Assembly: GCA_017472735.1 (NCBI GenBank)
Contig: JAFUOD010000003.1
Coordinates: 1-64,000 of the forward strand
DNA from: Oscillospiraceae bacterium
GTDB lineage: Bacteria; Bacillota; Clostridia; Oscillospirales; Ruminococcaceae
Direction: 5' to 3'
Length of the DNA: 64,000 nt
Shown: in pieces, positions 1-64,000 of the stretch
Layout of the letters: the number at the start of each line of letters is the position of its first letter
Position numbering within the stretch: the first letter of the stretch is position 1
Program-made: the position numbers and the translations under genes
The notes under the pieces: model-generated
The model's database searches: none
What the model was told of the DNA's origin: nothing
Seen by the model: only the letters and a program-made list of their open reading frames with translations

Positions 1-50
1 AAATGATTATAAAATTCGTGTTTTATAAGCTTTTTCAAGGGTTTTCAGTG

Positions 51-87
51 TAAAAAAAGACCTCATAGGATTTCTCCTACAAGGTCT
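51..87 (-). terminator. Rho-independent terminator of ppdK
   Basis: Inverted repeat AGACCT (58-63) with AGGTCT (82-87) plus an inner TAGGA/TCCTA stem. On the minus strand it is followed by a run of seven T (51-58). It lies 60 bp beyond the ppdK stop, so it ends that transcript. Nothing else is visible in positions 1-147. Confidence 0.8.
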
Positions 88-147
88 AATTTTTATATTC
101 GGTTTTGCCTTATTTTTTCAAATTGGCTTTGCCCAAAAACAACGAAA

Positions 148-2784
148 TTACTTTTTCCTACTTTCGTTAATAGCAGCCTGTGCAGCAGCCAAGCGAGCGA
201 TCGGAACGCGGAAGGGCGAGCAAGATACATAGTCGAGGCCGATCTTGTGGCAGAACTCAACAGATGTGGGGTCGCCGCCGTGCTCACCGCAGATACCAAC
301 ATGGAGGTTGGGATTTACGGGCTTGCCGAGCTGGATAGCCATCTTCATCAACTTACCAACGCCAACCTGGTCGAGCTTAGCGAAGGGATCGTTTTCGAAG
401 ATCTTGGTATCGTAGTAAGCATTGAGGAACTTACCGGCGTCGTCTCTGGAGAAGCCGTAAGTCATCTGAGTAAGGTCGTTAGTACCGAAGCAGAAGAAGT
501 CAGCTTCAGCAGCGATGTCGTCAGCAGTCAATGCTGCTCTGGGAATTTCGATCATGGTACCAACTTCGTAAGCAAGGTCAACGCCTGCAGCAGCGATCTC
601 AGCGTCAGCAGTTTCAACAACAACCTTCTTAACGAACTTGAGTTCCTTAATTTCGCCTACCAAAGGAATCATGATTTCGGGCTTAACATTCCAATCGGGA
701 TGAGCCTTCTTAACATTGAGTGCAGCTCTGATAACAGCAGCAGTCTGCATCTTAGCGATTTCGGGATAAGTTACAGCCAAACGGCATCCACGGTGACCCA
801 TCATGGGGTTGAATTCGTGCAAGGAAGCGATGATAGCCTTGATAGCTTCAACAGTCTTGCCCTGTGCCTTAGCAAGAAGAGCGATATCTTCTTCTTCGGT
901 AGGAACGAATTCGTGGAGCGGAGGATCGAGGAAGCGGATGCAAACGGGTGTGCCTTCGAGAGCTTCGTAGAGTTCTTCGAAGTCAGCCTGCTGCATGGGA
1001 AGGATCTTAGCCAAAGCTACTTCTCTTTCCTCAACAGTTTCAGCGCAGATCATTTCACGGAAAGCATCAATTCTGCCTTCGCCGAAGAACATATGCTCGG
1101 TACGGCAAAGACCGATACCTTCAGCGCCGAGTTCACGAGCCTTCTTAGCGTCGGTGGGGTTATCAGCATTGGTTCTAACCTTAAGCTTTCTGTACTTGTC
1201 AGCCCAAGCCATGATTCTGCCGAATTCGCCAGCGATAGTAGCGTCAACGGTGGGGATAATGCCATCGTAGATGTTACCGGTAGAGCCATCAATAGAGATA
1301 GCGTCGCCTTCGTGGAAGGTCTTGCCTGCGAGTTCAAACTTCTTGTTTTCTTCATCCATCTTGATATCGCCGCAACCGGATACACAGCAGGTACCCATAC
1401 CACGAGCAACTACTGCTGCGTGAGAGGTCATACCGCCGCGAACGGTGAGGATACCCTGGGATGCCTTCATACCGGTGATGTCTTCGGGAGAGGTCTCAAG
1501 TCTTACAAGAACAACCTTTTCGCCTCTTTCATTCCAAGCAACTGCATCGTCAGCGTTGAATACAACCTTACCGCAAGCAGCACCGGGAGATGCGCCCAAG
1601 CCCTTGCCGATGGGGGTAGCAGCCTTAAGTACCTTAGCATCGAACTGAGGGTGGAGAAGAGTGTCGAGGTTTCTGGGGTCGATCATAACAACTGCTTCAG
1701 CTTCAGTTCTCATGCCTTCGTCAACGAGGTCACATGCGATCTTAAGAGCAGCCTGTGCAGTTCTCTTACCGTTTCTGGTCTGGAGCATATAGAGCTTGCC
1801 GTGTTCAACGGTGAATTCCATATCCTGCATGTCTCTGTAATGGTTTTCAAGGGTCTTGCAAACTTCAACGAACTGAGCGTATGCTTCGGGGAACTTTTCT
1901 TCCATCTGAGCGATGGGCATAGGAGTTCTAACGCCTGCAACAACGTCTTCGCCCTGTGCGTTGGTCAAGAATTCGCCCATGAGCTTCTTCTCGCCGGTAG
2001 CAGGGTCACGGGTGAAAGCAACACCGGTGCCGCAATCGTCGCCCATGTTACCGAATGCCATCATCTGTACGTTAACAGCGGTACCCCAAGAATAAGGAAT
2101 ATCGTTGTCGCGGCGGTAAACGTTTGCTCTGGGGTTGTCCCAAGAACGGAATACTGCCTTGATAGCGCCCATAAGCTGTTCCTTAGGATCAGTGGGGAAA
2201 TCGGTACCGATCTTGGACTTATATTCTGCCTTGAACTGGTTAGCAAGTTCCTTAAGGTCGTCAGCAGTAAGTTCAACGTCAAGCTTAACGCCCTTTTCTT
2301 CCTTCATCTTGTCGATGAGTTCTTCAAAATACTTCTTACCAACTTCCATAACTACGTCAGAATACATCTGAATGAATCTTCTGTAGCAGTCCCAAGCCCA
2401 TCTGGGGTTGCCGGAGTTAGTAGACATATATTCAACTACGTCTTCGTTAAGACCGAGGTTGAGGATGGTATCCATCATACCGGGCATGGAAGCACGAGCA
2501 CCGGAACGAACGGAAACGAGAAGGGGGTTTTCCTTATCGCCGAACTTCTTGCCGGTTACTTCTTCCATCTTTACGATGTACTCGTTGATTTCAGCCTGAA
2601 TGTCAGCATTGATCTGACGGCCATCTTCGTAATACTTGGTGCAAGCTTCAGTGGAAACAGTGAAGCCCTGGGGTACAGGAAGACCGATCTTGGTCATTTC
2701 TGCAAGGTTTGCGCCTTTACCGCCCAAAAGCTCACGCATGCTGGCGTCGCCTTCGGTGAAAAGGTAACAATACTTTTTGCTCAT
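148..2784 (-). CDS. ppdK: Pyruvate, phosphate dikinase
   Basis: An 878-residue protein, the normal length for pyruvate phosphate dikinase. It interconverts pyruvate, ATP and Pi with phosphoenolpyruvate, AMP and PPi in the cytoplasm. In anaerobes this serves PPi-linked glycolysis or gluconeogenesis. The N-terminal ATP-grasp part starts with the typical GGKGANLAEM motif. The phospho-carrier histidine lies in GGMTSHAAVVARGMG (about residue 455). The C-terminal PEP/pyruvate TIM barrel carries GIGLCRTEHMFF and the closing CGEHGGD motif with its catalytic cysteine. The ATG at 2784 is preceded by a GGAGGTAT ribosome binding site. It is transcribed alone, away from glmU, with its own promoter and terminator. 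Confidence 0.97.
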   Translation of the reverse strand: MSKKYCYLFTEGDASMRELLGGKGANLAEMTKIGLPVPQGFTVSTEACTKYYEDGRQINADIQAEINEYIVKMEEVTGKKFGDKENPLLVSVRSGARASMPGMMDTILNLGLNEDVVEYMSTNSGNPRWAWDCYRRFIQMYSDVVMEVGKKYFEELIDKMKEEKGVKLDVELTADDLKELANQFKAEYKSKIGTDFPTDPKEQLMGAIKAVFRSWDNPRANVYRRDNDIPYSWGTAVNVQMMAFGNMGDDCGTGVAFTRDPATGEKKLMGEFLTNAQGEDVVAGVRTPMPIAQMEEKFPEAYAQFVEVCKTLENHYRDMQDMEFTVEHGKLYMLQTRNGKRTAQAALKIACDLVDEGMRTEAEAVVMIDPRNLDTLLHPQFDAKVLKAATPIGKGLGASPGAACGKVVFNADDAVAWNERGEKVVLVRLETSPEDITGMKASQGILTVRGGMTSHAAVVARGMGTCCVSGCGDIKMDEENKKFELAGKTFHEGDAISIDGSTGNIYDGIIPTVDATIAGEFGRIMAWADKYRKLKVRTNADNPTDAKKARELGAEGIGLCRTEHMFFGEGRIDAFREMICAETVEEREVALAKILPMQQADFEELYEALEGTPVCIRFLDPPLHEFVPTEEEDIALLAKAQGKTVEAIKAIIASLHEFNPMMGHRGCRLAVTYPEIAKMQTAAVIRAALNVKKAHPDWNVKPEIMIPLVGEIKELKFVKKVVVETADAEIAAAGVDLAYEVGTMIEIPRAALTADDIAAEADFFCFGTNDLTQMTYGFSRDDAGKFLNAYYDTKIFENDPFAKLDQVGVGKLMKMAIQLGKPVNPNLHVGICGEHGGDPTSVEFCHKIGLDYVSCSPFRVPIARLAAAQAAINESRKK

Positions 2785-2862
2785 AGTTTTATACCTCCAA
2801 TAATTTTATCCGATTACGGGTACCGAGTCGGGCACCGTTTACGCATAAACGGACTTACTAAC

Positions 2863-2891
2863 ATTATAACAGAAGACTTGAAAATTTTCCA
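2863..2891 (-). promoter_or_regulatory. Predicted sigma-A promoter of ppdK
   Basis: On the minus strand TGGAAA (2891-2886), a 17-bp spacer and a perfect TATAAT (2868-2863) lie about 80 bp upstream of the ppdK ATG. The -35 box is weak (4 of 6). Confidence 0.55.
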
Positions 2892-2970
2892 TTCATAATA
2901 CATGAAAATTATGCGCAAAACTATAGCAATAAATTGTGCATATTTTGCAAAAATATTCTTTTTCGTCCTC

Positions 2971-2999
2971 TTGAAACGCAACGCGTTTTGTAATATAAT
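2971..2999 (+). promoter_or_regulatory. Predicted sigma-A promoter of glmU
   Basis: TTGAAA (2971-2976), exactly 17 bp, then TATAAT (2994-2999). It lies 43 bp upstream of the glmU start and drives the glmU-pth-mfd unit. A second TATAAT follows at about 3015 without a clear -35. Confidence 0.75.
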
Positions 3000-3042
3000 G
3001 AATTGAACCGTGATATAATCGAATGAGAAAGGCGGGATTTTT

Positions 3043-4443
3043 TTGAAAAGCGCTGTTATTCTTGCAGGCGGAAGCGGCAAAAGAATGAAGACTGACAAGC
3101 CAAAGGTTTTGCACGAGGTTTTGGGAAAACCGATGCTTGAGTGGGTCATTGATTCGTGTCGGAGTGCAAATGTTGACCGCATTTGTGTGGTAAAAGGCTT
3201 TGCAAGCGAAATGATCGACGAATATATTTTAAATAGCGGATATGGCATTGAAACAGCATTGCAATCGGAGAGACTGGGCACAGGCCACGCTGTTATGATG
3301 GCAGAGGATTTTATTAAACAAGATCTTGACGGCGACGTTATTGTTTTAAACGGCGATGCTCCGTTTATTGACGCTGACACGATTTTAGCCTCGTTTGAGG
3401 AGCATAAGAGCTCCGGCGCAGGAGCAACGGTGATTACCGCAAGAGTGGATAACCCGTTTGGCTATGGCAGAATTAAGCGTGACGGCAACGGAATTTTGGG
3501 TATTGTTGAGCAAAAGGACTGCACAGAAGATGAAGTGCTGATCGATGAGATAAATTCGGGCTGTTATTGGTTTAAGGCAAGCGACCTTTTGAGCGCTTTG
3601 CCGAGACTTAGACAAAACAATGCACAAAACGAATTCTACCTTACCGACACGCTTGGAATAATACTTTCGGACGGCAAAAAGGTTGAGGGCTATATTGCCA
3701 AAACAAGCGATGTTGTTTTGGGTGCTAATGACCGCAAGGGACTTTTGAAGCTTAGCGATATTGCAAGGGAAAAGATAATTGATAAACACCTTGAAAACGG
3801 TGTTGAATTTGTTTCGACGGACGGAGTTGTCATCTCGCCTGATGCTGTTATCGGAGAGGGAACAAAAATCCTCCCCAACACAATGATAATGGGCAAGAGT
3901 GTTATCGGCAAGAGCTGCGTTGTGGGGCCTAACTCGAGGCTAACGAATATAATCGTTGGCGATAGTACCGGTCTTGATAACGTAGTGGCGGTGGATTCGA
4001 AAATAGGAAGTAATGTGAGCGTGGGACCTTTTGTACAACTAAGACCGAATTCGGTGATTGAGGACTATGCACACATCGGTGATTTTGTTGAGATCAAAAA
4101 CTCGGTAATCGGCAAGGGCACATCGGTATCGCATCTTACATACGTGGGTGACAGCGACGTTGGCAAAAACGTTAACTTTGGCTGCGGTGTTGTGACTGTT
4201 AATTATGACGGCAGTAAAAAAGCAAGATGCGTTATTAAAGACAACGCATTTATTGGCTGTAACACAAACCTCGTGGCACCTGTAACGATCGGCGAAGCGG
4301 CTTATACTGCCGCAGGCAGCACGGTGACAAAGGATGTACCCGATTATGCTTTGGCGATCGAACGCACAGATCTCGAAATAAAAAAAGACTATGCTCTTAA
4401 AAAGCTGACAAGGCATTTGGAAAAGGGCAAAAGAATAAAATAA
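3043..4443 (+). CDS. glmU: Bifunctional N-acetylglucosamine-1-phosphate uridyltransferase / glucosamine-1-phosphate acetyltransferase
   Basis: A 466-residue protein that makes UDP-GlcNAc, the precursor of peptidoglycan, in two steps: acetylation of glucosamine-1-phosphate and uridylyl transfer. The N-terminal nucleotidyltransferase domain has the signature LAGGSGKRMKTDKPKVLHEV (residues 7-26), and the pattern LNGDAPFID holds the metal-binding aspartate. The C-terminal half is a left-handed beta helix of hexapeptide repeats (IGEGT, IGKSC, VGPNS and similar). The start is TTG, preceded by AAAGGCGG at the right distance; no nearer ATG fits the family N-terminus. First gene of glmU-pth-mfd, a common Firmicute order. 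Confidence 0.95.
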   Translation: MKSAVILAGGSGKRMKTDKPKVLHEVLGKPMLEWVIDSCRSANVDRICVVKGFASEMIDEYILNSGYGIETALQSERLGTGHAVMMAEDFIKQDLDGDVIVLNGDAPFIDADTILASFEEHKSSGAGATVITARVDNPFGYGRIKRDGNGILGIVEQKDCTEDEVLIDEINSGCYWFKASDLLSALPRLRQNNAQNEFYLTDTLGIILSDGKKVEGYIAKTSDVVLGANDRKGLLKLSDIAREKIIDKHLENGVEFVSTDGVVISPDAVIGEGTKILPNTMIMGKSVIGKSCVVGPNSRLTNIIVGDSTGLDNVVAVDSKIGSNVSVGPFVQLRPNSVIEDYAHIGDFVEIKNSVIGKGTSVSHLTYVGDSDVGKNVNFGCGVVTVNYDGSKKARCVIKDNAFIGCNTNLVAPVTIGEAAYTAAGSTVTKDVPDYALAIERTDLEIKKDYALKKLTRHLEKGKRIK

Positions 4444-4460
4444 GTTAAAAACGGTATGCT

Positions 4461-4487
4461 ACCCCCTATCCTACACGGATATGGGGT
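4461..4487 (+). other. Intergenic hairpin between glmU and pth
   Basis: Inverted repeat ACCCCCTATCC (4461-4471) with GGATATGGGGT (4477-4487): ten pairs with one mismatch and a 5-base loop. No T run follows, so it is more likely a processing or mRNA-stability element in the glmU-pth transcript than a terminator. Confidence 0.5.
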
Positions 4488-4524
4488 TAGCGTTGTTGTG
4501 ATAAATAAACGGAGGAAAACTAAA

Positions 4525-5133
4525 ATGGGTTTATTCGGAAGTAAGGCTAAAAAGGATTTCGGCTCATCGGTTGACTGGCTTATTGTGGGGCTTGGCAACC
4601 CGGGCACAAAATATACTAACACACGCCACAACTGCGGCTGGCTGACTGTTGAACGATTAGCGCAAAAGTATAACCTTAAGGTGACGAAAATCAAGTTTAA
4701 ATCTCTTTGTGCCGAGGTTAAGATCGGTGACAAGAGATGTCTTGTGATGAAACCCACTACATTTATGAACGCAAGCGGCGAAGCAGTTGTTGAAGCTATG
4801 AACTTCTACAAAATTCCGATTGAGAATGTTTTGGTAATAAGTGATGATGTATCGCTTGAGGTTGGTAAGCTCAGGATCAAGCGCAAAGGCTCGGACGGCG
4901 GGCAAAAAGGGTTAAGAAGTATTATTTATCTCACGGGCAAAGACAATTTTCCAAGAATAAAGTGCGGCGTGGGGGCTAAGCCTCACCCCGATTATGACAT
5001 GGCAGACTGGGTGCTTTCTAACTTCACAAAGCAAGAACAGCCTAAAATGCTTGAAGCGTTTGACAATGCGGTTTCGGCAATTGAGCTGATCGTTTCGGGA
5101 AAGACAGACGAAGCGATGAACCGTTTTAATTAA
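4525..5133 (+). CDS. pth: Peptidyl-tRNA hydrolase
   Basis: Releases peptidyl-tRNAs that drop off ribosomes. The protein is 202 residues, family-typical. The motif GLGNPGTKYTNTRHNCGW holds the conserved Asn and catalytic His near the N-terminus, followed by KPTTFMNASGEAV and the DDVSLEVGKLRIKRKGSDGGQKGLRS signature. The ATG at 4525 is chosen because GGAGGA lies 8 bp upstream; a longer frame to 4456 would translate the intergenic hairpin. An N-terminal stretch of about 15 residues (GLFGSKAKKDFGSS) precedes the usual start of the fold and is slightly unusual. Followed after 12 bp by mfd. Confidence 0.95.
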   Translation: MGLFGSKAKKDFGSSVDWLIVGLGNPGTKYTNTRHNCGWLTVERLAQKYNLKVTKIKFKSLCAEVKIGDKRCLVMKPTTFMNASGEAVVEAMNFYKIPIENVLVISDDVSLEVGKLRIKRKGSDGGQKGLRSIIYLTGKDNFPRIKCGVGAKPHPDYDMADWVLSNFTKQEQPKMLEAFDNAVSAIELIVSGKTDEAMNRFN

Positions 5134-5145
5134 TTGGAGATAACT

Positions 5146-8100
5146 ATGAATTTATTTTTTGATGCTGTACGCACTCAGCCGTTTTACAGCGAGCTGCAAA
5201 CAGCTTTAAGAGGCGGGCAGTTGCCTGCATCTGTTACGGGGCTTTCGGGTATTCACAAGGCGCACACGGTTATGGCTTTGGGTGAGAACACCAAGGTTTT
5301 GGTGATTTGCGACAGCGAAGCAAATGCAACAAAAATGGTCTCGGACATTAACGAGATGTCGGGCAGAGATATGGCATGCTTATACCCTGTAAAGGACTTC
5401 GCCTTTGCAAACATTGAGACAGCCTCGCCCGAGTATGAGCACGCAAGAATAAGGGCACTGCACAGAATAGCGACAGGGGCTTCGAGTATTCTGATAGCCT
5501 CGATAGAAGCAGTTATGCAGTCAACCATTCCTCCCGAAAGCTTAAGTGAAATGAGCATGACCGTTAAGCCCGGCGAAGTGCTTGACACCGCACGATTCTC
5601 GAAAAGGCTTGTGGCGTTGGGATATTCGCGTGCGGCACAGATTGAAGGCAGAGGTCAATATGCCATCAGGGGCGATATTATTGACGTGTTCCCTGTGGCA
5701 AATGACATGCCGATCAGAATTGAGCTGTGGGGCGACGAGGTAGATACGGTTTCGACATTTGATATTGAATCTCAGCGAAGATTCGATACTGTAAAGCAGA
5801 TCGCCATTACTCCTGCCAAAGAGCTGCTAATAACTGACAATGAGCTGAAAGAGGCTATTGAGGCTTTGATCTCGAGAGCCAAGGGCAAAAATGCAGACGC
5901 TGTTAAGAAAAGCCTGTATATAGACCTTGACACAATAAACGGCGGCGGACATATTGCGAGCTTAGATAAATATTATTTGCAGGTTTACGGCGAGCCTGCG
6001 ACGGTTTTGGACTATTTTGATGGCGGCTTGTGCGTTATAAGCGAATACTCGAACTGTATTGAAAAGGCTAAGGCCTTTACAGCACAGCTTTCTGAGGATG
6101 TGAAAATTCTGTTTGAAAACGGGATCATGTTTAAGGAAATGGGCGGATTTTATGTTGAGCTGCCCGAAGTTTTGTCATGCACAGAAAAATTGCCTCTTAT
6201 ATATTTGGATACTTTTATGCATGGCAGCGACCTAAGACTTAAAAGGCTTATTGCGGCTGAAGCTTATCAGTCCTCGAGCTGGGGCGGAGAGCTTAACCAT
6301 TTGACTGAGGAGCTTGAAAACTTTACCGAACGAGGCTATTGCGTTGCGGTGCTTGTGGGTACCGAAAAGAGCGCAGGAGTTGTGAGCCAAGATCTGTTGA
6401 AACAGGGCTTTAAAGTTCAGCCTTTAACAAACCAATCAACACTTGCAGAAGAAATTGTTTACGTAGGTGCGGGAAGCTTATCGAGCAGTTTGGAATATCC
6501 TGCAACGAAATTTGCAATCATTTCTCAGCTTAAGGTACAATCCTCGAGGCGAAAGGTTAAAAAGAAGGTTAAAAACTCGGAGAAGATAAACAGCCTTTCG
6601 GATATTTCGAAGGGTGATTTGGTTGTGCACGCTTTGCACGGCATTGGAAGATTTAACGGCATTACAAGCATTGCAACAAACGGTGTAACCAAGGATTATA
6701 TCACAATTAAATATGCCGGCACAGACGTTTTGTATGTACCTGTTACACAGCTTGATACGGTTTCAAAATACATTGGCCCAAAGGACGATGATGCTGTGAA
6801 GCTTAACAAGCTTGGCTCGCAAGACTGGCAAAGAACAAGAGCCAGAGTTAAAAAAGCCTGCAAAGACATGGCTGACGAGCTGATTGCTTTGTATGCTAAA
6901 CGTCAGTTAGCTAAGGGGCATGCATTCAGTGAAGATAACGAGTGGCAGAAAGAGTTTGAGGAGCGGTTTGAATATAGAGAAACAGACGACCAGATGCGCT
7001 CGATTGATGAAATTAAAGAGGATATGCAGAAAAGCACGCCGATGGACAGACTGCTTTGCGGCGACGTTGGTTTTGGCAAAACAGAAGTTGCGTTGCGTGC
7101 GGCGATGAAATGTATTTTGGATTCGAAGCAGTGCGCTATTTTGGTGCCGACAACGGTTTTGGCTTGGCAGCATTATCAGACGGCGCTAAGACGATTTGCT
7201 AACTTCCCTGCCAAAATCGAGCTTTTGTCGCGTTTTAGAACGCCTAAACAGCAAAAGGAGATATTAAAACAGCTTCAGCGAGGGGAAATTGACATTGTTA
7301 TAGGAACACACCGTTTAGTGCAAAACGACGTTAAGTTTAAAGACTTAGGGCTTTTGATAATTGATGAGGAGCAGCGCTTTGGCGTCGCGCACAAGGAACA
7401 TATAAAAGAGCTTTACCCCTCGGTAGATATTTTAACGCTTTCGGCAACGCCGATACCGAGAACGCTTAACATGGCGATGTCGGGCATTCGTGATATGTCG
7501 GTAATCGAGGAGCCGCCGAGTGACAGATTCCCTGTGCAGACTTATGTTATTGAACATCAGACAGGAATATTGTTGCAGGCAATTCAAAAGGAGCTTAGAC
7601 GAGGCGGTCAGGTTTATTACATTCACAACCGAATTGAAACGCTGGATATGTGCGCTTACCGATTACAGCAGGGTTTACCCGATGCCAGAATAGGTGTTGC
7701 TCACGGGCAGATGGACGAAGCACAGCTTTCGGAAATATGGCGGCAGCTTTTAGATCACGAAATTGATATTTTGGTTTGCACAACTATTATTGAAACAGGT
7801 GTTGACGTTTCAAACTGCAACACATTAATCATTGAGGATGCAGACAGATTCGGACTTAGCCAGCTTTATCAGTTAAGAGGGCGTGTGGGAAGATCGAACA
7901 GGCGTGCTTACGCATATTTTACTTTCAGACGGGGAAAGGTTTTAACCGAGATTGCTGCAAAGAGGCTTGAGGCTATAAGAGAGCTGACGCAGTTTGGCTC
8001 GGGCTTTAAGATTGCAATGCGTGACCTTGAGATAAGGGGTGTTGGGTCTATCCTCTCGGCAAAGCAACACGGACACATGGAAGCTGTTGGATATGATATG

Positions 8101-8604
8101 TATTTGCAGCTTTTGACCGAAGCTATTGCCGAGCAAAAGGGAGAAGCTATCCCCCACTCTGCTGAGGATTGCCTGGTTGACGTAACGATCGACGCATTTA
8201 TTCCCGAGACGTATATCGAGGATCTACAGCTTAGAATCGAGGCTTACAGACGTATAGCAGGGATATCCTCGCGAGAGGACTCGGAAGATGTTTTAGATGA
8301 GCTTATTGACCGCTTTGGCGAGCCGCCGAAATCGGTGGTGGGGCTTGTGAATGTAGCACTCTTAAGAAACACGGCGGCAAGGCTTGGCATAAAAGAGATT
8401 ACCCAAAAAGGGCAAAACATTGTGTTTACCATACGCGAGGCTGACGTTGGCGGAATTATGGCGCTGACAAATAAATATAAGGGCAGAGTTTTGGTAAACG
8501 GCTCGGCGCAGTCGTTTGTTTCGGTAAAGCTTTTGCCAAAGGAAGAGCCGATCGTTTTGATGCGTGACGTGCTTGACACGATGGAGAAAGCGGAGATCGG
8601 ATAA
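5146..8604 (+). CDS. mfd: Transcription-repair coupling factor
   Basis: An 1152-residue DNA translocase that removes RNA polymerase stalled at DNA lesions and recruits UvrA. Visible parts in order: a UvrB-like N-terminal module (residues 1-450, [17 protein letters not shown]), the RNA-polymerase-interacting domain ([15 protein letters not shown]), and an SF2 helicase core with Walker [10 protein letters not shown] and DEEQ box. Helicase motifs [14 protein letters not shown] and QLRGRVGRS follow, then the C-terminal TRCF domain that binds UvrA. The start ATG at 5146 has TTGGAG just upstream. Last gene of the glmU-pth-mfd unit, closed by a strong terminator. Confidence 0.97.
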
Positions 8605-8615
8605 GCGGTTTTGCT

Positions 8616-8657
8616 ACTCCGATGCACTTTTAAAAGTGCATCGGAGTTTTTGTTTTG
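8616..8657 (+). terminator. Terminator of the glmU-pth-mfd unit
   Basis: Perfect 16-bp inverted repeat: ACTCCGATGCACTTTT (8616-8631) with AAAAGTGCATCGGAGT (8632-8647), then TTTTTGTTTT. It starts 12 bp after the mfd stop. Confidence 0.9.
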
Positions 8658-8667
8658 CCGAAGGTAA

Positions 8668-8701
8668 AACAAAAAAAGCGCCCCCACATAAGTGGGGGTG
8701 C
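8668..8701 (-). terminator. Terminator of the rpiB operon
   Basis: CCCCCAC (8681-8687) pairs with GTGGGGG (8692-8698) around a 4-base loop, extended by flanking pairs. On the minus strand the stem is followed by about nine T. It sits 31 bp past the rpiB stop and faces the mfd terminator. Confidence 0.85.
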
Positions 8702-8731
8702 CGCAAAACCGCCGATTCGAAGCGGGGCATT

Positions 8732-9169
8732 TTATTTATTCTCTAAAGCTGTGATAAGGTCAACTCTGCGCTGGTGTCTGCCGCCCTCAAACTCGGTGGA
8801 AAGGAAGATATCAACAAGCTCGCATGCAAGACCTGCGCCTACTACTCTGCCGCCGAGGCAAAGTGCATTGGCATCGTTATGAAGTCTTGTATACTTAGCC
8901 GAGAAGGTGTCGGAGCAAGCGCAAGCGCGTATGCCTTTCATTTTGTTTGCGGCGATTGAAATGCCGATGCCTGTGCCGCAAACTAAGATAGCTTTTTCGA
9001 GCTTACCGTTTTGAATATCGAGACAAACTTTTTCAGCAGCATCAGGGTAATCAATAGCTTCACCGGGGGCAACGCCATAGTCGATGTATTCTATTCCCTG
9101 CTCTTCGAGATGTTTGATAATTGCAAGCTTAAGCTCGGTTCCTGCGTGGTCGTTTCCAATTCCTATCAT
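8732..9169 (-). CDS. rpiB: Ribose-5-phosphate isomerase B
   Basis: A 145-residue RpiB/LacAB-type sugar isomerase that interconverts ribose-5-phosphate and ribulose-5-phosphate in the pentose phosphate pathway. The N-terminal signature GIGNDHAGTELK and the active-site loop VCGTGIGISIAANK (catalytic cysteine) are clear, as is the DTFSAKYTRLHNDANALCLGGRVVG segment. It begins 1 bp after the tsaB stop, so it is translated from the same message. A side activity on allose-6-phosphate is possible in this family, but no allose genes are near. Confidence 0.95.
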   Translation of the reverse strand: MIGIGNDHAGTELKLAIIKHLEEQGIEYIDYGVAPGEAIDYPDAAEKVCLDIQNGKLEKAILVCGTGIGISIAANKMKGIRACACSDTFSAKYTRLHNDANALCLGGRVVGAGLACELVDIFLSTEFEGGRHQRRVDLITALENK

Positions 9170-9170
9170 T

Positions 9171-9872
9171 TTACTTTTCCTCTTTCTCTTTTAAATCTTT
9201 TTCTGCCTTGGTTATTTGCAGATATCTTGCCGAAAGTTCATCGTCGCTTATCGCTTCATCAATGTGAGCAAGCGCTGTTAAGCAAACGCTTGAAGCAAGC
9301 TGTAATCTTTCGTGAGGGGGCGCTAAGCGAATGCGGTTATCCTCGGCAAAAAACTTCTCTTTAATATTGCTGATACAGTCGCCCACTAACACTATGTCGC
9401 CGTCATAGCTGTTTGCAGCCTCTAAAACGGCTTCAGCGTTTACAACAGCATCGGGAGTGATGTTTGTTAAGGTCTCGCCGTCAGAATCGTATACGCCGAA
9501 ATAGACGATGCCGGGACGGGCGTTTAAAAGCGAGAAGATTCTCGCTTTAGAGCCTATGCAGTTAGTTGCCAACGCTTCAAGTGTGGAGACACCCAGACAC
9601 TTTTTGCCGTCGATACACATGCCTTTTACTGCCGAAATGCCGATGCGAAGGCCTGTATATGATCCCGGTCCGTCAGCAACAGCGACAAGGTCGATATCTG
9701 AAAGTGTTAAGTTTGTATCCTCTAAAAGGCGTTTAACAAAGGGTAAGATCACCTGAGAATGAGTGAGCTTAGTGTAAACCGTGTTCTGACCTAAGATAAC
9801 ACCGTCACGCAAAACAGCGCATGATGCGGTTTTGCCCGAGGTATCAATTCCCAATATCGTCAAATCGTTCAT
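9171..9872 (-). CDS. tsaB: tRNA threonylcarbamoyladenosine biosynthesis protein TsaB
   Basis: Partner of TsaD in making the t6A37 modification of ANN-decoding tRNAs. It has the ASKHA-fold opening ILGIDTSGKTASCAV and the DGPGSYTGLRIGISAVKGM motif, at about 233 residues. The start is uncertain. The ATG at 9872 has GGAG touching it, while an in-frame TTG at 9863 lies 9 bp from the same GGAG and gives the family-typical N-terminus MTILGIDTS. The gene overlaps the end of tsaE by 20-29 bp, the usual coupling of these two genes. tsaD and rimI are not in the window. Confidence 0.93.
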   Translation of the reverse strand: MNDLTILGIDTSGKTASCAVLRDGVILGQNTVYTKLTHSQVILPFVKRLLEDTNLTLSDIDLVAVADGPGSYTGLRIGISAVKGMCIDGKKCLGVSTLEALATNCIGSKARIFSLLNARPGIVYFGVYDSDGETLTNITPDAVVNAEAVLEAANSYDGDIVLVGDCISNIKEKFFAEDNRIRLAPPHERLQLASSVCLTALAHIDEAISDDELSARYLQITKAEKDLKEKEEK

Positions 9873-10287
9873 CTCCGTTAATTTCAATTTCTCTCGTTTC
9901 GTCATCAATACGGCTGATGGATATTGTAATAACATTTAAAGGTAGTTCATCTGAAATGTTCTCGCTCCATTCAATGGCAAGGACGCTGTCGGAATCCATA
10001 TAATCATAAAATCCCGTTGTTTCAAGGTCGAGCCCGCCGTTTATTCTGTACATATCAAAGTGATAGAGGTTTATTTTACCTCTATACTCGTTAACAAGAG
10101 CAAATGTGGGCGAGCTGACATCGTCCTTTAAGCCCATGCCCTGAGCAATACCGTGTGTAATGGTCGTTTTGCCTGCGCCCAATCCTCCGCGGTAAGCAAT
10201 TACATCGCCGCCGTGCAAACGGGCACCGATAAGCCTGCCCAAAGCAACGGTTTCATCTGCCGAGTGCGTTAAAAACTTTTTTATCAC
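9844..10287 (-). CDS. tsaE: tRNA threonylcarbamoyladenosine biosynthesis ATPase TsaE
   Basis: A 147-residue P-loop ATPase that resets the TsaBD complex during t6A synthesis. Walker A is GGLGAGKTTITHG (about residues 35-47). The SPTFALVNEYRGKINLYHFDMYR segment is diagnostic of the family, and the EWSEN motif near residue 108 is conserved. It overlaps the start of tsaB and follows the deaminase-like gene by 21 bp. Confidence 0.95.
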   Translation of the reverse strand: MIKKFLTHSADETVALGRLIGARLHGGDVIAYRGGLGAGKTTITHGIAQGMGLKDDVSSPTFALVNEYRGKINLYHFDMYRINGGLDLETTGFYDYMDSDSVLAIEWSENISDELPLNVITISISRIDDETREIEINGDERFDDIGN

Positions 10288-10308
10288 ATTTAACCTTCTT
10301 TTAAAAAA

Positions 10309-10797
10309 TTAATATCCTCTTTCGCCCGAAACAGATTCATCATTCATGATCCAGTCGATGACTAAAACAGAGCGATAATTGTTCTCATCGTCTCTTATAA
10401 CAACTCTTTCGATACCCGAGTTGATTATGAGACGTTTGCACAAAGAACAGCACGAGGAATTCTTTATGTATTCGCCGGTCGTAACTTCTCTGCCGCAAAG
10501 ATAAAGGGTTGCGCCGATCATCTGATCACGAGAAGCGTTGATGATCGCGTTCATTTCAGCGTGAACGCTGCGGCAAAGCTCGTATCTTTCACCGCGGGGA
10601 ATGTTTAACTGATTTCTAATGCAATAGCCGAGGTCTGAACAGTTTTTTCTGCCTCTGGGCGCTCCGACATAGCCTGTAGAAATAATTTGGTCACGGTTAA
10701 CGATAACTGCGCCGTATCTGCGTCTTAAGCAAGTGCTTCTTTCGGAAACTGCGTCAGCAATATCGAGATAATAATTGGTCTTGTCTCTGCGGTCCAT
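10309..10797 (-). CDS. Deoxycytidylate deaminase-like zinc enzyme (ComEB type)
   Basis: A 162-residue CDA-fold protein. Zinc ligands are visible as HAEMNAI and SSCCSLC (in place of the usual PCxxC), with the family motif GAVIVNRDQIISTGYVGAPRG. By family it converts dCMP to dUMP for dTTP supply; the ComEB homologues sit in competence loci, but no com genes are near here. It leads the operon with tsaE, tsaB and rpiB. The ATG at 10797 follows TTGGAGG at 8 bp. The substrate is inferred from similarity only. Confidence 0.85.
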   Translation of the reverse strand: MDRRDKTNYYLDIADAVSERSTCLRRRYGAVIVNRDQIISTGYVGAPRGRKNCSDLGYCIRNQLNIPRGERYELCRSVHAEMNAIINASRDQMIGATLYLCGREVTTGEYIKNSSCCSLCKRLIINSGIERVVIRDDENNYRSVLVIDWIMNDESVSGERGY

Positions 10798-10830
10798 AAT
10801 TTAACCTCCAACTAACAATAATATAAAGTA

Positions 10831-10859
10831 ATTGTAGCATAAAAAAACAATTTATGCAA
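10831..10859 (-). promoter_or_regulatory. Predicted sigma-A promoter of the deaminase-tsaE-tsaB-rpiB operon
   Basis: On the minus strand TTGCAT (10859-10854), a 17-bp spacer, then TACAAT (10836-10831), 34 bp upstream of the ATG. Confidence 0.75.
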
Positions 10860-10891
10860 CACAAAAGCGAGCACAACAAAAAATGTGCGTT

Positions 10892-10926
10892 AAAAAGGGA
10901 AAAGCTCCCACCTTGTGAGTAGGAGC
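10892..10926 (-). terminator. Orphan terminator-like hairpin in a gene-free stretch (possible small RNA 3' end)
   Basis: The 305 bp from 10798 to 11102 hold no protein gene. On the minus strand a 9-bp stem (GCTCCTACT with GGTGGGAGC, two G-T pairs, 5-base loop) is followed by TTTTCCCTTTTT, the form of a rho-independent terminator. No minus-strand gene lies upstream of it. A possible promoter (TTAGAC, 18 bp, TATTAT at 10942-10937) would give a very short transcript. Confidence 0.4.
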
Positions 10927-11040
10927 AGTTTGGGGGATAATATATGAATACGAAGATTGTGTCTAACTTTAATTTGCAACTTTATTATAAAGGGCAATTG
11001 TGAAAGCTGTGTGATAACATAACGAAAAGTTAAAAATTAC

Positions 11041-11069
11041 TTGCAAAAATTAAAGCGCTAAATTATAAT
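11041..11069 (+). promoter_or_regulatory. Predicted sigma-A promoter of rsmE
   Basis: TTGCAA (11041-11046), 17 bp, TATAAT (11064-11069), 33 bp before the rsmE ATG. Confidence 0.75.
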
Positions 11070-11102
11070 CAAATATGTAAAACGACAAGACGGAGTGTTT
11101 TT

Positions 11103-11822
11103 ATGCCGAGATTTTTTGCAAGCGAAGCCCCTTTTGAAAATTCGATAAATCTATATGGTGATGATGCAAGGCACATCGGGCGGTCGCTAAGAATGAGACT
11201 TGGCGATGTGATTACCGTTTGCTATGACAAGATCGACTATTCGTGCAGGATTTTAAAAATAAGCGACGAAGTGATAAACCTTGAGGTGCTTGAGCAATCA
11301 CCCTCGCTTGAACCGAATATAGAGCTGATACTTTATCAGGCGGTGCCAAAGCTTGATAAGCTTGAGCTTATTGTTCAAAAAGCCACGGAGCTTGGAGCTG
11401 TTAAAGTCGTTCCGGTTATGACGGCAAGGTGTGTTTCGAGACCTGACGCCAAGCAGTTTGCAAAAAAGCGTGAAAGACTTGAACGCATTGCGTTTGAAGC
11501 GGCAAAGCAATCGGGACGAGGTATCATACCCGAGGTTATGGATATAATAAGCCTTGATGAATGCATTAACCAAATGAAAGAGCTTGATTTGGGACTTATG
11601 TGCTATGAAAAAGGCGGTAAACCTTTAAACAGTTTTGAGTACCCCGAAAAGGGAAAGATCGGTGTGCTTATAGGTTCGGAGGGCGGTTTTGACGAGAAGG
11701 AAGCCGACTTGTGCGTGAGCGCGGGTGTATCACCTGTTTGGTTGGGCGCAAGAATTTTAAGATGCGAAACCGCACCTATTGCTGCCATTTCGATTATAAT
11801 GAATTTGACAGGAAATATGTAA
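11103..11822 (+). CDS. rsmE: 16S rRNA (uracil1498-N3)-methyltransferase
   Basis: A 239-residue SPOUT-class methyltransferase that methylates U1498 of 16S rRNA in the assembled 30S subunit. The N-terminal PUA-like part reads DARHIGRSLRMRLGD. The C-terminal trefoil knot has KATELG, ERLERIAFEAAKQSGR, LIGSEGGFDEKEAD and LGARILRCETAPIAA, which build the SAM site. The ATG at 11103 follows a GGAGTG. It is followed by the cysteine-rich gene, which has its own promoter. Confidence 0.96.
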   Translation: MPRFFASEAPFENSINLYGDDARHIGRSLRMRLGDVITVCYDKIDYSCRILKISDEVINLEVLEQSPSLEPNIELILYQAVPKLDKLELIVQKATELGAVKVVPVMTARCVSRPDAKQFAKKRERLERIAFEAAKQSGRGIIPEVMDIISLDECINQMKELDLGLMCYEKGGKPLNSFEYPEKGKIGVLIGSEGGFDEKEADLCVSAGVSPVWLGARILRCETAPIAAISIIMNLTGNM

Positions 11823-11827
11823 TACTC

Positions 11828-11856
11828 TTGCATTTAGTAATATTTTGTGATACAAT
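11828..11856 (+). promoter_or_regulatory. Predicted sigma-A promoter of the cysteine-rich protein gene
   Basis: TTGCAT (11828-11833), 17 bp, TACAAT (11851-11856), 34 bp upstream of the ATG at 11890. Confidence 0.7.
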
Positions 11857-11889
11857 AAATTAAATAAAATTTTTTAAGGAGCTGTTATT

Positions 11890-12489
11890 ATGAATAATTT
11901 TCTTAAGGTTCTCATAGGCATCGGTGCTGCTGCAGCAACTGCAGGTATCGTTTTGGCTCTCTCTAAGAAAAAGGAAGAGCCCGACTTTGAATGTGAATTC
12001 GACTGCGACTGCGACGACTGTGATTGCGTAGACTGCGATTGCGTTGAATGTTGCGACTGCGAAGACTGCACGGAAGAAGATTGCGAAGACTGCGAATTCT
12101 GCCTTGAGGATGACGAAGCAAGACCCACCGCAATGGATGTACTTAACAGTGTGGTTGACGGCGTTATGGGCGGATTTGTTGTTGCTGCCGACAAGGCAAG
12201 CGAGCTTTTGAGCAAGGCTGCCGACTATGTGAGCGACAAGCTTGACGAAAGAAAGTATGGCAGTGTTGACGAATTCGAATTGGATGAAATGCTTGAAAAC
12301 GAATGTGACTGCTGCGAATGCAACTGCGAATGTGACGGCGAAAATCTGTGCACCTGCGAAGATGATTGCGAATGCTGCTGCAATGCGGTAAGCGAAGCTG
12401 TTGAAGAAGTAAGCGAAGCAGTTGAAGAGGTTGCTGAAGAGGCTGCCGAAAAGATTGAAGAGGTTATTGACGAAGCTACCGCTGAGTAA
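11890..12489 (+). CDS. Membrane-anchored protein with two cysteine/aspartate/glutamate clusters, unknown function
   Basis: A 199-residue protein I do not recognise. Residues 4-24 form one hydrophobic, Ala/Gly-rich membrane segment followed by SKKKEE, so the remainder is probably cytoplasmic if the positive residues stay inside. Two blocks consist almost only of Cys, Asp and Glu. The first (about residues 35-75) has 14 cysteines in patterns such as CDCDDCDC; the second (about 138-165) has 12. Between them lies an ordinary amphipathic region (MDVLNSVVDGVMGG, ASELLSKAADYVSDKL), and the C-terminus is an acidic coiled-coil-like Val/Glu/Ala repeat. The composition suggests binding of several thiophilic metal ions, but this is inference. 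RBS AAGGAG; own promoter and terminator. Confidence 0.75.
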   Translation: MNNFLKVLIGIGAAAATAGIVLALSKKKEEPDFECEFDCDCDDCDCVDCDCVECCDCEDCTEEDCEDCEFCLEDDEARPTAMDVLNSVVDGVMGGFVVAADKASELLSKAADYVSDKLDERKYGSVDEFELDEMLENECDCCECNCECDGENLCTCEDDCECCCNAVSEAVEEVSEAVEEVAEEAAEKIEEVIDEATAE

Positions 12490-12516
12490 TCGAACCTTGT
12501 AAAAGAAAAATGAAAC

Positions 12517-12549
12517 CGCCCTGCCGAAAAATCGGTAGGGCGATTTTTT
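12517..12549. terminator. Bidirectional terminator between the cysteine-rich gene and the spoIIID 3' end
   Basis: CGCCCTGCCGA (12517-12527) pairs with TCGGTAGGGCG (12532-12542), followed by ATTTTTTA on the plus strand. On the minus strand the same stem lies 6 bp past the spoIIID stop and is followed by a T-rich tract (GTTTCATTTTTC), so it can also end spoIIID. Confidence 0.8.
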
Positions 12550-12697
12550 ATTGCTTTGCAGCGGACAGTTCTAAATACTTTTGCTTGGTTGCCTGCCCTC
12601 CCCTGATGTGGCGCTCCTGTTTGTTAATATCTAAAACTACTTTAACCTCTTTGTAAAGCGACGGCTTAACGTGCTTAAGTCTTTCGCTGACGTCTTT
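12548..12697 (-). pseudogene. spoIIID: spoIIID, 3' part (C-terminal 49 codons), separated from its 5' part by a 21.9-kb element
   Basis: Reading the minus strand from the att core at 12697, codons for K-D-V-S-E-R-L are followed by NKQERHIRGGQATKQKYLE and a TAA at 12550-12548. The ERL helix end and the (R/K)HxRGGxATxxKY motif are the hallmark of the second half of SpoIIID, the mother-cell DNA-binding regulator of sporulation. This fragment has no start or RBS of its own. The missing first 40 codons lie at 34750-34631 on the same strand. The part is intact, not decayed: joining both halves at the shared TATG gives an 89-residue protein (Bacillus SpoIIID is 93). It is classed here as pseudogene only because it is interrupted as sequenced. 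Confidence 0.92.
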
Positions 12698-14228
12698 ATG
12701 TGCAGTCGTTACAAATTGGAACGGTTTCGTCCAGTCCTAACTCTCGGAAGAGTTTGAGGAAGACCTCAACGTTTCCGTTGTGGTCAACCTCGATTCTATC
12801 AATGACTCTCCTGAGCTGTGCGTTAGTTATCTCTCTCAAACTGCTTATATCCTCTATTTCTTTGAAGGTGTCGGCAAGTATCATTTGCAGTTGGTCGCCT
12901 TTTGTAAGGTGCCGTTCTACCATACGCAGTTCACTTTCGAGCCGTTCTAACTCCTGCTTGTCCCCACCGATCTTAGCGTTCAGTTCTTCACGGGTGATAA
13001 GGTCATCGGTATACATATCCATATACTTTTGACGGTTGCGTTTTAATTTTTCTATCGCCGTGCGAAGCTCTTTTTCGTAGGCAACATTTTCATCTTTAGC
13101 ACGATACACCTTTTGGAACTCGCTTACGACTCTACCAATAACATTTTTCTTTTTGGAAAGCATATCAGCAAAGTACTGTTCGATAACCTCGATCAGTTCA
13201 TTTTCATCGACAGAGAGCGCATTGGGACAACTGTCCGCGCCTCTGTTATGACCTGAACATACCCATTTTACATAGGTGTTTTTGTAGGTTCGAACACTAC
13301 GGCGGAAAGACCATCCGCAATCCTTACACTTGATTAATGTTGAGAACAAGTGTAGATTGCTATGTCGTTCCTTATCCACCTTAAACTTTTTACCGCGTTC
13401 TGCTTTGAGACGAGTGGCTTCAGCAAAGTCCTCATCACTTATAATGCGAAGATCGGGACGGTCAACGACATACCATTCGTCCTCGCTTTTTAAGGCTCGT
13501 CTGCCCGTAAGAAAATCGGCAACTTCTTCTTTGCCGTTAATAATCTTACCGGTATACAATTCGTTTTCAAGGATACGGCAAACAGCATTTTGCGACCACT
13601 GACAACCGCGCTTTGTTTTAACCCCGCGCTCGTTAAGCATATAGGATATTTTTGCGGCACCGTATCCTTCATACAAATACCAGCGGTAGATCTGTCGTAT
13701 AACATCAGCTTCCGCTTTGTTAATTGTGAGATTAAAATAATCGCCTATAGTTTTATCGTAGCCAAAGACGATGTTAGGCACTCTGCCTTTTTCGGCATTT
13801 ATCTTTTTACCGAACTTAACACGCTTGGAGGTGTTTGCACTTTCCTCTTGAGCTAAGGCGCCGAAGACGGTCAGCACAAACTCACTGTTTCCCATGCTTG
13901 TCATATTCGCTGTGAGGAATTGTGTTTCAATTCCAAGTTCACGAAGGCGGCGGATGTTTTGTAGGAGGTCAACTGTATTTCGGGCAAAGCGTGATATATC
14001 TTTTACCACGACCATATCGAACAAGCCTAACTCTGCATCTGCCATCATCCGTAGGAACTGCTTTCGATTTTTTATTTTTGTTCCGGACAAGCCTTCATCG
14101 GCATATAGTCTAACAAGGTTGTCCCCAGAACGAGTCGTGTATTCCTGAAAGAAATTTTTTTGTGCTTCTAACGAATTTAACTGATCTTCCTTTTCAGTCG
14201 ATACACGGCAGTAGGCTGCTATATTCAT
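12696..14228 (-). CDS. Large serine recombinase (site-specific integrase/excisionase)
   Basis: A 510-residue TnpX/SpoIVCA-class recombinase. The catalytic domain opens with NIAAYCRVSTEKEDQ (nucleophile Ser10), with DEGLSGTKIKNRKQF and the active-site Arg in KDISRFARN. Next come the recombinase domain (NIVFGYDKT, AKISYMLNERGVKTKRG), a zinc ribbon (CKDCGWSFRR ... WVCSGHNRGADSCPN) and a C-terminal coiled coil. It should cut and join the att sites at 12.7 and 34.6 kb. The ATG at 14228 follows AAAGGAG at 8 bp. The stop codon overlaps the att core, so the excised circle would encode a longer C-terminus. Its promoter resembles that of the DUF6809-like gene 7.3 kb away. Confidence 0.95.
   Translation of the reverse strand: MNIAAYCRVSTEKEDQLNSLEAQKNFFQEYTTRSGDNLVRLYADEGLSGTKIKNRKQFLRMMADAELGLFDMVVVKDISRFARNTVDLLQNIRRLRELGIETQFLTANMTSMGNSEFVLTVFGALAQEESANTSKRVKFGKKINAEKGRVPNIVFGYDKTIGDYFNLTINKAEADVIRQIYRWYLYEGYGAAKISYMLNERGVKTKRGCQWSQNAVCRILENELYTGKIINGKEEVADFLTGRRALKSEDEWYVVDRPDLRIISDEDFAEATRLKAERGKKFKVDKERHSNLHLFSTLIKCKDCGWSFRRSVRTYKNTYVKWVCSGHNRGADSCPNALSVDENELIEVIEQYFADMLSKKKNVIGRVVSEFQKVYRAKDENVAYEKELRTAIEKLKRNRQKYMDMYTDDLITREELNAKIGGDKQELERLESELRMVERHLTKGDQLQMILADTFKEIEDISSLREITNAQLRRVIDRIEVDHNGNVEVFLKLFRELGLDETVPICNDCT
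12697..12714. other. attL-type junction of the spoIIID element
   Basis: Plus strand: chromosomal spoIIID, then core TATG (12697-12700), TG, then the element arm CAGTCGTTACAA (12703-12714). The core recurs at the right end (34630-34633). The arm is an inverted, 10-of-12 match to the right arm at 34618-34629. The recombinase stop codon (12698-12696) lies inside the core. Confidence 0.85.
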
Positions 14229-14259
14229 ATTTTTCTCCTTTCCTGTGGTTTGCGACAAC

Positions 14260-14288
14260 ACAATACCACACAAGTCTTTACAAGTCCA
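14260..14288 (-). promoter_or_regulatory. Element promoter upstream of the recombinase
   Basis: Minus strand TGGACT (14288-14283), 17-bp spacer, TATTGT (14265-14260). The -35, spacer end (TGTGG) and downstream TGTTG...CAAA resemble the region before the gene at 21501, so both are likely read by the same factor. Imperfect TGTGGT/ACCACA repeats flank the -10. Confidence 0.5.
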
Positions 14289-14316
14289 GCGAATATGCCG
14301 ACCTTTCTTTTTATAA

Positions 14317-14346
14317 AAGCCATCCCGCTTTTATGCAGGATGGCTT
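14317..14346 (-). terminator. Terminator overlapping the end of the 54-residue ORF
   Basis: AAGCCATCC pairs with GGATGGCTT around an 11-base loop. On the minus strand it is followed by TTATAAAAAG. The stop codon of the small gene lies inside the loop, so ribosomes reaching the stop would cover the stem. Confidence 0.6.
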
Positions 14347-14495
14347 ATTGCTTCGTCGCTGTTATTAACAGCATTTTTAATTGCTTCTTCAACTTTGGGT
14401 TTGTTGGCTTCAATAAAAAGTTTTAGAAGCATCTCGGCGGTGTCTTCCACCGAGTTCGGATTATTGAACTTATAGTTCAAAGTAACTTTTGACAC
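14331..14495 (-). CDS. Small element protein (54 residues), unknown; possible recombination directionality factor
   Basis: Starts at GTG 14495, nine bases after ATAGGAGGTGC, a strong RBS. The sequence opens with VTLNYKFNNPNSVEDTAEML and continues as a helical, charged protein (LFIEANKPKVEEAIKNAV). I recall similar short proteins in clostridial mobile elements but know no assigned function. It lies just upstream of the recombinase, the usual place for excision factors, so that role is a guess from position. It ends inside a terminator hairpin. Confidence 0.6.
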   Translation of the reverse strand: MSKVTLNYKFNNPNSVEDTAEMLLKLFIEANKPKVEEAIKNAVNNSDEAISHPA

Positions 14496-14545
14496 GATGG
14501 AAGCACCTCCTATTATAAAATCTTGTTTTATAATACATACTATGC

Positions 14546-14647
14546 TCACGCCACTTCTGTTAGCACAGTAAAATTAATCAGTATACCCACCTTTTCTTCA
14601 GAAATATACATTTCTGTTAATAGTTTTTTGTTGTTAAAATTTAGCAT
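14546..14647 (-). CDS. Possible 33-residue peptide between the relaxase terminator and the 54-residue gene
   Basis: ATG at 14647 with AAGGAA about 9 bp upstream; the product begins MLNFNNKKLLTEMYISEEKV and ends ILINFTVLTEVA. It follows the terminator of the mob operon and a small hairpin (CCAAC/GTTGG, 14667-14681). No recognised family. It could be a small element protein or a leader peptide for the next gene, whose start lies 51 bp past its stop. Confidence 0.35.
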   Translation of the reverse strand: MLNFNNKKLLTEMYISEEKVGILINFTVLTEVA

Positions 14648-14682
14648 ATAAATTAATTCCTTTCTCCAACTAAAAGTTGGCA

Positions 14683-14720
14683 TAAAAATAGAGCGTGAGA
14701 TTAGAAATTTTCTCACGCTC
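14683..14720 (-). terminator. Terminator of the mob operon
   Basis: GAGCGTGAGA (14691-14700) pairs perfectly with TCTCACGCTC (14711-14720). On the minus strand it is followed by TATTTTTATG. It begins one base after the relaxase stop. Confidence 0.8.
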
Positions 14721-14721
14721 A

Positions 14722-16101
14722 TTACATACCGCCCATTACATGACCGGTATTTTTCTTTTGTCTGCGAGGATGTTGCATCGTGGTGCAATCTTCCACGGGA
14801 GCATCCTCGTCGATTATATTGCCGAGATTGCCGACAAGATATGCCGCATCAGTTCCAACACTATGAGTACCGCCGAAGGTATCAGCGATATCCAAAACAG
14901 TTTGTTCGTATGCCTCTCCAGCTTGTCCTCCGCCGTACTGCGAAGCATAGAGAGACTCTGTGAACAGCTCTCGTTCATTCTCCCAACCTGTTTCTCGGTA
15001 TCCGCTATCAGTTGCTTGATACTCCTCGTCAGTTCCGCCGCCGATGTTTCCATCGCCGTCTGAAACTGTTCGGTCACTTCTTTGGTCTGTTCGGTGTACT
15101 GCATCAGTACCGTAAGCTGCCGATCCATATACGCTTTCAATTCTTTCTCGGTCGTCAGCGTAGGCAGGGTATCCCGAATCTCTTTCAGCAATTCTATCTG
15201 TGATCTCTGCGTAGATATCATTGCCATCCAGTTCGGCTCGGTCACCGCCACACAGGGATGAACCTTTTCGGCGGCGGTGATCTTCTGTTGTGCTTCGGTT
15301 ATTAAATCTTGCGGTAATTTCCGCTCGGTATAAGAATTCATATTCCATACTCTCCTTTAAGAATTTTGTTAGGTGTAATTTGCTGTCCCGACAGGCTTTG
15401 CCTTCAGGTGTAGTGTAGGTGATGTTTTTGCGAGTGTCCGTCCACTTGACACCGTAGCCTTCCGCTTCCATCAGCATAATAAAATGCTCTTTTGATACGG
15501 CAGTTTGCATTGCGTTGGAGATAACAGCTTCAAGCCGTATCTTCCAACTCTCGCCCTTTTCGGCTGACCGACACTCTCGGTCGGACATCGGTTTTGCTCT
15601 CTCGGATATAGGCTTGGGTTCTAAAATCGTCAGTCCATATTCACGGCAGAGGGCATCGCATTTTTGCATCAGCATTTCCACTTCATTTTCGGTGATGTGA
15701 AACTTTTTACCGCTGTCTGCGTTTACGCTGTTGAGAACAAAATGCGTGTGGATATGGTCACGGTCAAGGTGTGTGGATGCCACCACCTCGAAGCCCTGAA
15801 ACTTTTCCGTTTCAGAAACAAACCGCAAAGCAATTTCGTGTGCCGTCTGCGGTGATATATTTTCATCCACCGAGAAGGATTGCACGAAATGATAGAATAA
15901 ACGCTTATCCGTTTTACCATATAATTTCTTTGTATTATTGAACTCGGTATAAGCGGACTGCGGTGTGCAGTTGATACCGCTGACATATTTTTTGCCGTCA
16001 TCGTCAACAGTTTTCTTCTCCTGCATCGTGTATCGCAGAACAAACAGCATACTTTTATTTGTCTGCGGCTTTTGGTAATTTACGAAATGAACAATAGCCA
16101 T
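14722..16101 (-). CDS. Relaxase (MobA/VirD2-like mobilization nuclease)
   Basis: A 459-residue conjugative relaxase that would nick oriT and pilot the element strand into a recipient. The N-terminal domain has the metal-binding histidines in HLDRDHIHTHFVLNSVN (about residues 111-127) and a tyrosine-rich N-terminus (NYQKPQ, LRYTMQEKKT) as seen in clostridial MobP-type relaxases. The start ATG at 16101 follows GGGGGTG; mobC ends 4 bp before it. The last ~170 residues are low-complexity Gly/Asp/Tyr/Arg-rich and coincide exactly with another gene in a different frame, so their sequence is probably shaped by that gene. Confidence 0.92.
   Translation of the reverse strand: MAIVHFVNYQKPQTNKSMLFVLRYTMQEKKTVDDDGKKYVSGINCTPQSAYTEFNNTKKLYGKTDKRLFYHFVQSFSVDENISPQTAHEIALRFVSETEKFQGFEVVASTHLDRDHIHTHFVLNSVNADSGKKFHITENEVEMLMQKCDALCREYGLTILEPKPISERAKPMSDRECRSAEKGESWKIRLEAVISNAMQTAVSKEHFIMLMEAEGYGVKWTDTRKNITYTTPEGKACRDSKLHLTKFLKESMEYEFLYRAEITARFNNRSTTEDHRRRKGSSLCGGDRAELDGNDIYAEITDRIAERDSGYPAYADDRERIESVYGSAAYGTDAVHRTDQRSDRTVSDGDGNIGGGTDEEYQATDSGYRETGWENERELFTESLYASQYGGGQAGEAYEQTVLDIADTFGGTHSVGTDAAYLVGNLGNIIDEDAPVEDCTTMQHPRRQKKNTGHVMGGM
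14814..15341 (-). CDS. Nested mobilization protein (MobB-like) in another frame of the relaxase gene
   Basis: A 175-residue frame lying entirely inside the relaxase gene, same strand. The ATG at 15341 follows AAAGGAGA at 9 bp. The product looks like a real protein: a polar N-terminus, a long helical coiled-coil part (EVTEQFQTAMETSAAELTRSIKQLI, about 95-120) and a C-terminal membrane segment (LFWISLIPSAVLIVLELM, about 149-166). Nested mobB/mobD genes within mobA are known in ColE1-type plasmids, where MbeB is also a small membrane-associated helper of the relaxosome. The same role is inferred from structure and position, not from detectable sequence similarity. Confidence 0.75.
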   Translation of the reverse strand: MNSYTERKLPQDLITEAQQKITAAEKVHPCVAVTEPNWMAMISTQRSQIELLKEIRDTLPTLTTEKELKAYMDRQLTVLMQYTEQTKEVTEQFQTAMETSAAELTRSIKQLIADTEKQVGRMNESCSQSLSMLRSTAEDKLERHTNKLFWISLIPSAVLIVLELMRHILSAISAI

Positions 16102-16105
16102 AATA

Positions 16106-16408
16106 TCACCCCCTTCCAAGCTCGGCGGCAAGCAGTTCATAAATCTTTTTCAGTTCCTCTTGGGTAGCGGTAAGATTTACGGTGCTGATCCTTCCCTGAC
16201 GGGAGAGTATCAGCAATTGATTGACATTGTTGCCGAGCTTTTTTACTTGTGTGGTCAGTTCCTTGAGGCCGTCATAATTAACCACCTTTTTATCAATTGC
16301 GCAGTAAATAATATAGTCGGTTATACTCATTCCCGCGCTTTCGGCTTTGTGCCGGATCAGAGCATCCATCGTATCGGAGACTCTGAAATTAAATCTTTTA
16401 CTTTTCAT
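16106..16408 (-). CDS. MobC-like relaxosome accessory protein
   Basis: A 100-residue protein with an N-terminal ribbon-helix-helix-like DNA-binding part (KSKRFNFRVSDTMDALIRHKAESAGMSITDYI) and the conserved helical LTTQVKKLGNNVNQL segment of bacterial MobC. It should bind oriT and help the relaxase open the strand. The ATG at 16408 follows AGGAGTG at 8 bp. Four bases separate its stop from the relaxase ATG, and the candidate oriT lies immediately upstream. Confidence 0.85.
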   Translation of the reverse strand: MKSKRFNFRVSDTMDALIRHKAESAGMSITDYIIYCAIDKKVVNYDGLKELTTQVKKLGNNVNQLLILSRQGRISTVNLTATQEELKKIYELLAAELGRG

Positions 16409-16466
16409 AAAAACAATCACTCCTGTTCGTAATAAAGTGGGTGCAGGGCTTCTGCCCGCCCAGAAT

Positions 16467-16513
16467 GCGTTTGGCACAGCCGCCGCTTTAGCGGTGGGTG
16501 TACAGCCAAATGC
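16467..16513. other. Candidate oriT: nested inverted repeats upstream of mobC
   Basis: The 325 bp between mobC and the rep gene hold no convincing gene but several inverted repeats. The best is nested: outer GCGTTTGGC (16467-16475) with GCCAAATGC (16505-16513), inner CCGCCGC (16480-16486) with GCGGTGG (16491-16497). A further perfect stem TCTCTCCT/AGGAGAGA lies at 16523-16540 and a GGGC/GCCC pair at about 16447-16456. Position beside mobC and stem structure fit an origin of transfer; the nick site was not identified. Confidence 0.45.
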
Positions 16514-16733
16514 GATGCTGGTTCTCTCCTAAAGGAGAGAAATAAAAAGCGGTAGTTTTTATCGTTATTTGAGTAACTCTCAGCGACAAATCTCCGCACA
16601 CTCGGCTCATATTTGCCCTGTGTTGCGTTTTGACCGAGGCGGTCTGGTGTTTTCCCGAACGCTCTTTTGCTCTCGTCAAACGGGCGGACAAACGCTTCAT
16701 AGGAACGCAAGGGACGAAAGTGACGAATGTTTT

Positions 16734-17774
16734 CTACACCGAATTTGTTGCGTCACTTACGACACTTTCGTCACTGCTCACAGCAGAAGAAGGAATATAT
16801 TTCACTTCCAATAGCCGTATTCCGTTACTGCGGTGGTCACGGTAATGCACACCCAAATTTTCAAGTTCATACCGCCATCGGTTCATCAGTTGCTTGAACC
16901 CTTTGACCGTTACCTCGCTATCAGTCGCTGCATTGAACTGCTCAACGAATTCACTGTTGCTGCTATCGAAATGCTTACGCTCTTTCATAAAACCAACGAG
17001 TGATTCCATCTCCGGCGGTAGCATTTTTTCGGGTTGCTCACGGCTGTCGGATTTTACTTCCCATACAAAATCCTTTTGAGAAAACCGCAACTCAAACTGC
17101 CGATGCTCAATATCTCTGCCTGTGCAAACGAGTGTGGCGAGGTTTTCACTGCGCTTACTTTTATCAAGCACGAACACCGAATCAACTGCGCCTACGATTC
17201 CGGTCGTGCCTGACAGCTTATTCAGCGGATCGCTGTCGCCCTGCTTACGAAGATGATGCACCAGCAGAAGAGAGATGCCAAGCTCATCTGCCAACTGTTT
17301 CATCTGCCGTATCTCATCGTAATCGTTACCGTAAGAGGTATCCACGCCGCCGTTACGCACGATCTGAAAGGTATCGATTGCAACAAATACGGTGTCGGGA
17401 TGCTCTTTTACGAAACCGCGAATCTCATCGCAGAGACCTTCGGCAAGTGTATGCGCTGCCGTTGCAAAGAAAGCGTTTGATGGCACATCATCCGTAATGC
17501 AGTTGAGCCGTTCCTGCACACGCCGGAGCGTATCTTCCAAACAAAGATAGAGCGTTGTACCTTTGGTGGTTGGCATATCCCACACGCTTTCTCCTTTGGC
17601 GATGCGGACACACAGATCCAACACCCACCACGATTTACCGATTTTAGGCGCACCGCCGAGGATCGTTATTCCTTGCGGTAGCAGAGTGTCGATACAAAAT
17701 TTGGTCGGTTCCAGTCTTGTATCCATTAATGTTTCGCCGTCTATGACGGCAAGTTTCGGCTTGTTTTCAGTCAT
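16734..17774 (-). CDS. RepA-like AAA ATPase (hexameric helicase type)
   Basis: A 346-residue RecA-fold protein of the AAA_25/RepA helicase group. Walker A is GGAPKIGKSWW (residues 40-50), Walker B VFVAIDTFQ (about 129-137), followed by LLLVHHLRKQ, the sensor motif. The C-terminal ~100 residues look like a winged-helix DNA-binding tail (NEFVEQFNAATDSEVTVKGFKQLMNRW), but with the Ser/Val-rich end typical of an extension. By family it unwinds DNA for replication of a plasmid or excised element. The ATG follows AAGGAGG. Its upstream region contains a long hairpin shared with the divergent gene. Confidence 0.85.
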   Translation of the reverse strand: MTENKPKLAVIDGETLMDTRLEPTKFCIDTLLPQGITILGGAPKIGKSWWVLDLCVRIAKGESVWDMPTTKGTTLYLCLEDTLRRVQERLNCITDDVPSNAFFATAAHTLAEGLCDEIRGFVKEHPDTVFVAIDTFQIVRNGGVDTSYGNDYDEIRQMKQLADELGISLLLVHHLRKQGDSDPLNKLSGTTGIVGAVDSVFVLDKSKRSENLATLVCTGRDIEHRQFELRFSQKDFVWEVKSDSREQPEKMLPPEMESLVGFMKERKHFDSSNSEFVEQFNAATDSEVTVKGFKQLMNRWRYELENLGVHYRDHRSNGIRLLEVKYIPSSAVSSDESVVSDATNSV

Positions 17775-17800
17775 CTGAAAACACCTCCTTAAAATAAAGT

Positions 17801-17840
17801 AAGGGCGAGAGTCAAAGTTTTTGCCTTGACTTTCGCCCTT
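17801..17840. other. Long hairpin in the divergent control region of the rep gene
   Basis: AAGGGCGagAGTCAAAG (17801-17816) pairs with CTTGACTttCGCCCTT (17825-17840), interrupted by a small mismatch loop. It lies in the leader of the rep gene (minus strand) and just before the plus-strand promoter at 17845. No long T run follows on either side. It may bind a regulator or control rep translation. Confidence 0.5.
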
Positions 17841-17844
17841 CTAC

Positions 17845-17873
17845 TTGTATTGTGTAAGAAAAAATGATAAAAT
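17845..17873 (+). promoter_or_regulatory. Predicted promoter of the DUF6076-like gene
   Basis: TTGTAT (17845-17850), 17 bp, TAAAAT (17868-17873), about 60 bp before the TTG start. Confidence 0.6.
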
Positions 17874-17934
17874 AATAATTGTCATATACAATATAAAACT
17901 ATTTGCTGACAAATTAAAGTTAGGAGGTGTTCAC

Positions 17935-19251
17935 TTGTTCGGATGTATATCTTTTTGCGTGGGTGATAAAAGCATTGAAATTAACGGTGAAAAGTTTTCG
18001 CTCGGTGACATTACAACCCAGTTTTTAAATCTTCCCAAAGATAAATACGCAGCTATGCGCGAACAGTTAGAACTTGCACAAAGCAAGTTGAACGAATATA
18101 TACAGAGTAAAAAACTTTCCGATTGGTATGATGCCAACGAGGAATATATAAAACTTGATTCTATGATCTGCGAGTTTCCGTGCTTAATGCTTTTGCGTGA
18201 GAACACAGATATTTTTACGGAAGCGAAGCTATTGACAGCACCGTCCGATGATATATCGGAAGAAACAGATTTTGAACTTACCGAGCACGATCTTGAAATT
18301 TTAAATAAAATAAACGCTTATGAGGATTATCTTGAACATCCCGAAAATTATGGTGGTTTAGATGAAAGTTATATAACCTCTACCCGTACAGAGCAGACCT
18401 TTATTATGAAAACACCGCAGCCACCGATTCCTGAACCGCCACCCGAAAAAACAATGGCCCTGCTTGTGTTTCCGGGCAACCTTGCTTTTAAATGGAAATA
18501 TTATAAAGATTACTGCGATGCTTATGCTCATGCACTATATGACATAGCGTCTTTCAATACTACAATCTTTAATTTTATAAAGTTCTTTTTATCCCATCTT
18601 AAAAAACTTGACGCCAACAATTATGTAATGGCTCTTGACGACTTTTTTAATCACCCCCGTGCCGATAAATTTATCGCAAACCCAATGCAAGGCACCGGCC
18701 TTTTTACTGCCAACGATCAAGTCATCATGCGCCATCAGCCAAGAGAGACTTTTGAAGGTTCGGGTGAATATAAAATCTATCAATATTATGAAGTGGAGTC
18801 GTTACAGGCGCTGCTTAAAATGGATTTTTACAAGGCATTAGAGACGGGATATATTATCCGCAAGTGTGAATACTGCGGCAGATATTTTCTGTTAAAAAAA
18901 GGATACCATACAAAGTATTGCGACAACCCTGCGCCTGATAATCCTCAATACACCTGTGCTCAACTTGGATATCACCGCAAGGGAATAAAAGAACTACAAG
19001 CAGACAACCCCAAGGCACAATCTCTTCGCCGTTGTTATCTGCGTATCGATAAGGATTTATCACGGGGAGTGATAACACACAAAGAAAAAGATAAATTATA
19101 TCGCACGGCGCAAGATTTATATTACGATGCTACCACACAGTCGGGAACAACAAACGACGAATTCGAAGCACAACTCGCATCTAAAAATCTGTACCCAATG
19201 TGTGATGTTGTTCGTAGAACAAAACCGCGCGGCAGACCGAAGGCTGAATAA
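17935..19251 (+). CDS. DUF6076-like protein with C-terminal CxxC zinc motif, unknown function
   Basis: A 438-residue protein. The start is TTG at 17935, placed by TAGGAGGTG 6 bp upstream; a frame extending to 17845 has no RBS. A central region (residues ~195-290) is helical and aromatic-rich. The C-terminal third has a putative zinc site CEYCGRYFLLKKG...TKYCDN followed by YTCAQLGYHRKG, then a basic tail (RRTKPRGRPKAE). The pattern resembles DUF6076/CGNR-type zinc fingers, commonly found in clostridial integrated elements. I know no proven role; DNA or RNA binding is inferred from the zinc motif and basic tail. Confidence 0.65.
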   Translation: MFGCISFCVGDKSIEINGEKFSLGDITTQFLNLPKDKYAAMREQLELAQSKLNEYIQSKKLSDWYDANEEYIKLDSMICEFPCLMLLRENTDIFTEAKLLTAPSDDISEETDFELTEHDLEILNKINAYEDYLEHPENYGGLDESYITSTRTEQTFIMKTPQPPIPEPPPEKTMALLVFPGNLAFKWKYYKDYCDAYAHALYDIASFNTTIFNFIKFFLSHLKKLDANNYVMALDDFFNHPRADKFIANPMQGTGLFTANDQVIMRHQPRETFEGSGEYKIYQYYEVESLQALLKMDFYKALETGYIIRKCEYCGRYFLLKKGYHTKYCDNPAPDNPQYTCAQLGYHRKGIKELQADNPKAQSLRRCYLRIDKDLSRGVITHKEKDKLYRTAQDLYYDATTQSGTTNDEFEAQLASKNLYPMCDVVRRTKPRGRPKAE

Positions 19252-19306
19252 AGTACGGTTTATGGGACACATCGTTTGTTAGAATTATAGTAGAGGAGGT
19301 GAGCTT

Positions 19307-20161
19307 ATGACCAATGAGGACTGATTTTAAGATTTTATGATGGTGATGAAACACTGTTGGAGAAACTTTATAATAAAAATATCGGCTTTATTTGGAGTGT
19401 TGCAAAGGAAGTAGCTGTCGCCTTTAATTGCTATAATAAAAGTGCTGATTATCCGCACAAATTAACAACCTATTCCAAGGGCATTATGGAGGAACTTTGT
19501 AACGAAGGCATGCTTGAGTTTTTTACTCGACTCCGTAAAAAAGAATATGAACCTAACCGGGCGAAGCTCACCACTTATATGTATCCGCATTTAAAGGGAG
19601 CAATGTATCGATGGATGGAAGGTAATCTCGGTGTTCTTTCCTTTGATAGTGACGATATGGCGGAGCTGCGGAAAGCACAACAGTTATATTATGATTCGGG
19701 AAAAAAATCCGGAAGATATTGCAGAGGAGCTTGGCATCTCGCTAAAAGAAGTCGCGCGGCACGTCGGCTATAATACGCACACGCTTTCCGTTTATGATCT
19801 TGCACCTTATGAGGACGGCGAACCATACGATCCCTTTGAGTATCTAATGCCGGATAAATTTACGGTATCCACAGATAAAATTATTTATCATAAGATTTGC
19901 CTTGAGCTTTTACAGGAACTATTTGAGAAACTGCCGAAAAAGGATAAAGAAATCCTTGGCCATTCCTATGCACTTTTCGGGTATAAGCGTAAAGACCTTG
20001 ACAAGCTTGGTCTAAAGCATATGATGAAGCCGGACGGCATCATCAAGGCACGGAAGGCGGCAATAGAAAAAATGCGGGAAATGTATCCCGAAAGTAGTTT
20101 GCACTTATGGAAAGCAGTTTACCGCACTGTTATGCGCGAGGCGGAACGATATCACGAATAA
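19307..20161 (+). pseudogene. Sigma-70-like factor gene with two frameshifts
   Basis: ATG at 19307 follows AGGAGGTG. The frame fails after five codons (GAGGACTGA at 19315-19323); adding one base restores a typical N-terminus, DLILRFYDGDETLLEKLY. The main frame continues from there to about 19695 and contains a region-2-like part (EPNRAKLTTYMYPHLKGAMYRW). At an A7 run (about 19699-19706) the frame shifts again; removing one A joins it to PEDIAEELGISLKEVARHVGYN, an HTH, and on to the stop at 20161. Two lesions in one gene point to decay, or to assembly errors. The intact form would be an element-encoded sigma factor of about 284 residues. Confidence 0.7.
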
Positions 20162-20242
20162 CCCCCGTACAATCGAACAGAAATAGTTTTATCGATCCGT
20201 AGGCCGTTTGAAATAAAACAAACGCCTACAAAGGCAAAATTA

Positions 20243-20307
20243 AAAAATACCCACCGGATTTTGTGGCAAAGTTCAGTTATGAATCGCCGCATCCAGTGGG
20301 TATTTTT
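20243..20307. terminator. Bidirectional terminator between the sigma pseudogene and the CAP lipoprotein gene
   Basis: AAAAATACCCAC-c-GGAT (20243-20259) pairs with ATCC-a-GTGGGTATTTTT (20291-20307) around a 31-base loop. The T run on the plus strand and A run at the start give terminator form in both directions. Confidence 0.65.
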
Positions 20308-20311
20308 ATGC

Positions 20312-21220
20312 TTATTTTAAGTCTGTATTTTCAGAGTCCATACATACGCAGACATACCAGTAATATCCGTCATACATTACTCCGACCGCCATATAGGTGT
20401 ACTTGGAGCTGCCGACACACGACCAATGTAATTTACTGTTCCTGAATCCGTTTGCTATGGAGTAGGCTATCTCATCTGCGGTGCCACCCCAATTACCTTT
20501 TCCGATTGCTTCGCGCACATTAGCGGTATAATAATTTCCCTCGCCTTCGATACCGTATAGCGACCAGTCAACACATTCACCATATTGTAAGGCTTTGGCA
20601 GCTGCTCGTTGATCGGTGGTATCGTGGGCGAAATTTGTTTTGAGTTGCGTACATCGATATTTGCAGTATTCGGTCAGTCCGGGGATGACTGTTGCGGTAA
20701 CATCGCCTTGCTCGGTGCGGAACTGATTTATGTATTCTGCGACCTTCTGTGCCACTGTATCGGCACTCGGCTTGGGCGGTACCACTATTTTCTCTGTCGG
20801 TTCTTCGGGGAGTTGATCTTCGGACGGATCGACCATATATCCGTACACATTAATATCTTCCCACGTCGGTTGATATTCCGTTGTGTTTTCGGTGGTGGAT
20901 TCTGCCGCCGATGATGTGGTCGGCTTTGCCGTTTCGGTAGCTTTTGTTTCTTCTTTCGGATTTGTTGTAGTAGGCGCTGTAGCGGTTACGGTCGGCTCGG
21001 TCGCCTGATCCTCGCTCTCGGTTGGGGTAGGCTCTTTTTCTTTCTCTGTCGGTTCTACCGCCGTTGTAGGCGGTATCATTTCGGTCGGAGCATCTGTTGT
21101 TACCGTTTCCGATACCGTTGTCGGCGGACTCTCCGTAGGCGGTGGCGCGGTGTTGCTACCGCATCCTACTATACCGATCAGCAACCCACAGCAGAGAAGA
21201 AGGATTATGATTTTCCTCAT
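20312..21220 (-). CDS. CAP/SCP-domain surface lipoprotein
   Basis: A 302-residue exported protein. The signal peptide ends in the lipobox GIVGC (Cys20). Residues ~23-125 are a Thr/Pro/Glu-rich linker that should lift the C-terminal domain off the membrane. The C-terminal part (about 155-300) resembles a CAP/SCP domain: VAEYINQFRTEQG at the start, NFAHDTT, DEIAYSIANGFRNSKLHWSCV, and YTYMAVGVMYDGYYWYVCVCM at the end. Function of such bacterial domains is not settled. It overlaps the preceding DUF6809-like gene by 4 bp (ATGA), so the two are co-translated. Its place in a mobilizable element suggests a surface role during contact between cells, which is inference. Confidence 0.75.
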   Translation of the reverse strand: MRKIIILLLCCGLLIGIVGCGSNTAPPPTESPPTTVSETVTTDAPTEMIPPTTAVEPTEKEKEPTPTESEDQATEPTVTATAPTTTNPKEETKATETAKPTTSSAAESTTENTTEYQPTWEDINVYGYMVDPSEDQLPEEPTEKIVVPPKPSADTVAQKVAEYINQFRTEQGDVTATVIPGLTEYCKYRCTQLKTNFAHDTTDQRAAAKALQYGECVDWSLYGIEGEGNYYTANVREAIGKGNWGGTADEIAYSIANGFRNSKLHWSCVGSSKYTYMAVGVMYDGYYWYVCVCMDSENTDLK

Positions 21221-21501
21221 ATATCTTCCACCTCCTCCAAGCCTTCCATTACCTCTACCATTATGCGTGTTGCGAGGATAAAACCCGCGCTGAACGCTTC
21301 ACGCTCTGTGATACAGGACAGTTCGCTTGTGCTGTCTTTGAACTTATCAAAGGTTTCTTTCTGCTGTTCGGTAAGCCCAGCGGTGAGTTCATCCTCATTT
21401 TTGCAAATCAGTTTGACAAGTTTATCCACCCGTGCACCGCGCTTAATATACCTTTCGTGCGGACTGATGTTGCCATAGTATAAATTTTCAAGTGTTGTCA
21501 T
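21217..21501 (-). CDS. DUF6809-like small protein
   Basis: A 94-residue, largely helical protein. The opening LENLYYGNISPHERYIKRG and the closing SCITEREAFSAGFILATRIMVEVM match the pattern I recall for the DUF6809 family, common in clostridial integrated elements and of unknown role. The ATG at 21501 follows AAAGGAGG; a longer frame to 21597 would run through the promoter. Translationally coupled to the CAP lipoprotein gene. Confidence 0.7.
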   Translation of the reverse strand: MTTLENLYYGNISPHERYIKRGARVDKLVKLICKNEDELTAGLTEQQKETFDKFKDSTSELSCITEREAFSAGFILATRIMVEVMEGLEEVEDI

Positions 21502-21531
21502 GTGCGTTGCACCTCCTTTTTGCAACACAAA

Positions 21532-21560
21532 TACATACCACAACACTTTCTGCAAGTCCA
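21532..21560 (-). promoter_or_regulatory. Element promoter of the DUF6809-CAP pair, similar to the recombinase promoter
   Basis: Minus strand TGGACT (21560-21555), 17 bp, TATGTA (21537-21532). The spacer ends in TTGTGG and the downstream segment reads TTGTGTTGCAAA, as at the recombinase promoter (14288-14260). Confidence 0.5.
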
Positions 21561-21570
21561 GAGAAATATT

Positions 21571-21602
21571 AAAAAAGCGGAGCGTCTTGATTGACACTCC
21601 GC
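21571..21602 (-). terminator. Terminator of the rex-adhE-hydrogenase operon
   Basis: GCGGAGcGTC (21577-21586) pairs with GACaCTCCGC (21593-21602). On the minus strand it is followed by six T. It begins 6 bp after the stop of the last gene. Confidence 0.75.
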
Positions 21603-21608
21603 ATAATT

Positions 21609-23036
21609 TTATTTTAGAACTGATACAGCATCGCTGATGGTCTTTTCAAAGGCTTCTCTGCCGTATTTATCAAACTCGGCTTTATTCTTTTCGCCGTGAG
21701 TGAGGCAGCCTGCGCCGCCGATACATCCGCCGATACAAGCCATACCCTCAATAAAGTTAGCATCCAGAACATTTTTGCTCTTTTTAAGCAACGCCATACG
21801 GCATTCTTCTATACCGTCACATGCTACTGCTTTTAAGTCAAACTCAATGTTCTGTTCTTTAAGTCCTTGTGCAACGGCATCGGAAAGTCCACCCGAACGG
21901 GCAAAAATTCTGCCAAAATAAGAAGCGTTATCAAGCACGTCTTCTGCAAGCGTTGTTATATCGATATCCTTACTGTCGTAAAGCGCCTGTAATTCCTCAA
22001 AGGTCATAACGGCATCCACAAAGGGCTTAACGCTTTCAAGCTGTGCTTCAGCCTTCTTTGCGGTACAGGGACCGATAAATACCACCTTGGCGCTTTCATC
22101 CGTGCTCTTAATATATTTTGCAAGTGCCGCCATAGGTGAAAGGTTATGCGATACAAGCGGTAATAAATCTGGAAATGCAGATTTTATATACTGCACAAAG
22201 GCGGGACAGCAGGAGCTCGTTAAAAATCCTTTTTCAGCAAGCTCTTGGGATTCTGCCTGAGCCACCATATCCGCACCGAGCGCTGCTTCAATAACGGTAA
22301 AGAAGCCAAGTTCTTTGAGTCCCGTTATAACCTGACCGAGCTTTGCATAAGTGAACTGACTGGAAATAGAAGGCGCAACGATGGCATAAACCTTATATTT
22401 CGTGTTATTCTCACTCTTTTTAATAAGGTCGATAACATTCAGTATGTAGGATTTATCGGTAATAGCGCCGAAAGGACACTGATACACGCAAGCACCGCAC
22501 TGAATACATTTATTGTTATCGATAGCCGCCGCATTATCCTCATTGATGGAAATTGCCTTGACCTTGCAGGCAACCTGACAGGGACGCTTGCGGTTTACAA
22601 TAGCGGCATACGGGCATACCTTTGCGCACTGACCGCATTCCACACATTTGGATTTGTCAATGTGCGCAACATGATTATGGTCAAATGAAATGGCGCCTCG
22701 TTTACAAACGTCTTCACATCGGTGAGCAAGACAGCCACGGCAGGAATCTGTTACCTCGTAACCTGCGGCAGGACACTCATCACAGGCAATATCAATAACC
22801 TCAATGACGTTGGGATTATCCTTATCACCGCCCATCGCAATACGAACACGCTCTCCAAGTATTGCACGCTCTTTATACACACAGCAACGCATCGTAGATG
22901 TTTTGCCGGGTACTATCATTTTGGGGATTTCAAGCACGTTCTGAAGGAGAGTATCATTCCACGCCTGACGCGCAACCTCACGCAAGACTTTATATTTCAG
23001 GTGCTGTACTTTCGTATCAAATTTTCTTACTCCCAT
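21609..23036 (-). CDS. [FeFe] hydrogenase, group B-like, with 4Fe-4S clusters
   Basis: A 475-residue iron hydrogenase. Accessory cluster ligands: CDECPAAGYEVTDSCRGC (85-102), CVECGQCAKVCP (131-142) and CIQCGACVYQCP (177-188). The H-cluster motifs are L1 TSSCCPAF (273-280), L2 GPCTAKK (322-328) and L3 GMACIGGCIGGAGC (431-444). The L1/L2/L3 variants differ from the electron-bifurcating group A and match the group B type. By family it handles H2/proton chemistry with ferredoxin, though group B enzymes are poorly characterised. Last gene of an operon with a sensory hydrogenase and a phosphatase. The maturases HydE/F/G are not in this window. Confidence 0.85.
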   Translation of the reverse strand: MGVRKFDTKVQHLKYKVLREVARQAWNDTLLQNVLEIPKMIVPGKTSTMRCCVYKERAILGERVRIAMGGDKDNPNVIEVIDIACDECPAAGYEVTDSCRGCLAHRCEDVCKRGAISFDHNHVAHIDKSKCVECGQCAKVCPYAAIVNRKRPCQVACKVKAISINEDNAAAIDNNKCIQCGACVYQCPFGAITDKSYILNVIDLIKKSENNTKYKVYAIVAPSISSQFTYAKLGQVITGLKELGFFTVIEAALGADMVAQAESQELAEKGFLTSSCCPAFVQYIKSAFPDLLPLVSHNLSPMAALAKYIKSTDESAKVVFIGPCTAKKAEAQLESVKPFVDAVMTFEELQALYDSKDIDITTLAEDVLDNASYFGRIFARSGGLSDAVAQGLKEQNIEFDLKAVACDGIEECRMALLKKSKNVLDANFIEGMACIGGCIGGAGCLTHGEKNKAEFDKYGREAFEKTISDAVSVLK

Positions 23037-23048
23037 ACTAATATCTCC

Positions 23049-24221
23049 TTAGAAATAACTTACTTTTATTCTCTTTCCCATCTTTTTGAGGCACTTTGAA
23101 AGTTCCTCAACCAAGTTCATTTTAATATTAAAGTTGATAGGCAGATCGGGGTTCTGATGCGCAGGGTTCACGGCTCTGCCTACATAAAAATTGATATCGG
23201 TCGCTTCTTCAAAAAGCAATCGGCAAATAAGCGAAGCGCCGTCCCTTTTGAAGCTCCAATGCTCATAATGCTTATTTTCGCCAAGATAATCGTTGGCATA
23301 TTCAATGACCTTGTTCATTGTAATAACGCCTTCGGTCACAAGGTCAACGCCTTCAATTTCGGCAGTAGGAGGAACATCACTGCTCTCAAAATTAAGACTT
23401 GCTTTCAAAGGCTTGCGCAAAAATTTTGCCGCAATAGACGATGTCGTACCTCCGCAGATGATATGCTTGCCTTCTTTGGAAAAGAACAGCGACATCATAC
23501 GGTCGGCATCATCACGGTTGGATGGCGGGCCGAAAAGAATATTCATCGGTTCGCGCTTGCGCACACGCACAACGCAGGCGGTTGCATCATCGCCGGGCTT
23601 ACTGCCGTAAAGCTTGTCGCACTCATCGACAAGCATAGTCGAAAGTGTTTTGGCGGTATATCCTGCGTGAGATAATGCTTCCATAAAGCCGGCAATATCC
23701 TCCCGCTTCCAACCGAAGTTGTAAGCCGTACCGATACCGGCATGAGGACATCCGTCACTCATAGCAATAAAAATATCGTTTTCCTGCAGTTTAATAACCG
23801 ACTTATATATCTTTTTGCCGCCGATATTCATTTCGGTTTTGGGATAATCCCAGTTTTCTTCGTTGCGGATTACGATTGCGTGCGGATTATCATACTGAAT
23901 AAGCTCTGCTGTCTGATTATTTTTCAGATGAATAATAGTAAATGTAGAATATGCCACACCACGAACAGAACACACAGGCAAGGTAGCAGCTATGGTTTCA
24001 ACACATTCCTCAAGTGACAGACCTTCTGCCAGCATCGTAGAAATGATTTTAGAGGTAAGGGTCGACAAAATGCTTGCCTTAACGCCACTGCCAAGACCGT
24101 CGGATAAAACGATGACCGTTGAATCGTCGCTTGTTTCTATAATATCCACATGGTCGCCGCAAAGCTGCTCGCCAAAGTGATTTATACTTTTATATCCGAT
24201 ATCAGCACATAAATCATTCAT
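23049..24221 (-). CDS. SpoIIE-type PP2C protein phosphatase
   Basis: A 390-residue serine phosphatase of the SpoIIE/PP2C fold. Metal-binding aspartates are visible in VIVLSDGLGSG (about residue 41), MSDGCPHAG and GDDATACVVRV. The last ~170 residues (after KREPMNILFGPP) are an extra domain that I do not recognise. It sits between two [FeFe] hydrogenase genes and overlaps the sensory one by 8 bp. Such phosphatases are regularly found next to group C hydrogenases and are thought to carry their signal. The target protein is unknown. It is not the sporulation SpoIIE itself, which is longer and membrane-bound. Confidence 0.88.
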   Translation of the reverse strand: MNDLCADIGYKSINHFGEQLCGDHVDIIETSDDSTVIVLSDGLGSGVKASILSTLTSKIISTMLAEGLSLEECVETIAATLPVCSVRGVAYSTFTIIHLKNNQTAELIQYDNPHAIVIRNEENWDYPKTEMNIGGKKIYKSVIKLQENDIFIAMSDGCPHAGIGTAYNFGWKREDIAGFMEALSHAGYTAKTLSTMLVDECDKLYGSKPGDDATACVVRVRKREPMNILFGPPSNRDDADRMMSLFFSKEGKHIICGGTTSSIAAKFLRKPLKASLNFESSDVPPTAEIEGVDLVTEGVITMNKVIEYANDYLGENKHYEHWSFKRDGASLICRLLFEEATDINFYVGRAVNPAHQNPDLPINFNIKMNLVEELSKCLKKMGKRIKVSYF

Positions 24222-25893
24222 CTTGGATGGACTCCTTTAGCTTTGCAAGAGCGATTTTGGTTTCTGCGGCGGTTTCACCGAGCAGAGAAGCGATCTCCTG
24301 AACGATACGCATCTGTTTATCAACGACCTTATCGGCAACCTCAATGGTCTGACGGCTGATGTTTTCTTTCTTTTCTCGTTCGTTTTGCTCATCAGTAATA
24401 TCACGCATAATGGCGATAAGAAGTCTTGAATCCTTATCGTAAACGACGGTTTGCTCTACAAAACGTTTGTATTCCGCAAGATACACACGCTCGTCACGAA
24501 TGTTCCGACCGGTTTTAAGTACATTCATAAACACGGTGGGATCAAGAATACGAATAACCTGATCGCCCAAAATATCGTTAGCCGAGCGAATGTTCATAAT
24601 TTTACGGGCGGCAGTATTGATCTGTTGGACTTCAAGATTTTCATTAAGAACAATAAGTCCGTTGGGTGAATTATTAACGATGGTATCGGAAAAGCTTTCG
24701 GCTTTATCCTTAAGGAACGGCAGACACATTGAAATTTCCGCCTTGCCCTGACAGATCGCAATGGCTTTTTCACGACAGGTATTATATCCGCAGGAGCCGC
24801 AGTTCAGTTCTTGCGAGGGCTTGAACTTGCCCATCTGACGAAGAACATTCTGTATTTCTATATCCGACGGCATAGGTGCGCGTTGCTCAATAAATTCAAA
24901 GCTTTTTTTCAGTTCTACCGCTTTGGGCTGTGAAACCTCAAAATCCTTGGTTCCTGCATAGTCTGCAATGGCAATATAATCTTTAACGGCAGAGGAACGG
25001 TGATACTTTTCCATAACCGGACCGCCGATACAACTGCCAACGCAGGCGGACATCTCGATAAAGCACTTATGTACCTTACCGCTTATAATATCCTCTAATG
25101 CGGCAATACAGTTATCTACACCGTCAAGCGCCAGATAGGAATATCCGGGGATATCCTGAGCCATCGTTTTAAGAACACCGCCGGTGGTTGGGAAGAAACG
25201 GGCACGGGAACAGATGTCGTTATCCACTTCCTTGTCAAGTTCAATATTTTCTGCCTTTAACCATTCGGTCAGCTCCTCAAAGGTGAGAACGGCATCCACA
25301 ATACCTTCGTAATGCTCTGCCTCATCTTTTTTTGCAACGCATGGGCCGATAAATACAGTTTTTGCATTTGGAAAACGGGCTTTAATATCCTTACAATGCG
25401 CCTGCATCGGTGATACTACATCGGCAAGATATTCAAGCGCCGCAGGATAATGCTTTTGAATAAGCAGATTGATAGAATGACAGCAGGAGGTAATGATAAT
25501 ATCTCTTTCATTCTCACGGAGCATTCTTTCATATTCTGTTTTAACAATGGTTGCGCCGATAGCGGTTTCCTCAACGTCATAAAAGCCCAGCTTCTTTAAC
25601 GCCTTACGCATAGCGTTGATTCCAACGCCATCATAATTGGCAATAAAAGAAGGGGCAAGACTTACGATAACCGGATCTCCGCTTTGGAGCAATACCTTTG
25701 CCTTTTCGGTTTCGTCAACGATTTCCTTTGCATTCTGCGGACAGACAACAAAGCATTGACCGCACAAAATGCACTCGTTTCCGATAATATGCGCTTGGTT
25801 ACCCGAAAAACGAATCGCTTTCACGGGACAGTGGCGGATACATTTATAACAGTTTTTGCAGTTTGATTTTTTGAGTGTCAAACAATTCGGCAT
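24214..25893 (-). CDS. Sensory [FeFe] hydrogenase (group C, HydS-like) with PAS domain
   Basis: A 559-residue protein. N-terminal 2x[4Fe-4S] ferredoxin part (CKNCYKCIRHCP at 12-23, CILCGQCFVVCP at 41-52). H-cluster domain with L1 ITSCCHS (134-140), L2 GPCVAKKDE (183-191) and L3 MSACVGSCIGGP (281-292). Then a further Fe-S motif CGSCGYNTC...C (365-390), a PAS domain (about 402-500) and a C-terminal helical signalling stretch. This architecture defines group C hydrogenases, believed to sense H2 or redox state rather than make H2. It overlaps the phosphatase gene, which probably receives the signal. No kinase or output domain is fused. Confidence 0.88.
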   Translation of the reverse strand: MPNCLTLKKSNCKNCYKCIRHCPVKAIRFSGNQAHIIGNECILCGQCFVVCPQNAKEIVDETEKAKVLLQSGDPVIVSLAPSFIANYDGVGINAMRKALKKLGFYDVEETAIGATIVKTEYERMLRENERDIIITSCCHSINLLIQKHYPAALEYLADVVSPMQAHCKDIKARFPNAKTVFIGPCVAKKDEAEHYEGIVDAVLTFEELTEWLKAENIELDKEVDNDICSRARFFPTTGGVLKTMAQDIPGYSYLALDGVDNCIAALEDIISGKVHKCFIEMSACVGSCIGGPVMEKYHRSSAVKDYIAIADYAGTKDFEVSQPKAVELKKSFEFIEQRAPMPSDIEIQNVLRQMGKFKPSQELNCGSCGYNTCREKAIAICQGKAEISMCLPFLKDKAESFSDTIVNNSPNGLIVLNENLEVQQINTAARKIMNIRSANDILGDQVIRILDPTVFMNVLKTGRNIRDERVYLAEYKRFVEQTVVYDKDSRLLIAIMRDITDEQNEREKKENISRQTIEVADKVVDKQMRIVQEIASLLGETAAETKIALAKLKESIQDE

Positions 25894-25899
25894 ATCCCG

Positions 25900-26154
25900 T
25901 TACTTCCTTTCGATTTTATTTAATACGTTTTCGCTGAAGAATTCCTTAAAATTCTCCTTGGTGATGCCGATGTGAATATCATCATCGATCTGAACGGTAA
26001 CACCGATTCGGTTACACTTGCCGATACAAAAACTACCGGCAAGTGTGACCTCGTCTTCAAGATGATATTCTTCAACGGCTTTTTGCAGAAGCTCCACGAT
26101 TTCGGGCGAACCTTTTAAGTGGCAGGAACTACCTACACAAACCTGAATAATCAT
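25900..26154 (-). CDS. Thioredoxin-like 2Fe-2S ferredoxin (first copy)
   Basis: An 84-residue protein with the four-cysteine pattern CVGSSC ... FCIGKC of thioredoxin-fold 2Fe-2S proteins (NuoE/HydC-like). It should pass electrons between partners in the hydrogenase group. The ATG at 26154 is chosen to match the paralogue's N-terminus; the upstream GAAGGT is a weak RBS. It lies 6 bp before the sensory hydrogenase gene and 4 bp after the second copy. Its third loop ends CNRIGV rather than CQQGVC. Confidence 0.85.
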   Translation of the reverse strand: MIIQVCVGSSCHLKGSPEIVELLQKAVEEYHLEDEVTLAGSFCIGKCNRIGVTVQIDDDIHIGITKENFKEFFSENVLNKIERK

Positions 26155-26158
26155 ATTC

Positions 26159-26398
26159 TTATACCTTCGCTTTGATATTCTTCTCAAAGAATTCTTCTAC
26201 GGTTTCAGGTGTTACGGAATGAAAATCGTTATCAACGGTAACGCAAACACCCTGCTGACATTTACCCATACAGAAGGTGCCGCCGAGCTCAACCTTGTCA
26301 CCGAGATCGTTTTCGTGGATGAGGTACTGAAGCTGCTCTACAACCTGACGAGAGCCTTTGATATGGCAGGAACTGCCGATACATACTGTAACTTTCAT
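26159..26398 (-). CDS. Thioredoxin-like 2Fe-2S ferredoxin (second copy)
   Basis: A 79-residue paralogue of its neighbour (both contain IGSSCH/VGSSCH, KGS and F-C-x-G-K-C). The ligands are CIGSSC and FCMGKC, with an extra cysteine in QQGVC. The ATG at 26398 follows AAGGAGAT. The tandem copies are diverged, so this is not a recent duplication. Electron transfer to or from the sensory hydrogenase is likely from context. Confidence 0.85.
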   Translation of the reverse strand: MKVTVCIGSSCHIKGSRQVVEQLQYLIHENDLGDKVELGGTFCMGKCQQGVCVTVDNDFHSVTPETVEEFFEKNIKAKV

Positions 26399-26420
26399 TG
26401 CTGTTATCTCCTTATATTTT

Positions 26421-27170
26421 TTATTCGTAATCCACAACGTTTACCCAAGAGAGCAAGAACTCGCGTTCTTTTTCATTGCCCTTAACAGACTGCGATGCTG
26501 CAACGATGGGCATCCACTTCTGAACATATTGCTTTGCGGTATTGCTTTTTTGACAGAACAAATCAAGATACTTTTTAGCGCCGTCAATATCGCCGTTAAG
26601 CCAGAACAAAAGATAGGTACGGGCGGCATCGGCGGAAGCGTTACCCTGTGTTGCGTGAGACCAGTCAAGAATATAGGGCGTACCGTCTTCGGCAATAATA
26701 ATATTGGAGGGATTAAAGTCGCCGTGGCAAACCTTATTATGCTTAGGCATACCTTCAAGACGGGTGTGCAGATCGTATCGGGTGGTTGCATCAAGCTCGG
26801 TAGCGGCAATCTTGCGGCTCATTTTATCCTTGAGCTTGTTAAGGAGCGGACTTTTCTTTTCGTGTACCGAAAGCTGCAGATCAACAAGCAGTTCTAAATA
26901 CTCGTTCTTTTTCTCGCTATCTTCTTCCATAAGCTGTGAGAGTGTTTTGCCCTTAATGTATTCAGAAACGATTGCCCACTTTCCGTCAACCATCGTTACT
27001 TCAAGAATCTTTGGAATATTAAGACCGGTTTCTTCAATTCTTGCCTGATTTAAGGCTTCGTTTAAAACGTCCGCCTTGGAATAATCGGCGTTAAAAACCT
27101 TAACGCAGCGGTCACCGTCACGGTAGATTGTTTTATTGTTTCTTACTGCAATTACTCTATCAAGTTTCAT
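26421..27170 (-). CDS. Aminoglycoside phosphotransferase-fold kinase
   Basis: A 249-residue protein-kinase-like small-molecule kinase. The catalytic loop is VCHGDFNPSNII (about 148-159) and the metal-binding motif YILDWSHA. The N-terminal lobe has a short KVF lysine motif and SEYIKGKTLSQLM. The family includes choline, fructosamine and antibiotic kinases, as well as kinases of unknown substrate. Its place between adhE and the ferredoxin genes argues against drug resistance, but no substrate can be assigned. It starts 18 bp after the adhE stop. Confidence 0.75.
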   Translation of the reverse strand: MKLDRVIAVRNNKTIYRDGDRCVKVFNADYSKADVLNEALNQARIEETGLNIPKILEVTMVDGKWAIVSEYIKGKTLSQLMEEDSEKKNEYLELLVDLQLSVHEKKSPLLNKLKDKMSRKIAATELDATTRYDLHTRLEGMPKHNKVCHGDFNPSNIIIAEDGTPYILDWSHATQGNASADAARTYLLFWLNGDIDGAKKYLDLFCQKSNTAKQYVQKWMPIVAASQSVKGNEKEREFLLSWVNVVDYE

Positions 27171-27188
27171 TTGCTTTTCCTCCCTTAA

Positions 27189-29891
27189 TTATGCTTTCTT
27201 GCCCTTGCGGTAGGTGACTTTAACCTCGTCAACCTTTGCAGGTGCGGCAACATCAGCCGCAGTGGGCTTCTTAGCTTCAACAAAATGCTTGCCATAGTAA
27301 GCGTTCAGATACATCTGCTTGATTTCACTCATAAGAGGATAGCGGGGGTTAGCGCCGGTGCACTGATCGTCAAATGCCTGTTCAACCATATCGTCAAGAC
27401 GGTCAAGGAAGTCTTTTTCGTCAATACCGTAATCCTTGATGGTATCTTTAATGCCAACTCTTGCCTTAAGGTCGTTAATTGCCTTAATAAGATTTTCAAG
27501 TTTTTCTTCATCGCTCTTGCCGCCGAGTCCGAGATAATCGGCAATTTCAGCATAGCGGGCAAGGGTATGGGGATGATCGTACTGAGAGAACGTACCCATT
27601 TTAGCAGGTGCTTCTGCCGCATTGAAGCGGAGAACTTCTTCGATCATCAATGCGTTGGCAACACCGTGAGGCAGATGATGGAAAGCGCCCAATTTGTGAG
27701 CCATAGAGTGACAAACACCCAAGAACGCATTGGCGAAAGCCATACCTGCCATTGTTGCAGCATTAGCCATTTTTTCACGGGCTTCAATATCGGTCTGACC
27801 GTTATCATAAGCACGAGGCAGATATTTGAATATGTTTTTAAGAGCCTGCAGAGCCAAACCGTCAGTATAGTCTGTTGCGAGCATTGCGGCATAGGCCTCT
27901 ACTGCGTGGGTTACAGCGTCAATACCGGAAGCAGCCGTCAGTCCCTTGGGTGCGCTCATATGGAAATCCGTGTCAATGATTGCCATATTGGGAAGCAATT
28001 CATAATCGGCAAGCGGATATTTTACGCCGCTGTCACCGTCGGTAATAACAGCGAAGGGGGTAACCTCAGAACCGGTACCGGCAGAGGTAGGAATAGCGAT
28101 AAAGTATGCTTTTTCGCCCATTTTCGGGAAAGTGTATACACGCTTGCGGATATCGATAAAGCGCATAGCCATATCCATAAAGTCTGCTTCGGGATGCTCG
28201 TAAAGTACCCACATAATTTTTGCCGCGTCCATAGCAGAGCCACCGCCGAGGGCTATGATGGTATCGGGCTGGAATGCCGCCATCTGCTTTGCGCCATCCT
28301 GTGCGTTTTTGAGCGTGGGATCGGGCTGAACATCAAAGAATGTGGTATGCTGAATACCCATTTCATCTAATTTTTCGGTAATCGGCTTAGTATAGCCATT
28401 CTGATACAGGAAGGTGTCTGTTACGATAAATGCCTTTTTAGCGCCACGCACCGTCTTAAGCTCATCGAGAGCCACAGGCAGACATCCTTTCTTGATATAT
28501 ACCTTTTCGGGTGCACGGAACCAAAGCATATTTTCCCTTCTTTCTGCTACTGTTTTAATATTCAAAAGATGTTTAACGCCAACGTTTTCCGAAACCGAGT
28601 TGCCGCCCCAAGAGCCGCAACCGAGTGTCAGAGACGGAGCAAGCTTAAAGTTGTAAAGGTCACCGATACCACCGTGAGAAGACGGGGTATTAACAAGAAT
28701 TCGGCAGGTCTTCATACGGGCGGCAAACTCCTGAAGCTTCTCCTTCTCGGTAACTTCATTAAGATAAATAGAGGAGGTATGACCGTAGCCGCCGTCTGCA
28801 ACAAGATGCTCTGCCTTTTGGAGCGCATCTTCAAAGTCGGTTGCTTTATACATAGCAAGCACGGGACTTAACTTTTCGTGAGCAAATTCTTCAGAAAGCT
28901 CTACGCTCTCAACCTCACCGATGAGAATTTTTGTACCTTCGGGCACTGTAACGCCGGAAAGCTCTGCAATTTTAGCGGCAGGCTGACCAACGATTTTAGC
29001 ATTAAGCGCACCGTTGATAATGATAGTCTTTCTAACCTTTTCGGTTTCCTGCGGATTTAAGAAGTAACAGCCTCTGGTCGCAAACTCTTCCTTTACAGCA
29101 TCGTAGATGCTTTCGAGCACGATAACTGACTGCTCGGAAGCACAGATCATACCGTTATCAAAGGTTTTAGAATGAATAATGGAGTTTACCGCAAGCAGAA
29201 TATCGGCACTTTCATCAATGATGGCAGGAGTGTTACCGGCTCCTACACCAAGCGCAGGCTTTCCGCTTGAATAAGCGGCTTTCACCATTCCGGGGCCGCC
29301 GGTGGCGAGGATGATGTCAGCTTCCTTCATAACCATATTTGTCATATCAAGAGAAGGTACGTCGATCCAATCGATAATGCCTTCGGGAGCACCGGCCTTA
29401 ACTGCGGCTTCAAGCACAAGCTTTGCGGCAGCAATGGTGCTGTTCTTTGCTCTCGGATGAGGAGAAATGATGATAGCGTTTCTTGTTTTGAGTGCTAAAA
29501 GACACTTGAAGATTGCTGTGGATGTGGGGTTTGTGGTGGGAATAACCGCCGCAATAACACCAATGGGTTCAGCGATCTTTTTGATGCCATAGGACGAATC
29601 TTCTTCAATAACGCCGCAGGTCTTGGCATTTTTGTAAGCATTGTAAATATATTCCGAAGCATAGTTATTTTTGATAACCTTATCTTCTACAATACCCATA
29701 CCCGTTTCTTCCACTGCCATTTTTGCAAGAGGAATTCTTGCTTTGTTGGCAGCAGATGCGGCGGCTAAGAAGATTTTATCTACCTGTTCCTGTGTATAGG
29801 TAGCAAATACTTTCTGAGCCTCTCTTGTGCGTGCGATAGCTTCTTCAAGTTTTTCAACGCTATCTACTACTAAATAGTTTTTGGTGTCCAT
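27189..29891 (-). CDS. adhE: Bifunctional acetaldehyde-CoA/alcohol dehydrogenase
   Basis: A 900-residue fusion that reduces acetyl-CoA to acetaldehyde and then ethanol, oxidising two NADH. The N-terminal aldehyde dehydrogenase domain (1-~440) has the catalytic cysteine in NGMICASEQS (about 245). The C-terminal iron alcohol dehydrogenase (about 455-870) has GGGSAMDAAKIMW for NAD and the metal-binding histidines in DAVTHAVEAYA, CHSMAHKLGAFHHLPHG. Residues after ~870 form a Lys/Ala-rich tail. It follows rex by 11 bp on the same strand; Rex is the classical NADH-sensing repressor of adhE. Confidence 0.97.
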   Translation of the reverse strand: MDTKNYLVVDSVEKLEEAIARTREAQKVFATYTQEQVDKIFLAAASAANKARIPLAKMAVEETGMGIVEDKVIKNNYASEYIYNAYKNAKTCGVIEEDSSYGIKKIAEPIGVIAAVIPTTNPTSTAIFKCLLALKTRNAIIISPHPRAKNSTIAAAKLVLEAAVKAGAPEGIIDWIDVPSLDMTNMVMKEADIILATGGPGMVKAAYSSGKPALGVGAGNTPAIIDESADILLAVNSIIHSKTFDNGMICASEQSVIVLESIYDAVKEEFATRGCYFLNPQETEKVRKTIIINGALNAKIVGQPAAKIAELSGVTVPEGTKILIGEVESVELSEEFAHEKLSPVLAMYKATDFEDALQKAEHLVADGGYGHTSSIYLNEVTEKEKLQEFAARMKTCRILVNTPSSHGGIGDLYNFKLAPSLTLGCGSWGGNSVSENVGVKHLLNIKTVAERRENMLWFRAPEKVYIKKGCLPVALDELKTVRGAKKAFIVTDTFLYQNGYTKPITEKLDEMGIQHTTFFDVQPDPTLKNAQDGAKQMAAFQPDTIIALGGGSAMDAAKIMWVLYEHPEADFMDMAMRFIDIRKRVYTFPKMGEKAYFIAIPTSAGTGSEVTPFAVITDGDSGVKYPLADYELLPNMAIIDTDFHMSAPKGLTAASGIDAVTHAVEAYAAMLATDYTDGLALQALKNIFKYLPRAYDNGQTDIEAREKMANAATMAGMAFANAFLGVCHSMAHKLGAFHHLPHGVANALMIEEVLRFNAAEAPAKMGTFSQYDHPHTLARYAEIADYLGLGGKSDEEKLENLIKAINDLKARVGIKDTIKDYGIDEKDFLDRLDDMVEQAFDDQCTGANPRYPLMSEIKQMYLNAYYGKHFVEAKKPTAADVAAPAKVDEVKVTYRKGKKA

Positions 29892-29902
29892 TTTGTATCC
29901 TC

Positions 29903-30529
29903 CTAATTAAAATTACATAATTGGTTGTTAAGGTGTGCAAGGGAAAGTGCTAAATTTTCGTTTTGAAGCAGTACATTGGCGGGAACCTTTAATTTGCAAG
30001 GAGCAAAGTTCCATATTGCCACAATTCCGCTTTTAACCATTTTGTCGCATACCGCTTGGGCTGAGCCTGCGCCTACTGTTATGATACCCAGTTGAATATT
30101 TTGTGTTTTGCAGAAATATTCAAACTGATTCATAGGCAGTATTTCCGTTTTTGAGCCGAGACTGATTACCTGTTCATTCGAATCAAAGGCGGCAGAAATT
30201 TTTACGCCGTACCGTTCAAACTCATCGTATTGCAGTAGCGCTCTACCTAACTTTCCGGCGCCAACAAGTACGGCAGAGGTAAGGCTGTTATGTCCTAAAG
30301 CTTCTTCAAGTCTTTCGATAAGTTCAGTCGTTACATAACCGAGCTTAGGTTTTCCTGCGCCGCTGACGGCCGCAAGGTCTTTCCTTACCTGAACCTCGCC
30401 AAAAGACAGCTTTTTGGCAATAACCGTTGCCGATATGTACGGAACCTTGTTCGGTTCGCATTCTCTCAGCATTTCAAGATAAAGCGGTAATCTGCCCAAA
30501 GTAGCCTTTGAAACAGAGTTTTTCTCCAT
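29903..30529 (-). CDS. rex: Redox-sensing transcriptional repressor Rex
   Basis: A 208-residue Rex. The N-terminal winged helix reads TLGRLPLYLEMLRE and SFGEVQVRKDLAAVSGAGKPKLGY. The Rossmann domain (VLVGAGKLGRALLQY) binds NAD(H); WNFAPCKLKVP is also family-typical. It senses the NADH/NAD ratio and represses fermentation genes when NADH is low. It is the first gene of the operon that includes adhE and the hydrogenases, and a possible Rex site lies 25 bp upstream of its start, which would mean autoregulation. Confidence 0.95.
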   Translation of the reverse strand: MEKNSVSKATLGRLPLYLEMLRECEPNKVPYISATVIAKKLSFGEVQVRKDLAAVSGAGKPKLGYVTTELIERLEEALGHNSLTSAVLVGAGKLGRALLQYDEFERYGVKISAAFDSNEQVISLGSKTEILPMNQFEYFCKTQNIQLGIITVGAGSAQAVCDKMVKSGIVAIWNFAPCKLKVPANVLLQNENLALSLAHLNNQLCNFN

Positions 30530-30553
30530 CGCCTTGCCTCCTTTATTTCAACT

Positions 30554-30571
30554 TTGATATTATTTTAACAA
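30554..30571. promoter_or_regulatory. Candidate Rex operator upstream of rex-adhE
   Basis: TTGATAT-TATT-TTAACAA: an 18-bp imperfect palindrome whose right half is a consensus clostridial Rex half-site (TTAACAA), the left half matching at five of seven positions. It lies between the rex ATG and any upstream promoter. Confidence 0.5.
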
Positions 30572-30694
30572 TTTTTCGGAGGCTTGAAAATTCTTAAAAT
30601 GGATAATCGGTATTATCAATATCGATAACCCCTGTATCGAAAGCAAAAAATATAGCCCAACCTCAATTAAGAGATTGGGCTTGAAAATATGAAA

Positions 30695-31624
30695 TTAAAT
30701 GTATTTTCTTTTGGCCTCGCACAACTCTGTGATGAACTGACGATCCAAACTTGATAGCTTATATCCATCTTTATAAATCAAAACATCCTTATATACTTTT
30801 TTATTATCGGCGCATTTTCTTTGAACGAGATTATATCGTTCAAGGAGACTCTTGGGCACAGGAGACACCCACATAAATGTTTCGGGATTGATTGACAACA
30901 AATCAAATTGACTTGCTCTTTCAAATATAAATATCCTTCGGTCAATATTATCGGGCAATTCCTCTTTTACAACCTTTGAAAGCGGCATAGACGGCACATA
31001 CGGATCAGCGTGAGCAATTTCAATGCAGTCCGTCAGGTCATCAAAAGTAATTTCGCTTTTTTGAGCCAACGGGTTATCCGCGCTCATAATAAGTGAATAG
31101 GTAAACTCTGTGACCAATTCATACTGAAAACCTTTTTCTTCAAGCATAGCCTTAAAATATTTATCATAGTTTTCAGCGTATCGGATAATGCCGAGCTTAT
31201 AATCGTGATTGAGCATATTGTGGATCGTGCGCTGTGAGTTTGTTTCTTTATAAAATACCTCGACTGCATCCTTTGAAAGCGATTTTGAAAACTGTGCGAA
31301 AGCCTCGGATATATAAGAGGCACGTGGAACGGATATGGAAAACTTTTGCTTTTTGGGTGAGCCTGCCTTGTAAAACTTTTCAACCTCATCAATTTGACCG
31401 AGAATACCTTTGGCAAAATTTATAAATTCTTCGCCTTCGGGAGTCAGCTTCATTCCGTTTTGTGTGCGGTCAAAAATCGTAATGCCAAGGTCGGTCTCCA
31501 GTTCCTTTATAGAACGGCTGATATTCGGTGCGGCAATGAGCAGCACCTCCGAGGCCTTGCTGAGCGAACCCGCTTTCGCCACCTCAAGCGCATGCTTCAT
31601 ATGTAATAAATTCAAATACTTCAC
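30695..31624 (-). CDS. LysR-family transcriptional regulator
   Basis: A 309-residue LysR protein. The N-terminal HTH (HALEVAKAGSLSKASEVLLIAAPNISRSIKELE, residues ~10-42) is followed by FDRTQNGMKLTPEGEEFI and the periplasmic-binding-like effector domain. It ends 165 bp before rex on the same strand; the gap contains the Rex site and no terminator of its own. It may control the rex operon or the neighbouring transporter. Effector unknown. Confidence 0.9.
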   Translation of the reverse strand: MKYLNLLHMKHALEVAKAGSLSKASEVLLIAAPNISRSIKELETDLGITIFDRTQNGMKLTPEGEEFINFAKGILGQIDEVEKFYKAGSPKKQKFSISVPRASYISEAFAQFSKSLSKDAVEVFYKETNSQRTIHNMLNHDYKLGIIRYAENYDKYFKAMLEEKGFQYELVTEFTYSLIMSADNPLAQKSEITFDDLTDCIEIAHADPYVPSMPLSKVVKEELPDNIDRRIFIFERASQFDLLSINPETFMWVSPVPKSLLERYNLVQRKCADNKKVYKDVLIYKDGYKLSSLDRQFITELCEAKRKYI

Positions 31625-31737
31625 CGCCCTTTTTATTACTTTTTTATATTATAACATTTTTTGCTGATAAAATCAATTGGTACCAAAAGCAGAAACAAGG
31701 TGCAAAAAAACAAAGAATAAATTTAACAAAACAAACT

Positions 31738-32628
31738 TTATTTTTGTTCAAAAAGCATTTTGGTTAATTCTTTCGCCGCAACACTTAAAGAGATATCCTT
31801 TTTTGTGACAAGGCATATCGAGCCGTTCGGAATTTTTTCTTTAAGACTGAGCCGAATAATATGTTCTTTTTCGTTATCGTTTTCCACGAACATTTCGGGA
31901 ACAAAGCCGATTCCAAGATTGTGCTTTATCATCGGTAAAAGCTGATCGGTGGTTGCGGCTTCCATATCAGGTGAAAAAACGAGTCCGTTTTCAGAGAACC
32001 ATTTGGAATATAATTCATAAGTCTTTGTTTTTGAGTCAAGGCTTACAATAGGATATTCGGCAAGCTCTTTGAGAGTCATTTTTTTAGTTTTAAGTTCGGA
32101 ATATGCTGTTCCGCATACTGCGACAGAAGAAAAAGATTTAATATTTACAGCCTTCATATCTTCTTTAATTCCCGTTGGTGTGGTAACAAGAGCAAAATCA
32201 GCAAGACCGTTTCTAAGTTCTGATATTGCTTGTGGAGTAGAGCAATTTGATATTTTTATTCTAACTCCCGGAAATGAAATATGATAACTTTCAAGCACGG
32301 GCAGAAGTAAACCGTGTAATGCCACTTCGCTTACGGCGATAGAAACAATCCCTTTCTGCAAGGTCTTATCAAGAGATATTTCTGCTTCTCCTGCTTCAAT
32401 TTGCTGAAAGGCGACCGCAATATGCTGATATAACTTTTCGCCTTCAGGGGTCAGCGTTACGCCTTTGTTAGAACGAATGAAAAGAGTACAGCCAAGCTCA
32501 TATTCCAATGCTTTAATTGCTCTTGTAATGTTTGGCTGATTATTAAGCAAAGCATTTGCCGCCCCAGTAAAACTGCCGCATTTTGCAACGTAATAAAAAA
32601 TCCTGTAATAATCATAGCTAATGTTCAT
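31738..32628 (-). CDS. LysR-family transcriptional regulator, divergent from the MATE exporter
   Basis: A 296-residue LysR protein with HTH (FYYVAKCGSFTGAANALLNNQPNITRAIKALE) and effector domain. The start at 32628 is preferred to 32643 because GGTGAG lies just upstream and the family N-terminus fits. It is divergent from the small membrane protein and MATE genes, the standard arrangement for a LysR regulator and its target. It is not closely similar to the adjacent LysR protein. Confidence 0.9.
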   Translation of the reverse strand: MNISYDYYRIFYYVAKCGSFTGAANALLNNQPNITRAIKALEYELGCTLFIRSNKGVTLTPEGEKLYQHIAVAFQQIEAGEAEISLDKTLQKGIVSIAVSEVALHGLLLPVLESYHISFPGVRIKISNCSTPQAISELRNGLADFALVTTPTGIKEDMKAVNIKSFSSVAVCGTAYSELKTKKMTLKELAEYPIVSLDSKTKTYELYSKWFSENGLVFSPDMEAATTDQLLPMIKHNLGIGFVPEMFVENDNEKEHIIRLSLKEKIPNGSICLVTKKDISLSVAAKELTKMLFEQK

Positions 32629-32678
32629 CAAACTCACCACCATATCAATTTGACATAAACTGAATATAACATATACAT

Positions 32679-32707
32679 TTTACATATATCGGCTTTTGAA
32701 TTATAAT
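32679..32707 (+). promoter_or_regulatory. Predicted promoter of the MATE exporter pair
   Basis: TTTACA (32679-32684), 17 bp, TATAAT (32702-32707), in the gap between the divergent LysR gene and the transporter genes. Confidence 0.7.
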
Positions 32708-32781
32708 ACAAAAGAAAGCGTATGTCAACGCAAAATCAAAACTACCAGTGAAATGCATACGCAAAACGGAGGTTGAATTAT

Positions 32782-33093
32782 ATGGAGACTGTATTTGAAT
32801 GTTTAATGTTGTTAGGTCTAATTGCCGCAATGTGTGTATTGATTTATCGGTTTGCAAAGAATAAATCAACAAACATCAAGGTAGAAAGAACGGTAGCGTG
32901 GACAATGGCTGTAGGCTTTGCTCTTGGTGTGGTCAAAGAACTTATATTTCCACCGGTGCGTTGGATTTTAATTCTATATGCAATCGGTGCAATTCTCGCC
33001 TATACTGCGGCTGCTTTTTCCTATCCTTATCACAGCGATACTGAAAACAATGAGGAGAAAATCGCTATTCCTCTCGATCAGGAGGAAACCTAA
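32782..33093 (+). CDS. Small membrane protein upstream of the MATE exporter, unknown
   Basis: A 103-residue protein with about three membrane segments (residues 4-24, 38-56, 63-82) and an acidic, soluble tail (HSDTENNEEKIAIPLDQEE). The ATG at 32782 follows GGAGG at 9 bp. Its stop codon touches the ATG of the MATE gene, so both are translated together. No family recognised; an accessory of the exporter is suggested by the coupling only. Confidence 0.65.
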   Translation: METVFECLMLLGLIAAMCVLIYRFAKNKSTNIKVERTVAWTMAVGFALGVVKELIFPPVRWILILYAIGAILAYTAAAFSYPYHSDTENNEEKIAIPLDQEET

Positions 33094-34434
33094 ATGAACA
33101 AAGATCTGACGGTAGGTAAAACTTCCACAGTTCTATGGAAGTTTTGCCTGCCATTGTTTGGAAGCATCATCTTTCAGCAGCTATATAACATTGCTGATAG
33201 TTTTGTTGCAGGAAAGTTTGTAAGTGAAGATGCCTTGGCGGCAGTAGGCAACAGTTATGAAATCACCTTAATATTCATAGCGTTTGCTTTCGGCCTAAAT
33301 ATCGGTTGCTCGGTTATTACAGCCCAACTTTTCGGTGCGAAAAACTATAAAGAAATGAAAACCGCTGTTTATACAACCCTGATTGCAGGCGGTGTGCTTT
33401 GTGCCGTATTGATGGCTATCGGCGGAATATTCTGCACCGACCTTTTGAAGCTTATCAATACCCCCGATAATGTTTTGGCAGACTCCAAACTTTATTTGGA
33501 TATTTACATATTAGGATTGCCATTTGTCTTTTACTACAATATTGCTACAGGCATCTTTTCGGCTTTAGGGGACTCCAAAACCCCGTTTATATTCCTTGCC
33601 TGCTCGTCACTTTCTAATATCGGTATGGATATATTGTTTGTCACCGCATTCAAAATGGGAGTGTCGGGCGTAGCGTGGGCAACCTTTATCTGTCAAGGAA
33701 TCAGTTGTATCTTGGCTGTTGTCGTTGTTTTTATTCGATTTTCAAAAATTAAAACGAGAGAAAGAGCTGATGTTTTTTCGTGGAAACTGCTCCGTAAAAT
33801 ATCTGTAGTTGCTATACCGAGTATTCTGCAACAAAGCTTTATCTCCGTTGGAAATATCGTAATTCAGGGCATTATAAACTCCTTTGGCTCGGCTGTAATG
33901 GCAGGCTATTCAGCCTCCATTAAACTCAACAATTTGGTTATAACATCGCTCACAACGCTTGGTAACGGTATTTCAAACTTTACGGCACAAAATCTTGGAG
34001 CCAAAAAGCCTGAACGTGTAAGGGAGGGCTTCAAAGCCGGAATTAAATTGGTATGGGCGCTTTGCATACCGCTTACGCTTATATATGTCTTTGCGGGTAA
34101 ATATCTGCTCTGTATTTTTCTTGAAAACCCAAGCGGAACGGCTATGAATGTCGGTATCGAGATATTGCGTATCCTTGCACCGTTTTACTTGGTTGTTTCT
34201 GCTAAACTCGTTGCAGACGGTGTGCTTCGTGGGGAAGAAATGATGAACAAATTTATGATAGCAACATTTACCGACCTTATACTGCGTGTAGTTCTTGCCA
34301 AGGCACTATCCGTCATATTTGGCACAACAGGAATTTGGCTTGCTTGGCCTATCGGTTGGACGGTCGCAACAGTGCTTTCAGTCGTTTTTTACCGAACGGG
34401 AAAATGGAAAAAAGCGAAAATAACAAATGCATAA
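33094..34434 (+). CDS. MATE-family multidrug/sodium exporter
   Basis: A 446-residue protein with twelve predicted membrane helices in two similar halves, as in MATE transporters (NorM/DinF-type). The family motif at the start is LWKFCLPLFGSIIFQQLYNIADSFVAGKFV, with DALAAVGNSYE next. These proteins export cationic drugs or metabolites using Na+ or H+. It is probably controlled by the divergent LysR regulator. Last gene of the element before the right att site, closed by a strong terminator. Confidence 0.93.
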   Translation: MNKDLTVGKTSTVLWKFCLPLFGSIIFQQLYNIADSFVAGKFVSEDALAAVGNSYEITLIFIAFAFGLNIGCSVITAQLFGAKNYKEMKTAVYTTLIAGGVLCAVLMAIGGIFCTDLLKLINTPDNVLADSKLYLDIYILGLPFVFYYNIATGIFSALGDSKTPFIFLACSSLSNIGMDILFVTAFKMGVSGVAWATFICQGISCILAVVVVFIRFSKIKTRERADVFSWKLLRKISVVAIPSILQQSFISVGNIVIQGIINSFGSAVMAGYSASIKLNNLVITSLTTLGNGISNFTAQNLGAKKPERVREGFKAGIKLVWALCIPLTLIYVFAGKYLLCIFLENPSGTAMNVGIEILRILAPFYLVVSAKLVADGVLRGEEMMNKFMIATFTDLILRVVLAKALSVIFGTTGIWLAWPIGWTVATVLSVVFYRTGKWKKAKITNA

Positions 34435-34485
34435 ACTCAATATTTATGCCAGTTTACAAAAATTTCTATTAGAGTACCCTAACCG

Positions 34486-34525
34486 AAAAGATAGCACCCA
34501 ATTTTTTAGTTGGGTGCTATCTTTT
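34486..34525. terminator. Bidirectional terminator after the MATE gene
   Basis: Perfect 16-bp inverted repeat: AAAAGATAGCACCCAA (34486-34501) with TTGGGTGCTATCTTTT (34510-34525). It also stands between the spoIIID 5' fragment and the element, so it can stop read-through from the spoIIID promoter. Confidence 0.85.
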
Positions 34526-34591
34526 ACTATTTTCAGTTTACTTAATACGATATTCTTTCACTTGTGATTTATGCGTTTTAAGATATTTATG

Positions 34592-34750
34592 CTACCAACC
34601 ACACAAACCGTTCGTTATTGTTACTACTGTATGCACTGTGGATTTACTGATTCCGAACTGCCTTGCTGTTTGTCTTACCGTTGCTTTGTGCGTAATTATG
34701 TATTCGCCCAAAATTACAGGGCGTTCGCAGTCCCCGGGCATCTTAGTCAT
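34592..34750 (-). pseudogene. spoIIID: spoIIID, 5' part (first 40 codons), interrupted by the element
   Basis: ATG at 34750 follows GGGAGTGAG. Forty codons read MTKMPGDCERPVILGEYII and then THKATVRQTARQFGISKSTV-H, the N-terminal helix-turn-helix of SpoIIID. At the TATG core (34633-34630) the sequence leaves spoIIID; 12 element-encoded codons follow (ending LCGW) before a TAG at 34594-34592. The truncated 52-residue product would lack the C-terminal basic tail needed for DNA binding. The continuation, K-D-V-S-E-R-L and beyond, is at 12697-12548. No clear sigma-E promoter was identified upstream; the 34751-34812 gap is AT-rich with TAATATAAA at about 34780. Confidence 0.92.
34618..34633. other. 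attR-type junction of the spoIIID element
   Basis: Plus strand: element arm TTGTTACTACTG (34618-34629), core TATG (34630-34633), then spoIIID sequence CACTGTGGATTT. The arm is an inverted 10-of-12 match to the left arm at 12703-12714. Confidence 0.85.
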
Positions 34751-34812
34751 ATACTCACTCCCATACGCTTTTTTTAATTTATATTAGCGTAATCAGGAGT
34801 TTAGAAGTGAAA

Positions 34813-34842
34813 AACCTCCGCCCAAAAGAAAAGGCGGAGGTT
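34813..34842 (-). terminator. Terminator of the 144-residue helical protein gene
   Basis: AACCTCCGCC (34813-34822) pairs perfectly with GGCGGAGGTT (34833-34842); on the minus strand TTTTTC follows. It separates this gene from spoIIID. Confidence 0.8.
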
Positions 34843-34849
34843 GGAATTT

Positions 34850-35284
34850 TCAGAGGTAATCGCGCACGTTGCGGGCGAGGGTCTGCTCGATTTTTATCAA
34901 GCGCTTGGCGATGTCTTTTGAGTGTTCATCGGCGGCTTTGTATTCGTTTAAATAGCGGTTTAGTGACTTGATTCCCATGTTGCAGCCGTCGGTCATAAGG
35001 TCGGCGATCTTTGCGTCCGAGTCATTCACGGCAAGCTTCATATTCGTCATCATCCATGACATTCTTTTTGCCATGGGGCTCGGGGCTTTGCCGTCGTCGT
35101 GAAATTTACTTAGCCGGCTTTGAATATCGGCGTCAAGCTTTTGGTGCTCGGCTTTACATTCGATAAGACTGTTTTTGAGGTTATTTGAATGAACGTGCCC
35201 TAAAACATCATCAATTGATGCGACGCCCATTTTCACGCCTGCATTGCACTCTCGCAGAAGCTTAATTGTATCGTTTTCTATCAT
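34850..35284 (-). CDS. Conserved helical protein (ferritin-like bundle?), unknown function
   Basis: A 144-residue, almost entirely helical protein with the pattern of a four-helix bundle: LLRECNAGVKMGVASIDDVL, LKNSLIECKAEHQKLDADI, MAKRMSWMMTNMKLAVN and LMTDGCNMGIKSLNRYLN. The layout recalls DUF2383-type ferritin-like domains, but the usual metal-ligand EXXH pairs are not evident. Proteins of this kind are widespread in Firmicutes without a known role. ATG follows AAAGGATAG. Single gene with its own terminator, directly upstream of spoIIID. Confidence 0.6.
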   Translation of the reverse strand: MIENDTIKLLRECNAGVKMGVASIDDVLGHVHSNNLKNSLIECKAEHQKLDADIQSRLSKFHDDGKAPSPMAKRMSWMMTNMKLAVNDSDAKIADLMTDGCNMGIKSLNRYLNEYKAADEHSKDIAKRLIKIEQTLARNVRDYL

Positions 35285-35417
35285 TATTTCACTATCCTTT
35301 CGGTTTTAAAATTAATATACCCGAAAAGGCAGGGAAAATTAGCAGGTGAAATTTTTCAAAGTGCTTTGTAAAACAACACAATCGCAAAAAGTGAAAAGAT
35401 ATAAGCGAATAAATATA

Positions 35418-35446
35418 TTGCAACAAAACCTGCTATGGGGTATAAT
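35418..35446 (+). promoter_or_regulatory. Predicted promoter of the GH43 lipoprotein gene
   Basis: TTGCAA (35418-35423), 17 bp, TATAAT (35441-35446), 40 bp before the ATG at 35487. Confidence 0.75.
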
Positions 35447-35486
35447 GAAAGCTGATGTTAATATTTACATAAAAAGGAGCGTGGAT

Positions 35487-37043
35487 ATGAAGTTTAAACG
35501 GATTTTAAGTGCGTGTGTGGCTACCGGGATTTTGATGTGCGGCTGTACGCCCGAAGCCTCAGAGCAAATAGAAATTAAAAGGGAGACCTTAACAAGAGGA
35601 GAAGTTATGGCAAGTTTGGATTTGGGAATTAAGATTGAAAATGTAAGCAAAGATAATTATAAGAGTGCAAAGGAAGGCAATCCGATTTCTGCGGCTGTTT
35701 TTTGTGCAGACCCGACAGCGGTTGAATATAACGGCAGGCTTTATGTGTTTGGCACTAACGACCATCAGCAATATGAAGCTGTGGGACCCGACGAAGAGAA
35801 TACATACGGTGCAATAAAATCGCTGGTTATTTTCTCGACCGAGGACATGATGAATTGGACATATCACGGAGCTATTGACGTGCAAAAGATCTCACCGTGG
35901 ATATATGCATCGTGGGCGCCGACTATAACCTCGCGAGTTGAGGAAGACGGCTTAACACACTTCTACCTTTACTACTCGAACAGCGGCTGCGGCGTTGGCG
36001 TTTTAACAGCGACCGACCCTTTGGGCCCCTGGACTGACCCATTGGGCAGAGCGCTTATAAACTTTGACACCCCCGGCTTGGGCGACTGCCCTAACCCGTT
36101 TGACCCCGGTATTGTTATTGACGAAGACGGTGTGGGTTGGCTTTCGTTTGGTGCGGGCGTTGGTGCAAGCGGCTCTGATTATATGCCCGGCTCGGCAAGA
36201 ATTGTTAAGCTTGGCGATGATATGATCTCGTTTGCATCTGACTTTGCCGAAATTCCTGCGCCCTATCTGTTTGAGGCAAGCGAGCTTAACTATATTAACG
36301 GAACTTATGTTTATACATATAACACAAGCTGGGTTGAAAGAAGCATTTGGGACAACAAAAAGTATGACGCACCTGCTTCATGCAGTATGGCTTATATGAC
36401 TACAAAGAATCCTCTTGACTCGGACAGTTGGGAATACAGAGGGCACTATTTCCTCAACCCCGGTGAGGTTGGCATGAGCTATTCGAACAACCACACACAT
36501 TTGCACAAATACAAGGGCGAGTATTACATACTGTCTCATGCTTTGACTTTAAAGAACAGCATGGGCTTTAAAGGAGGATTCAGAAGCCTTTGTGCCGATA
36601 ATATTGAGGTTAACGAGCGCAAGCTTGAAATCACATTAAGAGGCGCCTCGCTTGAAGGAGCGAAGCAGATCGAGCCGCTTAGCCCTTATTATGCTCATGC
36701 AGGAACGGAAGCGTCAACAAGTGCAAAGATCTGGTACACGCCCTCGGACGGAAGCATTAACAACGTAAGCGCTGTAACTCAAGGCGAGGGAGCATGGATT
36801 CTTGTTAAAGGCGTTGAATTTGATGAGACGAGCAAGTTTTTGGCATCGTGCAAGGGAAAGGGCAGAATTGAGATAAGACTCGACTCGAAAACAGGCGATG
36901 TTGCCGCTGCCATCGAATTTGACAACAGCGAGCTTGCAACAGTTTATACCGAAAACATTAATATTGAATCAGGAGTGCATGATCTATATATTGTATTCTC
37001 AGATGAAGGCATTGTTTTTGATGCTTGGGAGTTTGTAAAATAA
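35487..37043 (+). CDS. Glycoside hydrolase family 43 lipoprotein
   Basis: A 518-residue exported enzyme. The ATG at 35487 follows AAAAAGGAG and starts a lipoprotein signal ending in MCGC (Cys20). The GH43 five-bladed propeller spans about residues 55-385: FCADPTAVEYNGRLYVFGTND holds the general-base Asp, WAPTITSRVE follows, and FEASELNYINGTYVYTY is the usual glutamate region (catalytic acid). The last ~130 residues form a carbohydrate-binding-like beta sandwich (CBM6 type) ending DLYIVFSDEGIVFDAWEF. It should cut arabinose or xylose side groups from plant hemicellulose at the cell surface. It is monocistronic and convergent with the GH31/GH43 genes. Confidence 0.88.
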   Translation: MKFKRILSACVATGILMCGCTPEASEQIEIKRETLTRGEVMASLDLGIKIENVSKDNYKSAKEGNPISAAVFCADPTAVEYNGRLYVFGTNDHQQYEAVGPDEENTYGAIKSLVIFSTEDMMNWTYHGAIDVQKISPWIYASWAPTITSRVEEDGLTHFYLYYSNSGCGVGVLTATDPLGPWTDPLGRALINFDTPGLGDCPNPFDPGIVIDEDGVGWLSFGAGVGASGSDYMPGSARIVKLGDDMISFASDFAEIPAPYLFEASELNYINGTYVYTYNTSWVERSIWDNKKYDAPASCSMAYMTTKNPLDSDSWEYRGHYFLNPGEVGMSYSNNHTHLHKYKGEYYILSHALTLKNSMGFKGGFRSLCADNIEVNERKLEITLRGASLEGAKQIEPLSPYYAHAGTEASTSAKIWYTPSDGSINNVSAVTQGEGAWILVKGVEFDETSKFLASCKGKGRIEIRLDSKTGDVAAAIEFDNSELATVYTENINIESGVHDLYIVFSDEGIVFDAWEFVK

Positions 37044-37166
37044 AAGCTTAATGTTAACGAATATTTAGTTTAATTAAAACACATTGTTTCAAGGCACAAA
37101 CACGGTGCGAAGTAAAAAACAAATACTGACACAAAAAACTTATTTCCGTTTGCCAATAGTATGTTA

Positions 37167-37204
37167 AAAAGCACTTGCAGCATAAAATTGCCGCAAGTGC
37201 TTTT
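37167..37204 (+). terminator. Terminator of the GH43 lipoprotein gene
   Basis: AAAAGCACTTGC (37167-37178) pairs with GCAAGTGCTTTT (37193-37204), followed by GTTATTTTG. It lies in the 374-bp gap 37044-37417, which otherwise holds only the GH43 remnant below. Confidence 0.8.
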
Positions 37205-37264
37205 GTTATTTTGCATATTGCCTGCTTTATGATAGTGACTATTGGATAGTCTTTTTGCACGGTG

Positions 37265-37369
37265 TTACTTAACGGTTACAGTAACCTCGGCTCCCTTTAA
37301 CACAGGATCAACATCAAGCTCTTCTGTCATATCCAAAACAGACTCGCCGTCGAAGCCAAAGTGCGCCGC
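37265..37369 (-). pseudogene. 3' remnant of a second GH43 gene
   Basis: Minus-strand translation up to the TAA at 37267-37265 reads HFGFDGESVLDMTEELDVD, then PVLKGAEVTVTVK. The last ~33 residues of the intact GH43 at 39419 read HFGFDGEPVLDMTEELDVN and TLRDVEITVTVK, so the two are clear paralogues, similar also at the DNA level. Nothing upstream of 37369 continues the frame. It is the tail left by a duplication-deletion event in this locus; the following 45 bp are GC-rich and partly palindromic. Confidence 0.8.
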
Positions 37370-37417
37370 AGATAGGCGGCAGGGCAAAGCGCGTGGAGAC
37401 GCTGCAAGCAGGACTTA

Positions 37418-39388
37418 TCAGAATATGCTCAAAACCTCGGCACTGTCTTTAACGAATGCGATAAATTCGTCAATTTCAGCGTGTGCGGTTATCCACTGCT
37501 CGCCTTCATAAACAGTCTTATCGCTTGTGCGAGTCCACTTACCTTTGGGCAGATAAACCTTTCTTTCGGTTTCGCCCTGACGGTAAATGGGAGCAACAAG
37601 GATATCCCTGCCGAACATATATTGGTCACAAAGGTCATAACAGGTCTTATCCTCGGGGAAATCGAAGAACATTGCGCGCATAATGGGCTCGCCTGTTTTT
37701 GAAGAGTTTTCTGCACACTTAAGAATATATGGCTTAAGCTTATGACGAAGGATAACCAGATCCTTAAGGATGGGATAATTTCTTTCGCCAAATGCCCAAA
37801 TCTCATTATCTGCACCGCTGGGTTCAAGAATTCCGGGGTTCTTAAACACATAATCCTTGGGGCGGATTCTTGTTCCGTGAAGTCTCATTACAGGGCTGAA
37901 AAGACCAAACTGGAACCAACGAACGATAAGCTCGCGGAAATATTCAGTTTCGGGATTGCCCGAATGGAAACCGCCGATATCAGAGTTCCACCACGGGATT
38001 CCGCAGATAGACATTGATAAGCCGGATATAATGCTTTGTCTTAATGCATTAAAGGTCGAGGGAATATCGCCGTTCCAAACGATTGCGCCAAACTTTTGAC
38101 TTCCCGGGTAAGCAGCGCGGGTCAACGAAACAACATCTGTCTCGCCCTCACCTTTAAGACCGTCGTAATAAGCCTTAGCGTAGTAATAAGGGTAAAGCAA
38201 AGCAGTCTGTGCGCCGTTGCCTATATAAAACTTAAGATTCTGGAAATTCTGAGGGTGAACCTCGGGCTCGGCTTCATCAAGCCAGAAGGTTTTAATGCCG
38301 TAATCATAATAATTCTTTTTAGCCTGCTGCCAAACAAATTCACGGGTTGCGGGGTTAGTGGGGTCGATGTATGTTACCTGACCGTGGAAATCAAAGATTC
38401 CGTACTGACCGTTTTCGGTGCGAATGAGCATTTTTTCATCACTCATTTTTCTGAAATTCTTCGATTCGGGCTTGATTGTTGGCCAAATCGAAACAACAGG
38501 TCTTATTCCAAGCTCTTTAAGCTCGTCACACATTGCCTTGGGATCGGGCCAATACTTCGGGTCAAACTCCCAGTTACCCTGTTCAGTCCAGTGGAAGAAG
38601 TCGATAACGATAACATCGCAGGGTATCCCCTCTTTCTTCATTCTTCTTGCCACATTTAAAAGCTCGTCCTGTGTTTCATATCTTAATTTGCACTGCCAGA
38701 AGCCTGCTGCCCACTGAGGCATTTCGGGACTGAAGCCCGTAAGACGGCAATACTTGTTGATTATTTCAAGAGGAGTATCGCCTACGCAAACAAGATAGTC
38801 TGCCTGATAGCAGCTATCTACCTGCCAAACAGTATGATTATATGCAAATTCTACTCTGCCGGGTGCAGGGTTATTCCACAAAAATCCGTATCCGAGTGAA
38901 GAATAGTAATAAGGGATAGTGGATTTTGTATTCCAGTGCATAACATCGTAAGAACAGCCTTTTCTGTTAAAGAAGTCCTGCTGCTCCTGACCGATACCGT
39001 AAATCTTTTCGTCGTCACGTGCATCAAAGATAATTCTTGTGCGGTAATTGTCACCTTCAATATGCATATATCTTGTATGAGGGTCAGCCTCTTCATGTGT
39101 TCTCAAAACAAGCTTATCGCCGTTAAAGAACGAGATAACACCGCACTGCCAGCCCTTTGTGTATTCAACACGAAGCTTGCCGTTATAAAGCACTGCCCTG
39201 TTTTCGTTTTCACATTCAACATAAGAATTATCGGGCTCGGGGTCTAAAAGAGTCCACTTTTCGTCAGAAAGCTTTGAGTTTCTTGTTGCTCTGACACGGG
39301 CGCAATCGGGGCCCCAGGGTTCAACAAAAACAAGCTCGTCTCGCATTTCAAATAAAATACCGTTTTTATAAGCTGAAATTTTTGACAT
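37418..39388 (-). CDS. Glycoside hydrolase family 31 (alpha-xylosidase/alpha-glucosidase)
   Basis: A 656-residue intracellular enzyme without signal peptide, the size of bacterial GH31 enzymes. The N-terminal beta sandwich precedes a TIM barrel with KTFWLDEAEPEV (nucleophile Asp), VWNGDIPSTFNALRQSI (acid/base Asp) and GIPWWNSDIGGFH. The motif RIRPKDYVFKNPG follows. The YicI-like order and the GH43 neighbours favour an alpha-xylosidase acting on xyloglucan fragments; alpha-glucosidase activity cannot be excluded. It starts 31 bp downstream of the GH43 gene stop, so the two form one unit. Confidence 0.9.
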   Translation of the reverse strand: MSKISAYKNGILFEMRDELVFVEPWGPDCARVRATRNSKLSDEKWTLLDPEPDNSYVECENENRAVLYNGKLRVEYTKGWQCGVISFFNGDKLVLRTHEEADPHTRYMHIEGDNYRTRIIFDARDDEKIYGIGQEQQDFFNRKGCSYDVMHWNTKSTIPYYYSSLGYGFLWNNPAPGRVEFAYNHTVWQVDSCYQADYLVCVGDTPLEIINKYCRLTGFSPEMPQWAAGFWQCKLRYETQDELLNVARRMKKEGIPCDVIVIDFFHWTEQGNWEFDPKYWPDPKAMCDELKELGIRPVVSIWPTIKPESKNFRKMSDEKMLIRTENGQYGIFDFHGQVTYIDPTNPATREFVWQQAKKNYYDYGIKTFWLDEAEPEVHPQNFQNLKFYIGNGAQTALLYPYYYAKAYYDGLKGEGETDVVSLTRAAYPGSQKFGAIVWNGDIPSTFNALRQSIISGLSMSICGIPWWNSDIGGFHSGNPETEYFRELIVRWFQFGLFSPVMRLHGTRIRPKDYVFKNPGILEPSGADNEIWAFGERNYPILKDLVILRHKLKPYILKCAENSSKTGEPIMRAMFFDFPEDKTCYDLCDQYMFGRDILVAPIYRQGETERKVYLPKGKWTRTSDKTVYEGEQWITAHAEIDEFIAFVKDSAEVLSIF

Positions 39389-39418
39389 GGTAAAACCTCC
39401 GCATGTAAGTTTAATTAT

Positions 39419-41191
39419 TTATTTTACTGTTACAGTTATTTCAACGTCACGCAAGGTGGGGTTAACATCAAGCTCTTCTGTCATATCCAAAACGGGCTCG
39501 CCGTCGAAACCGAAGTGAACACGTCTGATACCGGAGCTTCTGGGTCCGTCTATTCCCGGTCTGCCGTGGTAGGTATTCCAGATGTCGCCGTATTCATCCT
39601 CGACATAAGCGTTGTGACCCACGCCGTATTCGCCCTTAACACACTGAGAGTGGAGTAAAGGATAATTTGTTTTTGCCCAGCTGTTGGGGTTTAAAAGGTC
39701 GTCGCCGATGTTGGCGGTAAGCATGCCTACGCAATAAGTAGAGTCAACAAGTGCCGAGGAGAAGGTAAGATAGATCTTGCCGTCGCGGATAAGAGCGAAG
39801 GGGCCTTCATCAACAAGGGTGTGGTTATTCTGCCAGCCATATTCGGGCATTGTAAGCAAAACAGGCTCGGTAATAAGCTTCCATGGTTCATTTTGGTCGA
39901 GCTTTGCAATATATACCCATGCGCCTAAATCGCAGGGATTAAACTGGCGCTGGCTCCATGCGGCATAGGTTTCGCCGTCGATATCAAAGGTTGTCATATC
40001 AAGAGTGATGCCCTTGGTGTAAAGAGGCGAACCGTCAGCCTTTAAGACCTTGATAGGCATATCCCAAGAGGATTTTTCGATAAGGTCGCCTGTGCCGTTA
40101 TAAGGGGTAACGTGAGACTGCTCGTCTCCGAATTCGCCCGTGGTGCAAGCATGGAACAAATAAAGCTTGCCGCCGACGACGTGGAATTCGGGTGCCCAAA
40201 GAAGTCCCTTAACATGGTCATAGGTCTTGGTGTCTAAGATAAGATGTTCTTCGGCATTAACGAGTTCGGGAATGGACGCCGCCTTTCTCATGTAAAGGGT
40301 GTGGTTCCAGTCGGCATCGTTAGTGGCGATGAAATAATAGTTGCCCTCGTGTCTGTAAATAACAGGGTCGGCACGGTTGGTGGCAATCGGGAATTCAAAG
40401 TGATCCTGATGGATCTTACCTGTCACTTTATATTCACCGGGAGTGCTAAAGTCGATGCAGTCTAAATCCCAATCAATACGTTTTAAAGCAGTTGAGCCAT
40501 CGGAATAAACAGCGGTAGCACGAACAGCATTAAGCTCATCTAATGAAGAAACGGTGATATTTTTATCTAAAAGAATTTCGGTGTTGACAGGGGTTAAAAG
40601 TTTTTTAGTGAGGTATGTATAAAGCTCGTCCGAAACCTCGAACACGTTGCCGGGAACACAGCCTTCGATATCGGTTGTGATCTCCTGCGTGTGAACACAG
40701 CCGCCTTCCTCGACCTTAATGAGTGAAAGAGTTTCGGGATCAAAGCGTGCACGGTAGGTCTTCTCCCCTGCCTTAGCCTTAACCGTGGGCATGCCGCAGT
40801 TTGTGCAGATTTTGGTTTCGATGGTGTCGATGAAGTCGTCACAAATTTTAACCAAGCCGATCTCGGTGTAGTGAAGTAGATCCTCGGACTTGAATAAAAC
40901 AACACAGCCCTTAGAGGATTCATCAGGCTCGCCTGCGGCTTCTGTTCTGATAGCGGTTATAAAGAAACCGCCATTTGGCAAAGCGCAAACTCTGGGCTCT
41001 TTAATGCTCTTGGGGTAAAGCTGAAGGGTTTCGGGGTTCTGGGTAGCTTTTACAAACAGAACACCTGTGTTGTGGTTAAGAGGTTTAAAACCGTTTTCGG
41101 TTTCGTAAGCTAAGTGAAGGCTTAAGCCAAGACGAGGAGCATATTCAGCCTCGCTTATGGCTAAACGGGTGTAGCAAAGTAATTTTTTCAT
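39419..41191 (-). CDS. Glycoside hydrolase family 43, cytoplasmic, with N-terminal extra domain
   Basis: A 590-residue enzyme with no signal peptide. Residues 1-~215 form an N-terminal region resembling a small propeller or sandwich (LGLSLHLAYETENGFKPLNHN). An Ig-like segment (LDELNAVRATAVYSDGS, about 225-265) follows, then the catalytic propeller: ATNRADPVIYRHEGNYYFIATND (base Asp), WAPEFHVVGGKLYLFHA, and DEGPFALIRDGKIYLTFS (acid Glu). It probably releases arabinose or xylose from imported oligosaccharides. The ATG at 41191 follows TTGGAGGT; its promoter is TTGAAA-16-TATAAT. First gene of the GH43-GH31 operon. Confidence 0.88.
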   Translation of the reverse strand: MKKLLCYTRLAISEAEYAPRLGLSLHLAYETENGFKPLNHNTGVLFVKATQNPETLQLYPKSIKEPRVCALPNGGFFITAIRTEAAGEPDESSKGCVVLFKSEDLLHYTEIGLVKICDDFIDTIETKICTNCGMPTVKAKAGEKTYRARFDPETLSLIKVEEGGCVHTQEITTDIEGCVPGNVFEVSDELYTYLTKKLLTPVNTEILLDKNITVSSLDELNAVRATAVYSDGSTALKRIDWDLDCIDFSTPGEYKVTGKIHQDHFEFPIATNRADPVIYRHEGNYYFIATNDADWNHTLYMRKAASIPELVNAEEHLILDTKTYDHVKGLLWAPEFHVVGGKLYLFHACTTGEFGDEQSHVTPYNGTGDLIEKSSWDMPIKVLKADGSPLYTKGITLDMTTFDIDGETYAAWSQRQFNPCDLGAWVYIAKLDQNEPWKLITEPVLLTMPEYGWQNNHTLVDEGPFALIRDGKIYLTFSSALVDSTYCVGMLTANIGDDLLNPNSWAKTNYPLLHSQCVKGEYGVGHNAYVEDEYGDIWNTYHGRPGIDGPRSSGIRRVHFGFDGEPVLDMTEELDVNPTLRDVEITVTVK

Positions 41192-41223
41192 AGTGACCTC
41201 CAAATAAAATAGGTTATAATTAA

Positions 41224-41251
41224 ATTATAGCATAAACCACCAAGTTTTCAA
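41224..41251 (-). promoter_or_regulatory. Predicted promoter of the GH43-GH31 operon
   Basis: Minus strand TTGAAA (41251-41246), 16 bp, TATAAT (41229-41224), 33 bp before the ATG. Confidence 0.75.
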
Positions 41252-41299
41252 TGATTATTCGAATAATAAAATTGATGTATTCTAATAAGCCATGCCTAC

Positions 41300-41328
41300 T
41301 TGCCTATTTTAACGGTTTATGATAGAAT
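41300..41328 (+). promoter_or_regulatory. Predicted promoter of the ABC-F gene
   Basis: TTGCCT (41300-41305), 17 bp, TAGAAT (41323-41328), 35 bp before the ATG at 41363. Confidence 0.6.
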
Positions 41329-41362
41329 TGAATGAACGATTATATTTATAAAGGTGATAAAA

Positions 41363-43279
41363 ATGCTGGCAAGCATTGAAAACATTAATAAAATATATAA
41401 CGGCGAGGAGATACTTTCGGGCATTTCTTTAACTATTGAAAATAACGAGCGCATTGGGCTGGTTGGCGTTAACGGCTGCGGCAAAACAACTCTTTTATCG
41501 ATTTTGACGGGAAAGATAGACTTTGACAAAAATCCTGACGGAAGCGGCTCGGTTTCGATTGCAAGCGGTGTTAAGATTGGATATTTGGAGCAGCACACAG
41601 GACTTGAGGGTGATGCCTCGATTGCTGATGAAATGCGTTTGCCGTTTAAGCACTTAGATGAAGAATATGAACGAATGAAGGTGCTTGAAAAAAGTCTTAA
41701 CGAATTAAGCGGAGAGGCTTTGGAAAAAGCTGAAGCGGAGTATACGGCGCTTAGCTCGCATTATGAAAATAATGACGGATATATTATTGACGTAAAGATA
41801 AATACCGTTTTAAACGGCATGGGCTTTGCGGGAGTAGACAAAGCACGTCCCGTCAACTCGCTTTCGGGCGGTGAAAGAACGAGACTTGCGCTGGCAAAGC
41901 TCTTGCTCGAGGCACCTCAGCTTTTGATTTTGGACGAGCCGACAAACCACCTTGATCTTGACACAACGATGTGGCTTGAAGAATATTTGAGTGAATATAA
42001 GGGCGCTGTGCTGGTTGTCTCGCATAACAGATATTTTTTGGATAAGCTTTGCACAAGAATTTGCGAGATCGAACGAGGTCGTATTAAGTCATACAGCGGG
42101 AACTATTCTTTCTTTATTTCTCAGAAAAAGGCCGACAATGAACGTCAAGAAAAGCTTTATGACGCACAGCAGAAGAAGATATCGGAGCTGCAGTTCTTTA
42201 TTGACAAAAACCGTGCAAGCGCAACAAGCGCAAAGGCGGCAAAATCGAAACAGCACATGCTGGATAGAATTTTAGACGATGCAGTAGAAAAGCCGAGGAC
42301 ATATCAGAAGCCTGCAAAAATAAAGCTTGAGTATGATATTGCCCCTCCTAAAGATGTGTTTGAAGCTGTTGACGTTGATATTACAGTCGGCGAGGGTGAA
42401 GCAAGCAAGACACTTATTGATTCCTTCTCGTTAAAAGTAAGGCGCGGTGAAAAGGTTGGAATTATAGGCGCTAACGGAATCGGTAAGTCCTCGATTTTAA
42501 AGACGATGCTTTCTATTAACCCTCATGCAAAGGGAAAAATGAGCTGGGCTATGAACGTTAAAACAGCATATTTTGACCAAAAGAACGAACAGCTTGACCC
42601 TTTGAACTCGGTTATGGAGGAAGTGCACAAGCGATACCCCAGAATGACGGACTATGAAGTGAGAAGCATTTTGGGCAGCGTTTTGCTTACAGATGAGAAC
42701 GTTTACAAGCCTGTTGGGGTTATAAGCGGCGGTGAAAAAACAAAGCTTAGCTTTGCTTTAATGATGCTTAGGCGTGCAAATGTTTTGCTTTTGGACGAGC
42801 CGACGAACCATCTTGATATTTTGACAAAAGAGGTTTTAGAGGACGCTTTGGCAGAGTATGACGGAACGATTATTTTTGTCTCGCACGATAGATACTTGCT
42901 GAACAGAATAGCCTCGCGCATTGTTGAGGTTACACCAAACAGCGTTAGCAGTTATGAAGGTAACTTCGACAAATATCTTGAGCAAAAAGAGAAGGAAAAA
43001 GCAAGCGAGCTTGCGGCTGCGGCCTCGGTTAAAACACAGGAGCCGAAGAAACAATACCGCACAAAGCAGCAGCGTGCCGATGATGTTAAGCGCAAGCAGG
43101 AAATCAGAGAGCTTGAAGCAAGAATCGAAGAGCTTGAGGGATTGATCGCACAGCTTGAAGCGAAAATGTGCGAGCCGCAGATCGCAGGGGACTATCAGAA
43201 GCTGAGTGAAGCGTGCCAAGAGCTTGAAGATGCTAAAAATGAGCTTAACGATTGTATGGACAGATGGGTTTTAATGTGA
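41363..43279 (+). CDS. ABC-F family ATPase (ribosome-associated)
   Basis: A 638-residue protein with two ABC ATPase domains and no membrane segments, the mark of the ABC-F group. Domain 1: Walker A GVNGCGKTT, signature LSGGERTRLALAK, Walker B LLILDEPTNHLD. A basic linker follows, then domain 2: GANGIGKSS, ISGGEKTKLSFAL, LLLDEPTNHLD. A C-terminal coiled coil (about 560-635) is present. ABC-F proteins act at the ribosomal E site as translation factors or antibiotic-protection proteins. The length and coiled coil resemble the YdiF/Uup housekeeping type, but the sequence alone does not separate the two roles. ATG at 41363 follows AAAGGTG. Confidence 0.9.
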   Translation: MLASIENINKIYNGEEILSGISLTIENNERIGLVGVNGCGKTTLLSILTGKIDFDKNPDGSGSVSIASGVKIGYLEQHTGLEGDASIADEMRLPFKHLDEEYERMKVLEKSLNELSGEALEKAEAEYTALSSHYENNDGYIIDVKINTVLNGMGFAGVDKARPVNSLSGGERTRLALAKLLLEAPQLLILDEPTNHLDLDTTMWLEEYLSEYKGAVLVVSHNRYFLDKLCTRICEIERGRIKSYSGNYSFFISQKKADNERQEKLYDAQQKKISELQFFIDKNRASATSAKAAKSKQHMLDRILDDAVEKPRTYQKPAKIKLEYDIAPPKDVFEAVDVDITVGEGEASKTLIDSFSLKVRRGEKVGIIGANGIGKSSILKTMLSINPHAKGKMSWAMNVKTAYFDQKNEQLDPLNSVMEEVHKRYPRMTDYEVRSILGSVLLTDENVYKPVGVISGGEKTKLSFALMMLRRANVLLLDEPTNHLDILTKEVLEDALAEYDGTIIFVSHDRYLLNRIASRIVEVTPNSVSSYEGNFDKYLEQKEKEKASELAAAASVKTQEPKKQYRTKQQRADDVKRKQEIRELEARIEELEGLIAQLEAKMCEPQIAGDYQKLSEACQELEDAKNELNDCMDRWVLM

Positions 43280-43292
43280 AAATTGTAAACCA

Positions 43293-43440
43293 GGCGTAAG
43301 CGCCAGCGTGCGGCGGCGACCGAAGGGGCGCCGCCGCTTATATTTTTTGCGAAGCAAAAAATATAACACCCGCCCGCAAGGGCGGGACGATGGCGCGCAA
43401 TGCTTTGGCGGTCCTGCAAGGCAGGAGTGTCGCAGAATAT
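43293..43440. repeat. GC-rich cluster of consecutive palindromes (REP-like?) after the ABC-F gene
   Basis: Four stems in a row: GGCG/CGCC (43293-43304), GCGGCGGCG/CGCCGCCGC (43310-43337), TATATTTTTTGC/GCAAAAAATATA (43339-43365, perfect 12 bp) and CCCGCCC/GGGCGGG (43369-43386). A further GC-rich tail (TGCAAGGCAGGA) runs to about 43430. The 348-bp gap 43280-43636 holds no gene. The third stem may act as terminator for the ABC-F gene. A similar but shorter GC-rich patch lies at 37369-37420. Confidence 0.6.
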
Positions 43441-43636
43441 GAAACCACATAAAATAAAGGCAGTTTAAGATGCTTATAGCGATAGTTTGTTCAAGTTATA
43501 CAATTAGAAGCAGGAAAATTCTGCTTAAATGCAACTAAATTAAACATTGACAACTAAACTTGTAAATGATATGATAATATTATAACATGATATCGCGCTT
43601 TAAATTATTACTAAGATAAATTTTGAGGTGACATTA

Positions 43637-44497
43637 ATGCAGGAATTCTATTTTGCTTTACTTGGTGACGAAGTTAAACTGCCTTTGTATGTAACCGGTG
43701 TCGGCTCTACTGACCCGGAGTATTATTGCCGCAGACCTAACGGACACGTTTATCATCAGATTATTTTTGGGGCACGCGGTGAAGGCGTTTTGACCATTGA
43801 CGGCAACGAATATAAAATTCCTCAGGGAACAGGTTTTTATTTGCCTGCTTCGCACCCCCACGAGTATAAACCGACAGAAGCGGGAGAATGGGAAACTCAC
43901 TGGGTGGCATTTTCGGGTGCCTGCATTGAAAATGTATTGCCCGCTTTTGAATTTAACAAGCCTTTTGTTTTTAAGATGACCGATCACAGCGTGTTTGAAT
44001 CACTTTGGCAAAAGATGCTTAAGACGACAAGATCGAGCAATCTTAACAGCGGACACACAAATTCTGCACTTTTATATACTTTTTTGGTTGAGCTTAACAA
44101 GCTTATCACCTGCCCTGCCTCGACAAAAGAAAACCACAGAATGGATCAGCTTACACCTATTATCGAATATATTGATAAAAACTATGCAACCGCTATCACT
44201 CTTAAAGAGCTTGCAAGAATAGCTGACCTTTCTCCTCAGTACATTTGCAGAATTTTTAAAGAGTGCCTTAACATGCGCCCGTTTGAGCATTTAACAAAGA
44301 AGCGCATTTTTGAATCGAAGAAGCTTTTGACCGAAACAAACCTTTCAATCAACGAGATTTCTAAGGCTGTAGGATATAACGATTGCTCTTACTTCTGCGT
44401 GGTGTTTAAAAGACAGGAAGGTGTTTCTCCTGCCGAATACCGCTCGGCATTTAACGAAAGAAGAGGAACCATTTCAAGACTTGAAGATGGTGAATAG
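43637..44497 (+). CDS. AraC-family transcriptional regulator with cupin sensor
   Basis: A 286-residue regulator. The N-terminal cupin-like domain (HQIIFGARGEGVLTIDGNEY, about 35-55) should bind a sugar. The C-terminal domain (about 180-280) has two AraC HTH motifs: ITLKELARIADLSPQYICRIFKE and LSINEISKAVGYNDCSYFCVVFKR. Such proteins usually control sugar-use operons. Its nearest likely targets are the GH43/GH31 genes 2-8 kb upstream, which is inference. ATG at 43637 follows GAGGTG at 6 bp. Confidence 0.9.
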   Translation: MQEFYFALLGDEVKLPLYVTGVGSTDPEYYCRRPNGHVYHQIIFGARGEGVLTIDGNEYKIPQGTGFYLPASHPHEYKPTEAGEWETHWVAFSGACIENVLPAFEFNKPFVFKMTDHSVFESLWQKMLKTTRSSNLNSGHTNSALLYTFLVELNKLITCPASTKENHRMDQLTPIIEYIDKNYATAITLKELARIADLSPQYICRIFKECLNMRPFEHLTKKRIFESKKLLTETNLSINEISKAVGYNDCSYFCVVFKRQEGVSPAEYRSAFNERRGTISRLEDGE

Positions 44498-44506
44498 ATA
44501 TAATTT

Positions 44507-44538
44507 CAGCCGCACTTTTTTGGTGCGGCTGTTTTTTT
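44507..44538 (+). terminator. Terminator of the AraC regulator gene
   Basis: CAGCCGCAC (44507-44515) pairs with GTGCGGCTG (44523-44531), followed by seven T. Confidence 0.85.
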
Positions 44539-45577
44539 ATGTGCGACTGCAAATTTCATCGACAAGTGTTTTGGTATATTCGTTTAAGGCGTCAAAATTC
44601 ATTGCAGCGATATAATGGCTTTCCAAATCGTCATGCACGGCTTTTGCCTTTGCAAGAACGTTTGCGGTTTCTTTAATAAGCTCGGTGCCTGCTGTGGCGG
44701 CAAACTGCAAACGCTTGCGCTTGCTTTTTAAAATGCCGTTGTCGTAAAAACGCAAGGAATTGATTTTTTGCGCGCCCGAAAGAGGCTTAGAAGTAAAAGC
44801 TATGCCAAGCTTGGGAATTATAATGTGGTCATAAACAGAATCGGGCAGAATTGGATTGGTGCTGACGATTACATCATATCCTCGGTTAACCGCCATAACA
44901 CTGAGAGTTTTTAAAAGTCTGTCAGTTACGGCAATACAGCTATCGTCGATATAATAAAGCTTACAGCCGATGAATGCACTCTCCTGCGTGATTATGCCCT
45001 TTGGGGTTATTGAGGTGATGCGACGGCGAGAAACTTTTCCGTGCTTATCAGGAATTTTGGGAATGAGCTTTGAAGTGAGTCGCTCGGCATATGCATCTAA
45101 CTTTTGGCGGTTTAGTGCAAATTCTCCTACGGCTAAAATATCTTGATAAAGGCCCGATGCTGCTTTTAAATACCTCTTGCCGCGTGAATGAAGACGTTTG
45201 TTATCATCGGTAAGTGTTATGACTAAATCCTTTGATTCAGCGAGCTTTTCCTTGTTCCAAAACTGACCGAGGTCTACAATGCGCTGAGAAACTCCCGGAT
45301 AAGTAGGGTCGAAAACATGAGGGGCGGTACCGTCAACAATGATTATCCCCTTTTCACGAGAGATAACTGCATCAAGCGAGTCGGGATCGCTTGAGCAATA
45401 GTAAAGCTCGGCATCGTTTAAATTGGCAGCAACTTTTTTCATCAGAGTGGATTTACCTGTACCCGGCCCTCCCTTTAAAATGTAAGCAAAAAGTACGCCT
45501 GAATTGATATCTTCGGTGATGTTGGTCGAAAAGCCTTCGGGTGTTGGGCAACCCAAAAAATAAGATTTTGTTGGCAT
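44537..45577 (-). CDS. PRK06851-type P-loop ATPase, unknown function
   Basis: A 346-residue protein with Walker A ILKGGPGTGKSTLMKKV (about 33-49) near the start, after the family opening YFLGCPTPEGFSTNITEDI. A second nucleotide-related half begins near residue 185 (SAFIGCKLYYIDDSC). The pattern matches PRK06851, an ATPase family found in Clostridia and Bacilli with no proven role. It contains a GIIIVDGTAPHVFDPTYPGV segment typical of these proteins. It is encoded alone, with no shared operon visible. Confidence 0.7.
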   Translation of the reverse strand: MPTKSYFLGCPTPEGFSTNITEDINSGVLFAYILKGGPGTGKSTLMKKVAANLNDAELYYCSSDPDSLDAVISREKGIIIVDGTAPHVFDPTYPGVSQRIVDLGQFWNKEKLAESKDLVITLTDDNKRLHSRGKRYLKAASGLYQDILAVGEFALNRQKLDAYAERLTSKLIPKIPDKHGKVSRRRITSITPKGIITQESAFIGCKLYYIDDSCIAVTDRLLKTLSVMAVNRGYDVIVSTNPILPDSVYDHIIIPKLGIAFTSKPLSGAQKINSLRFYDNGILKSKRKRLQFAATAGTELIKETANVLAKAKAVHDDLESHYIAAMNFDALNEYTKTLVDEICSRT

Positions 45578-45634
45578 AACGGTTCCTCCAATAACTCTTT
45601 TTGTTTATAATATGGAGAAAACTTAAAATGCGTG

Positions 45635-45668
45635 AAAAAAGCTGTAAGGTAATTCCTTACAGCTTTTT
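45635..45668. terminator. Terminator of the minus-strand ftsH operon (bidirectional)
   Basis: AAAAAGCTGTAAGG pairs perfectly with CCTTACAGCTTTTT (14 bp) around a 5-base loop, 6 bp past the ftsH stop. Confidence 0.85.
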
Positions 45669-45674
45669 AGGTTA

Positions 45675-47633
45675 TTAATTTTCAGTTGAATTATCTTGGG
45701 TATCAACCACCTCAGAAGGCATTTGCACATCGGGAATTTCGGTGTTGAGTGAGGATAAATCCACGGTCGGTTCAGTATCAAGAGCTTCGCCGTTCATTAA
45801 GCGTTCAAACTGTTCGCCGTTAAGCTTTTCGTGCTTAATGAGATATTGAGCGACAGTGTGAAGCTGACCGATATGCTGACTTAAAATATCGATAGCGGAA
45901 TTATAGGCAGAATGAACGATCTCACGCATTTCGTTATCTATCTCAGAAGCGACTTTTTCGGAATAAGCCTTTTGAGTGTTATAATCGCGTCCCAAAAATA
46001 CCTCGTCTTGTTCGGCACCGTAAACAACAGGGCCGATCTTATCGGAGAAGCCGTATTTTGTGACCATGCTGCGAGCAATTTTTGTTGCGCGCTCAAGGTC
46101 GTTCGAGGCACCTGTTGAAATATCGTCAAGAACGATCTTTTCGGCAGCACGGCCGCCCAAAAGAGTTATAATTCTTTCCTGCATTTCAGTCTTGGTGATA
46201 AAGTCCTTATCCTGCTCGGGAGCTGCCATTGTGTAACCTCCGGCAAAGCCTGTGGGAACAATGGATATCTCGCCTACCTTATCTTGTGTGGGGCAATAGT
46301 AATAACAAAGCGCATGGCCTGCCTCGTGATAAGCGGTAAGCTTTTTGCTTTCTTGCGTAATCACTCTTGAACGCTTTTCGGGGCCTACCATTACCTTGGT
46401 AGAAGCATCAGCCAGATCCTGTGCGGTGATCGCCTTCTTCCCTCTTTTAGCGGCAAGAAGTGCAGCTTCGTTCATGAGGTTTGCAAGATCGGCACCTGTG
46501 AAGCCCGAGGTTGTGCCTGCAATCGTCTTAAGGTCAACATCGGGAGCTAAGGGCTTGTTCTTTGCATGAACCTTTAAAATAGCTTCTCTGCCCTTAATGT
46601 CGGGGTAGTTTACATAAACCTGTCTGTCAAAGCGGCCGGGACGAAGCAGTGCGGGGTCCAAAACGTCGCGGCGGTTGGTTGCAGCCAAAACGATAACGCC
46701 TGCGTCACCTGTAAAGCCGTCCATTTCAACAAGGAGCTGGTTGAGTGTTTGCTCTCTTTCATCGTGACCGCCGCCCAAGCCTGCGCCGCGGTGTCTGCCC
46801 ACAGCATCGATTTCATCGATAAAGACGATGGAGGGTGCGCTCTTTTTAGCCTGGTCGAACAGATCACGCACACGTGCAGCACCTGCACCAACATAAAGCT
46901 CGACAAAGTCGGAACCGGAAAGCGAGAAGAAGGGCACTCCGGCTTCGCCTGCGACAGCCTTTGCGAGCAAGGTTTTACCGTTACCGGGAGGGCCGACAAG
47001 CAAAACGCCCTTGGGGATTTTTGCACCAATGTCACGGTATTTCTGAGGATTCTTTAACAGCTCAACAATTTCCTCGAGCTCGGCTTTTTCTTCATCTGCA
47101 CCTGCAACATCGTTAAATGTTACCTTGCTGACGATATCGGCATCAGTTCTGATTCGAGCCTTGCCGACAGGGTTTTTGCCGCCGGGCCCTAAGTTGCGGA
47201 ACATGATAAAAGTCAGAAACAGCATTCCTCCGATAAGAAGAACCGAGGGAATGATGGACAAAATAATTCCGCCGACGTTGGCAGATGTAACGACCTCGTA
47301 AACCAAGGGCGTTTCGTGAGTTGCGTTGTATTCTTTACGGTAGTTGAAATCGTTTTCTCCGTTACCGAAAATTTCATTATAAAAAGCTTCAACATTTGGG
47401 ACTTTGTAGGTTTTAACTTCATCAGTACCCTCGAGCTTATATTCTAATTTGCCTGTGCCGCGGTCGAAGGTGAACTCGCTTACCTGCAAATTATCAAAAT
47501 AGCCCAAAATGTCGGAATAAGTAGTTTTATCTGCCTGAGAAGCAAAGCTGCTGAAAGCAATCAGCATTGCAATAATAATTATCGTTGCAAACGCTAAATA
47601 TGCAAGCAGTCCTTTGTTTTTGTTTTGATTCAA
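45675..47633 (-). CDS. ftsH: ATP-dependent zinc metalloprotease FtsH
   Basis: A 652-residue membrane protease that degrades damaged membrane and regulatory proteins. Two membrane segments (about 8-28 and 121-143) flank an extracytoplasmic domain. The AAA domain has [21 protein letters not shown] and the SRH motif [20 protein letters not shown]. The zinc site is HEAGHALCY (about 435). The Asp/Glu-rich C-terminal tail is variable in the family. Downstream of tilS and hpt, the typical Firmicute order. Confidence 0.97.
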
Positions 47634-47668
47634 TGGTTATACCTCTTTTCTTGGATTGAGAATGTTAA

Positions 47669-48193
47669 TTAAAGAATTACTTCGCCTACAAAATCGAGAT
47701 TGCGGTAATCCTCGTCATAGTCGAGGCCGTAACCGACAACAAATCTGTCTTCAATGGTGTAGCAGCTGTAATCTGCGCGGATATTGATAACACGGCGTGA
47801 GGGCTTATCTAAGAAAGCGGCGATTTTAACCTCTTTAGCACCTTTTGAAATTAAGGTCTCTTTTAAAACATTCAAGGTTCTGCCCGTATCTAAAATATCC
47901 TCGACGAGTAGGACATGCTTATCTTTAATGTCAAGCTCGGTGTCCATCTTTACGTTGACAACACCGCCCGATGTAGTGCCCGTATAGCTCTTTGCGCTGA
48001 TAAAGTCGAGATGAATAGGCAAATCGATTGCACGGACAAGGTCGGACATAAAGATAAACGAGCCTTTTAAAACGCTGATTAAAACAACAGGCTTACCCTG
48101 ATAGTCACGGGTTATCTGTGCGCCCATTTCTTTAACCTTGGCTGCTATCTCCTCTTTAGTTAACATTACTTCGATTTTGTGCTGAAATTCCAT
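47669..48193 (-). CDS. hpt: Hypoxanthine phosphoribosyltransferase
   Basis: A 174-residue purine salvage enzyme that joins hypoxanthine or guanine with PRPP. The PRPP-binding motif is VLLVEDILDTGRTL, and the flexible loop SAKSYTG is also present, as is the LVVGYGLDYDEDYRNL end. The start ATG at 48193 follows GGAGGAGAC; a longer frame to 48208 begins inside that RBS. In Firmicutes the tilS-hpt-ftsH cluster is conserved. Confidence 0.96.
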   Translation of the reverse strand: MEFQHKIEVMLTKEEIAAKVKEMGAQITRDYQGKPVVLISVLKGSFIFMSDLVRAIDLPIHLDFISAKSYTGTTSGGVVNVKMDTELDIKDKHVLLVEDILDTGRTLNVLKETLISKGAKEVKIAAFLDKPSRRVINIRADYSCYTIEDRFVVGYGLDYDEDYRNLDFVGEVIL

Positions 48194-48229
48194 AGTTGTC
48201 TCCTCCATATTGTCGGTAATTTAATGAGT

Positions 48230-49534
48230 TTAGTTATTTATAATTCTAACTGATAAGGTAATTTTTGTGTTTTCATCAACACAGGCTCTTTCAGCCGCGC
48301 CGAAGCCCTCGACAAAAACGGCACCCAAATCGTCGCTTATAACAACTTGGAGATTGCGTTTTTCGGGTGGAATCTTAGCAAAAAGCTTTTTAATGACAGA
48401 AGTGAAATCCTTGCAGTAAAGCTTGATTTTTTCGTTGCCCGAATAACTTCTTAACACTGTAGAGCCAACTAATTTTTCAGCATCAAGAAACCATTTTAAA
48501 CTGTTTTTGTTATGAGCTGATATATCAAATCGTGAAAGCTGTGTGATAACGACCTTTTTATCACCGATAGAAACTTCGTCACCAATCAAGATTTCTTTAA
48601 AAAGCTTTTCATTCGCCGCAGAATCGGTTATTGTTAGTCTTCCCGAAGCGGCTATTATATAAACTCCCTTTTGTATGTTAATCTTGCCATCATATAAAAG
48701 AATATTTTTGATTGCTGTAATTCTTTCGTTTGACACAGGGATCTTGTTTTCGTTTAAAATATAAGAAATTACCTTTGACAAAACTGCTTGGTCATAAATT
48801 TCGCTTAAATCGTATTCGCCGTCTGCTTTGCAGTTTTCAAACACTGACAAAGCCAGATCGTTCAGATGATCCTCGGCTTCCTGCCACGAGTTAAGCTCGG
48901 CTTCGTAGGTTTTAAGCAGTCCCCCGTTGATCTTTAAAAGCTCGGGCAGGACGTTAAGACGAATGATATTGCGTGAGCAGTCATCAACTAAGTTTGTGCT
49001 GTCGGTAACATAGGCTTGTCCGAGGGTTGAAAGGTAAGCTTCGATCTCGTCTCGGGTCGTGCGAATAAGCGGACGGATAATGTTGTCTCTTACAGGTGGA
49101 ACACCCAAAAGTCCTTTTAATCCGCATCCACGGGTCAGGTTGAAAACTGTGGTTTCTAAGCAGTCGTTAAGGTTATGAGCAGTGGCAAGCTTAACACCTT
49201 TACAATATTTATTAAGTGCTTCATAACGAAGGTGGCGCGCACCATCCTCTAACGAGCGCTTGCTTTCGGCACAAAATGCTTTAACATCAACACTTTCAAC
49301 AAAAAGGTCAAGGCTGTTAGCTTTACAGAACCCGTGGCAAAACTCTTCGTCACGTTTGCTCTCGTCTCCTCTTAAATTGTGGTTGACGTGAACACAAAAA
49401 ACATCGTAACCGAGTTTTTTTAACACTAATGCAAGGCAAACACTATCGGCGCCGCCTGACAAAGCAACACAAACACGCTCGCCCAAGGTCAGCATTGAAT
49501 AAGCTTGAATTGTTTGCTGAATTTTATTAAGCAT
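48230..49534 (-). CDS. tilS: tRNA(Ile)-lysidine synthase
   Basis: A 434-residue enzyme that makes lysidine at C34 of the tRNA reading AUA. The N-type ATP pyrophosphatase P-loop SGGADSVCLALVL (about 25-37), the VHVNHNLRGDESKRDEEFC segment and ATAHNLNDCLETTVFNLTRGCGLKGL are diagnostic. The C-terminal part (about 360-430) is the small TilS_C domain. Its ATG overlaps the dnaB stop by one base (TAATG), so translation is coupled. Confidence 0.96.
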   Translation of the reverse strand: MLNKIQQTIQAYSMLTLGERVCVALSGGADSVCLALVLKKLGYDVFCVHVNHNLRGDESKRDEEFCHGFCKANSLDLFVESVDVKAFCAESKRSLEDGARHLRYEALNKYCKGVKLATAHNLNDCLETTVFNLTRGCGLKGLLGVPPVRDNIIRPLIRTTRDEIEAYLSTLGQAYVTDSTNLVDDCSRNIIRLNVLPELLKINGGLLKTYEAELNSWQEAEDHLNDLALSVFENCKADGEYDLSEIYDQAVLSKVISYILNENKIPVSNERITAIKNILLYDGKINIQKGVYIIAASGRLTITDSAANEKLFKEILIGDEVSIGDKKVVITQLSRFDISAHNKNSLKWFLDAEKLVGSTVLRSYSGNEKIKLYCKDFTSVIKKLFAKIPPEKRNLQVVISDDLGAVFVEGFGAAERACVDENTKITLSVRIINN

Positions 49535-50889
49535 TATGATTCTCTCGTGTCAAGGTTTCTGAACAGGGTATATTCGCCCAAAAAGGCAAGGTTAACTGTG
49601 CCTGTTGAACCGTGACGGTTTTTAGAAACGATACATTCGGCGGCAGCCTGATTGGGATTTTGCTTATCGTAAACGCCCTCGCGATAGACAAACAAAATAA
49701 TGTCAGCGTCCTGCTCGATAGAACCTGATTCACGAAGGTCGCTCGGAAGCGGACGATGGTCCTGACGTGATTCAACTGAACGGTTGAGCTGTGACAAAAC
49801 GATTACCGGAACATTAAGCTCCTTAGCCATGAGCTTAAGCTGACGTGTGATTTCGGAAACCTCGGTAACGCGGTTGTTATGGTTTGTGGGTGACTCCATA
49901 AGCTGGAGATAGTCGATGATAACAAGACCTAAGTTTCTCATTCTTCTTACTTTTGCTTTAATTTGAGGAACCGTAATGCCTGCGGTATCATCAATGTAAA
50001 TATTCATCTGCGATAGGCTGTCTGCCGCTTCGGCAAGCTTGATCCAGTCATCAGCAGAGATCATGCCAGATGTGAGGGTCGTGTTAGGCACCAACGCCTC
50101 GCTTGAAAGCATACGTGTTGCGAGCTGTTCTTTGCCCATTTCGAGGGAGAACACACAGATGTCCTTGTCGGGCGATTTTTTTGCGACGTTTGCCGCCATG
50201 TTTAATGCAAGCGCCGATTTACCCATACCCGGTCGGGCGGCGATCACGATAAGGTCGGATTTGTTAAGACCGGATATCATGGTATCTAAATATGTAAAGC
50301 CTGAGCGCAGGCCTTGATATTCATCCTTATCCTCGCCCGAGAGCTTTTGGATCCTATCATAAGCCGAGACGATGATCTCGCTTAAGCGAGTTAAGCCTTC
50401 AACATCCCTGCCCTGACGGATATCGTAAATCTTTTGCTCCGCAAGGTCTAACAGAGTGGTGGCGTTTTCGCCGCCGTCGGCAGCGGCCTCGATAATATCA
50501 CGCGAGGCGTTGATAAGCGCACGGGTCAAATATTTATCTTCGACAATTTTGCAATAGCTTGCAATGTTTGCAACCGAAGGAACACTATCCATGATGCCTT
50601 TAAGATAAGTCTTTGCCATTGCGGTGGTTTCAAACACGCCTTGAGCCACAGCCTCGTTCATAACGGTGATAATGTCAGCAGCGGCGCCGTTTGAAAACAT
50701 TCTTAAAATAATTGAATAGATCTCACGGTGCTGTTCACGGTAAAAGCTTTCGGGTTTAAGGTGTGCAATGACCGTGGGAAGAGTATCGGGATTCAGAAGA
50801 AGGGCGCCCAGAACGGTCTGCTCGGCTTCTAAATTATATGGCAATTCTCTGCCTGCAAGCTCTTGCGCAGTAAGACTGTTAACAGCCAT
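49534..50889 (-). CDS. dnaB: Replicative DNA helicase
   Basis: A 451-residue DnaB/DnaC-type hexameric helicase for chromosome replication. The N-terminal domain (LPYNLEAEQTVLGALLLNP) binds primase; the RecA-fold domain has Walker A ARPGMGKSALALN (about 223-235), IDDTAGITVPQIKAKVRRM, LVIIDYLQLM and SQLNRSVESR. It follows rplI by 25 bp and is coupled to tilS. No intein is present. Confidence 0.97.
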   Translation of the reverse strand: MAVNSLTAQELAGRELPYNLEAEQTVLGALLLNPDTLPTVIAHLKPESFYREQHREIYSIILRMFSNGAAADIITVMNEAVAQGVFETTAMAKTYLKGIMDSVPSVANIASYCKIVEDKYLTRALINASRDIIEAAADGGENATTLLDLAEQKIYDIRQGRDVEGLTRLSEIIVSAYDRIQKLSGEDKDEYQGLRSGFTYLDTMISGLNKSDLIVIAARPGMGKSALALNMAANVAKKSPDKDICVFSLEMGKEQLATRMLSSEALVPNTTLTSGMISADDWIKLAEAADSLSQMNIYIDDTAGITVPQIKAKVRRMRNLGLVIIDYLQLMESPTNHNNRVTEVSEITRQLKLMAKELNVPVIVLSQLNRSVESRQDHRPLPSDLRESGSIEQDADIILFVYREGVYDKQNPNQAAAECIVSKNRHGSTGTVNLAFLGEYTLFRNLDTRES

Positions 50890-50914
50890 GACTAAACCTC
50901 CTAAAAAATCTGAT

Positions 50915-51361
50915 TTATTCGGGAATCACCTTTACTGTCATTTTACAGCCGATGCCCTGAGTAAGCTTAATATCTAACGAATAATCGCCGTAAGCCTTGA
51001 TGTCGCTTGCAAGACTTAATTTTTTCTTGTCAAGTTCAACACCGTGCTGTTCTTTAATAAGGTCGCAGATGGTTGCAGTGGTGACAGAGCCGAAGAGCTT
51101 GCCGCCTGCACCTGCCTTTGCCTTAACGGTTACAGCCTTATCGTTAAGCTTTGAGGCAATAGCTTTAGCCTCAGACTTGGCGACATCTAACTTGTGCTGC
51201 TGAGAAGCCTTTTTTCCTTCAAGGTCGTTAATGTTCTTGGCAGTAGCTTCGATAGCAAAGCCGCGAGCGATTAGAAAATTTCTTGCATAGCCGTCAGCAA
51301 CGTCTAAAACGGTGCCTGCCTTGCCCGAGCCTTTAACGTCTTTAATAAGTATAACTTTCAT
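50915..51361 (-). CDS. rplI: 50S ribosomal protein L9
   Basis: A 148-residue L9. The N-terminal rRNA-binding signature reads [19 protein letters not shown], a long connecting helix follows ([23 protein letters not shown]), then the globular C-terminal domain. gdpP-rplI-dnaB is a conserved order in Firmicutes; the gene starts 21 bp after the gdpP stop. Confidence 0.97.
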
Positions 51362-51382
51362 TTTATTTTCCTCCTGATGGGA

Positions 51383-53335
51383 TTATGATTTAACTAAGAA
51401 GTCCTCGATAGCGTCTTTAACCTTGGCTTCGGCTTCTTCAAGCGAGAGGTCAAGCTGAGCGCCCGCCATTGTCTGATGTCCTCCGCCGCCAATCGTTTCC
51501 ATTATAAGCTGAACGTTGAAAGCGCCCATTGAACGCGCCGAGATGTAACACAAACCGTCCATGCGGTAGATTACAAACGATGCTTTAACGCCGCTGATGC
51601 CTAAAAGCTCGTCGGCTGCCTGAGGTGCGGCAAGTCTTAATTCGGGGGTTGAGGACTGTGTAACAGCAATTGCACAGCCATGGAATATCTTTGCAGACTG
51701 TATCAACACACTCTTTTCACGGTAGGTCTCCAAAGAATCCGAGAAGAAGCTTTTAACAACAACGGTATCTGCGCCGAGCTTTTTGAGGTAAGCTGCTGCC
51801 TCGAAGGTTCGGGCGTTAGAGCGCATAACGAAGTTTTTGGTATCGAGCATGATGCCTGCAAGCAACGCCTCAGCCTCGGAAATAGAGATCTTGCAATCAC
51901 TGCCGAAATACTGAATAAGCTCGGTTGCCATTTCGCAAGCCGAAGAAGCAAAAGGCTCGTGGAAGAATACAACGGCATTGTCGATGTGGTTGACCATTTT
52001 TCTGTGGTGATCAATAACAACGACCTGACGTGCTGCCTCGTAAAGCTCTTTAGAATCGACAATTTCGGGGTTATGGGTATCTACAATAATTAAAAGCGAA
52101 CGGTCGTTGATTTCAAACAAAGCCTCGTCGAGTGATTTGAAATAGTCACTTCCGCAATTTAAGCTTACATAGTTGATCAAAGCCTTGGAAAGATTTCTTT
52201 CCTTGTCAACCGCAACATAAGCGTTTTTGCCCAAGCTTCTGAAAGCTCCGCAAAGTCCGACTGCCGAACCGACAGCGTCGAAGTCGGCAAGGCGGTGACC
52301 CATGATGTAGATGGTATCGCTGCTTTCTGCAAGCTCTTTTAAAGCGCGTGCTATGATTCTCGACTTAACCTTGGTAGATTTTTCAACAGCCTTTGAGATG
52401 CCGCCGAAGAACTCGAAGCCGTTCTCGGTCTTAACAGCTGCTTGATCGCCGCCACGGCCTAAGCACATATCAAGTGCCTGCTTGGCGTAGCTTTCACTTT
52501 CGGCAAGGGTCTTAGCTCCTCTGCCAACACCGATTGAAAGAGTTACGTTTGAACGCTCGCCTATCGAGATTGAACGCGCTTCGTCCAAAATGTCAAAACG
52601 TCTTTCGATAATCGGGCCTAAGTGACGTTCTTCTATTATTGCATAGAAGCGGTCGTTGGAGACTTTGTGAATGACACCGTTTGTGTGCTCGATAAAGCGC
52701 TCGAACATCTGCTCGATCTGCACTTGAACGTGAGCCTTGCCGCTTTCCTTAGAATTCTGCAAGACCTCGTCATAATTATCTACTGTCATGATAAGAACAG
52801 TCTTGTGGCTCTTTTTGAATTCGTCTTCGAGCATTATGTGATCGGTCTCATCGACAAAGCTTATTACTGAAAGGTCAAAAACATCGGATCTTCGGGCGGT
52901 GACACGGTAGTAATGGTCTAAAATTTTAACAATAGCACCCGAAAGTGTGTAAACTTTGGCGGTGTTGTTGCCCACAAGCTCGCTTAAGTGAATACCGTAG
53001 GCACGGTCTTCATCGAAAATGTTGGCTTCAAAGCTGGCGTTATACCAAATAACCTTTTCATCGCTGTCAACAATAATGATCGGCTCGGGATAGTCGTAAA
53101 AAGCCTGACGGCTGATTGCAACAATGTCTTTATCAATTGCGGTGGCATATTTTATCACGTTGCGGTCGTAAACAATTGAAACAATAAGCAATGTGATTGA
53201 ACAGATTGCCATAACGCCGGCTACCGCGCCTGCAACATACCCTGAGTTAAGAATGAGCATGACGCACAAAACTGCCGAAGCTATAATAACAATGGACAGC
53301 GGTATTATAAATATCGGGGAAGAACGCTTTTTCAT
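51383..53335 (-). CDS. gdpP: Cyclic-di-AMP phosphodiesterase GdpP (YybT)
   Basis: A 650-residue membrane protein that degrades c-di-AMP and so adjusts potassium and cell-wall balance. Two N-terminal membrane segments (about 9-28 and 33-54), a degenerate PAS domain (about 75-150), a degenerate GGDEF domain (about 175-300, no GGDEF motif) and the DHH/DHHA1 catalytic part. Metal ligands are seen in DFDAVGSAVG, VDTHNPEIVD and VIDHHRKMVNH, and the substrate motif GGGGHQTMAGAQL lies near the end. Family-typical length and order. Confidence 0.95.
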   Translation of the reverse strand: MKKRSSPIFIIPLSIVIIASAVLCVMLILNSGYVAGAVAGVMAICSITLLIVSIVYDRNVIKYATAIDKDIVAISRQAFYDYPEPIIIVDSDEKVIWYNASFEANIFDEDRAYGIHLSELVGNNTAKVYTLSGAIVKILDHYYRVTARRSDVFDLSVISFVDETDHIMLEDEFKKSHKTVLIMTVDNYDEVLQNSKESGKAHVQVQIEQMFERFIEHTNGVIHKVSNDRFYAIIEERHLGPIIERRFDILDEARSISIGERSNVTLSIGVGRGAKTLAESESYAKQALDMCLGRGGDQAAVKTENGFEFFGGISKAVEKSTKVKSRIIARALKELAESSDTIYIMGHRLADFDAVGSAVGLCGAFRSLGKNAYVAVDKERNLSKALINYVSLNCGSDYFKSLDEALFEINDRSLLIIVDTHNPEIVDSKELYEAARQVVVIDHHRKMVNHIDNAVVFFHEPFASSACEMATELIQYFGSDCKISISEAEALLAGIMLDTKNFVMRSNARTFEAAAYLKKLGADTVVVKSFFSDSLETYREKSVLIQSAKIFHGCAIAVTQSSTPELRLAAPQAADELLGISGVKASFVIYRMDGLCYISARSMGAFNVQLIMETIGGGGHQTMAGAQLDLSLEEAEAKVKDAIEDFLVKS

Positions 53336-53374
53336 TAGCTATTCCGTCCTTTCTTTAAAACTGTCGGTATTTGC

Positions 53375-55423
53375 TTAAATGTCGAGTATTACGGGAATTA
53401 TCATTGGTCTACGCTTGGTTTTTGAGAAGATGTAGTCGCCCAGCTCATCGCGCACCTTGTTTTTGATTGCTGTATAATCGTGGCGGGTTAAAAGCTCATC
53501 TTCGATAACACTTTTTGTTAAAGTTCTTGCTTTATCCAAAAGCTCTTCGCTTTCTTTTTCATAAACGAAGCCGCGGCTTACAACGTCGGGTCCGCTTAAA
53601 AGTCGTCTGTCAAGACGGTCGATAGTAAAGGATACAACGATAACACCATCCTGAGCCAAGTGCTTTCTGTCTTTTAACACGATAGCTCCGACATCGCCTA
53701 CGCCGTAACCATCGACCATGACCTTACCCGAAGGAACATTGCCGTTTAAGCGCATTGTTTTGCCGTCGGTTTCGATAACGTTGCCGATATCGGCAATTAT
53801 AATGTTCTTTTCGGGAATACCGATTTCGGTTGCAGTTAATGCATGGTGTGAAAGGTGCTTGAATTCACCGTGAACAGGAATGAAGAATTTAGGCTTTGTA
53901 AGGGCAAGGATAAGCTTCTGTTCCTCTTGACAAGCGTGACCCGAAACATGAACGTCATACATTTCCTCGTAAACGACCTCGGCACCGAGTCTTAAAAGCT
54001 CGTTGACTACCTTGCCGACAAATTTTTCGTTGCCGGGAATGGGACGCGCGGAGATGATGATGTAATCGTTTGAGGTAATGCTTACCTGACGGTGGTCGTT
54101 TAAAGCCATACGGGTCAACGCACTCATAGGTTCGCCCTGAGAGCCGGTGGTGATTAAAACTATCTGATCGTCGGAATAATTGCGCATTTTGTCAATGTCG
54201 ATAAGGATACCCTCGGGAGCTTTTAAATAACCAAGCTCGATACCCATTTTTATAACATTTACCATGCTTCTGCCAAAGACCGCTACCTTTCTGCCGTGCT
54301 TAGCTGCACAATCCATTATCTGCTGAACACGGTGAACGTTAGACGAGAAGGTTGCGATGATAATTCTCTTTCCCTCGGCGCCGTTGAAGAGGTGTTCAAA
54401 ACATTCGCCTACCTTTCTTTCACTTGGAGTAAAACCGGGGCGCTCGGAGTTGGTGGAGTCGCTCATTAAGGCAAGTACACCTTCGCTGCCAAGCTGAGCA
54501 AGGCGTGGCAGGTCTATAATTCCGCCCTCGATAGGAGTGTAGTCGACCTTGAAATCGCCCATGTGAATGATATTGCCCAAAGGTGTTTTAACACAGATAG
54601 CAACAGCATCGGGAATGGAGTGGTTGACACGGATAAATTCAACAGCGAATGTGCCGAGTCTTATCATTTGACCGGGGACGACAATGTTGCGCTTAACTCC
54701 ACCCAAGTTGTGTTCACGGATCTTGTTATCGACAAGGCCTAAAGTGAGCTTTGTGCCGTAGATCGGAACATTCAATTTCTTTAAGAGATAAGGCACACCG
54801 CCGATATGGTCCTCGTGACCGTGGGTGAGCAAAACGCCCCTGATTCTGTCGGCGTTCTTTTCAACGTAGGTGAAGTCGGGAATAACGATATCGACACCGG
54901 GCATTTCGGCATCGGGGAAAGTCATGCCGCAGTCGATGATGATTATATCGTTGCCATATTCTAAAAGTGTCATGTTTTTACCGATTTCGTTTAAGCCGCC
55001 AAGGGGAATGATCTTGAGCTTTGTTCCCTTTTCGGGTTTAAAGTCGGCATGAGGGTTGAACTCGATAATGGGTTCAACAGCTGTTTTGTTGTTTTTAGCC
55101 TTTGAAGCCTGCTTTGCAGGTGTTTCTTTGGTTTTATTGGTTTTTGCTTTTTTAGCAGGTTTTTCGGGTGTTGTGGGTTTTATCTCCTCGGCCTTGGGCT
55201 TTTTATCCTCGGTCTTAGTCTTTTTGGGAGGATTAGCCTTTGAGTAAGGAGCTTTTTTCTTTGCAGAACCAAGCTGTGCGCCCTTGGGTGGCTTGGGTGC
55301 CGAGATAGCAGCTGCGATTGCAGCATCAAGCGCCGAGATATTTTCAACAGTCTGATTCTTTGTCTTTTTAGTTGTATTCTTTTTCTGTGAAGAAACATTT
55401 TCTTCGTTCTTTTTAGTAGCCAT
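53375..55423 (-). CDS. rnj: Ribonuclease J
   Basis: A 682-residue metallo-beta-lactamase-fold RNase with endo- and 5'-exonuclease activity, central to mRNA decay and rRNA maturation. The catalytic motif is LTHGHEDHIGGVPYLL (about 199-214), followed by LMSDSTNSERPGFTPSE and the beta-CASP domain. The first ~125 residues are a Lys/Pro/Thr/Ala-rich low-complexity extension absent from the Bacillus enzyme. Such extensions are common in clostridial and actinobacterial RNase J and probably bind RNA or membrane partners. Encoded directly upstream of gdpP. Confidence 0.95.
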   Translation of the reverse strand: MATKKNEENVSSQKKNTTKKTKNQTVENISALDAAIAAAISAPKPPKGAQLGSAKKKAPYSKANPPKKTKTEDKKPKAEEIKPTTPEKPAKKAKTNKTKETPAKQASKAKNNKTAVEPIIEFNPHADFKPEKGTKLKIIPLGGLNEIGKNMTLLEYGNDIIIIDCGMTFPDAEMPGVDIVIPDFTYVEKNADRIRGVLLTHGHEDHIGGVPYLLKKLNVPIYGTKLTLGLVDNKIREHNLGGVKRNIVVPGQMIRLGTFAVEFIRVNHSIPDAVAICVKTPLGNIIHMGDFKVDYTPIEGGIIDLPRLAQLGSEGVLALMSDSTNSERPGFTPSERKVGECFEHLFNGAEGKRIIIATFSSNVHRVQQIMDCAAKHGRKVAVFGRSMVNVIKMGIELGYLKAPEGILIDIDKMRNYSDDQIVLITTGSQGEPMSALTRMALNDHRQVSITSNDYIIISARPIPGNEKFVGKVVNELLRLGAEVVYEEMYDVHVSGHACQEEQKLILALTKPKFFIPVHGEFKHLSHHALTATEIGIPEKNIIIADIGNVIETDGKTMRLNGNVPSGKVMVDGYGVGDVGAIVLKDRKHLAQDGVIVVSFTIDRLDRRLLSGPDVVSRGFVYEKESEELLDKARTLTKSVIEDELLTRHDYTAIKNKVRDELGDYIFSKTKRRPMIIPVILDI

Positions 55424-55655
55424 GAAATCCCTTTCTTGTATTTACCTGTATAATATTAAAAAATATGATGTTTTAGGTGTATGTATCAATGCTTATATAT
55501 CAAATGGACATAATAACCCTATAGTAAAAGATAGTATCATTTTACACTAAACGTGCGTTATTGTCAAGGTGAAGACAGCAGCTGATAAAACCTCTTTCAA
55601 AGTGTTAGTTTGTCCCAAAATATATTGCAATAATCATACATAATTAGTATGCACA

Positions 55656-55688
55656 TAAAAAAGCACCTATCACAAACGATAGGCGCTT
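55656..55688 (-). terminator. Terminator of hflX
   Basis: AAGCaCCTATC (55661-55671) pairs with GATAGGcGCTT (55678-55688); on the minus strand six T follow. The remaining part of the 271-bp gap before rnj is AT-rich with no gene. Confidence 0.8.
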
Positions 55689-55694
55689 TAAGGC

Positions 55695-56933
55695 TTAAGC
55701 TCTGTACTGCTCGCAGGCTGAAATAAGCTTTATATCAACAAGTGCGTCAACTTCAATGCCGTCGGCGGTGTAATCTTCGGAATAAATAACTCCCTCTTCA
55801 CGGATCTTTGCAAGCAAGCCTGCATTTGCAAAGGGAACCAAAAGCTTCATTCGCTTTGCAGTTTCGGGAAGGGCTTTCATTATAGCCTGTAAAAGATTAT
55901 CAAATCCCCTGCCCTCTTTAGCGGAAATACGCACAACTCCCTCTTGATTTAAAATCGAGGGGTCGGTGACAAGGTCGCATTTGTTATATACCGTTACAAC
56001 CGGTATTCCCTCGCAGCCAAGGTCGTTAAGAAGCTCGTTTGTTACCTTGGTTTTAAGGGCGATGTCATCATCGGATGCATCGCAGATATGCAAGATAACA
56101 TCGGCGCTTGCGGCTTCCTCTAAGGTAGATTTAAAAGCCTCAACAAGATGGTGGGGCAAGCGTGAGATAAGACCAACCGTGTCAATCAGCATAACGCTTC
56201 TGCCATCGGGCAGGATTATTGAACGAGAGGTGGTTTCGAGCGTGGCGAAAAGCTTGTTTTCGGCAAGAACGCCTGCATCGGTAAGTGCATTTAACAGGGT
56301 CGATTTACCCACGTTTGTGTAACCGACGATCGCGGCGCACAAAACATTATCTTTTTTGCGGCGCTTACGCTGAAGGCTTCTTCTGGCTTCGATTTCTTTA
56401 AGCTCTGCCTCTAAAAAAGAAATGCGTGAACGAATGTGTCGCTTGTCGGTTTCGAGCTTTGTTTCGCCGGGACCTCGTGTGCCTATGCCGCCGCCGAGAC
56501 GGGAAAGCTTTAAGCCCATGCCCGCAAGGCGAGGAAGACGGTATTTATTTTGTGCAAGCTCGACCTGCAGTTTGCCCTCTTTAGTAGTGGCACGCTGGGC
56601 GAAAATGTCTAAAATAAGCATTGTTCTATCAATAGTGTGGGTATCTGTGACATCTTCGATATTTCTAATCTGGGTTGCGGTAAGTTCGGTATCAAAGATT
56701 ATCTGATCGATCTCTAAGCTTTCGCAAAGCTGCGCCATTTCCTCTAACCTTCCCGAGCCTATGCAGGTGGCGCTGTCGAATGTCGGGCGCTTTTGTGTTA
56801 GGGTTGCAACGACCTCGGCGCCTGCGGTGTCGCAAAGCTCGCCAAGCTCGTCTAATGAACGCTCGACGTCGTAATCACCTGTATCTACGGCAGCGAGCAT
56901 TACTCTGGGTTTTGTTTTTGTGTTATCTGTCAT
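55695..56933 (-). CDS. hflX: Ribosome-associated GTPase HflX
   Basis: A 412-residue GTPase that splits stalled or antibiotic-blocked ribosomes. The N-terminal HflX domain holds the IGSGRLEEMAQLCE motif; the middle has the family signature RLGGGIGTRGPGETKLE. The G domain has G1 GYTNVGKSTLLNAL, G3 DTVGLI and G4 NKCD. The ATG at 56933 is preferred for family length; AAAGGA lies 15 bp upstream, farther than usual, and a TTG at 56957 overlaps it. The leader contains hairpins and a tiny ORF that suggest control of expression. Confidence 0.95.
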   Translation of the reverse strand: MTDNTKTKPRVMLAAVDTGDYDVERSLDELGELCDTAGAEVVATLTQKRPTFDSATCIGSGRLEEMAQLCESLEIDQIIFDTELTATQIRNIEDVTDTHTIDRTMLILDIFAQRATTKEGKLQVELAQNKYRLPRLAGMGLKLSRLGGGIGTRGPGETKLETDKRHIRSRISFLEAELKEIEARRSLQRKRRKKDNVLCAAIVGYTNVGKSTLLNALTDAGVLAENKLFATLETTSRSIILPDGRSVMLIDTVGLISRLPHHLVEAFKSTLEEAASADVILHICDASDDDIALKTKVTNELLNDLGCEGIPVVTVYNKCDLVTDPSILNQEGVVRISAKEGRGFDNLLQAIMKALPETAKRMKLLVPFANAGLLAKIREEGVIYSEDYTADGIEVDALVDIKLISACEQYRA

Positions 56934-56957
56934 AAAAGTTAAAAAATATCCTTTCAA

Positions 56958-57050
56958 AAGATTTAAGCCTTTTGCGTTAAGGCTTAAAAACGCCGATGAA
57001 GTAAATTACTTCGCAGAAAAAATAATCATGGCGGTGATCCCTCCTGAAAT
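56958..57050 (-). promoter_or_regulatory. hflX leader with two hairpins and an eight-codon ORF
   Basis: On the minus strand, AGGAGGG (about 57045-57039) is followed by ATG at 57029 and an ORF of seven residues (MIIFSAK) ending at 57006. The stop codon lies in a perfect palindrome GAAGTAAATTACTTC (57012-56998). A second perfect stem follows: TTTAAGCCTT with AAGGCTTAAA (56962-56988), just before hflX. The arrangement of RBS, short ORF and two stems resembles leader-peptide control. Confidence 0.4.
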
Positions 57051-57052
57051 AT

Positions 57053-57082
57053 AAAAAAGGGACAGACTTTTGTCCGTCCCTT
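57053..57082 (-). terminator. Terminator of the argC-like gene
   Basis: AAGGGACaGAC (57057-57067) pairs with GTCcGTCCCTT (57072-57082); six T follow on the minus strand. Confidence 0.8.
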
Positions 57083-57115
57083 ACTATCGAGAAAAGTTTG
57101 CTCGGGTACGGTCTG

Positions 57116-58057
57116 TTAAAGACCCTTGAATTCGTCAAGACCGAGCATGAGGTTCATGCACTGAACGCAAGCACCTGCACCGCCTTTGCCAAGATTGTCA
57201 TATCTTGCGGCAATGAGACAGATATCGTTATCTCCGAACACAAAAATTTGCATTCTGTTCGAGCCTGCCATTCCGTTAGCATCCAAGAAACCGCCAAGGT
57301 CTGTAATACTTGAATCGAAATCGGGGATTTCGATAAGCGGTTCACGCTCGTAGGTGCGCTTAAATACCTCCCAGATCTGCTTGGCGTGCAGACGCTTTGA
57401 AAGCGTTCTTAAGTGCACAGGCACGGTGACTAACATACCGTTAGGGTAGTCGTCGATCATGGGGTTTAAAGACGGACGGTAGGAAATGCCGCAGGCGTGC
57501 ATGATTTCTTTTTGCTGCATCATGGACTGCTCCAAAGCGTATTGACGGGCAGAGGCAAGCCCTGCAGGTCTTTCTTTCGAGCGATACATTGATATCATAT
57601 TCGAGCCGCCGCTTGAATATCCGATAACGGAGTTAACGTAAATGGGATGATATGGCGGCATGATTTTTGACTTTATCAAGGGATTTAAAATTATTGATGC
57701 GCCTGTTGCCATTGGTGCAGGCAAAGCGCAAAAACGTGAAGACGCTATCTTCTTTCTCTGGTCGGGGCTTAATTCGGGCAAGCCGTATGCCCAGTTGGGA
57801 GAAAGTCGGTTAGCATTTGAGGTGTCAATTACCTTGGTCTGACGGTTTTCGATTAAAGGGAGAGTTTCGACAACGGTTTTTGAGGACTGGCATAAAATAA
57901 CTGCATCGGCAGTGTTTAAAAGAGAAATGCGCTGTTGGGGTGTGAACCTTGTCTTGTCCTCTAAACAAATGACCTCGAGATCGTCTCTTTGACAAATAAG
58001 GTCTGCAATATTTAAGCTGACTGCACCGTAATGACCGTCAACAAGAATTTTCTTCAC
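57116..58057 (-). CDS. ArgC-like N-acetyl-gamma-glutamyl-phosphate reductase (type 2) with altered active site
   Basis: A 313-residue protein of the short ArgC class. It starts at GTG 58057, preceded by AAAGGGGCGTG. The Rossmann start KKILVDGHYGAVSLNIADLI and the motifs VNSVIGYSSGGSNMIS and MLVTVPVH are present. The usual catalytic motif NPGCYATG is replaced by LPAPMATG: the active-site cysteine is proline. A cysteine occurs five residues earlier (RFCALPAP). Without the thiol the enzyme could not form the acyl intermediate, so the protein may have another role or use the shifted cysteine. No other arginine genes are in the window. Confidence 0.8.
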   Translation of the reverse strand: MKKILVDGHYGAVSLNIADLICQRDDLEVICLEDKTRFTPQQRISLLNTADAVILCQSSKTVVETLPLIENRQTKVIDTSNANRLSPNWAYGLPELSPDQRKKIASSRFCALPAPMATGASIILNPLIKSKIMPPYHPIYVNSVIGYSSGGSNMISMYRSKERPAGLASARQYALEQSMMQQKEIMHACGISYRPSLNPMIDDYPNGMLVTVPVHLRTLSKRLHAKQIWEVFKRTYEREPLIEIPDFDSSITDLGGFLDANGMAGSNRMQIFVFGDNDICLIAARYDNLGKGGAGACVQCMNLMLGLDEFKGL

Positions 58058-58192
58058 TCTTTTCACGCCCCTTTTTATATCTTTAGACAAATGCGAAAAA
58101 TTATCAACACATTTATACAAAATAATAGTCCCATATTTTTTGAGTTTTGTCAATAGTTTTTGACGAAGTTAAATATTAAATTTAAATAAACA

Positions 58193-58220
58193 TTTACATT
58201 TTTAAAAAATCTGCTAAAAT
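58193..58220 (+). promoter_or_regulatory. Predicted promoter of the ECF sigma factor operon
   Basis: TTTACA (58193-58198), 16 bp, TAAAAT (58215-58220), about 120 bp upstream of the start. Confidence 0.5.
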
Positions 58221-58338
58221 AAAATTATGTGCAATATTTTTTGTTTTACGGTTGTATTATATGTGAAACATGAAATTTGACGAACAAAAGGACAGAAAGG
58301 AGCTCTTTGCGGCATATCGCTGCTAAGATATCGAAAAA

Positions 58339-58830
58339 ATGCAAACACAGGATATGAATGCTTACATATCTTCTGTTGTAGATAAATATTCGGACATGGT
58401 TTACCGTGTTGCTTATCATGCTTTGTGTGACACGCACTATGCCGAGGATATCACGCAGGAGGTCTTTTTGAAGCTTTGTCATGCAAGACCTGTTTTTGAA
58501 TCGGACGAACATGAAAAAGCATGGCTGTTGCGGGTAACAGTCAATATGTGCAAGAACTATAACAAGAAGGTTTATTCTCACCCAACGGTTGAACTGACCG
58601 AGAATATACCCGTCAATGATGAATATAGTGACGGAACTGTCTTGGGAGCAGTTATGGCACTGCCGCAGAAATACCGAACGGTAGTTTACCTTTATTATTT
58701 TGAGGGCTACCCGATCAAGGAGATTTCTAACATTTTGGATAGTAACATTAATACAGTCTCCTCGCTTTTAGCCCGTGCGCGAAAGAGACTTGAAACCATG
58801 CTGGAAGGAGAGTTTGGCAATGAAAATTGA
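58339..58830 (+). CDS. ECF-type RNA polymerase sigma factor
   Basis: A 163-residue sigma factor with only regions 2 and 4. Region 2 reads DMVYRVAYHALCDTHYAEDITQEVFLKL; region 4 has LPQKYRTVVYLYYFEGYPIKEISNIL and the HTH SNINTVSSLLARARKRLE. It overlaps the next gene by 11 bp. The downstream membrane protein probably binds and silences it (anti-sigma). The ATG at 58339 lacks a close RBS; an ATG at 58354 is possible. Signal sensed is unknown. Confidence 0.9.
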   Translation: MQTQDMNAYISSVVDKYSDMVYRVAYHALCDTHYAEDITQEVFLKLCHARPVFESDEHEKAWLLRVTVNMCKNYNKKVYSHPTVELTENIPVNDEYSDGTVLGAVMALPQKYRTVVYLYYFEGYPIKEISNILDSNINTVSSLLARARKRLETMLEGEFGNEN

Positions 58831-60652
58831 ACAATATAAAAACGATGTCAGCTCTCTTAAATTAAGCGACAGCTTTAAGCAGAGCCTTAAAGAGAGCATG
58901 GCAAAGGAATATGCTGCGGTTGCGGTAACACAAGCACCTGCAAGACCGTGGATGAAGTATTCTAAATATATTGCAACGGCTGCTTGCCTTGTTTTGATCG
59001 TTGCGACGATAGGCGTTGTTTCGCTGATGGGCGACAACCTAAGAGTAGAAAAGTCGGCTGATGCTTTGCAGGAAAACAACACGATGACACTTGAAACGTA
59101 TGACTCGACGGATAACGGTGAAATACCCGCTGAAGAAGTAACCGACGATGCGTATATTGAAGAAGACGTTGAATTAGACGTTGACGGTGACGTTATTGTT
59201 CTTGAGGACGATGTTGCCGATGAAGAAGATGACGTTGCTGCAGACGATGTTGAAGAAGAAATTACAGAGGCAGTTGAGCCCGATATGAACGAGACAACTG
59301 AAGAAGCCCCTGCTGATACTTATAAGTCGGCATATACGCCCGAGGATTATGACGGTGAATATATAACAACCGACTATGTTATAGGAAACGACACAAGCCC
59401 CGAATTCAATGCACTGAACATCTCTGAATCGGTTGAGCTTTTGGTAAGATACACATCTTCGAGCGCTTATGAAGAGGAAGGGTACGATGAAATGCCCGTT
59501 ACATCTGTAACCGATGAAGATGAGGAACCGGTCGCAGAAGAGGCTGCTCCTGCGGATGTGCTTTATAAATATAATGACTCCGGCATATCTTACAGCGAGC
59601 TTAGTCTTGACATCTTAAGACATATGGACAGCGTTAACTTTGTTAAGCTGAACATTTCTAATGTATATGACGCTGATGAGGCTTATAATTTGACAGGTGA
59701 AGAAGAATTCTTACACAGCAGAACACTTTATGAAGTGAACGTGACTTATGACTATCTTAACGGCGAAGATCTTGACCTGACATTTAACTTAGCGGCATAC
59801 GGCACAAGTGAAAATCAGCTTGCCGGCAGACCTGTTTTTGAAGAAGGCGAAAGTTACGCCTCTTGCTTAGTGTTTGACAGCGAAAACTATGTTGAAATGC
59901 TTGACGAGCTTATTTATGCTGTTCACAGAATTAACGGTGTTGACATTGCTTACCATCTTGTCGGCGGTTCAGGCGTTAATCCCGGTTATACTCACATGGG
60001 TATGCTTGACATTGAACGAGAAGTAATTACCACAACGCTTAACAACCCTGCCCAGTATACTCACAAGGCAGCGCTTAAAGAGCTTTACAGATATTTAAGA
60101 CGCAACTGGGCAAGAGAGGAATATCCGTTAACAAACTTTGCGGAAATTGGCGGTTTGGAAAACTCGGGTGACGAGGTTGACGGGACTGTCGAAAACGACC
60201 AGCCTGTTGTTTCGGGTGAGCTTGTTGAGGAGCTTACACTTGAATTTGCACAGGGCGAAATTGTGACAACTCTTGAAGGTGTTGAATTTGACCCGAAGGG
60301 CTTTGGCGGCGAGATTGGCGGAAAGCTTATGAATAAATCAAACGGCACAGGTTCAACATCCGAAAGCAGTTCGCTTAGATTTAAAGGCGGTAGCATTGCA
60401 TTTGATTCGCCTACAACATTTGCAGGCCGCATTACCGAAATAATCATGACCGAGGGCACAACGCTTAACATTAAGGTTAACGGAGTTGGCGTTGGCGACA
60501 GCTTGGAAGCACTTGTTGATGCATTTAACATTAAACACAACGTTGACGGCAAGCTTTCGCTTAGTGTTGTTACTGCAAATGCAAACGGAACAGCATTTAC
60601 TGTTAACATTGAGGTTGCGGACAACGTTATAACACAAATGGTAATTAAATAA
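58820..60652 (+). CDS. Large acidic membrane protein, probable anti-sigma factor of the adjacent ECF sigma
   Basis: A 610-residue protein. The ATG at 58820 follows GGAAGGAG. Residues 1-~50 are cytoplasmic and would bind the sigma factor; one membrane segment follows (YIATAACLVLIVATIGVVSL, about 48-67). After it comes a very acidic stretch (about 85-250, dominated by Glu, Asp and Thr), then a folded region (about 260-440) and a C-terminal beta-rich part (about 470-610). The last part includes a duplicated-looking TLEGVEFDPKGFGG... FNIKHNVDGKLSL. No family recognised beyond the general anti-sigma architecture. Gene order and overlap support the role. Confidence 0.65.
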   Translation: MKIEQYKNDVSSLKLSDSFKQSLKESMAKEYAAVAVTQAPARPWMKYSKYIATAACLVLIVATIGVVSLMGDNLRVEKSADALQENNTMTLETYDSTDNGEIPAEEVTDDAYIEEDVELDVDGDVIVLEDDVADEEDDVAADDVEEEITEAVEPDMNETTEEAPADTYKSAYTPEDYDGEYITTDYVIGNDTSPEFNALNISESVELLVRYTSSSAYEEEGYDEMPVTSVTDEDEEPVAEEAAPADVLYKYNDSGISYSELSLDILRHMDSVNFVKLNISNVYDADEAYNLTGEEEFLHSRTLYEVNVTYDYLNGEDLDLTFNLAAYGTSENQLAGRPVFEEGESYASCLVFDSENYVEMLDELIYAVHRINGVDIAYHLVGGSGVNPGYTHMGMLDIEREVITTTLNNPAQYTHKAALKELYRYLRRNWAREEYPLTNFAEIGGLENSGDEVDGTVENDQPVVSGELVEELTLEFAQGEIVTTLEGVEFDPKGFGGEIGGKLMNKSNGTGSTSESSSLRFKGGSIAFDSPTTFAGRITEIIMTEGTTLNIKVNGVGVGDSLEALVDAFNIKHNVDGKLSLSVVTANANGTAFTVNIEVADNVITQMVIK

Positions 60653-60667
60653 ATTGCACTTGTCTGT

Positions 60668-60698
60668 CAGCGGCACAAAACTGTGCCACTGATTTTTT
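60668..60698 (+). terminator. Terminator of the sigma/anti-sigma operon
   Basis: CAG-c-GGCACA (60668-60677) pairs with TGTGCC-a-CTG (60682-60691), followed by ATTTTTT. The T run is also the start of the following long palindrome. Confidence 0.75.
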
Positions 60699-60748
60699 GT
60701 ATGCGTGAGGTGAGGTGGGTGGGCGGGAACCTCACGCATACAAAAAAT
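60692..60748. other. 20-bp perfect palindrome with a G-rich loop
   Basis: ATTTTTTGTATGCGTGAGGT (60692-60711) pairs without mismatch with 60729-60748. The 17-base loop has runs GG-T-GGG-T-GGG-C-GGG, able to form a G-quadruplex on the plus strand. It lies between the terminators of two convergent operons. Confidence 0.7.
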
Positions 60749-60775
60749 ACCCCACACCGTTTTTTAGGTGTGGGG
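60742..60775 (-). terminator. Terminator of the parE-parC unit
   Basis: CCCCACACC (60750-60758) pairs with GGTGTGGGG (60767-60775). On the minus strand TATTTTTTG follows. It is 35 bp past the parC stop. Confidence 0.8.
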
Positions 60776-60809
60776 GTCGAAGCTGAAAACTGTGCTTTAT
60801 CGCTTTTTT

Positions 60810-63050
60810 TCAGAGCGTAAACTGATCGGGGTCTTCAATATCTTTGGCAAAGGGACCTGCTGCGGGCAAAGTTTTGGTGCGGAACTTTGAAAGCTCTTTT
60901 GCCTTTTCGGCAGAAATGATATATGCTGACTCGACATCAGACTTTGCTTTAAGTGTCATTACCTGAACGCCCTGTGTGTTACGGGTGGGCTTGGGTAAGA
61001 TCATTCCCGAATTGAAGATTATCGCTCTGCCGTTGGTTGAGCGCATCATAACCTCGGCACCCTCGCCGATAGGTAAAATCTCGACAAGAGGGCTCTTGTC
61101 GGAATAAGCGCCCGAGAGCATTTTACGGTTAGTTTTTGTTTCATAAGAGGAAAGCGGAACCTTTGCCGCCTTACCGTTTTTGAAAACGAACAGCACACAA
61201 CCGCTGTAATCAAGAGTTACGACCATGCCTACAACATTCTCGCCATCTTCAAACTTTAAGGTTGCGGGAATGTAATCTCCCAAGAGGCTTGCCTTTGAAT
61301 CGGCGAACTGAGAGGCTTTTGCTTTGTAAACGTTAGATTTATCGGTAAAGAACAACAGCTCGGCACGGTTGGTCGAATCTATCTCGTATACCATTACGTC
61401 GTTTTCTTTAAGCTTTTGCTCGCCCGACATTCGCAAGGACTGAGGAGTTATCTTTTTAAAGTAACCCTCACGGGTGAGGAAGAGACGGCAAGGATAATCC
61501 GGCACTTCCTTCTCAACCTTAACATCCGGTTCTTCATCAACATAAATGACCTCGGTCTTTCGGGGCTTGCCGTATTTATCCGAAACCTTTTTAAGCTCGT
61601 CAATAATGATGAGCTTTATTTTTCTTTCACTGCCCAGAATTTCGGTCATCTCTTCAATGTCTTTTTCAAGCTGCTCAATATCTTTAATGCGGTTTAAAAT
61701 AAACTCACGGTTAAGGTGGCGAAGCTTTATTTCGGCAACGTATTCAGCCTGAATCTCGTCAATCGAGAAGCCGATCATAAGGTTTGGTACAACATCGGAT
61801 TCTTCGTCAGTCTCGCGGACGATTTTAATTGCCTTGTCGATATCTAAAAGTATCTTTTCGAGACCTTTTAAAAGATGCAGACGTTCTTTTTTCTTGTTAA
61901 GGTCAAAGCTTACACGGCGTTTAACGCAACCAATTCTAAACTTTATCCATTCCTTTAAAATATCTGTAACGCCCAAAACCTTGGGATAACCGTTGACAAG
62001 AATGTTGAAGTTAGCCGAGAAGCTATCCTGCAGGGGGGTAAGCTTGTAAAGCTTTTTCATTAAAGCGTCGGGGTCTACGCCTCGCTTTAAGTCTATAGCA
62101 ATTTTTAAGCCGTCAAGGTCGGTCTCATCGCGGATGTAGGCAACCTCTTTCATTCCGCCCTTGGCAAGCTCTATTATCTTTTCTATAATAGCCTCGACCG
62201 TTGTGGTGGGCGGAATTTCGGTGACTTCGATACAGTTAGCTTCTTTATCATAGCTATACTTTGAACGGATCTTTACAGCTCCCCTGCCCGATGAATAAAT
62301 CTGTCTTAGCTTTTCTTCATCGTGAATGAGGAAACCGCCGCCGGGGAAATCGGGGCCTTTTATAGATTGTGAAACATCGTAATCGGGGTCACGAATTAGG
62401 GCGATCGTAGCCTCGCAAAGCTCGTTTAAGTTAAAGGGGCAAATAGCACTTGCCATTGAAACACCGATGCCGATGTTTGAATTTAAAAGAATTGACGGGA
62501 ACGAAACGGGCAAAAGCTCGGGCTCGAGCATTGTGTTATCATAGTTGGGAACAAAATTAACAGTGTCTTTATCAATGTCACCGAAGAGTTCGGAGCAGAT
62601 GGGGTCGAGCTTAGCCTCGGTATAACGTGAAGCGGCATATGCCATGCCCGATGAATAAGCCTTGCCGAAGTTGCCCTTCGAGTCGATATAAGGGTGCAAA
62701 AGCGCCTCGTTACCGCGGGTCAAGCGCACCATTGTCTCATAAATTGCCTGGTCGCCGTGAGGGTTGAGCTTCATTGTCTGACCAACGATGTTGGCAGATT
62801 TCGTTCTTCCTCCCGACAAAAGGCCCATTTTATACATGGTATATAGAAGCTTGCGGTGAGAGGGTTTAAAGCCGTCGATCTCGGGGAAGGCACGTGAGAC
62901 GATTACACTCATGGCATAGGGCATATAGTTCTTTTCAAGTGTTATGGTAATAGGCTCTTCAACCACTGTGCCGGCACCGTTAATGTAAGCATCAGCCTGG
63001 CGCTTAGAAAGCTTTACCGGCTTGTCCTCGGTTTTTTTCTTTTTTGCCAT
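60810..63050 (-). CDS. parC: DNA topoisomerase IV subunit A-like (type IIA)
   Basis: A 746-residue DNA-cutting subunit. The breakage domain contains GFKPSHRKLLYTMYKMGL and the catalytic tyrosine in ASRYTEAKLDPI (about residue 139). It continues through the coiled-coil gate and a C-terminal region with only a few beta-pinwheel repeats, shorter than that of GyrA. It starts 18 bp after the partner B-subunit gene. By shape and gene order it is the ParC type, or the clostridial second type II topoisomerase; it separates daughter chromosomes. Confidence 0.9.
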   Translation of the reverse strand: MAKKKKTEDKPVKLSKRQADAYINGAGTVVEEPITITLEKNYMPYAMSVIVSRAFPEIDGFKPSHRKLLYTMYKMGLLSGGRTKSANIVGQTMKLNPHGDQAIYETMVRLTRGNEALLHPYIDSKGNFGKAYSSGMAYAASRYTEAKLDPICSELFGDIDKDTVNFVPNYDNTMLEPELLPVSFPSILLNSNIGIGVSMASAICPFNLNELCEATIALIRDPDYDVSQSIKGPDFPGGGFLIHDEEKLRQIYSSGRGAVKIRSKYSYDKEANCIEVTEIPPTTTVEAIIEKIIELAKGGMKEVAYIRDETDLDGLKIAIDLKRGVDPDALMKKLYKLTPLQDSFSANFNILVNGYPKVLGVTDILKEWIKFRIGCVKRRVSFDLNKKKERLHLLKGLEKILLDIDKAIKIVRETDEESDVVPNLMIGFSIDEIQAEYVAEIKLRHLNREFILNRIKDIEQLEKDIEEMTEILGSERKIKLIIIDELKKVSDKYGKPRKTEVIYVDEEPDVKVEKEVPDYPCRLFLTREGYFKKITPQSLRMSGEQKLKENDVMVYEIDSTNRAELLFFTDKSNVYKAKASQFADSKASLLGDYIPATLKFEDGENVVGMVVTLDYSGCVLFVFKNGKAAKVPLSSYETKTNRKMLSGAYSDKSPLVEILPIGEGAEVMMRSTNGRAIIFNSGMILPKPTRNTQGVQVMTLKAKSDVESAYIISAEKAKELSKFRTKTLPAAGPFAKDIEDPDQFTL

Positions 63051-63068
63051 TTGTTATCCTCCCTCCCA

Positions 63069-64000
63069 TTAGCTTATATCTGCCATTTCAAGGTAGTCAT
63101 GGCCGTTGATGTTGATAAATTCCTTACGAGCGCTTAAGTTATCACCTAAAAGCATATCGAACATGAACTTTGTGTGCTCGGCTTCATCGGGGGTAACTCT
63201 AATCAAACGTCTTGTATCGGGGTTCATGGTGGTCAAGCTCATCATATCGGGTTCGTTTTCACCAAGACCCTTTGAGCGCTGAATGGTGAACTTTGCATTG
63301 CCTATCTGCTTTAAAATATCAGCGCGCTCACTTTCGTCATATGCAAAATAAGTTCTGTCTTTGGTATTTATTTCGTACAAAGGAGACTCTGCGATAAAGA
63401 CATAGCCCTCCTCGATAAGGGTGGGTGTGAGGGTGTAAAGCATGGTTAGAATAAGCGTTCTTATCTGGAAGCCATCGTAGTCGGCATCTGTACAGATGAC
63501 GATTTTGTTCCAGCGCAGAGCATTGATGTTAAAGCTTGAAAGGTCTTTGTTTTTAGCGGTCTTAACCTCGACACCACAGCCCAAGACTTTCATAAGGTCG
63601 GTAATTATCTCGCTGTCGAAGATTTTAGAATAGCTTGCTTTTAAGCAGTTTAATATCTTACCTCGAACAGGGATAACAGCCTGAAATTCGGCGTTGCGGG
63701 CAAGCTTTACAGAGCCTAAAGCCGAGTCGCCCTCTACGATATAAAGCTCGCGGCGTGTGGTATCTTTGGTTCGGCAATCGACGAACTTTTTAACCATGTT
63801 TGCCATATCAAGCTTTTCGGCATACATCTTTTTGGTGTTGATCCTTGTCTTTTCGGCACTTTCGCGCGAACGCTTATTTACAAGCACCTGATCGCAGATC
63901 TTGCCAGCTTCGTCGGGCTTTTCGATAAAGTAAACCTCTAACTGGTGCTTCAAAAAATCGACTGCGGCATCGTAAATGAATTTGTTGGTGATTGCTTTTT
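63069..64000 (-). CDS. parE: DNA topoisomerase IV subunit B-like, C-terminal part (cut by window end)
   Basis: The frame stays open to the window edge at 64000, so the N-terminal ATPase domain lies outside; the codons at the edge read KFIYDAAVDFLKHQLEVYF. Visible are the TOPRIM motifs VEGDSALGS and DADYDGFQIRTLIL and the C-terminal domain LQRSKGLGENEPD-like segment (RSKGLGENEPDMMS). It pairs with the ParC-like subunit just downstream; the gene order B then A on one strand is standard. Confidence 0.9.
   Translation of the reverse strand, partial: KAITNKFIYDAAVDFLKHQLEVYFIEKPDEAGKICDQVLVNKRSRESAEKTRINTKKMYAEKLDMANMVKKFVDCRTKDTTRRELYIVEGDSALGSVKLARNAEFQAVIPVRGKILNCLKASYSKIFDSEIITDLMKVLGCGVEVKTAKNKDLSSFNINALRWNKIVICTDADYDGFQIRTLILTMLYTLTPTLIEEGYVFIAESPLYEINTKDRTYFAYDESERADILKQIGNAKFTIQRSKGLGENEPDMMSLTTMNPDTRRLIRVTPDEAEHTKFMFDMLLGDNLSARKEFININGHDYLEMADIS

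Follow-up and report, generated by a model that had tools for sequence, protein, structure and literature searches.

In the accessible text of the literature, the sporulation genes named as split by an inserted element are sigK, spsM, spoVFB, gerE and yabG (PMC10747680; also PMC5595907 and PMC6957869). In the sigK skin of Clostridioides difficile, the recombinase is CD1231, and the recombination directionality factor (RDF) is CD1234, a protein of 72 residues under the control of sigma-E and SpoIIID (PMC5025042). The gin element in gerE of Bacillus cereus uses a serine recombinase and an extra factor, GirX; it is described with three recombinases and a 9-bp core, and from a few Bacillus strains (PMC5595907). 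Phage-like genes are usual in skin-type elements and are not required, as gin has none. The yin element in yabG of Clostridium botulinum encodes a recombinase and a candidate RDF with a sporulation-type promoter (PMC10747680). No description of an element splitting spoIIID was apparent in the literature searched by gene name, which takes in little of the subscription literature.

The window (the whole stretch of 64,000 nucleotides analysed) carries spoIIID in two parts on the minus strand. During sporulation, this gene is active in the mother cell, which is destined to die. Codons 1–40 lie at 34631..34750, and codons 41–89 with the stop codon lie at 12548..12697; Pfam recognises SpoIIID in both (45.4 and 64.8 bits, respectively, with a cut-off of 27). 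The intervening element, 12698..34630, is inserted between codons 40 and 41. Joined, the halves give one SpoIIID of 89 residues in which KSTVH is followed directly by KDVSERL, with zero bases gained or lost. The core common to both junctions is CATA on the minus strand (TATG on the plus strand). Adjoining the 3' half is the gene of a large serine recombinase with the Resolvase, Recombinase and zinc-ribbon domains of Pfam (12696..14228, minus strand; 510 residues when integrated). The initial annotation had put forward the first 40 and last 49 codons on one strand, their in-frame joining at a TATG core, the neighbouring large serine recombinase and an interruption of about 21.9 kb. All of these hold, the first through the Pfam matches, the second by reconstruction, the third through the recombinase domains and the last with a measured length of 21,933 bp.

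The annotation had also raised the danger that the halves come from a misassembly, and the window's genome is indeed a draft of 29 contigs. The same codon, arms and gene order are found in many independent assemblies, and the same split lies on long contigs, 3.5 Mb in Blautia massiliensis GD8 and 6.3 Mb in Schaedlerella arabinosiphila. Since the split at this codon recurs so widely, we give misassembly or chance juxtaposition next to no credence. The other danger raised was a second complete spoIIID. A search through the whole genome of the window gave two SpoIIID matches, which are the two halves, and no further copy. That genome keeps Spo0A and SpoIVA (contig C20, 66889-68361, outside the window), and its sigma-K-like gene is uninterrupted (274.5 bits, below the model cut-off of 298.65).

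The annotation suggested looking for an uninterrupted gene in related genomes, and within the genus it is the common state. Among 31 genomes, 23 have an uninterrupted or near full-length SpoIIID (counting two cut by a contig end and four with an extra half), five have halves only, and three have no match. Across the host family, 335 of 396 genomes have a SpoIIID match, and in 30 of the 335, it is of half length only. A close relative of the recombinase occurs in 26 genomes of the family, 23 of which are among those 30. These are hand counts from tables, omitting two very weak matches (G105 and G399), and both enter the Fisher test of the association; its p of about 2e-26 is nominal because related genomes are not independent. 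Seven of the 30 half-only genomes lack a close recombinase, which counts against the explanation preferred below.

The junctions show how the split is made. In the window, attL (34608..34640, minus strand) runs from the GTGCAT of spoIIID into the element arm ACAGTAGTAACAATAACGAACGG, and attR (12691..12724, minus strand) runs from the arm CCGTTCCAATTTGTAACGACTGCACAT into the AAAGACG of spoIIID. We compared the junctions of complete elements, 33 of them distinct once L082 and L124, duplicates of L190 and L183, had been removed from the 35. At the left junction of all 33, the host CAT (CAC in L177) is followed by an arm like ATGGTAGTAACAAAATAGAACGGTT; the right junction has an arm resembling AACCGTTCTAATT...ACCATACAT (CAC in L185) and then host codon 41. 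Together, the arms make up an imperfect inverted repeat around the dinucleotide CA of the His40 codon, in DNA that we take to be coding for the recognition-helix region of SpoIIID. The spoIIID element encodes a site-specific recombinase and is bounded by matching att sites, and the parts of the sporulation gene that it splits join in frame.

In the reconstruction, attP lies inside the recombinase gene, so that one crossover would restore both spoIIID, on the chromosome, and the recombinase gene, on the circle. The stop codon TAA of the window's recombinase takes bases of spoIIID codon 41; on the reconstructed circle, the protein would be 14 residues longer (YSSNNNERFVWLVA). The recombinase frame is open to the core or through attP in 31 of the 33 elements. 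When integrated, 29 of these 31 frames end at the core, where the leading bases of host codon 41 complete a TAA; in L175 and L185, where the host codons differ, the recombinase runs on a little. On the reconstructed circles, the frame continues for at least 10 residues in 29 of the 31 (14 residues in 14 elements and 17-18 in 11), and the tails end like IERFVWVIE. Of 30 tails, a set that includes L174, whose recombinase stops before the core, 24 have tryptophan as the fourth residue from the end; the corresponding figures are 0 of 29 in the next frame and 1.4% of shuffles. In those 24 tails, the codon before the last is always Ile or Val, and its third base is free. The exceptions are L172 and L174, which stop before the core, L177, which stops at the core, L091 with a tail of four residues and L181 with a long, unlike tail. 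This conservation looks like a protein-coding constraint acting only in the circle. The C-terminal tail probably separates the integrating recombinase of the circle from the resident form, and this would be its role.

Relatives of the recombinase are found beside the same gene in a great many hosts. Among the best 80 of 231 relatives in named genomes, 76 have the SpoIIID C half just downstream, 75 by tblastn and the 76th (L093, at a contig end) by reading the remaining five. The four named loci without it are L137, where the contig ends at the core, and L066, L075 and L116, which are inserted elsewhere. In the host family, the C half is within the fetched flank at 21 of 28 recombinase loci, and the N half is at three of the other seven. 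The named hosts include Blautia, Pseudoflavonifractor, Flavonifractor, Angelakisella, Agathobaculum, Extibacter, Schaedlerella and many uncultured Clostridia. When the genomes of 50 of the 80 named carriers were searched, 46 had strong SpoIIID matches of half length only (43 with both halves and three with the C half only). The other four comprise one with halves and an intact copy (G466, where the flanks of the intact copy and the halves are only 70-84% alike), one with an intact copy only and two with none. Judging from these loci, the same gene is split by close relatives of this element in dozens of gut bacteria.

Spread between hosts can be read from the sequences. Recombinases at least 90% identical make up 305 pairs (from 96 loci), and the adjoining C halves are less than 75% identical in 191 of them. 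A genome from roe-deer gut encodes a recombinase with 96% identity to the window's own, and its C half is 57% identical to that of the window. The spoIIID element thus evidently belongs to a horizontally mobile family with spoIIID as its preferred target. A phage or plasmid origin was considered and rejected, as no recombinase at least 60% identical occurs in the phage or plasmid collection. The best phage record, MT838016.1 (54.8% identity in the recombinase), has a SpoIIID C half right after the recombinase and looks like a chromosomal attR fragment. No phage genes were recognised among the open reading frames of the element or in Pfam and NCBIfam scans.

The remaining content of the window's element begins, next to the N half, with a MATE-type transporter (33094..34434, plus strand), followed on the minus strand by two LysR-type regulators (31738-32643 and 30695-31624, within 30695..32643), a Rex-like regulator (29903-30529), a bifunctional AdhE-like dehydrogenase (27189-29891), a kinase-like protein (26421-27170) and two small ferredoxin-like proteins (25900-26187 and 26159-26437), all named by eye from their translations. 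The AdhE is the only full-length AdhE match in the window's genome. Then come, again on the minus strand, a hydrogenase-like sensor (24214-25893, NCBIfam matches below cut-off), a SpoIIE-like phosphatase (23049-24221, TIGR02865 at 40.8 bits, below cut-off), an [FeFe] hydrogenase B1 (21609-23036, NCBIfam TIGR04105 at 567.9 bits, over cut-off), a DUF6809 protein (21217-21597, Pfam) and a lipoprotein-like frame without a Pfam match (20312-21220). Two plus-strand frames follow, one like sigma region 4 (19631-20161, Pfam match below cut-off) and one for a DUF6076 protein (17845-19251, Pfam). Nearest the recombinase, on the minus strand and each over its Pfam cut-off, are an AAA protein (16734-17774, PF13481), a NikA-like protein (16106-16477, PF21983) and a MobA/VirD2-type relaxase (14722-16140, PF03432). 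The hydrogenase block spans 21609..26437 and the mobilisation block of relaxase, NikA-like and AAA proteins 14722..17774. Integrase, relaxase and NikA-like protein co-occur by Pfam, and the integrative element is probably also mobilisable.

Cargo varies within the family: several members bear defence genes, whereas the window's has fermentation genes and a relaxase. Complete elements range from 3.8 to 21.9 kb. Apart from the recombinase gene and a single small gene, none of the gene clusters is present in more than 13 of the 33. Ten cargo proteins were submitted to PADLOC and eight matched, which is no survey because likely defence genes were chosen. The matches include AbiLi- and AbiLii-like proteins, restriction-modification proteins of types I and IIG, a cytosine methylase, AbiH and PDC-S28. 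The AbiLi-like cluster occurs in 13 of the 33 elements and the AbiLii-like in nine, one member of each having been scanned.

The small gene is the constant companion of the recombinase. In the window, it lies at 14331..14495 (minus strand) and encodes 54 residues from a GTG start preceded by GGAGGTG. Its relatives have about 54-110 residues and a motif L-N-Y-x-F-H-N-P-N...K-V-E. They are encoded inside all 33 distinct complete elements, a count of presence and not of independent discovery because the model searched in all 33 had been derived from 23 proteins encoded by 22 of them; they also occur at 72 of the 80 named loci (the best 80 of 231). Pfam gave no family for three members at the default level (one approached DUF2540 at E 0.056), NCBIfam gave no match for the two members scanned, and the window's member has no match in either. 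We regard this conserved protein as a candidate directionality factor that would act in excision.

Its promoter region resembles that of the gene that the element splits. Upstream of the small gene, [AC]TA-N16-CATA[CG] is found in 31 of 34 regions and NTA-N16-CATA in all 34; for the strict pattern, shuffles averaged 0.24 and never exceeded 3, and a spacing of 16 alone stands out. The strict layout also precedes spoIIID in 25 of the 33 elements, the recombinase in one of 33 and other genes in two of 269. In the window, the copy before the small gene is CTA-N16-CATAG (14540..14563, minus strand), and the one before spoIIID is CTA-N16-AATA (34782..34804, minus strand), which departs from the strict form. 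The strict pattern alone is not significant in the window, since it occurs five times in and near the element. None of the 23 spoIIID regions scanned in the window's genus has the strict layout; their -10 is CATATA or AATATA, the layout having been compared by eye. We assign these promoters to sigma-E from their resemblance and from the C. difficile case.

This layout bears on what the element does to its host. An ordinary integrative mobilisable element could use a conserved gene as its site, block sporulation and leave only for transfer; the relaxase and NikA-like genes of the window's element, the close recombinases beside diverged C halves and an insertion in mid-gene and not at the gene end all fit such a life. 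The sigma-E-like layout of the partner gene would then be purposeless, and it speaks against a mere block together with two further observations: other sporulation genes are retained, and all 96 C halves (three genomes being counted twice) are without a stop and keep the motif RH[IL]RGG.AT. We hold a simple block to be unlikely. The intact halves may partly reflect recent insertion because the elements move often.

It is less probable still, and in our view quite doubtful, that these hosts have abandoned sporulation, with the split gene a landing site of no consequence. Three genomes lean that way: G424 and G430 carry the recombinase without any SpoIIID match, and in G424, SpoIVA is also without a match, as it is in the genome search of the split carrier G422. 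Loss of sporulation as a general explanation is opposed by SpoIVA in 63 of 65 genomes searched and Spo0A in 15 of 15 (the window's genome included in both), by the open C halves and by the promoter layout kept before spoIIID in 25 of the 33 elements.

The initial annotation had called the arrangement skin-like, and that part gains from the intact genes in the genus, the 76 of 80 relatives that split spoIIID alike, the open C halves, the retained sporulation genes and the promoter layout. What does not stand is the picture of a private developmental element; it is instead one member of a horizontally mobile family.

Traces of past or present movement are scattered among the genomes. Two contigs of G019 are identical over exactly 77 bp up to the crossover, beyond which one continues into attL and the other into the intact gene, and two contigs of G128 share exactly 127 bp starting at the TACAT before the C half. 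These look like assembly forks at the crossover and fit excision; they also fit mixed strains. In G090, 127 bp are likewise shared exactly; the fork is away from the crossover, and the case was set aside. Side-by-side intact and half copies in G021, G025, G030, G355, G388 and G466 differ in sequence and were therefore set aside as strain or species mixtures. Genome G436 has three units of promoter plus N half. The displaced N half in the middle is damaged, and the one next to the live element is undamaged, which favours the explanation preferred below. In G003, two C halves are separated by 2.6 kb, and G032, G193, G354 (match below cut-off), G171 and G240 each have an N half upstream of their intact gene. 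We read these arrays and scars as old elements that lie next to a gene since restored. In the window's own genome, neither an excised circle nor a rejoined gene was seen. A scan of viral contigs for excised attP gave no matches and is weak because its pattern fits only 10 of the 33 reconstructed attP sites.

We think it likely, with good though not complete confidence, that this is an integrative, probably mobilisable element of spoIIID that is excised precisely in the sporulating mother cell by its recombinase and a directionality factor. The recombinase would recognise a conserved stretch of DNA, coding for S-T-V-H-K-D within the DNA-binding region of SpoIIID, and the crossover at the CA of the His40 codon would split the gene on integration. 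During sporulation, mother-cell sigma-E would switch on both the 5' part of spoIIID and the small element-borne factor, which with the recombinase would drive precise excision, rejoin spoIIID in frame and let the mother-cell programme continue. The mother cell dies, and the forespore chromosome would retain the element. The same crossover would close attP within the recombinase gene, and recombinase made from the circle would have the C-terminal tail that is missing when integrated. Since no excised product was observed, the excision, its timing and its cell type are what we infer; in this sense, the elements are probably cut out during sporulation, making spoIIID work when needed.

More tentatively, and with somewhat less than even confidence, one crossover could act as a double developmental switch, on spoIIID and on the recombinase, with two successive excisions where sigK is split too, which is clearly the case in G462 and probably in G446. 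If so, the longer recombinase would exist only when excised and favour integration into the spoIIID of another host; and where sigK is also split, sigma-E would free spoIIID, and SpoIIID would then help to free sigK.

Set beside the described systems, the spoIIID element is like the C. difficile skin in that a mother-cell regulator is split and a large serine recombinase is present, and the small RDF of the skin parallels our candidate. The skin splits sigK, whereas this element splits spoIIID itself, and the two are likened by arrangement and not by the sequences of CD1231 and CD1234. Elements that split sigK in relatives of the host (G008 and G462) carry a serine recombinase of 576-578 residues beside the sigK C half; these two are only 24-26% identical to the window's, which places it outside the sigK skin recombinase subfamily. 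No convincing homologue of the small partner was found in them (best E 0.031 over 21 residues). By eye, an AAA and RloB-like pair is present as cargo in two sigK-splitting elements. Like gin, the spoIIID element is an apparently non-phage element in the gene of a small mother-cell transcription factor; gin differs in its three recombinases, its 9-bp core and its target gene. Like yin, it splits a sporulation gene and has a recombinase and a candidate RDF with a sporulation-type promoter, whereas yin is prophage-like and, in the accessible text, reported as unique to one strain (PMC10747680), and the family here is large.

Few sporulation genes are known to be split by elements, and most of these are isolated examples. 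In the present case, a mobile family that occurs in many gut Clostridia and brings defence and metabolic genes with it preferentially targets a regulator acting early in the mother cell. The arrangement is skin-like, and the gene is one that we did not find reported as split. Such splitting would explain why these genomes are annotated without a normal spoIIID, and whether split developmental genes are parasites or switches becomes directly testable in cultured gut commensals. Two features appear unusual, the promoter layout common to the split gene and the candidate factor, and a recombinase C terminus that depends on integration. The second has a parallel in the integration-dependent immunity phages, in which attP lies in a coding sequence and integration alters the C terminus of a control protein, the repressor. 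In the spoIIID element, it is the C terminus of the recombinase that would be altered, and its setting by the integration state would offer a new handle on the control of direction in serine integrases.

The 21,933-bp element that splits spoIIID carries, at 27189-29891 of the window, the sole full-length AdhE found in the window's genome, so that a central fermentation enzyme is carried there on mobile DNA. Elsewhere in the host's own family, the genome G085 (3.1 Mb in 510 contigs, with 6% contamination) gives 10 SpoIIID matches. Spare spoIIID halves are also found in arrays, at locus L190 in genome G436, L206 and L207 in G437, L209 in G458 and L191 in G003. Every N-half unit of the G436 array has its own promoter at its start. 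One unit of these arrays, 2.3 kb long, has 99.2% identity between its copies in G436 and G437, against 77-79% for the host flanks. Five genomes have an intact spoIIID with an N-half scar lying 70 bp to 15 kb upstream (L250 on contig C18 of G171, contig C49 of G240, L249 on C2 of G032, L251 on C1 of G193, and C36 of G354).

Relatives of the element's large serine recombinase usually lie directly before a SpoIIID C half. At L047 (G315, contig C24), it is the N half, not the C half, that abuts the end of the recombinase gene, and the sequence reads as if the element were in reversed orientation. Three other relatives (L066, L075 and L116) are at sites other than spoIIID; two of their genomes lack a SpoIIID match, and the third has the intact gene. 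The 6.4-kb GenBank record MT838016.1 (L211), titled Bacteriophage sp., appears to be a chromosomal fragment; it encodes a SpoIIID C half together with a related recombinase.

In each of two Pseudoflavonifractor genomes, the match to the sporulation gene spoIVA is divided between two separate pieces. In G427, the pieces are on one contig (C20:236830-237279 and 489488-490534) with 252 kb between them; in G429, they are on contigs C195 and C241. This is possibly a further split sporulation gene, or else a rearrangement. The sporulation gene sigK is listed in G024 and G468 solely as a C half, at a contig start. Other genomes have a split sigK (L252 in G462, L253 and L254 in G008, and probably L255 and L256 in G446). 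In G446, sigK and spoIIID are probably both split, with the sigK halves found on two contigs. One contig of G462 carries both a split sigK and a split spoIIID, and the recombinase adjoining the sigK C half in G462 and G008 is from another subfamily.
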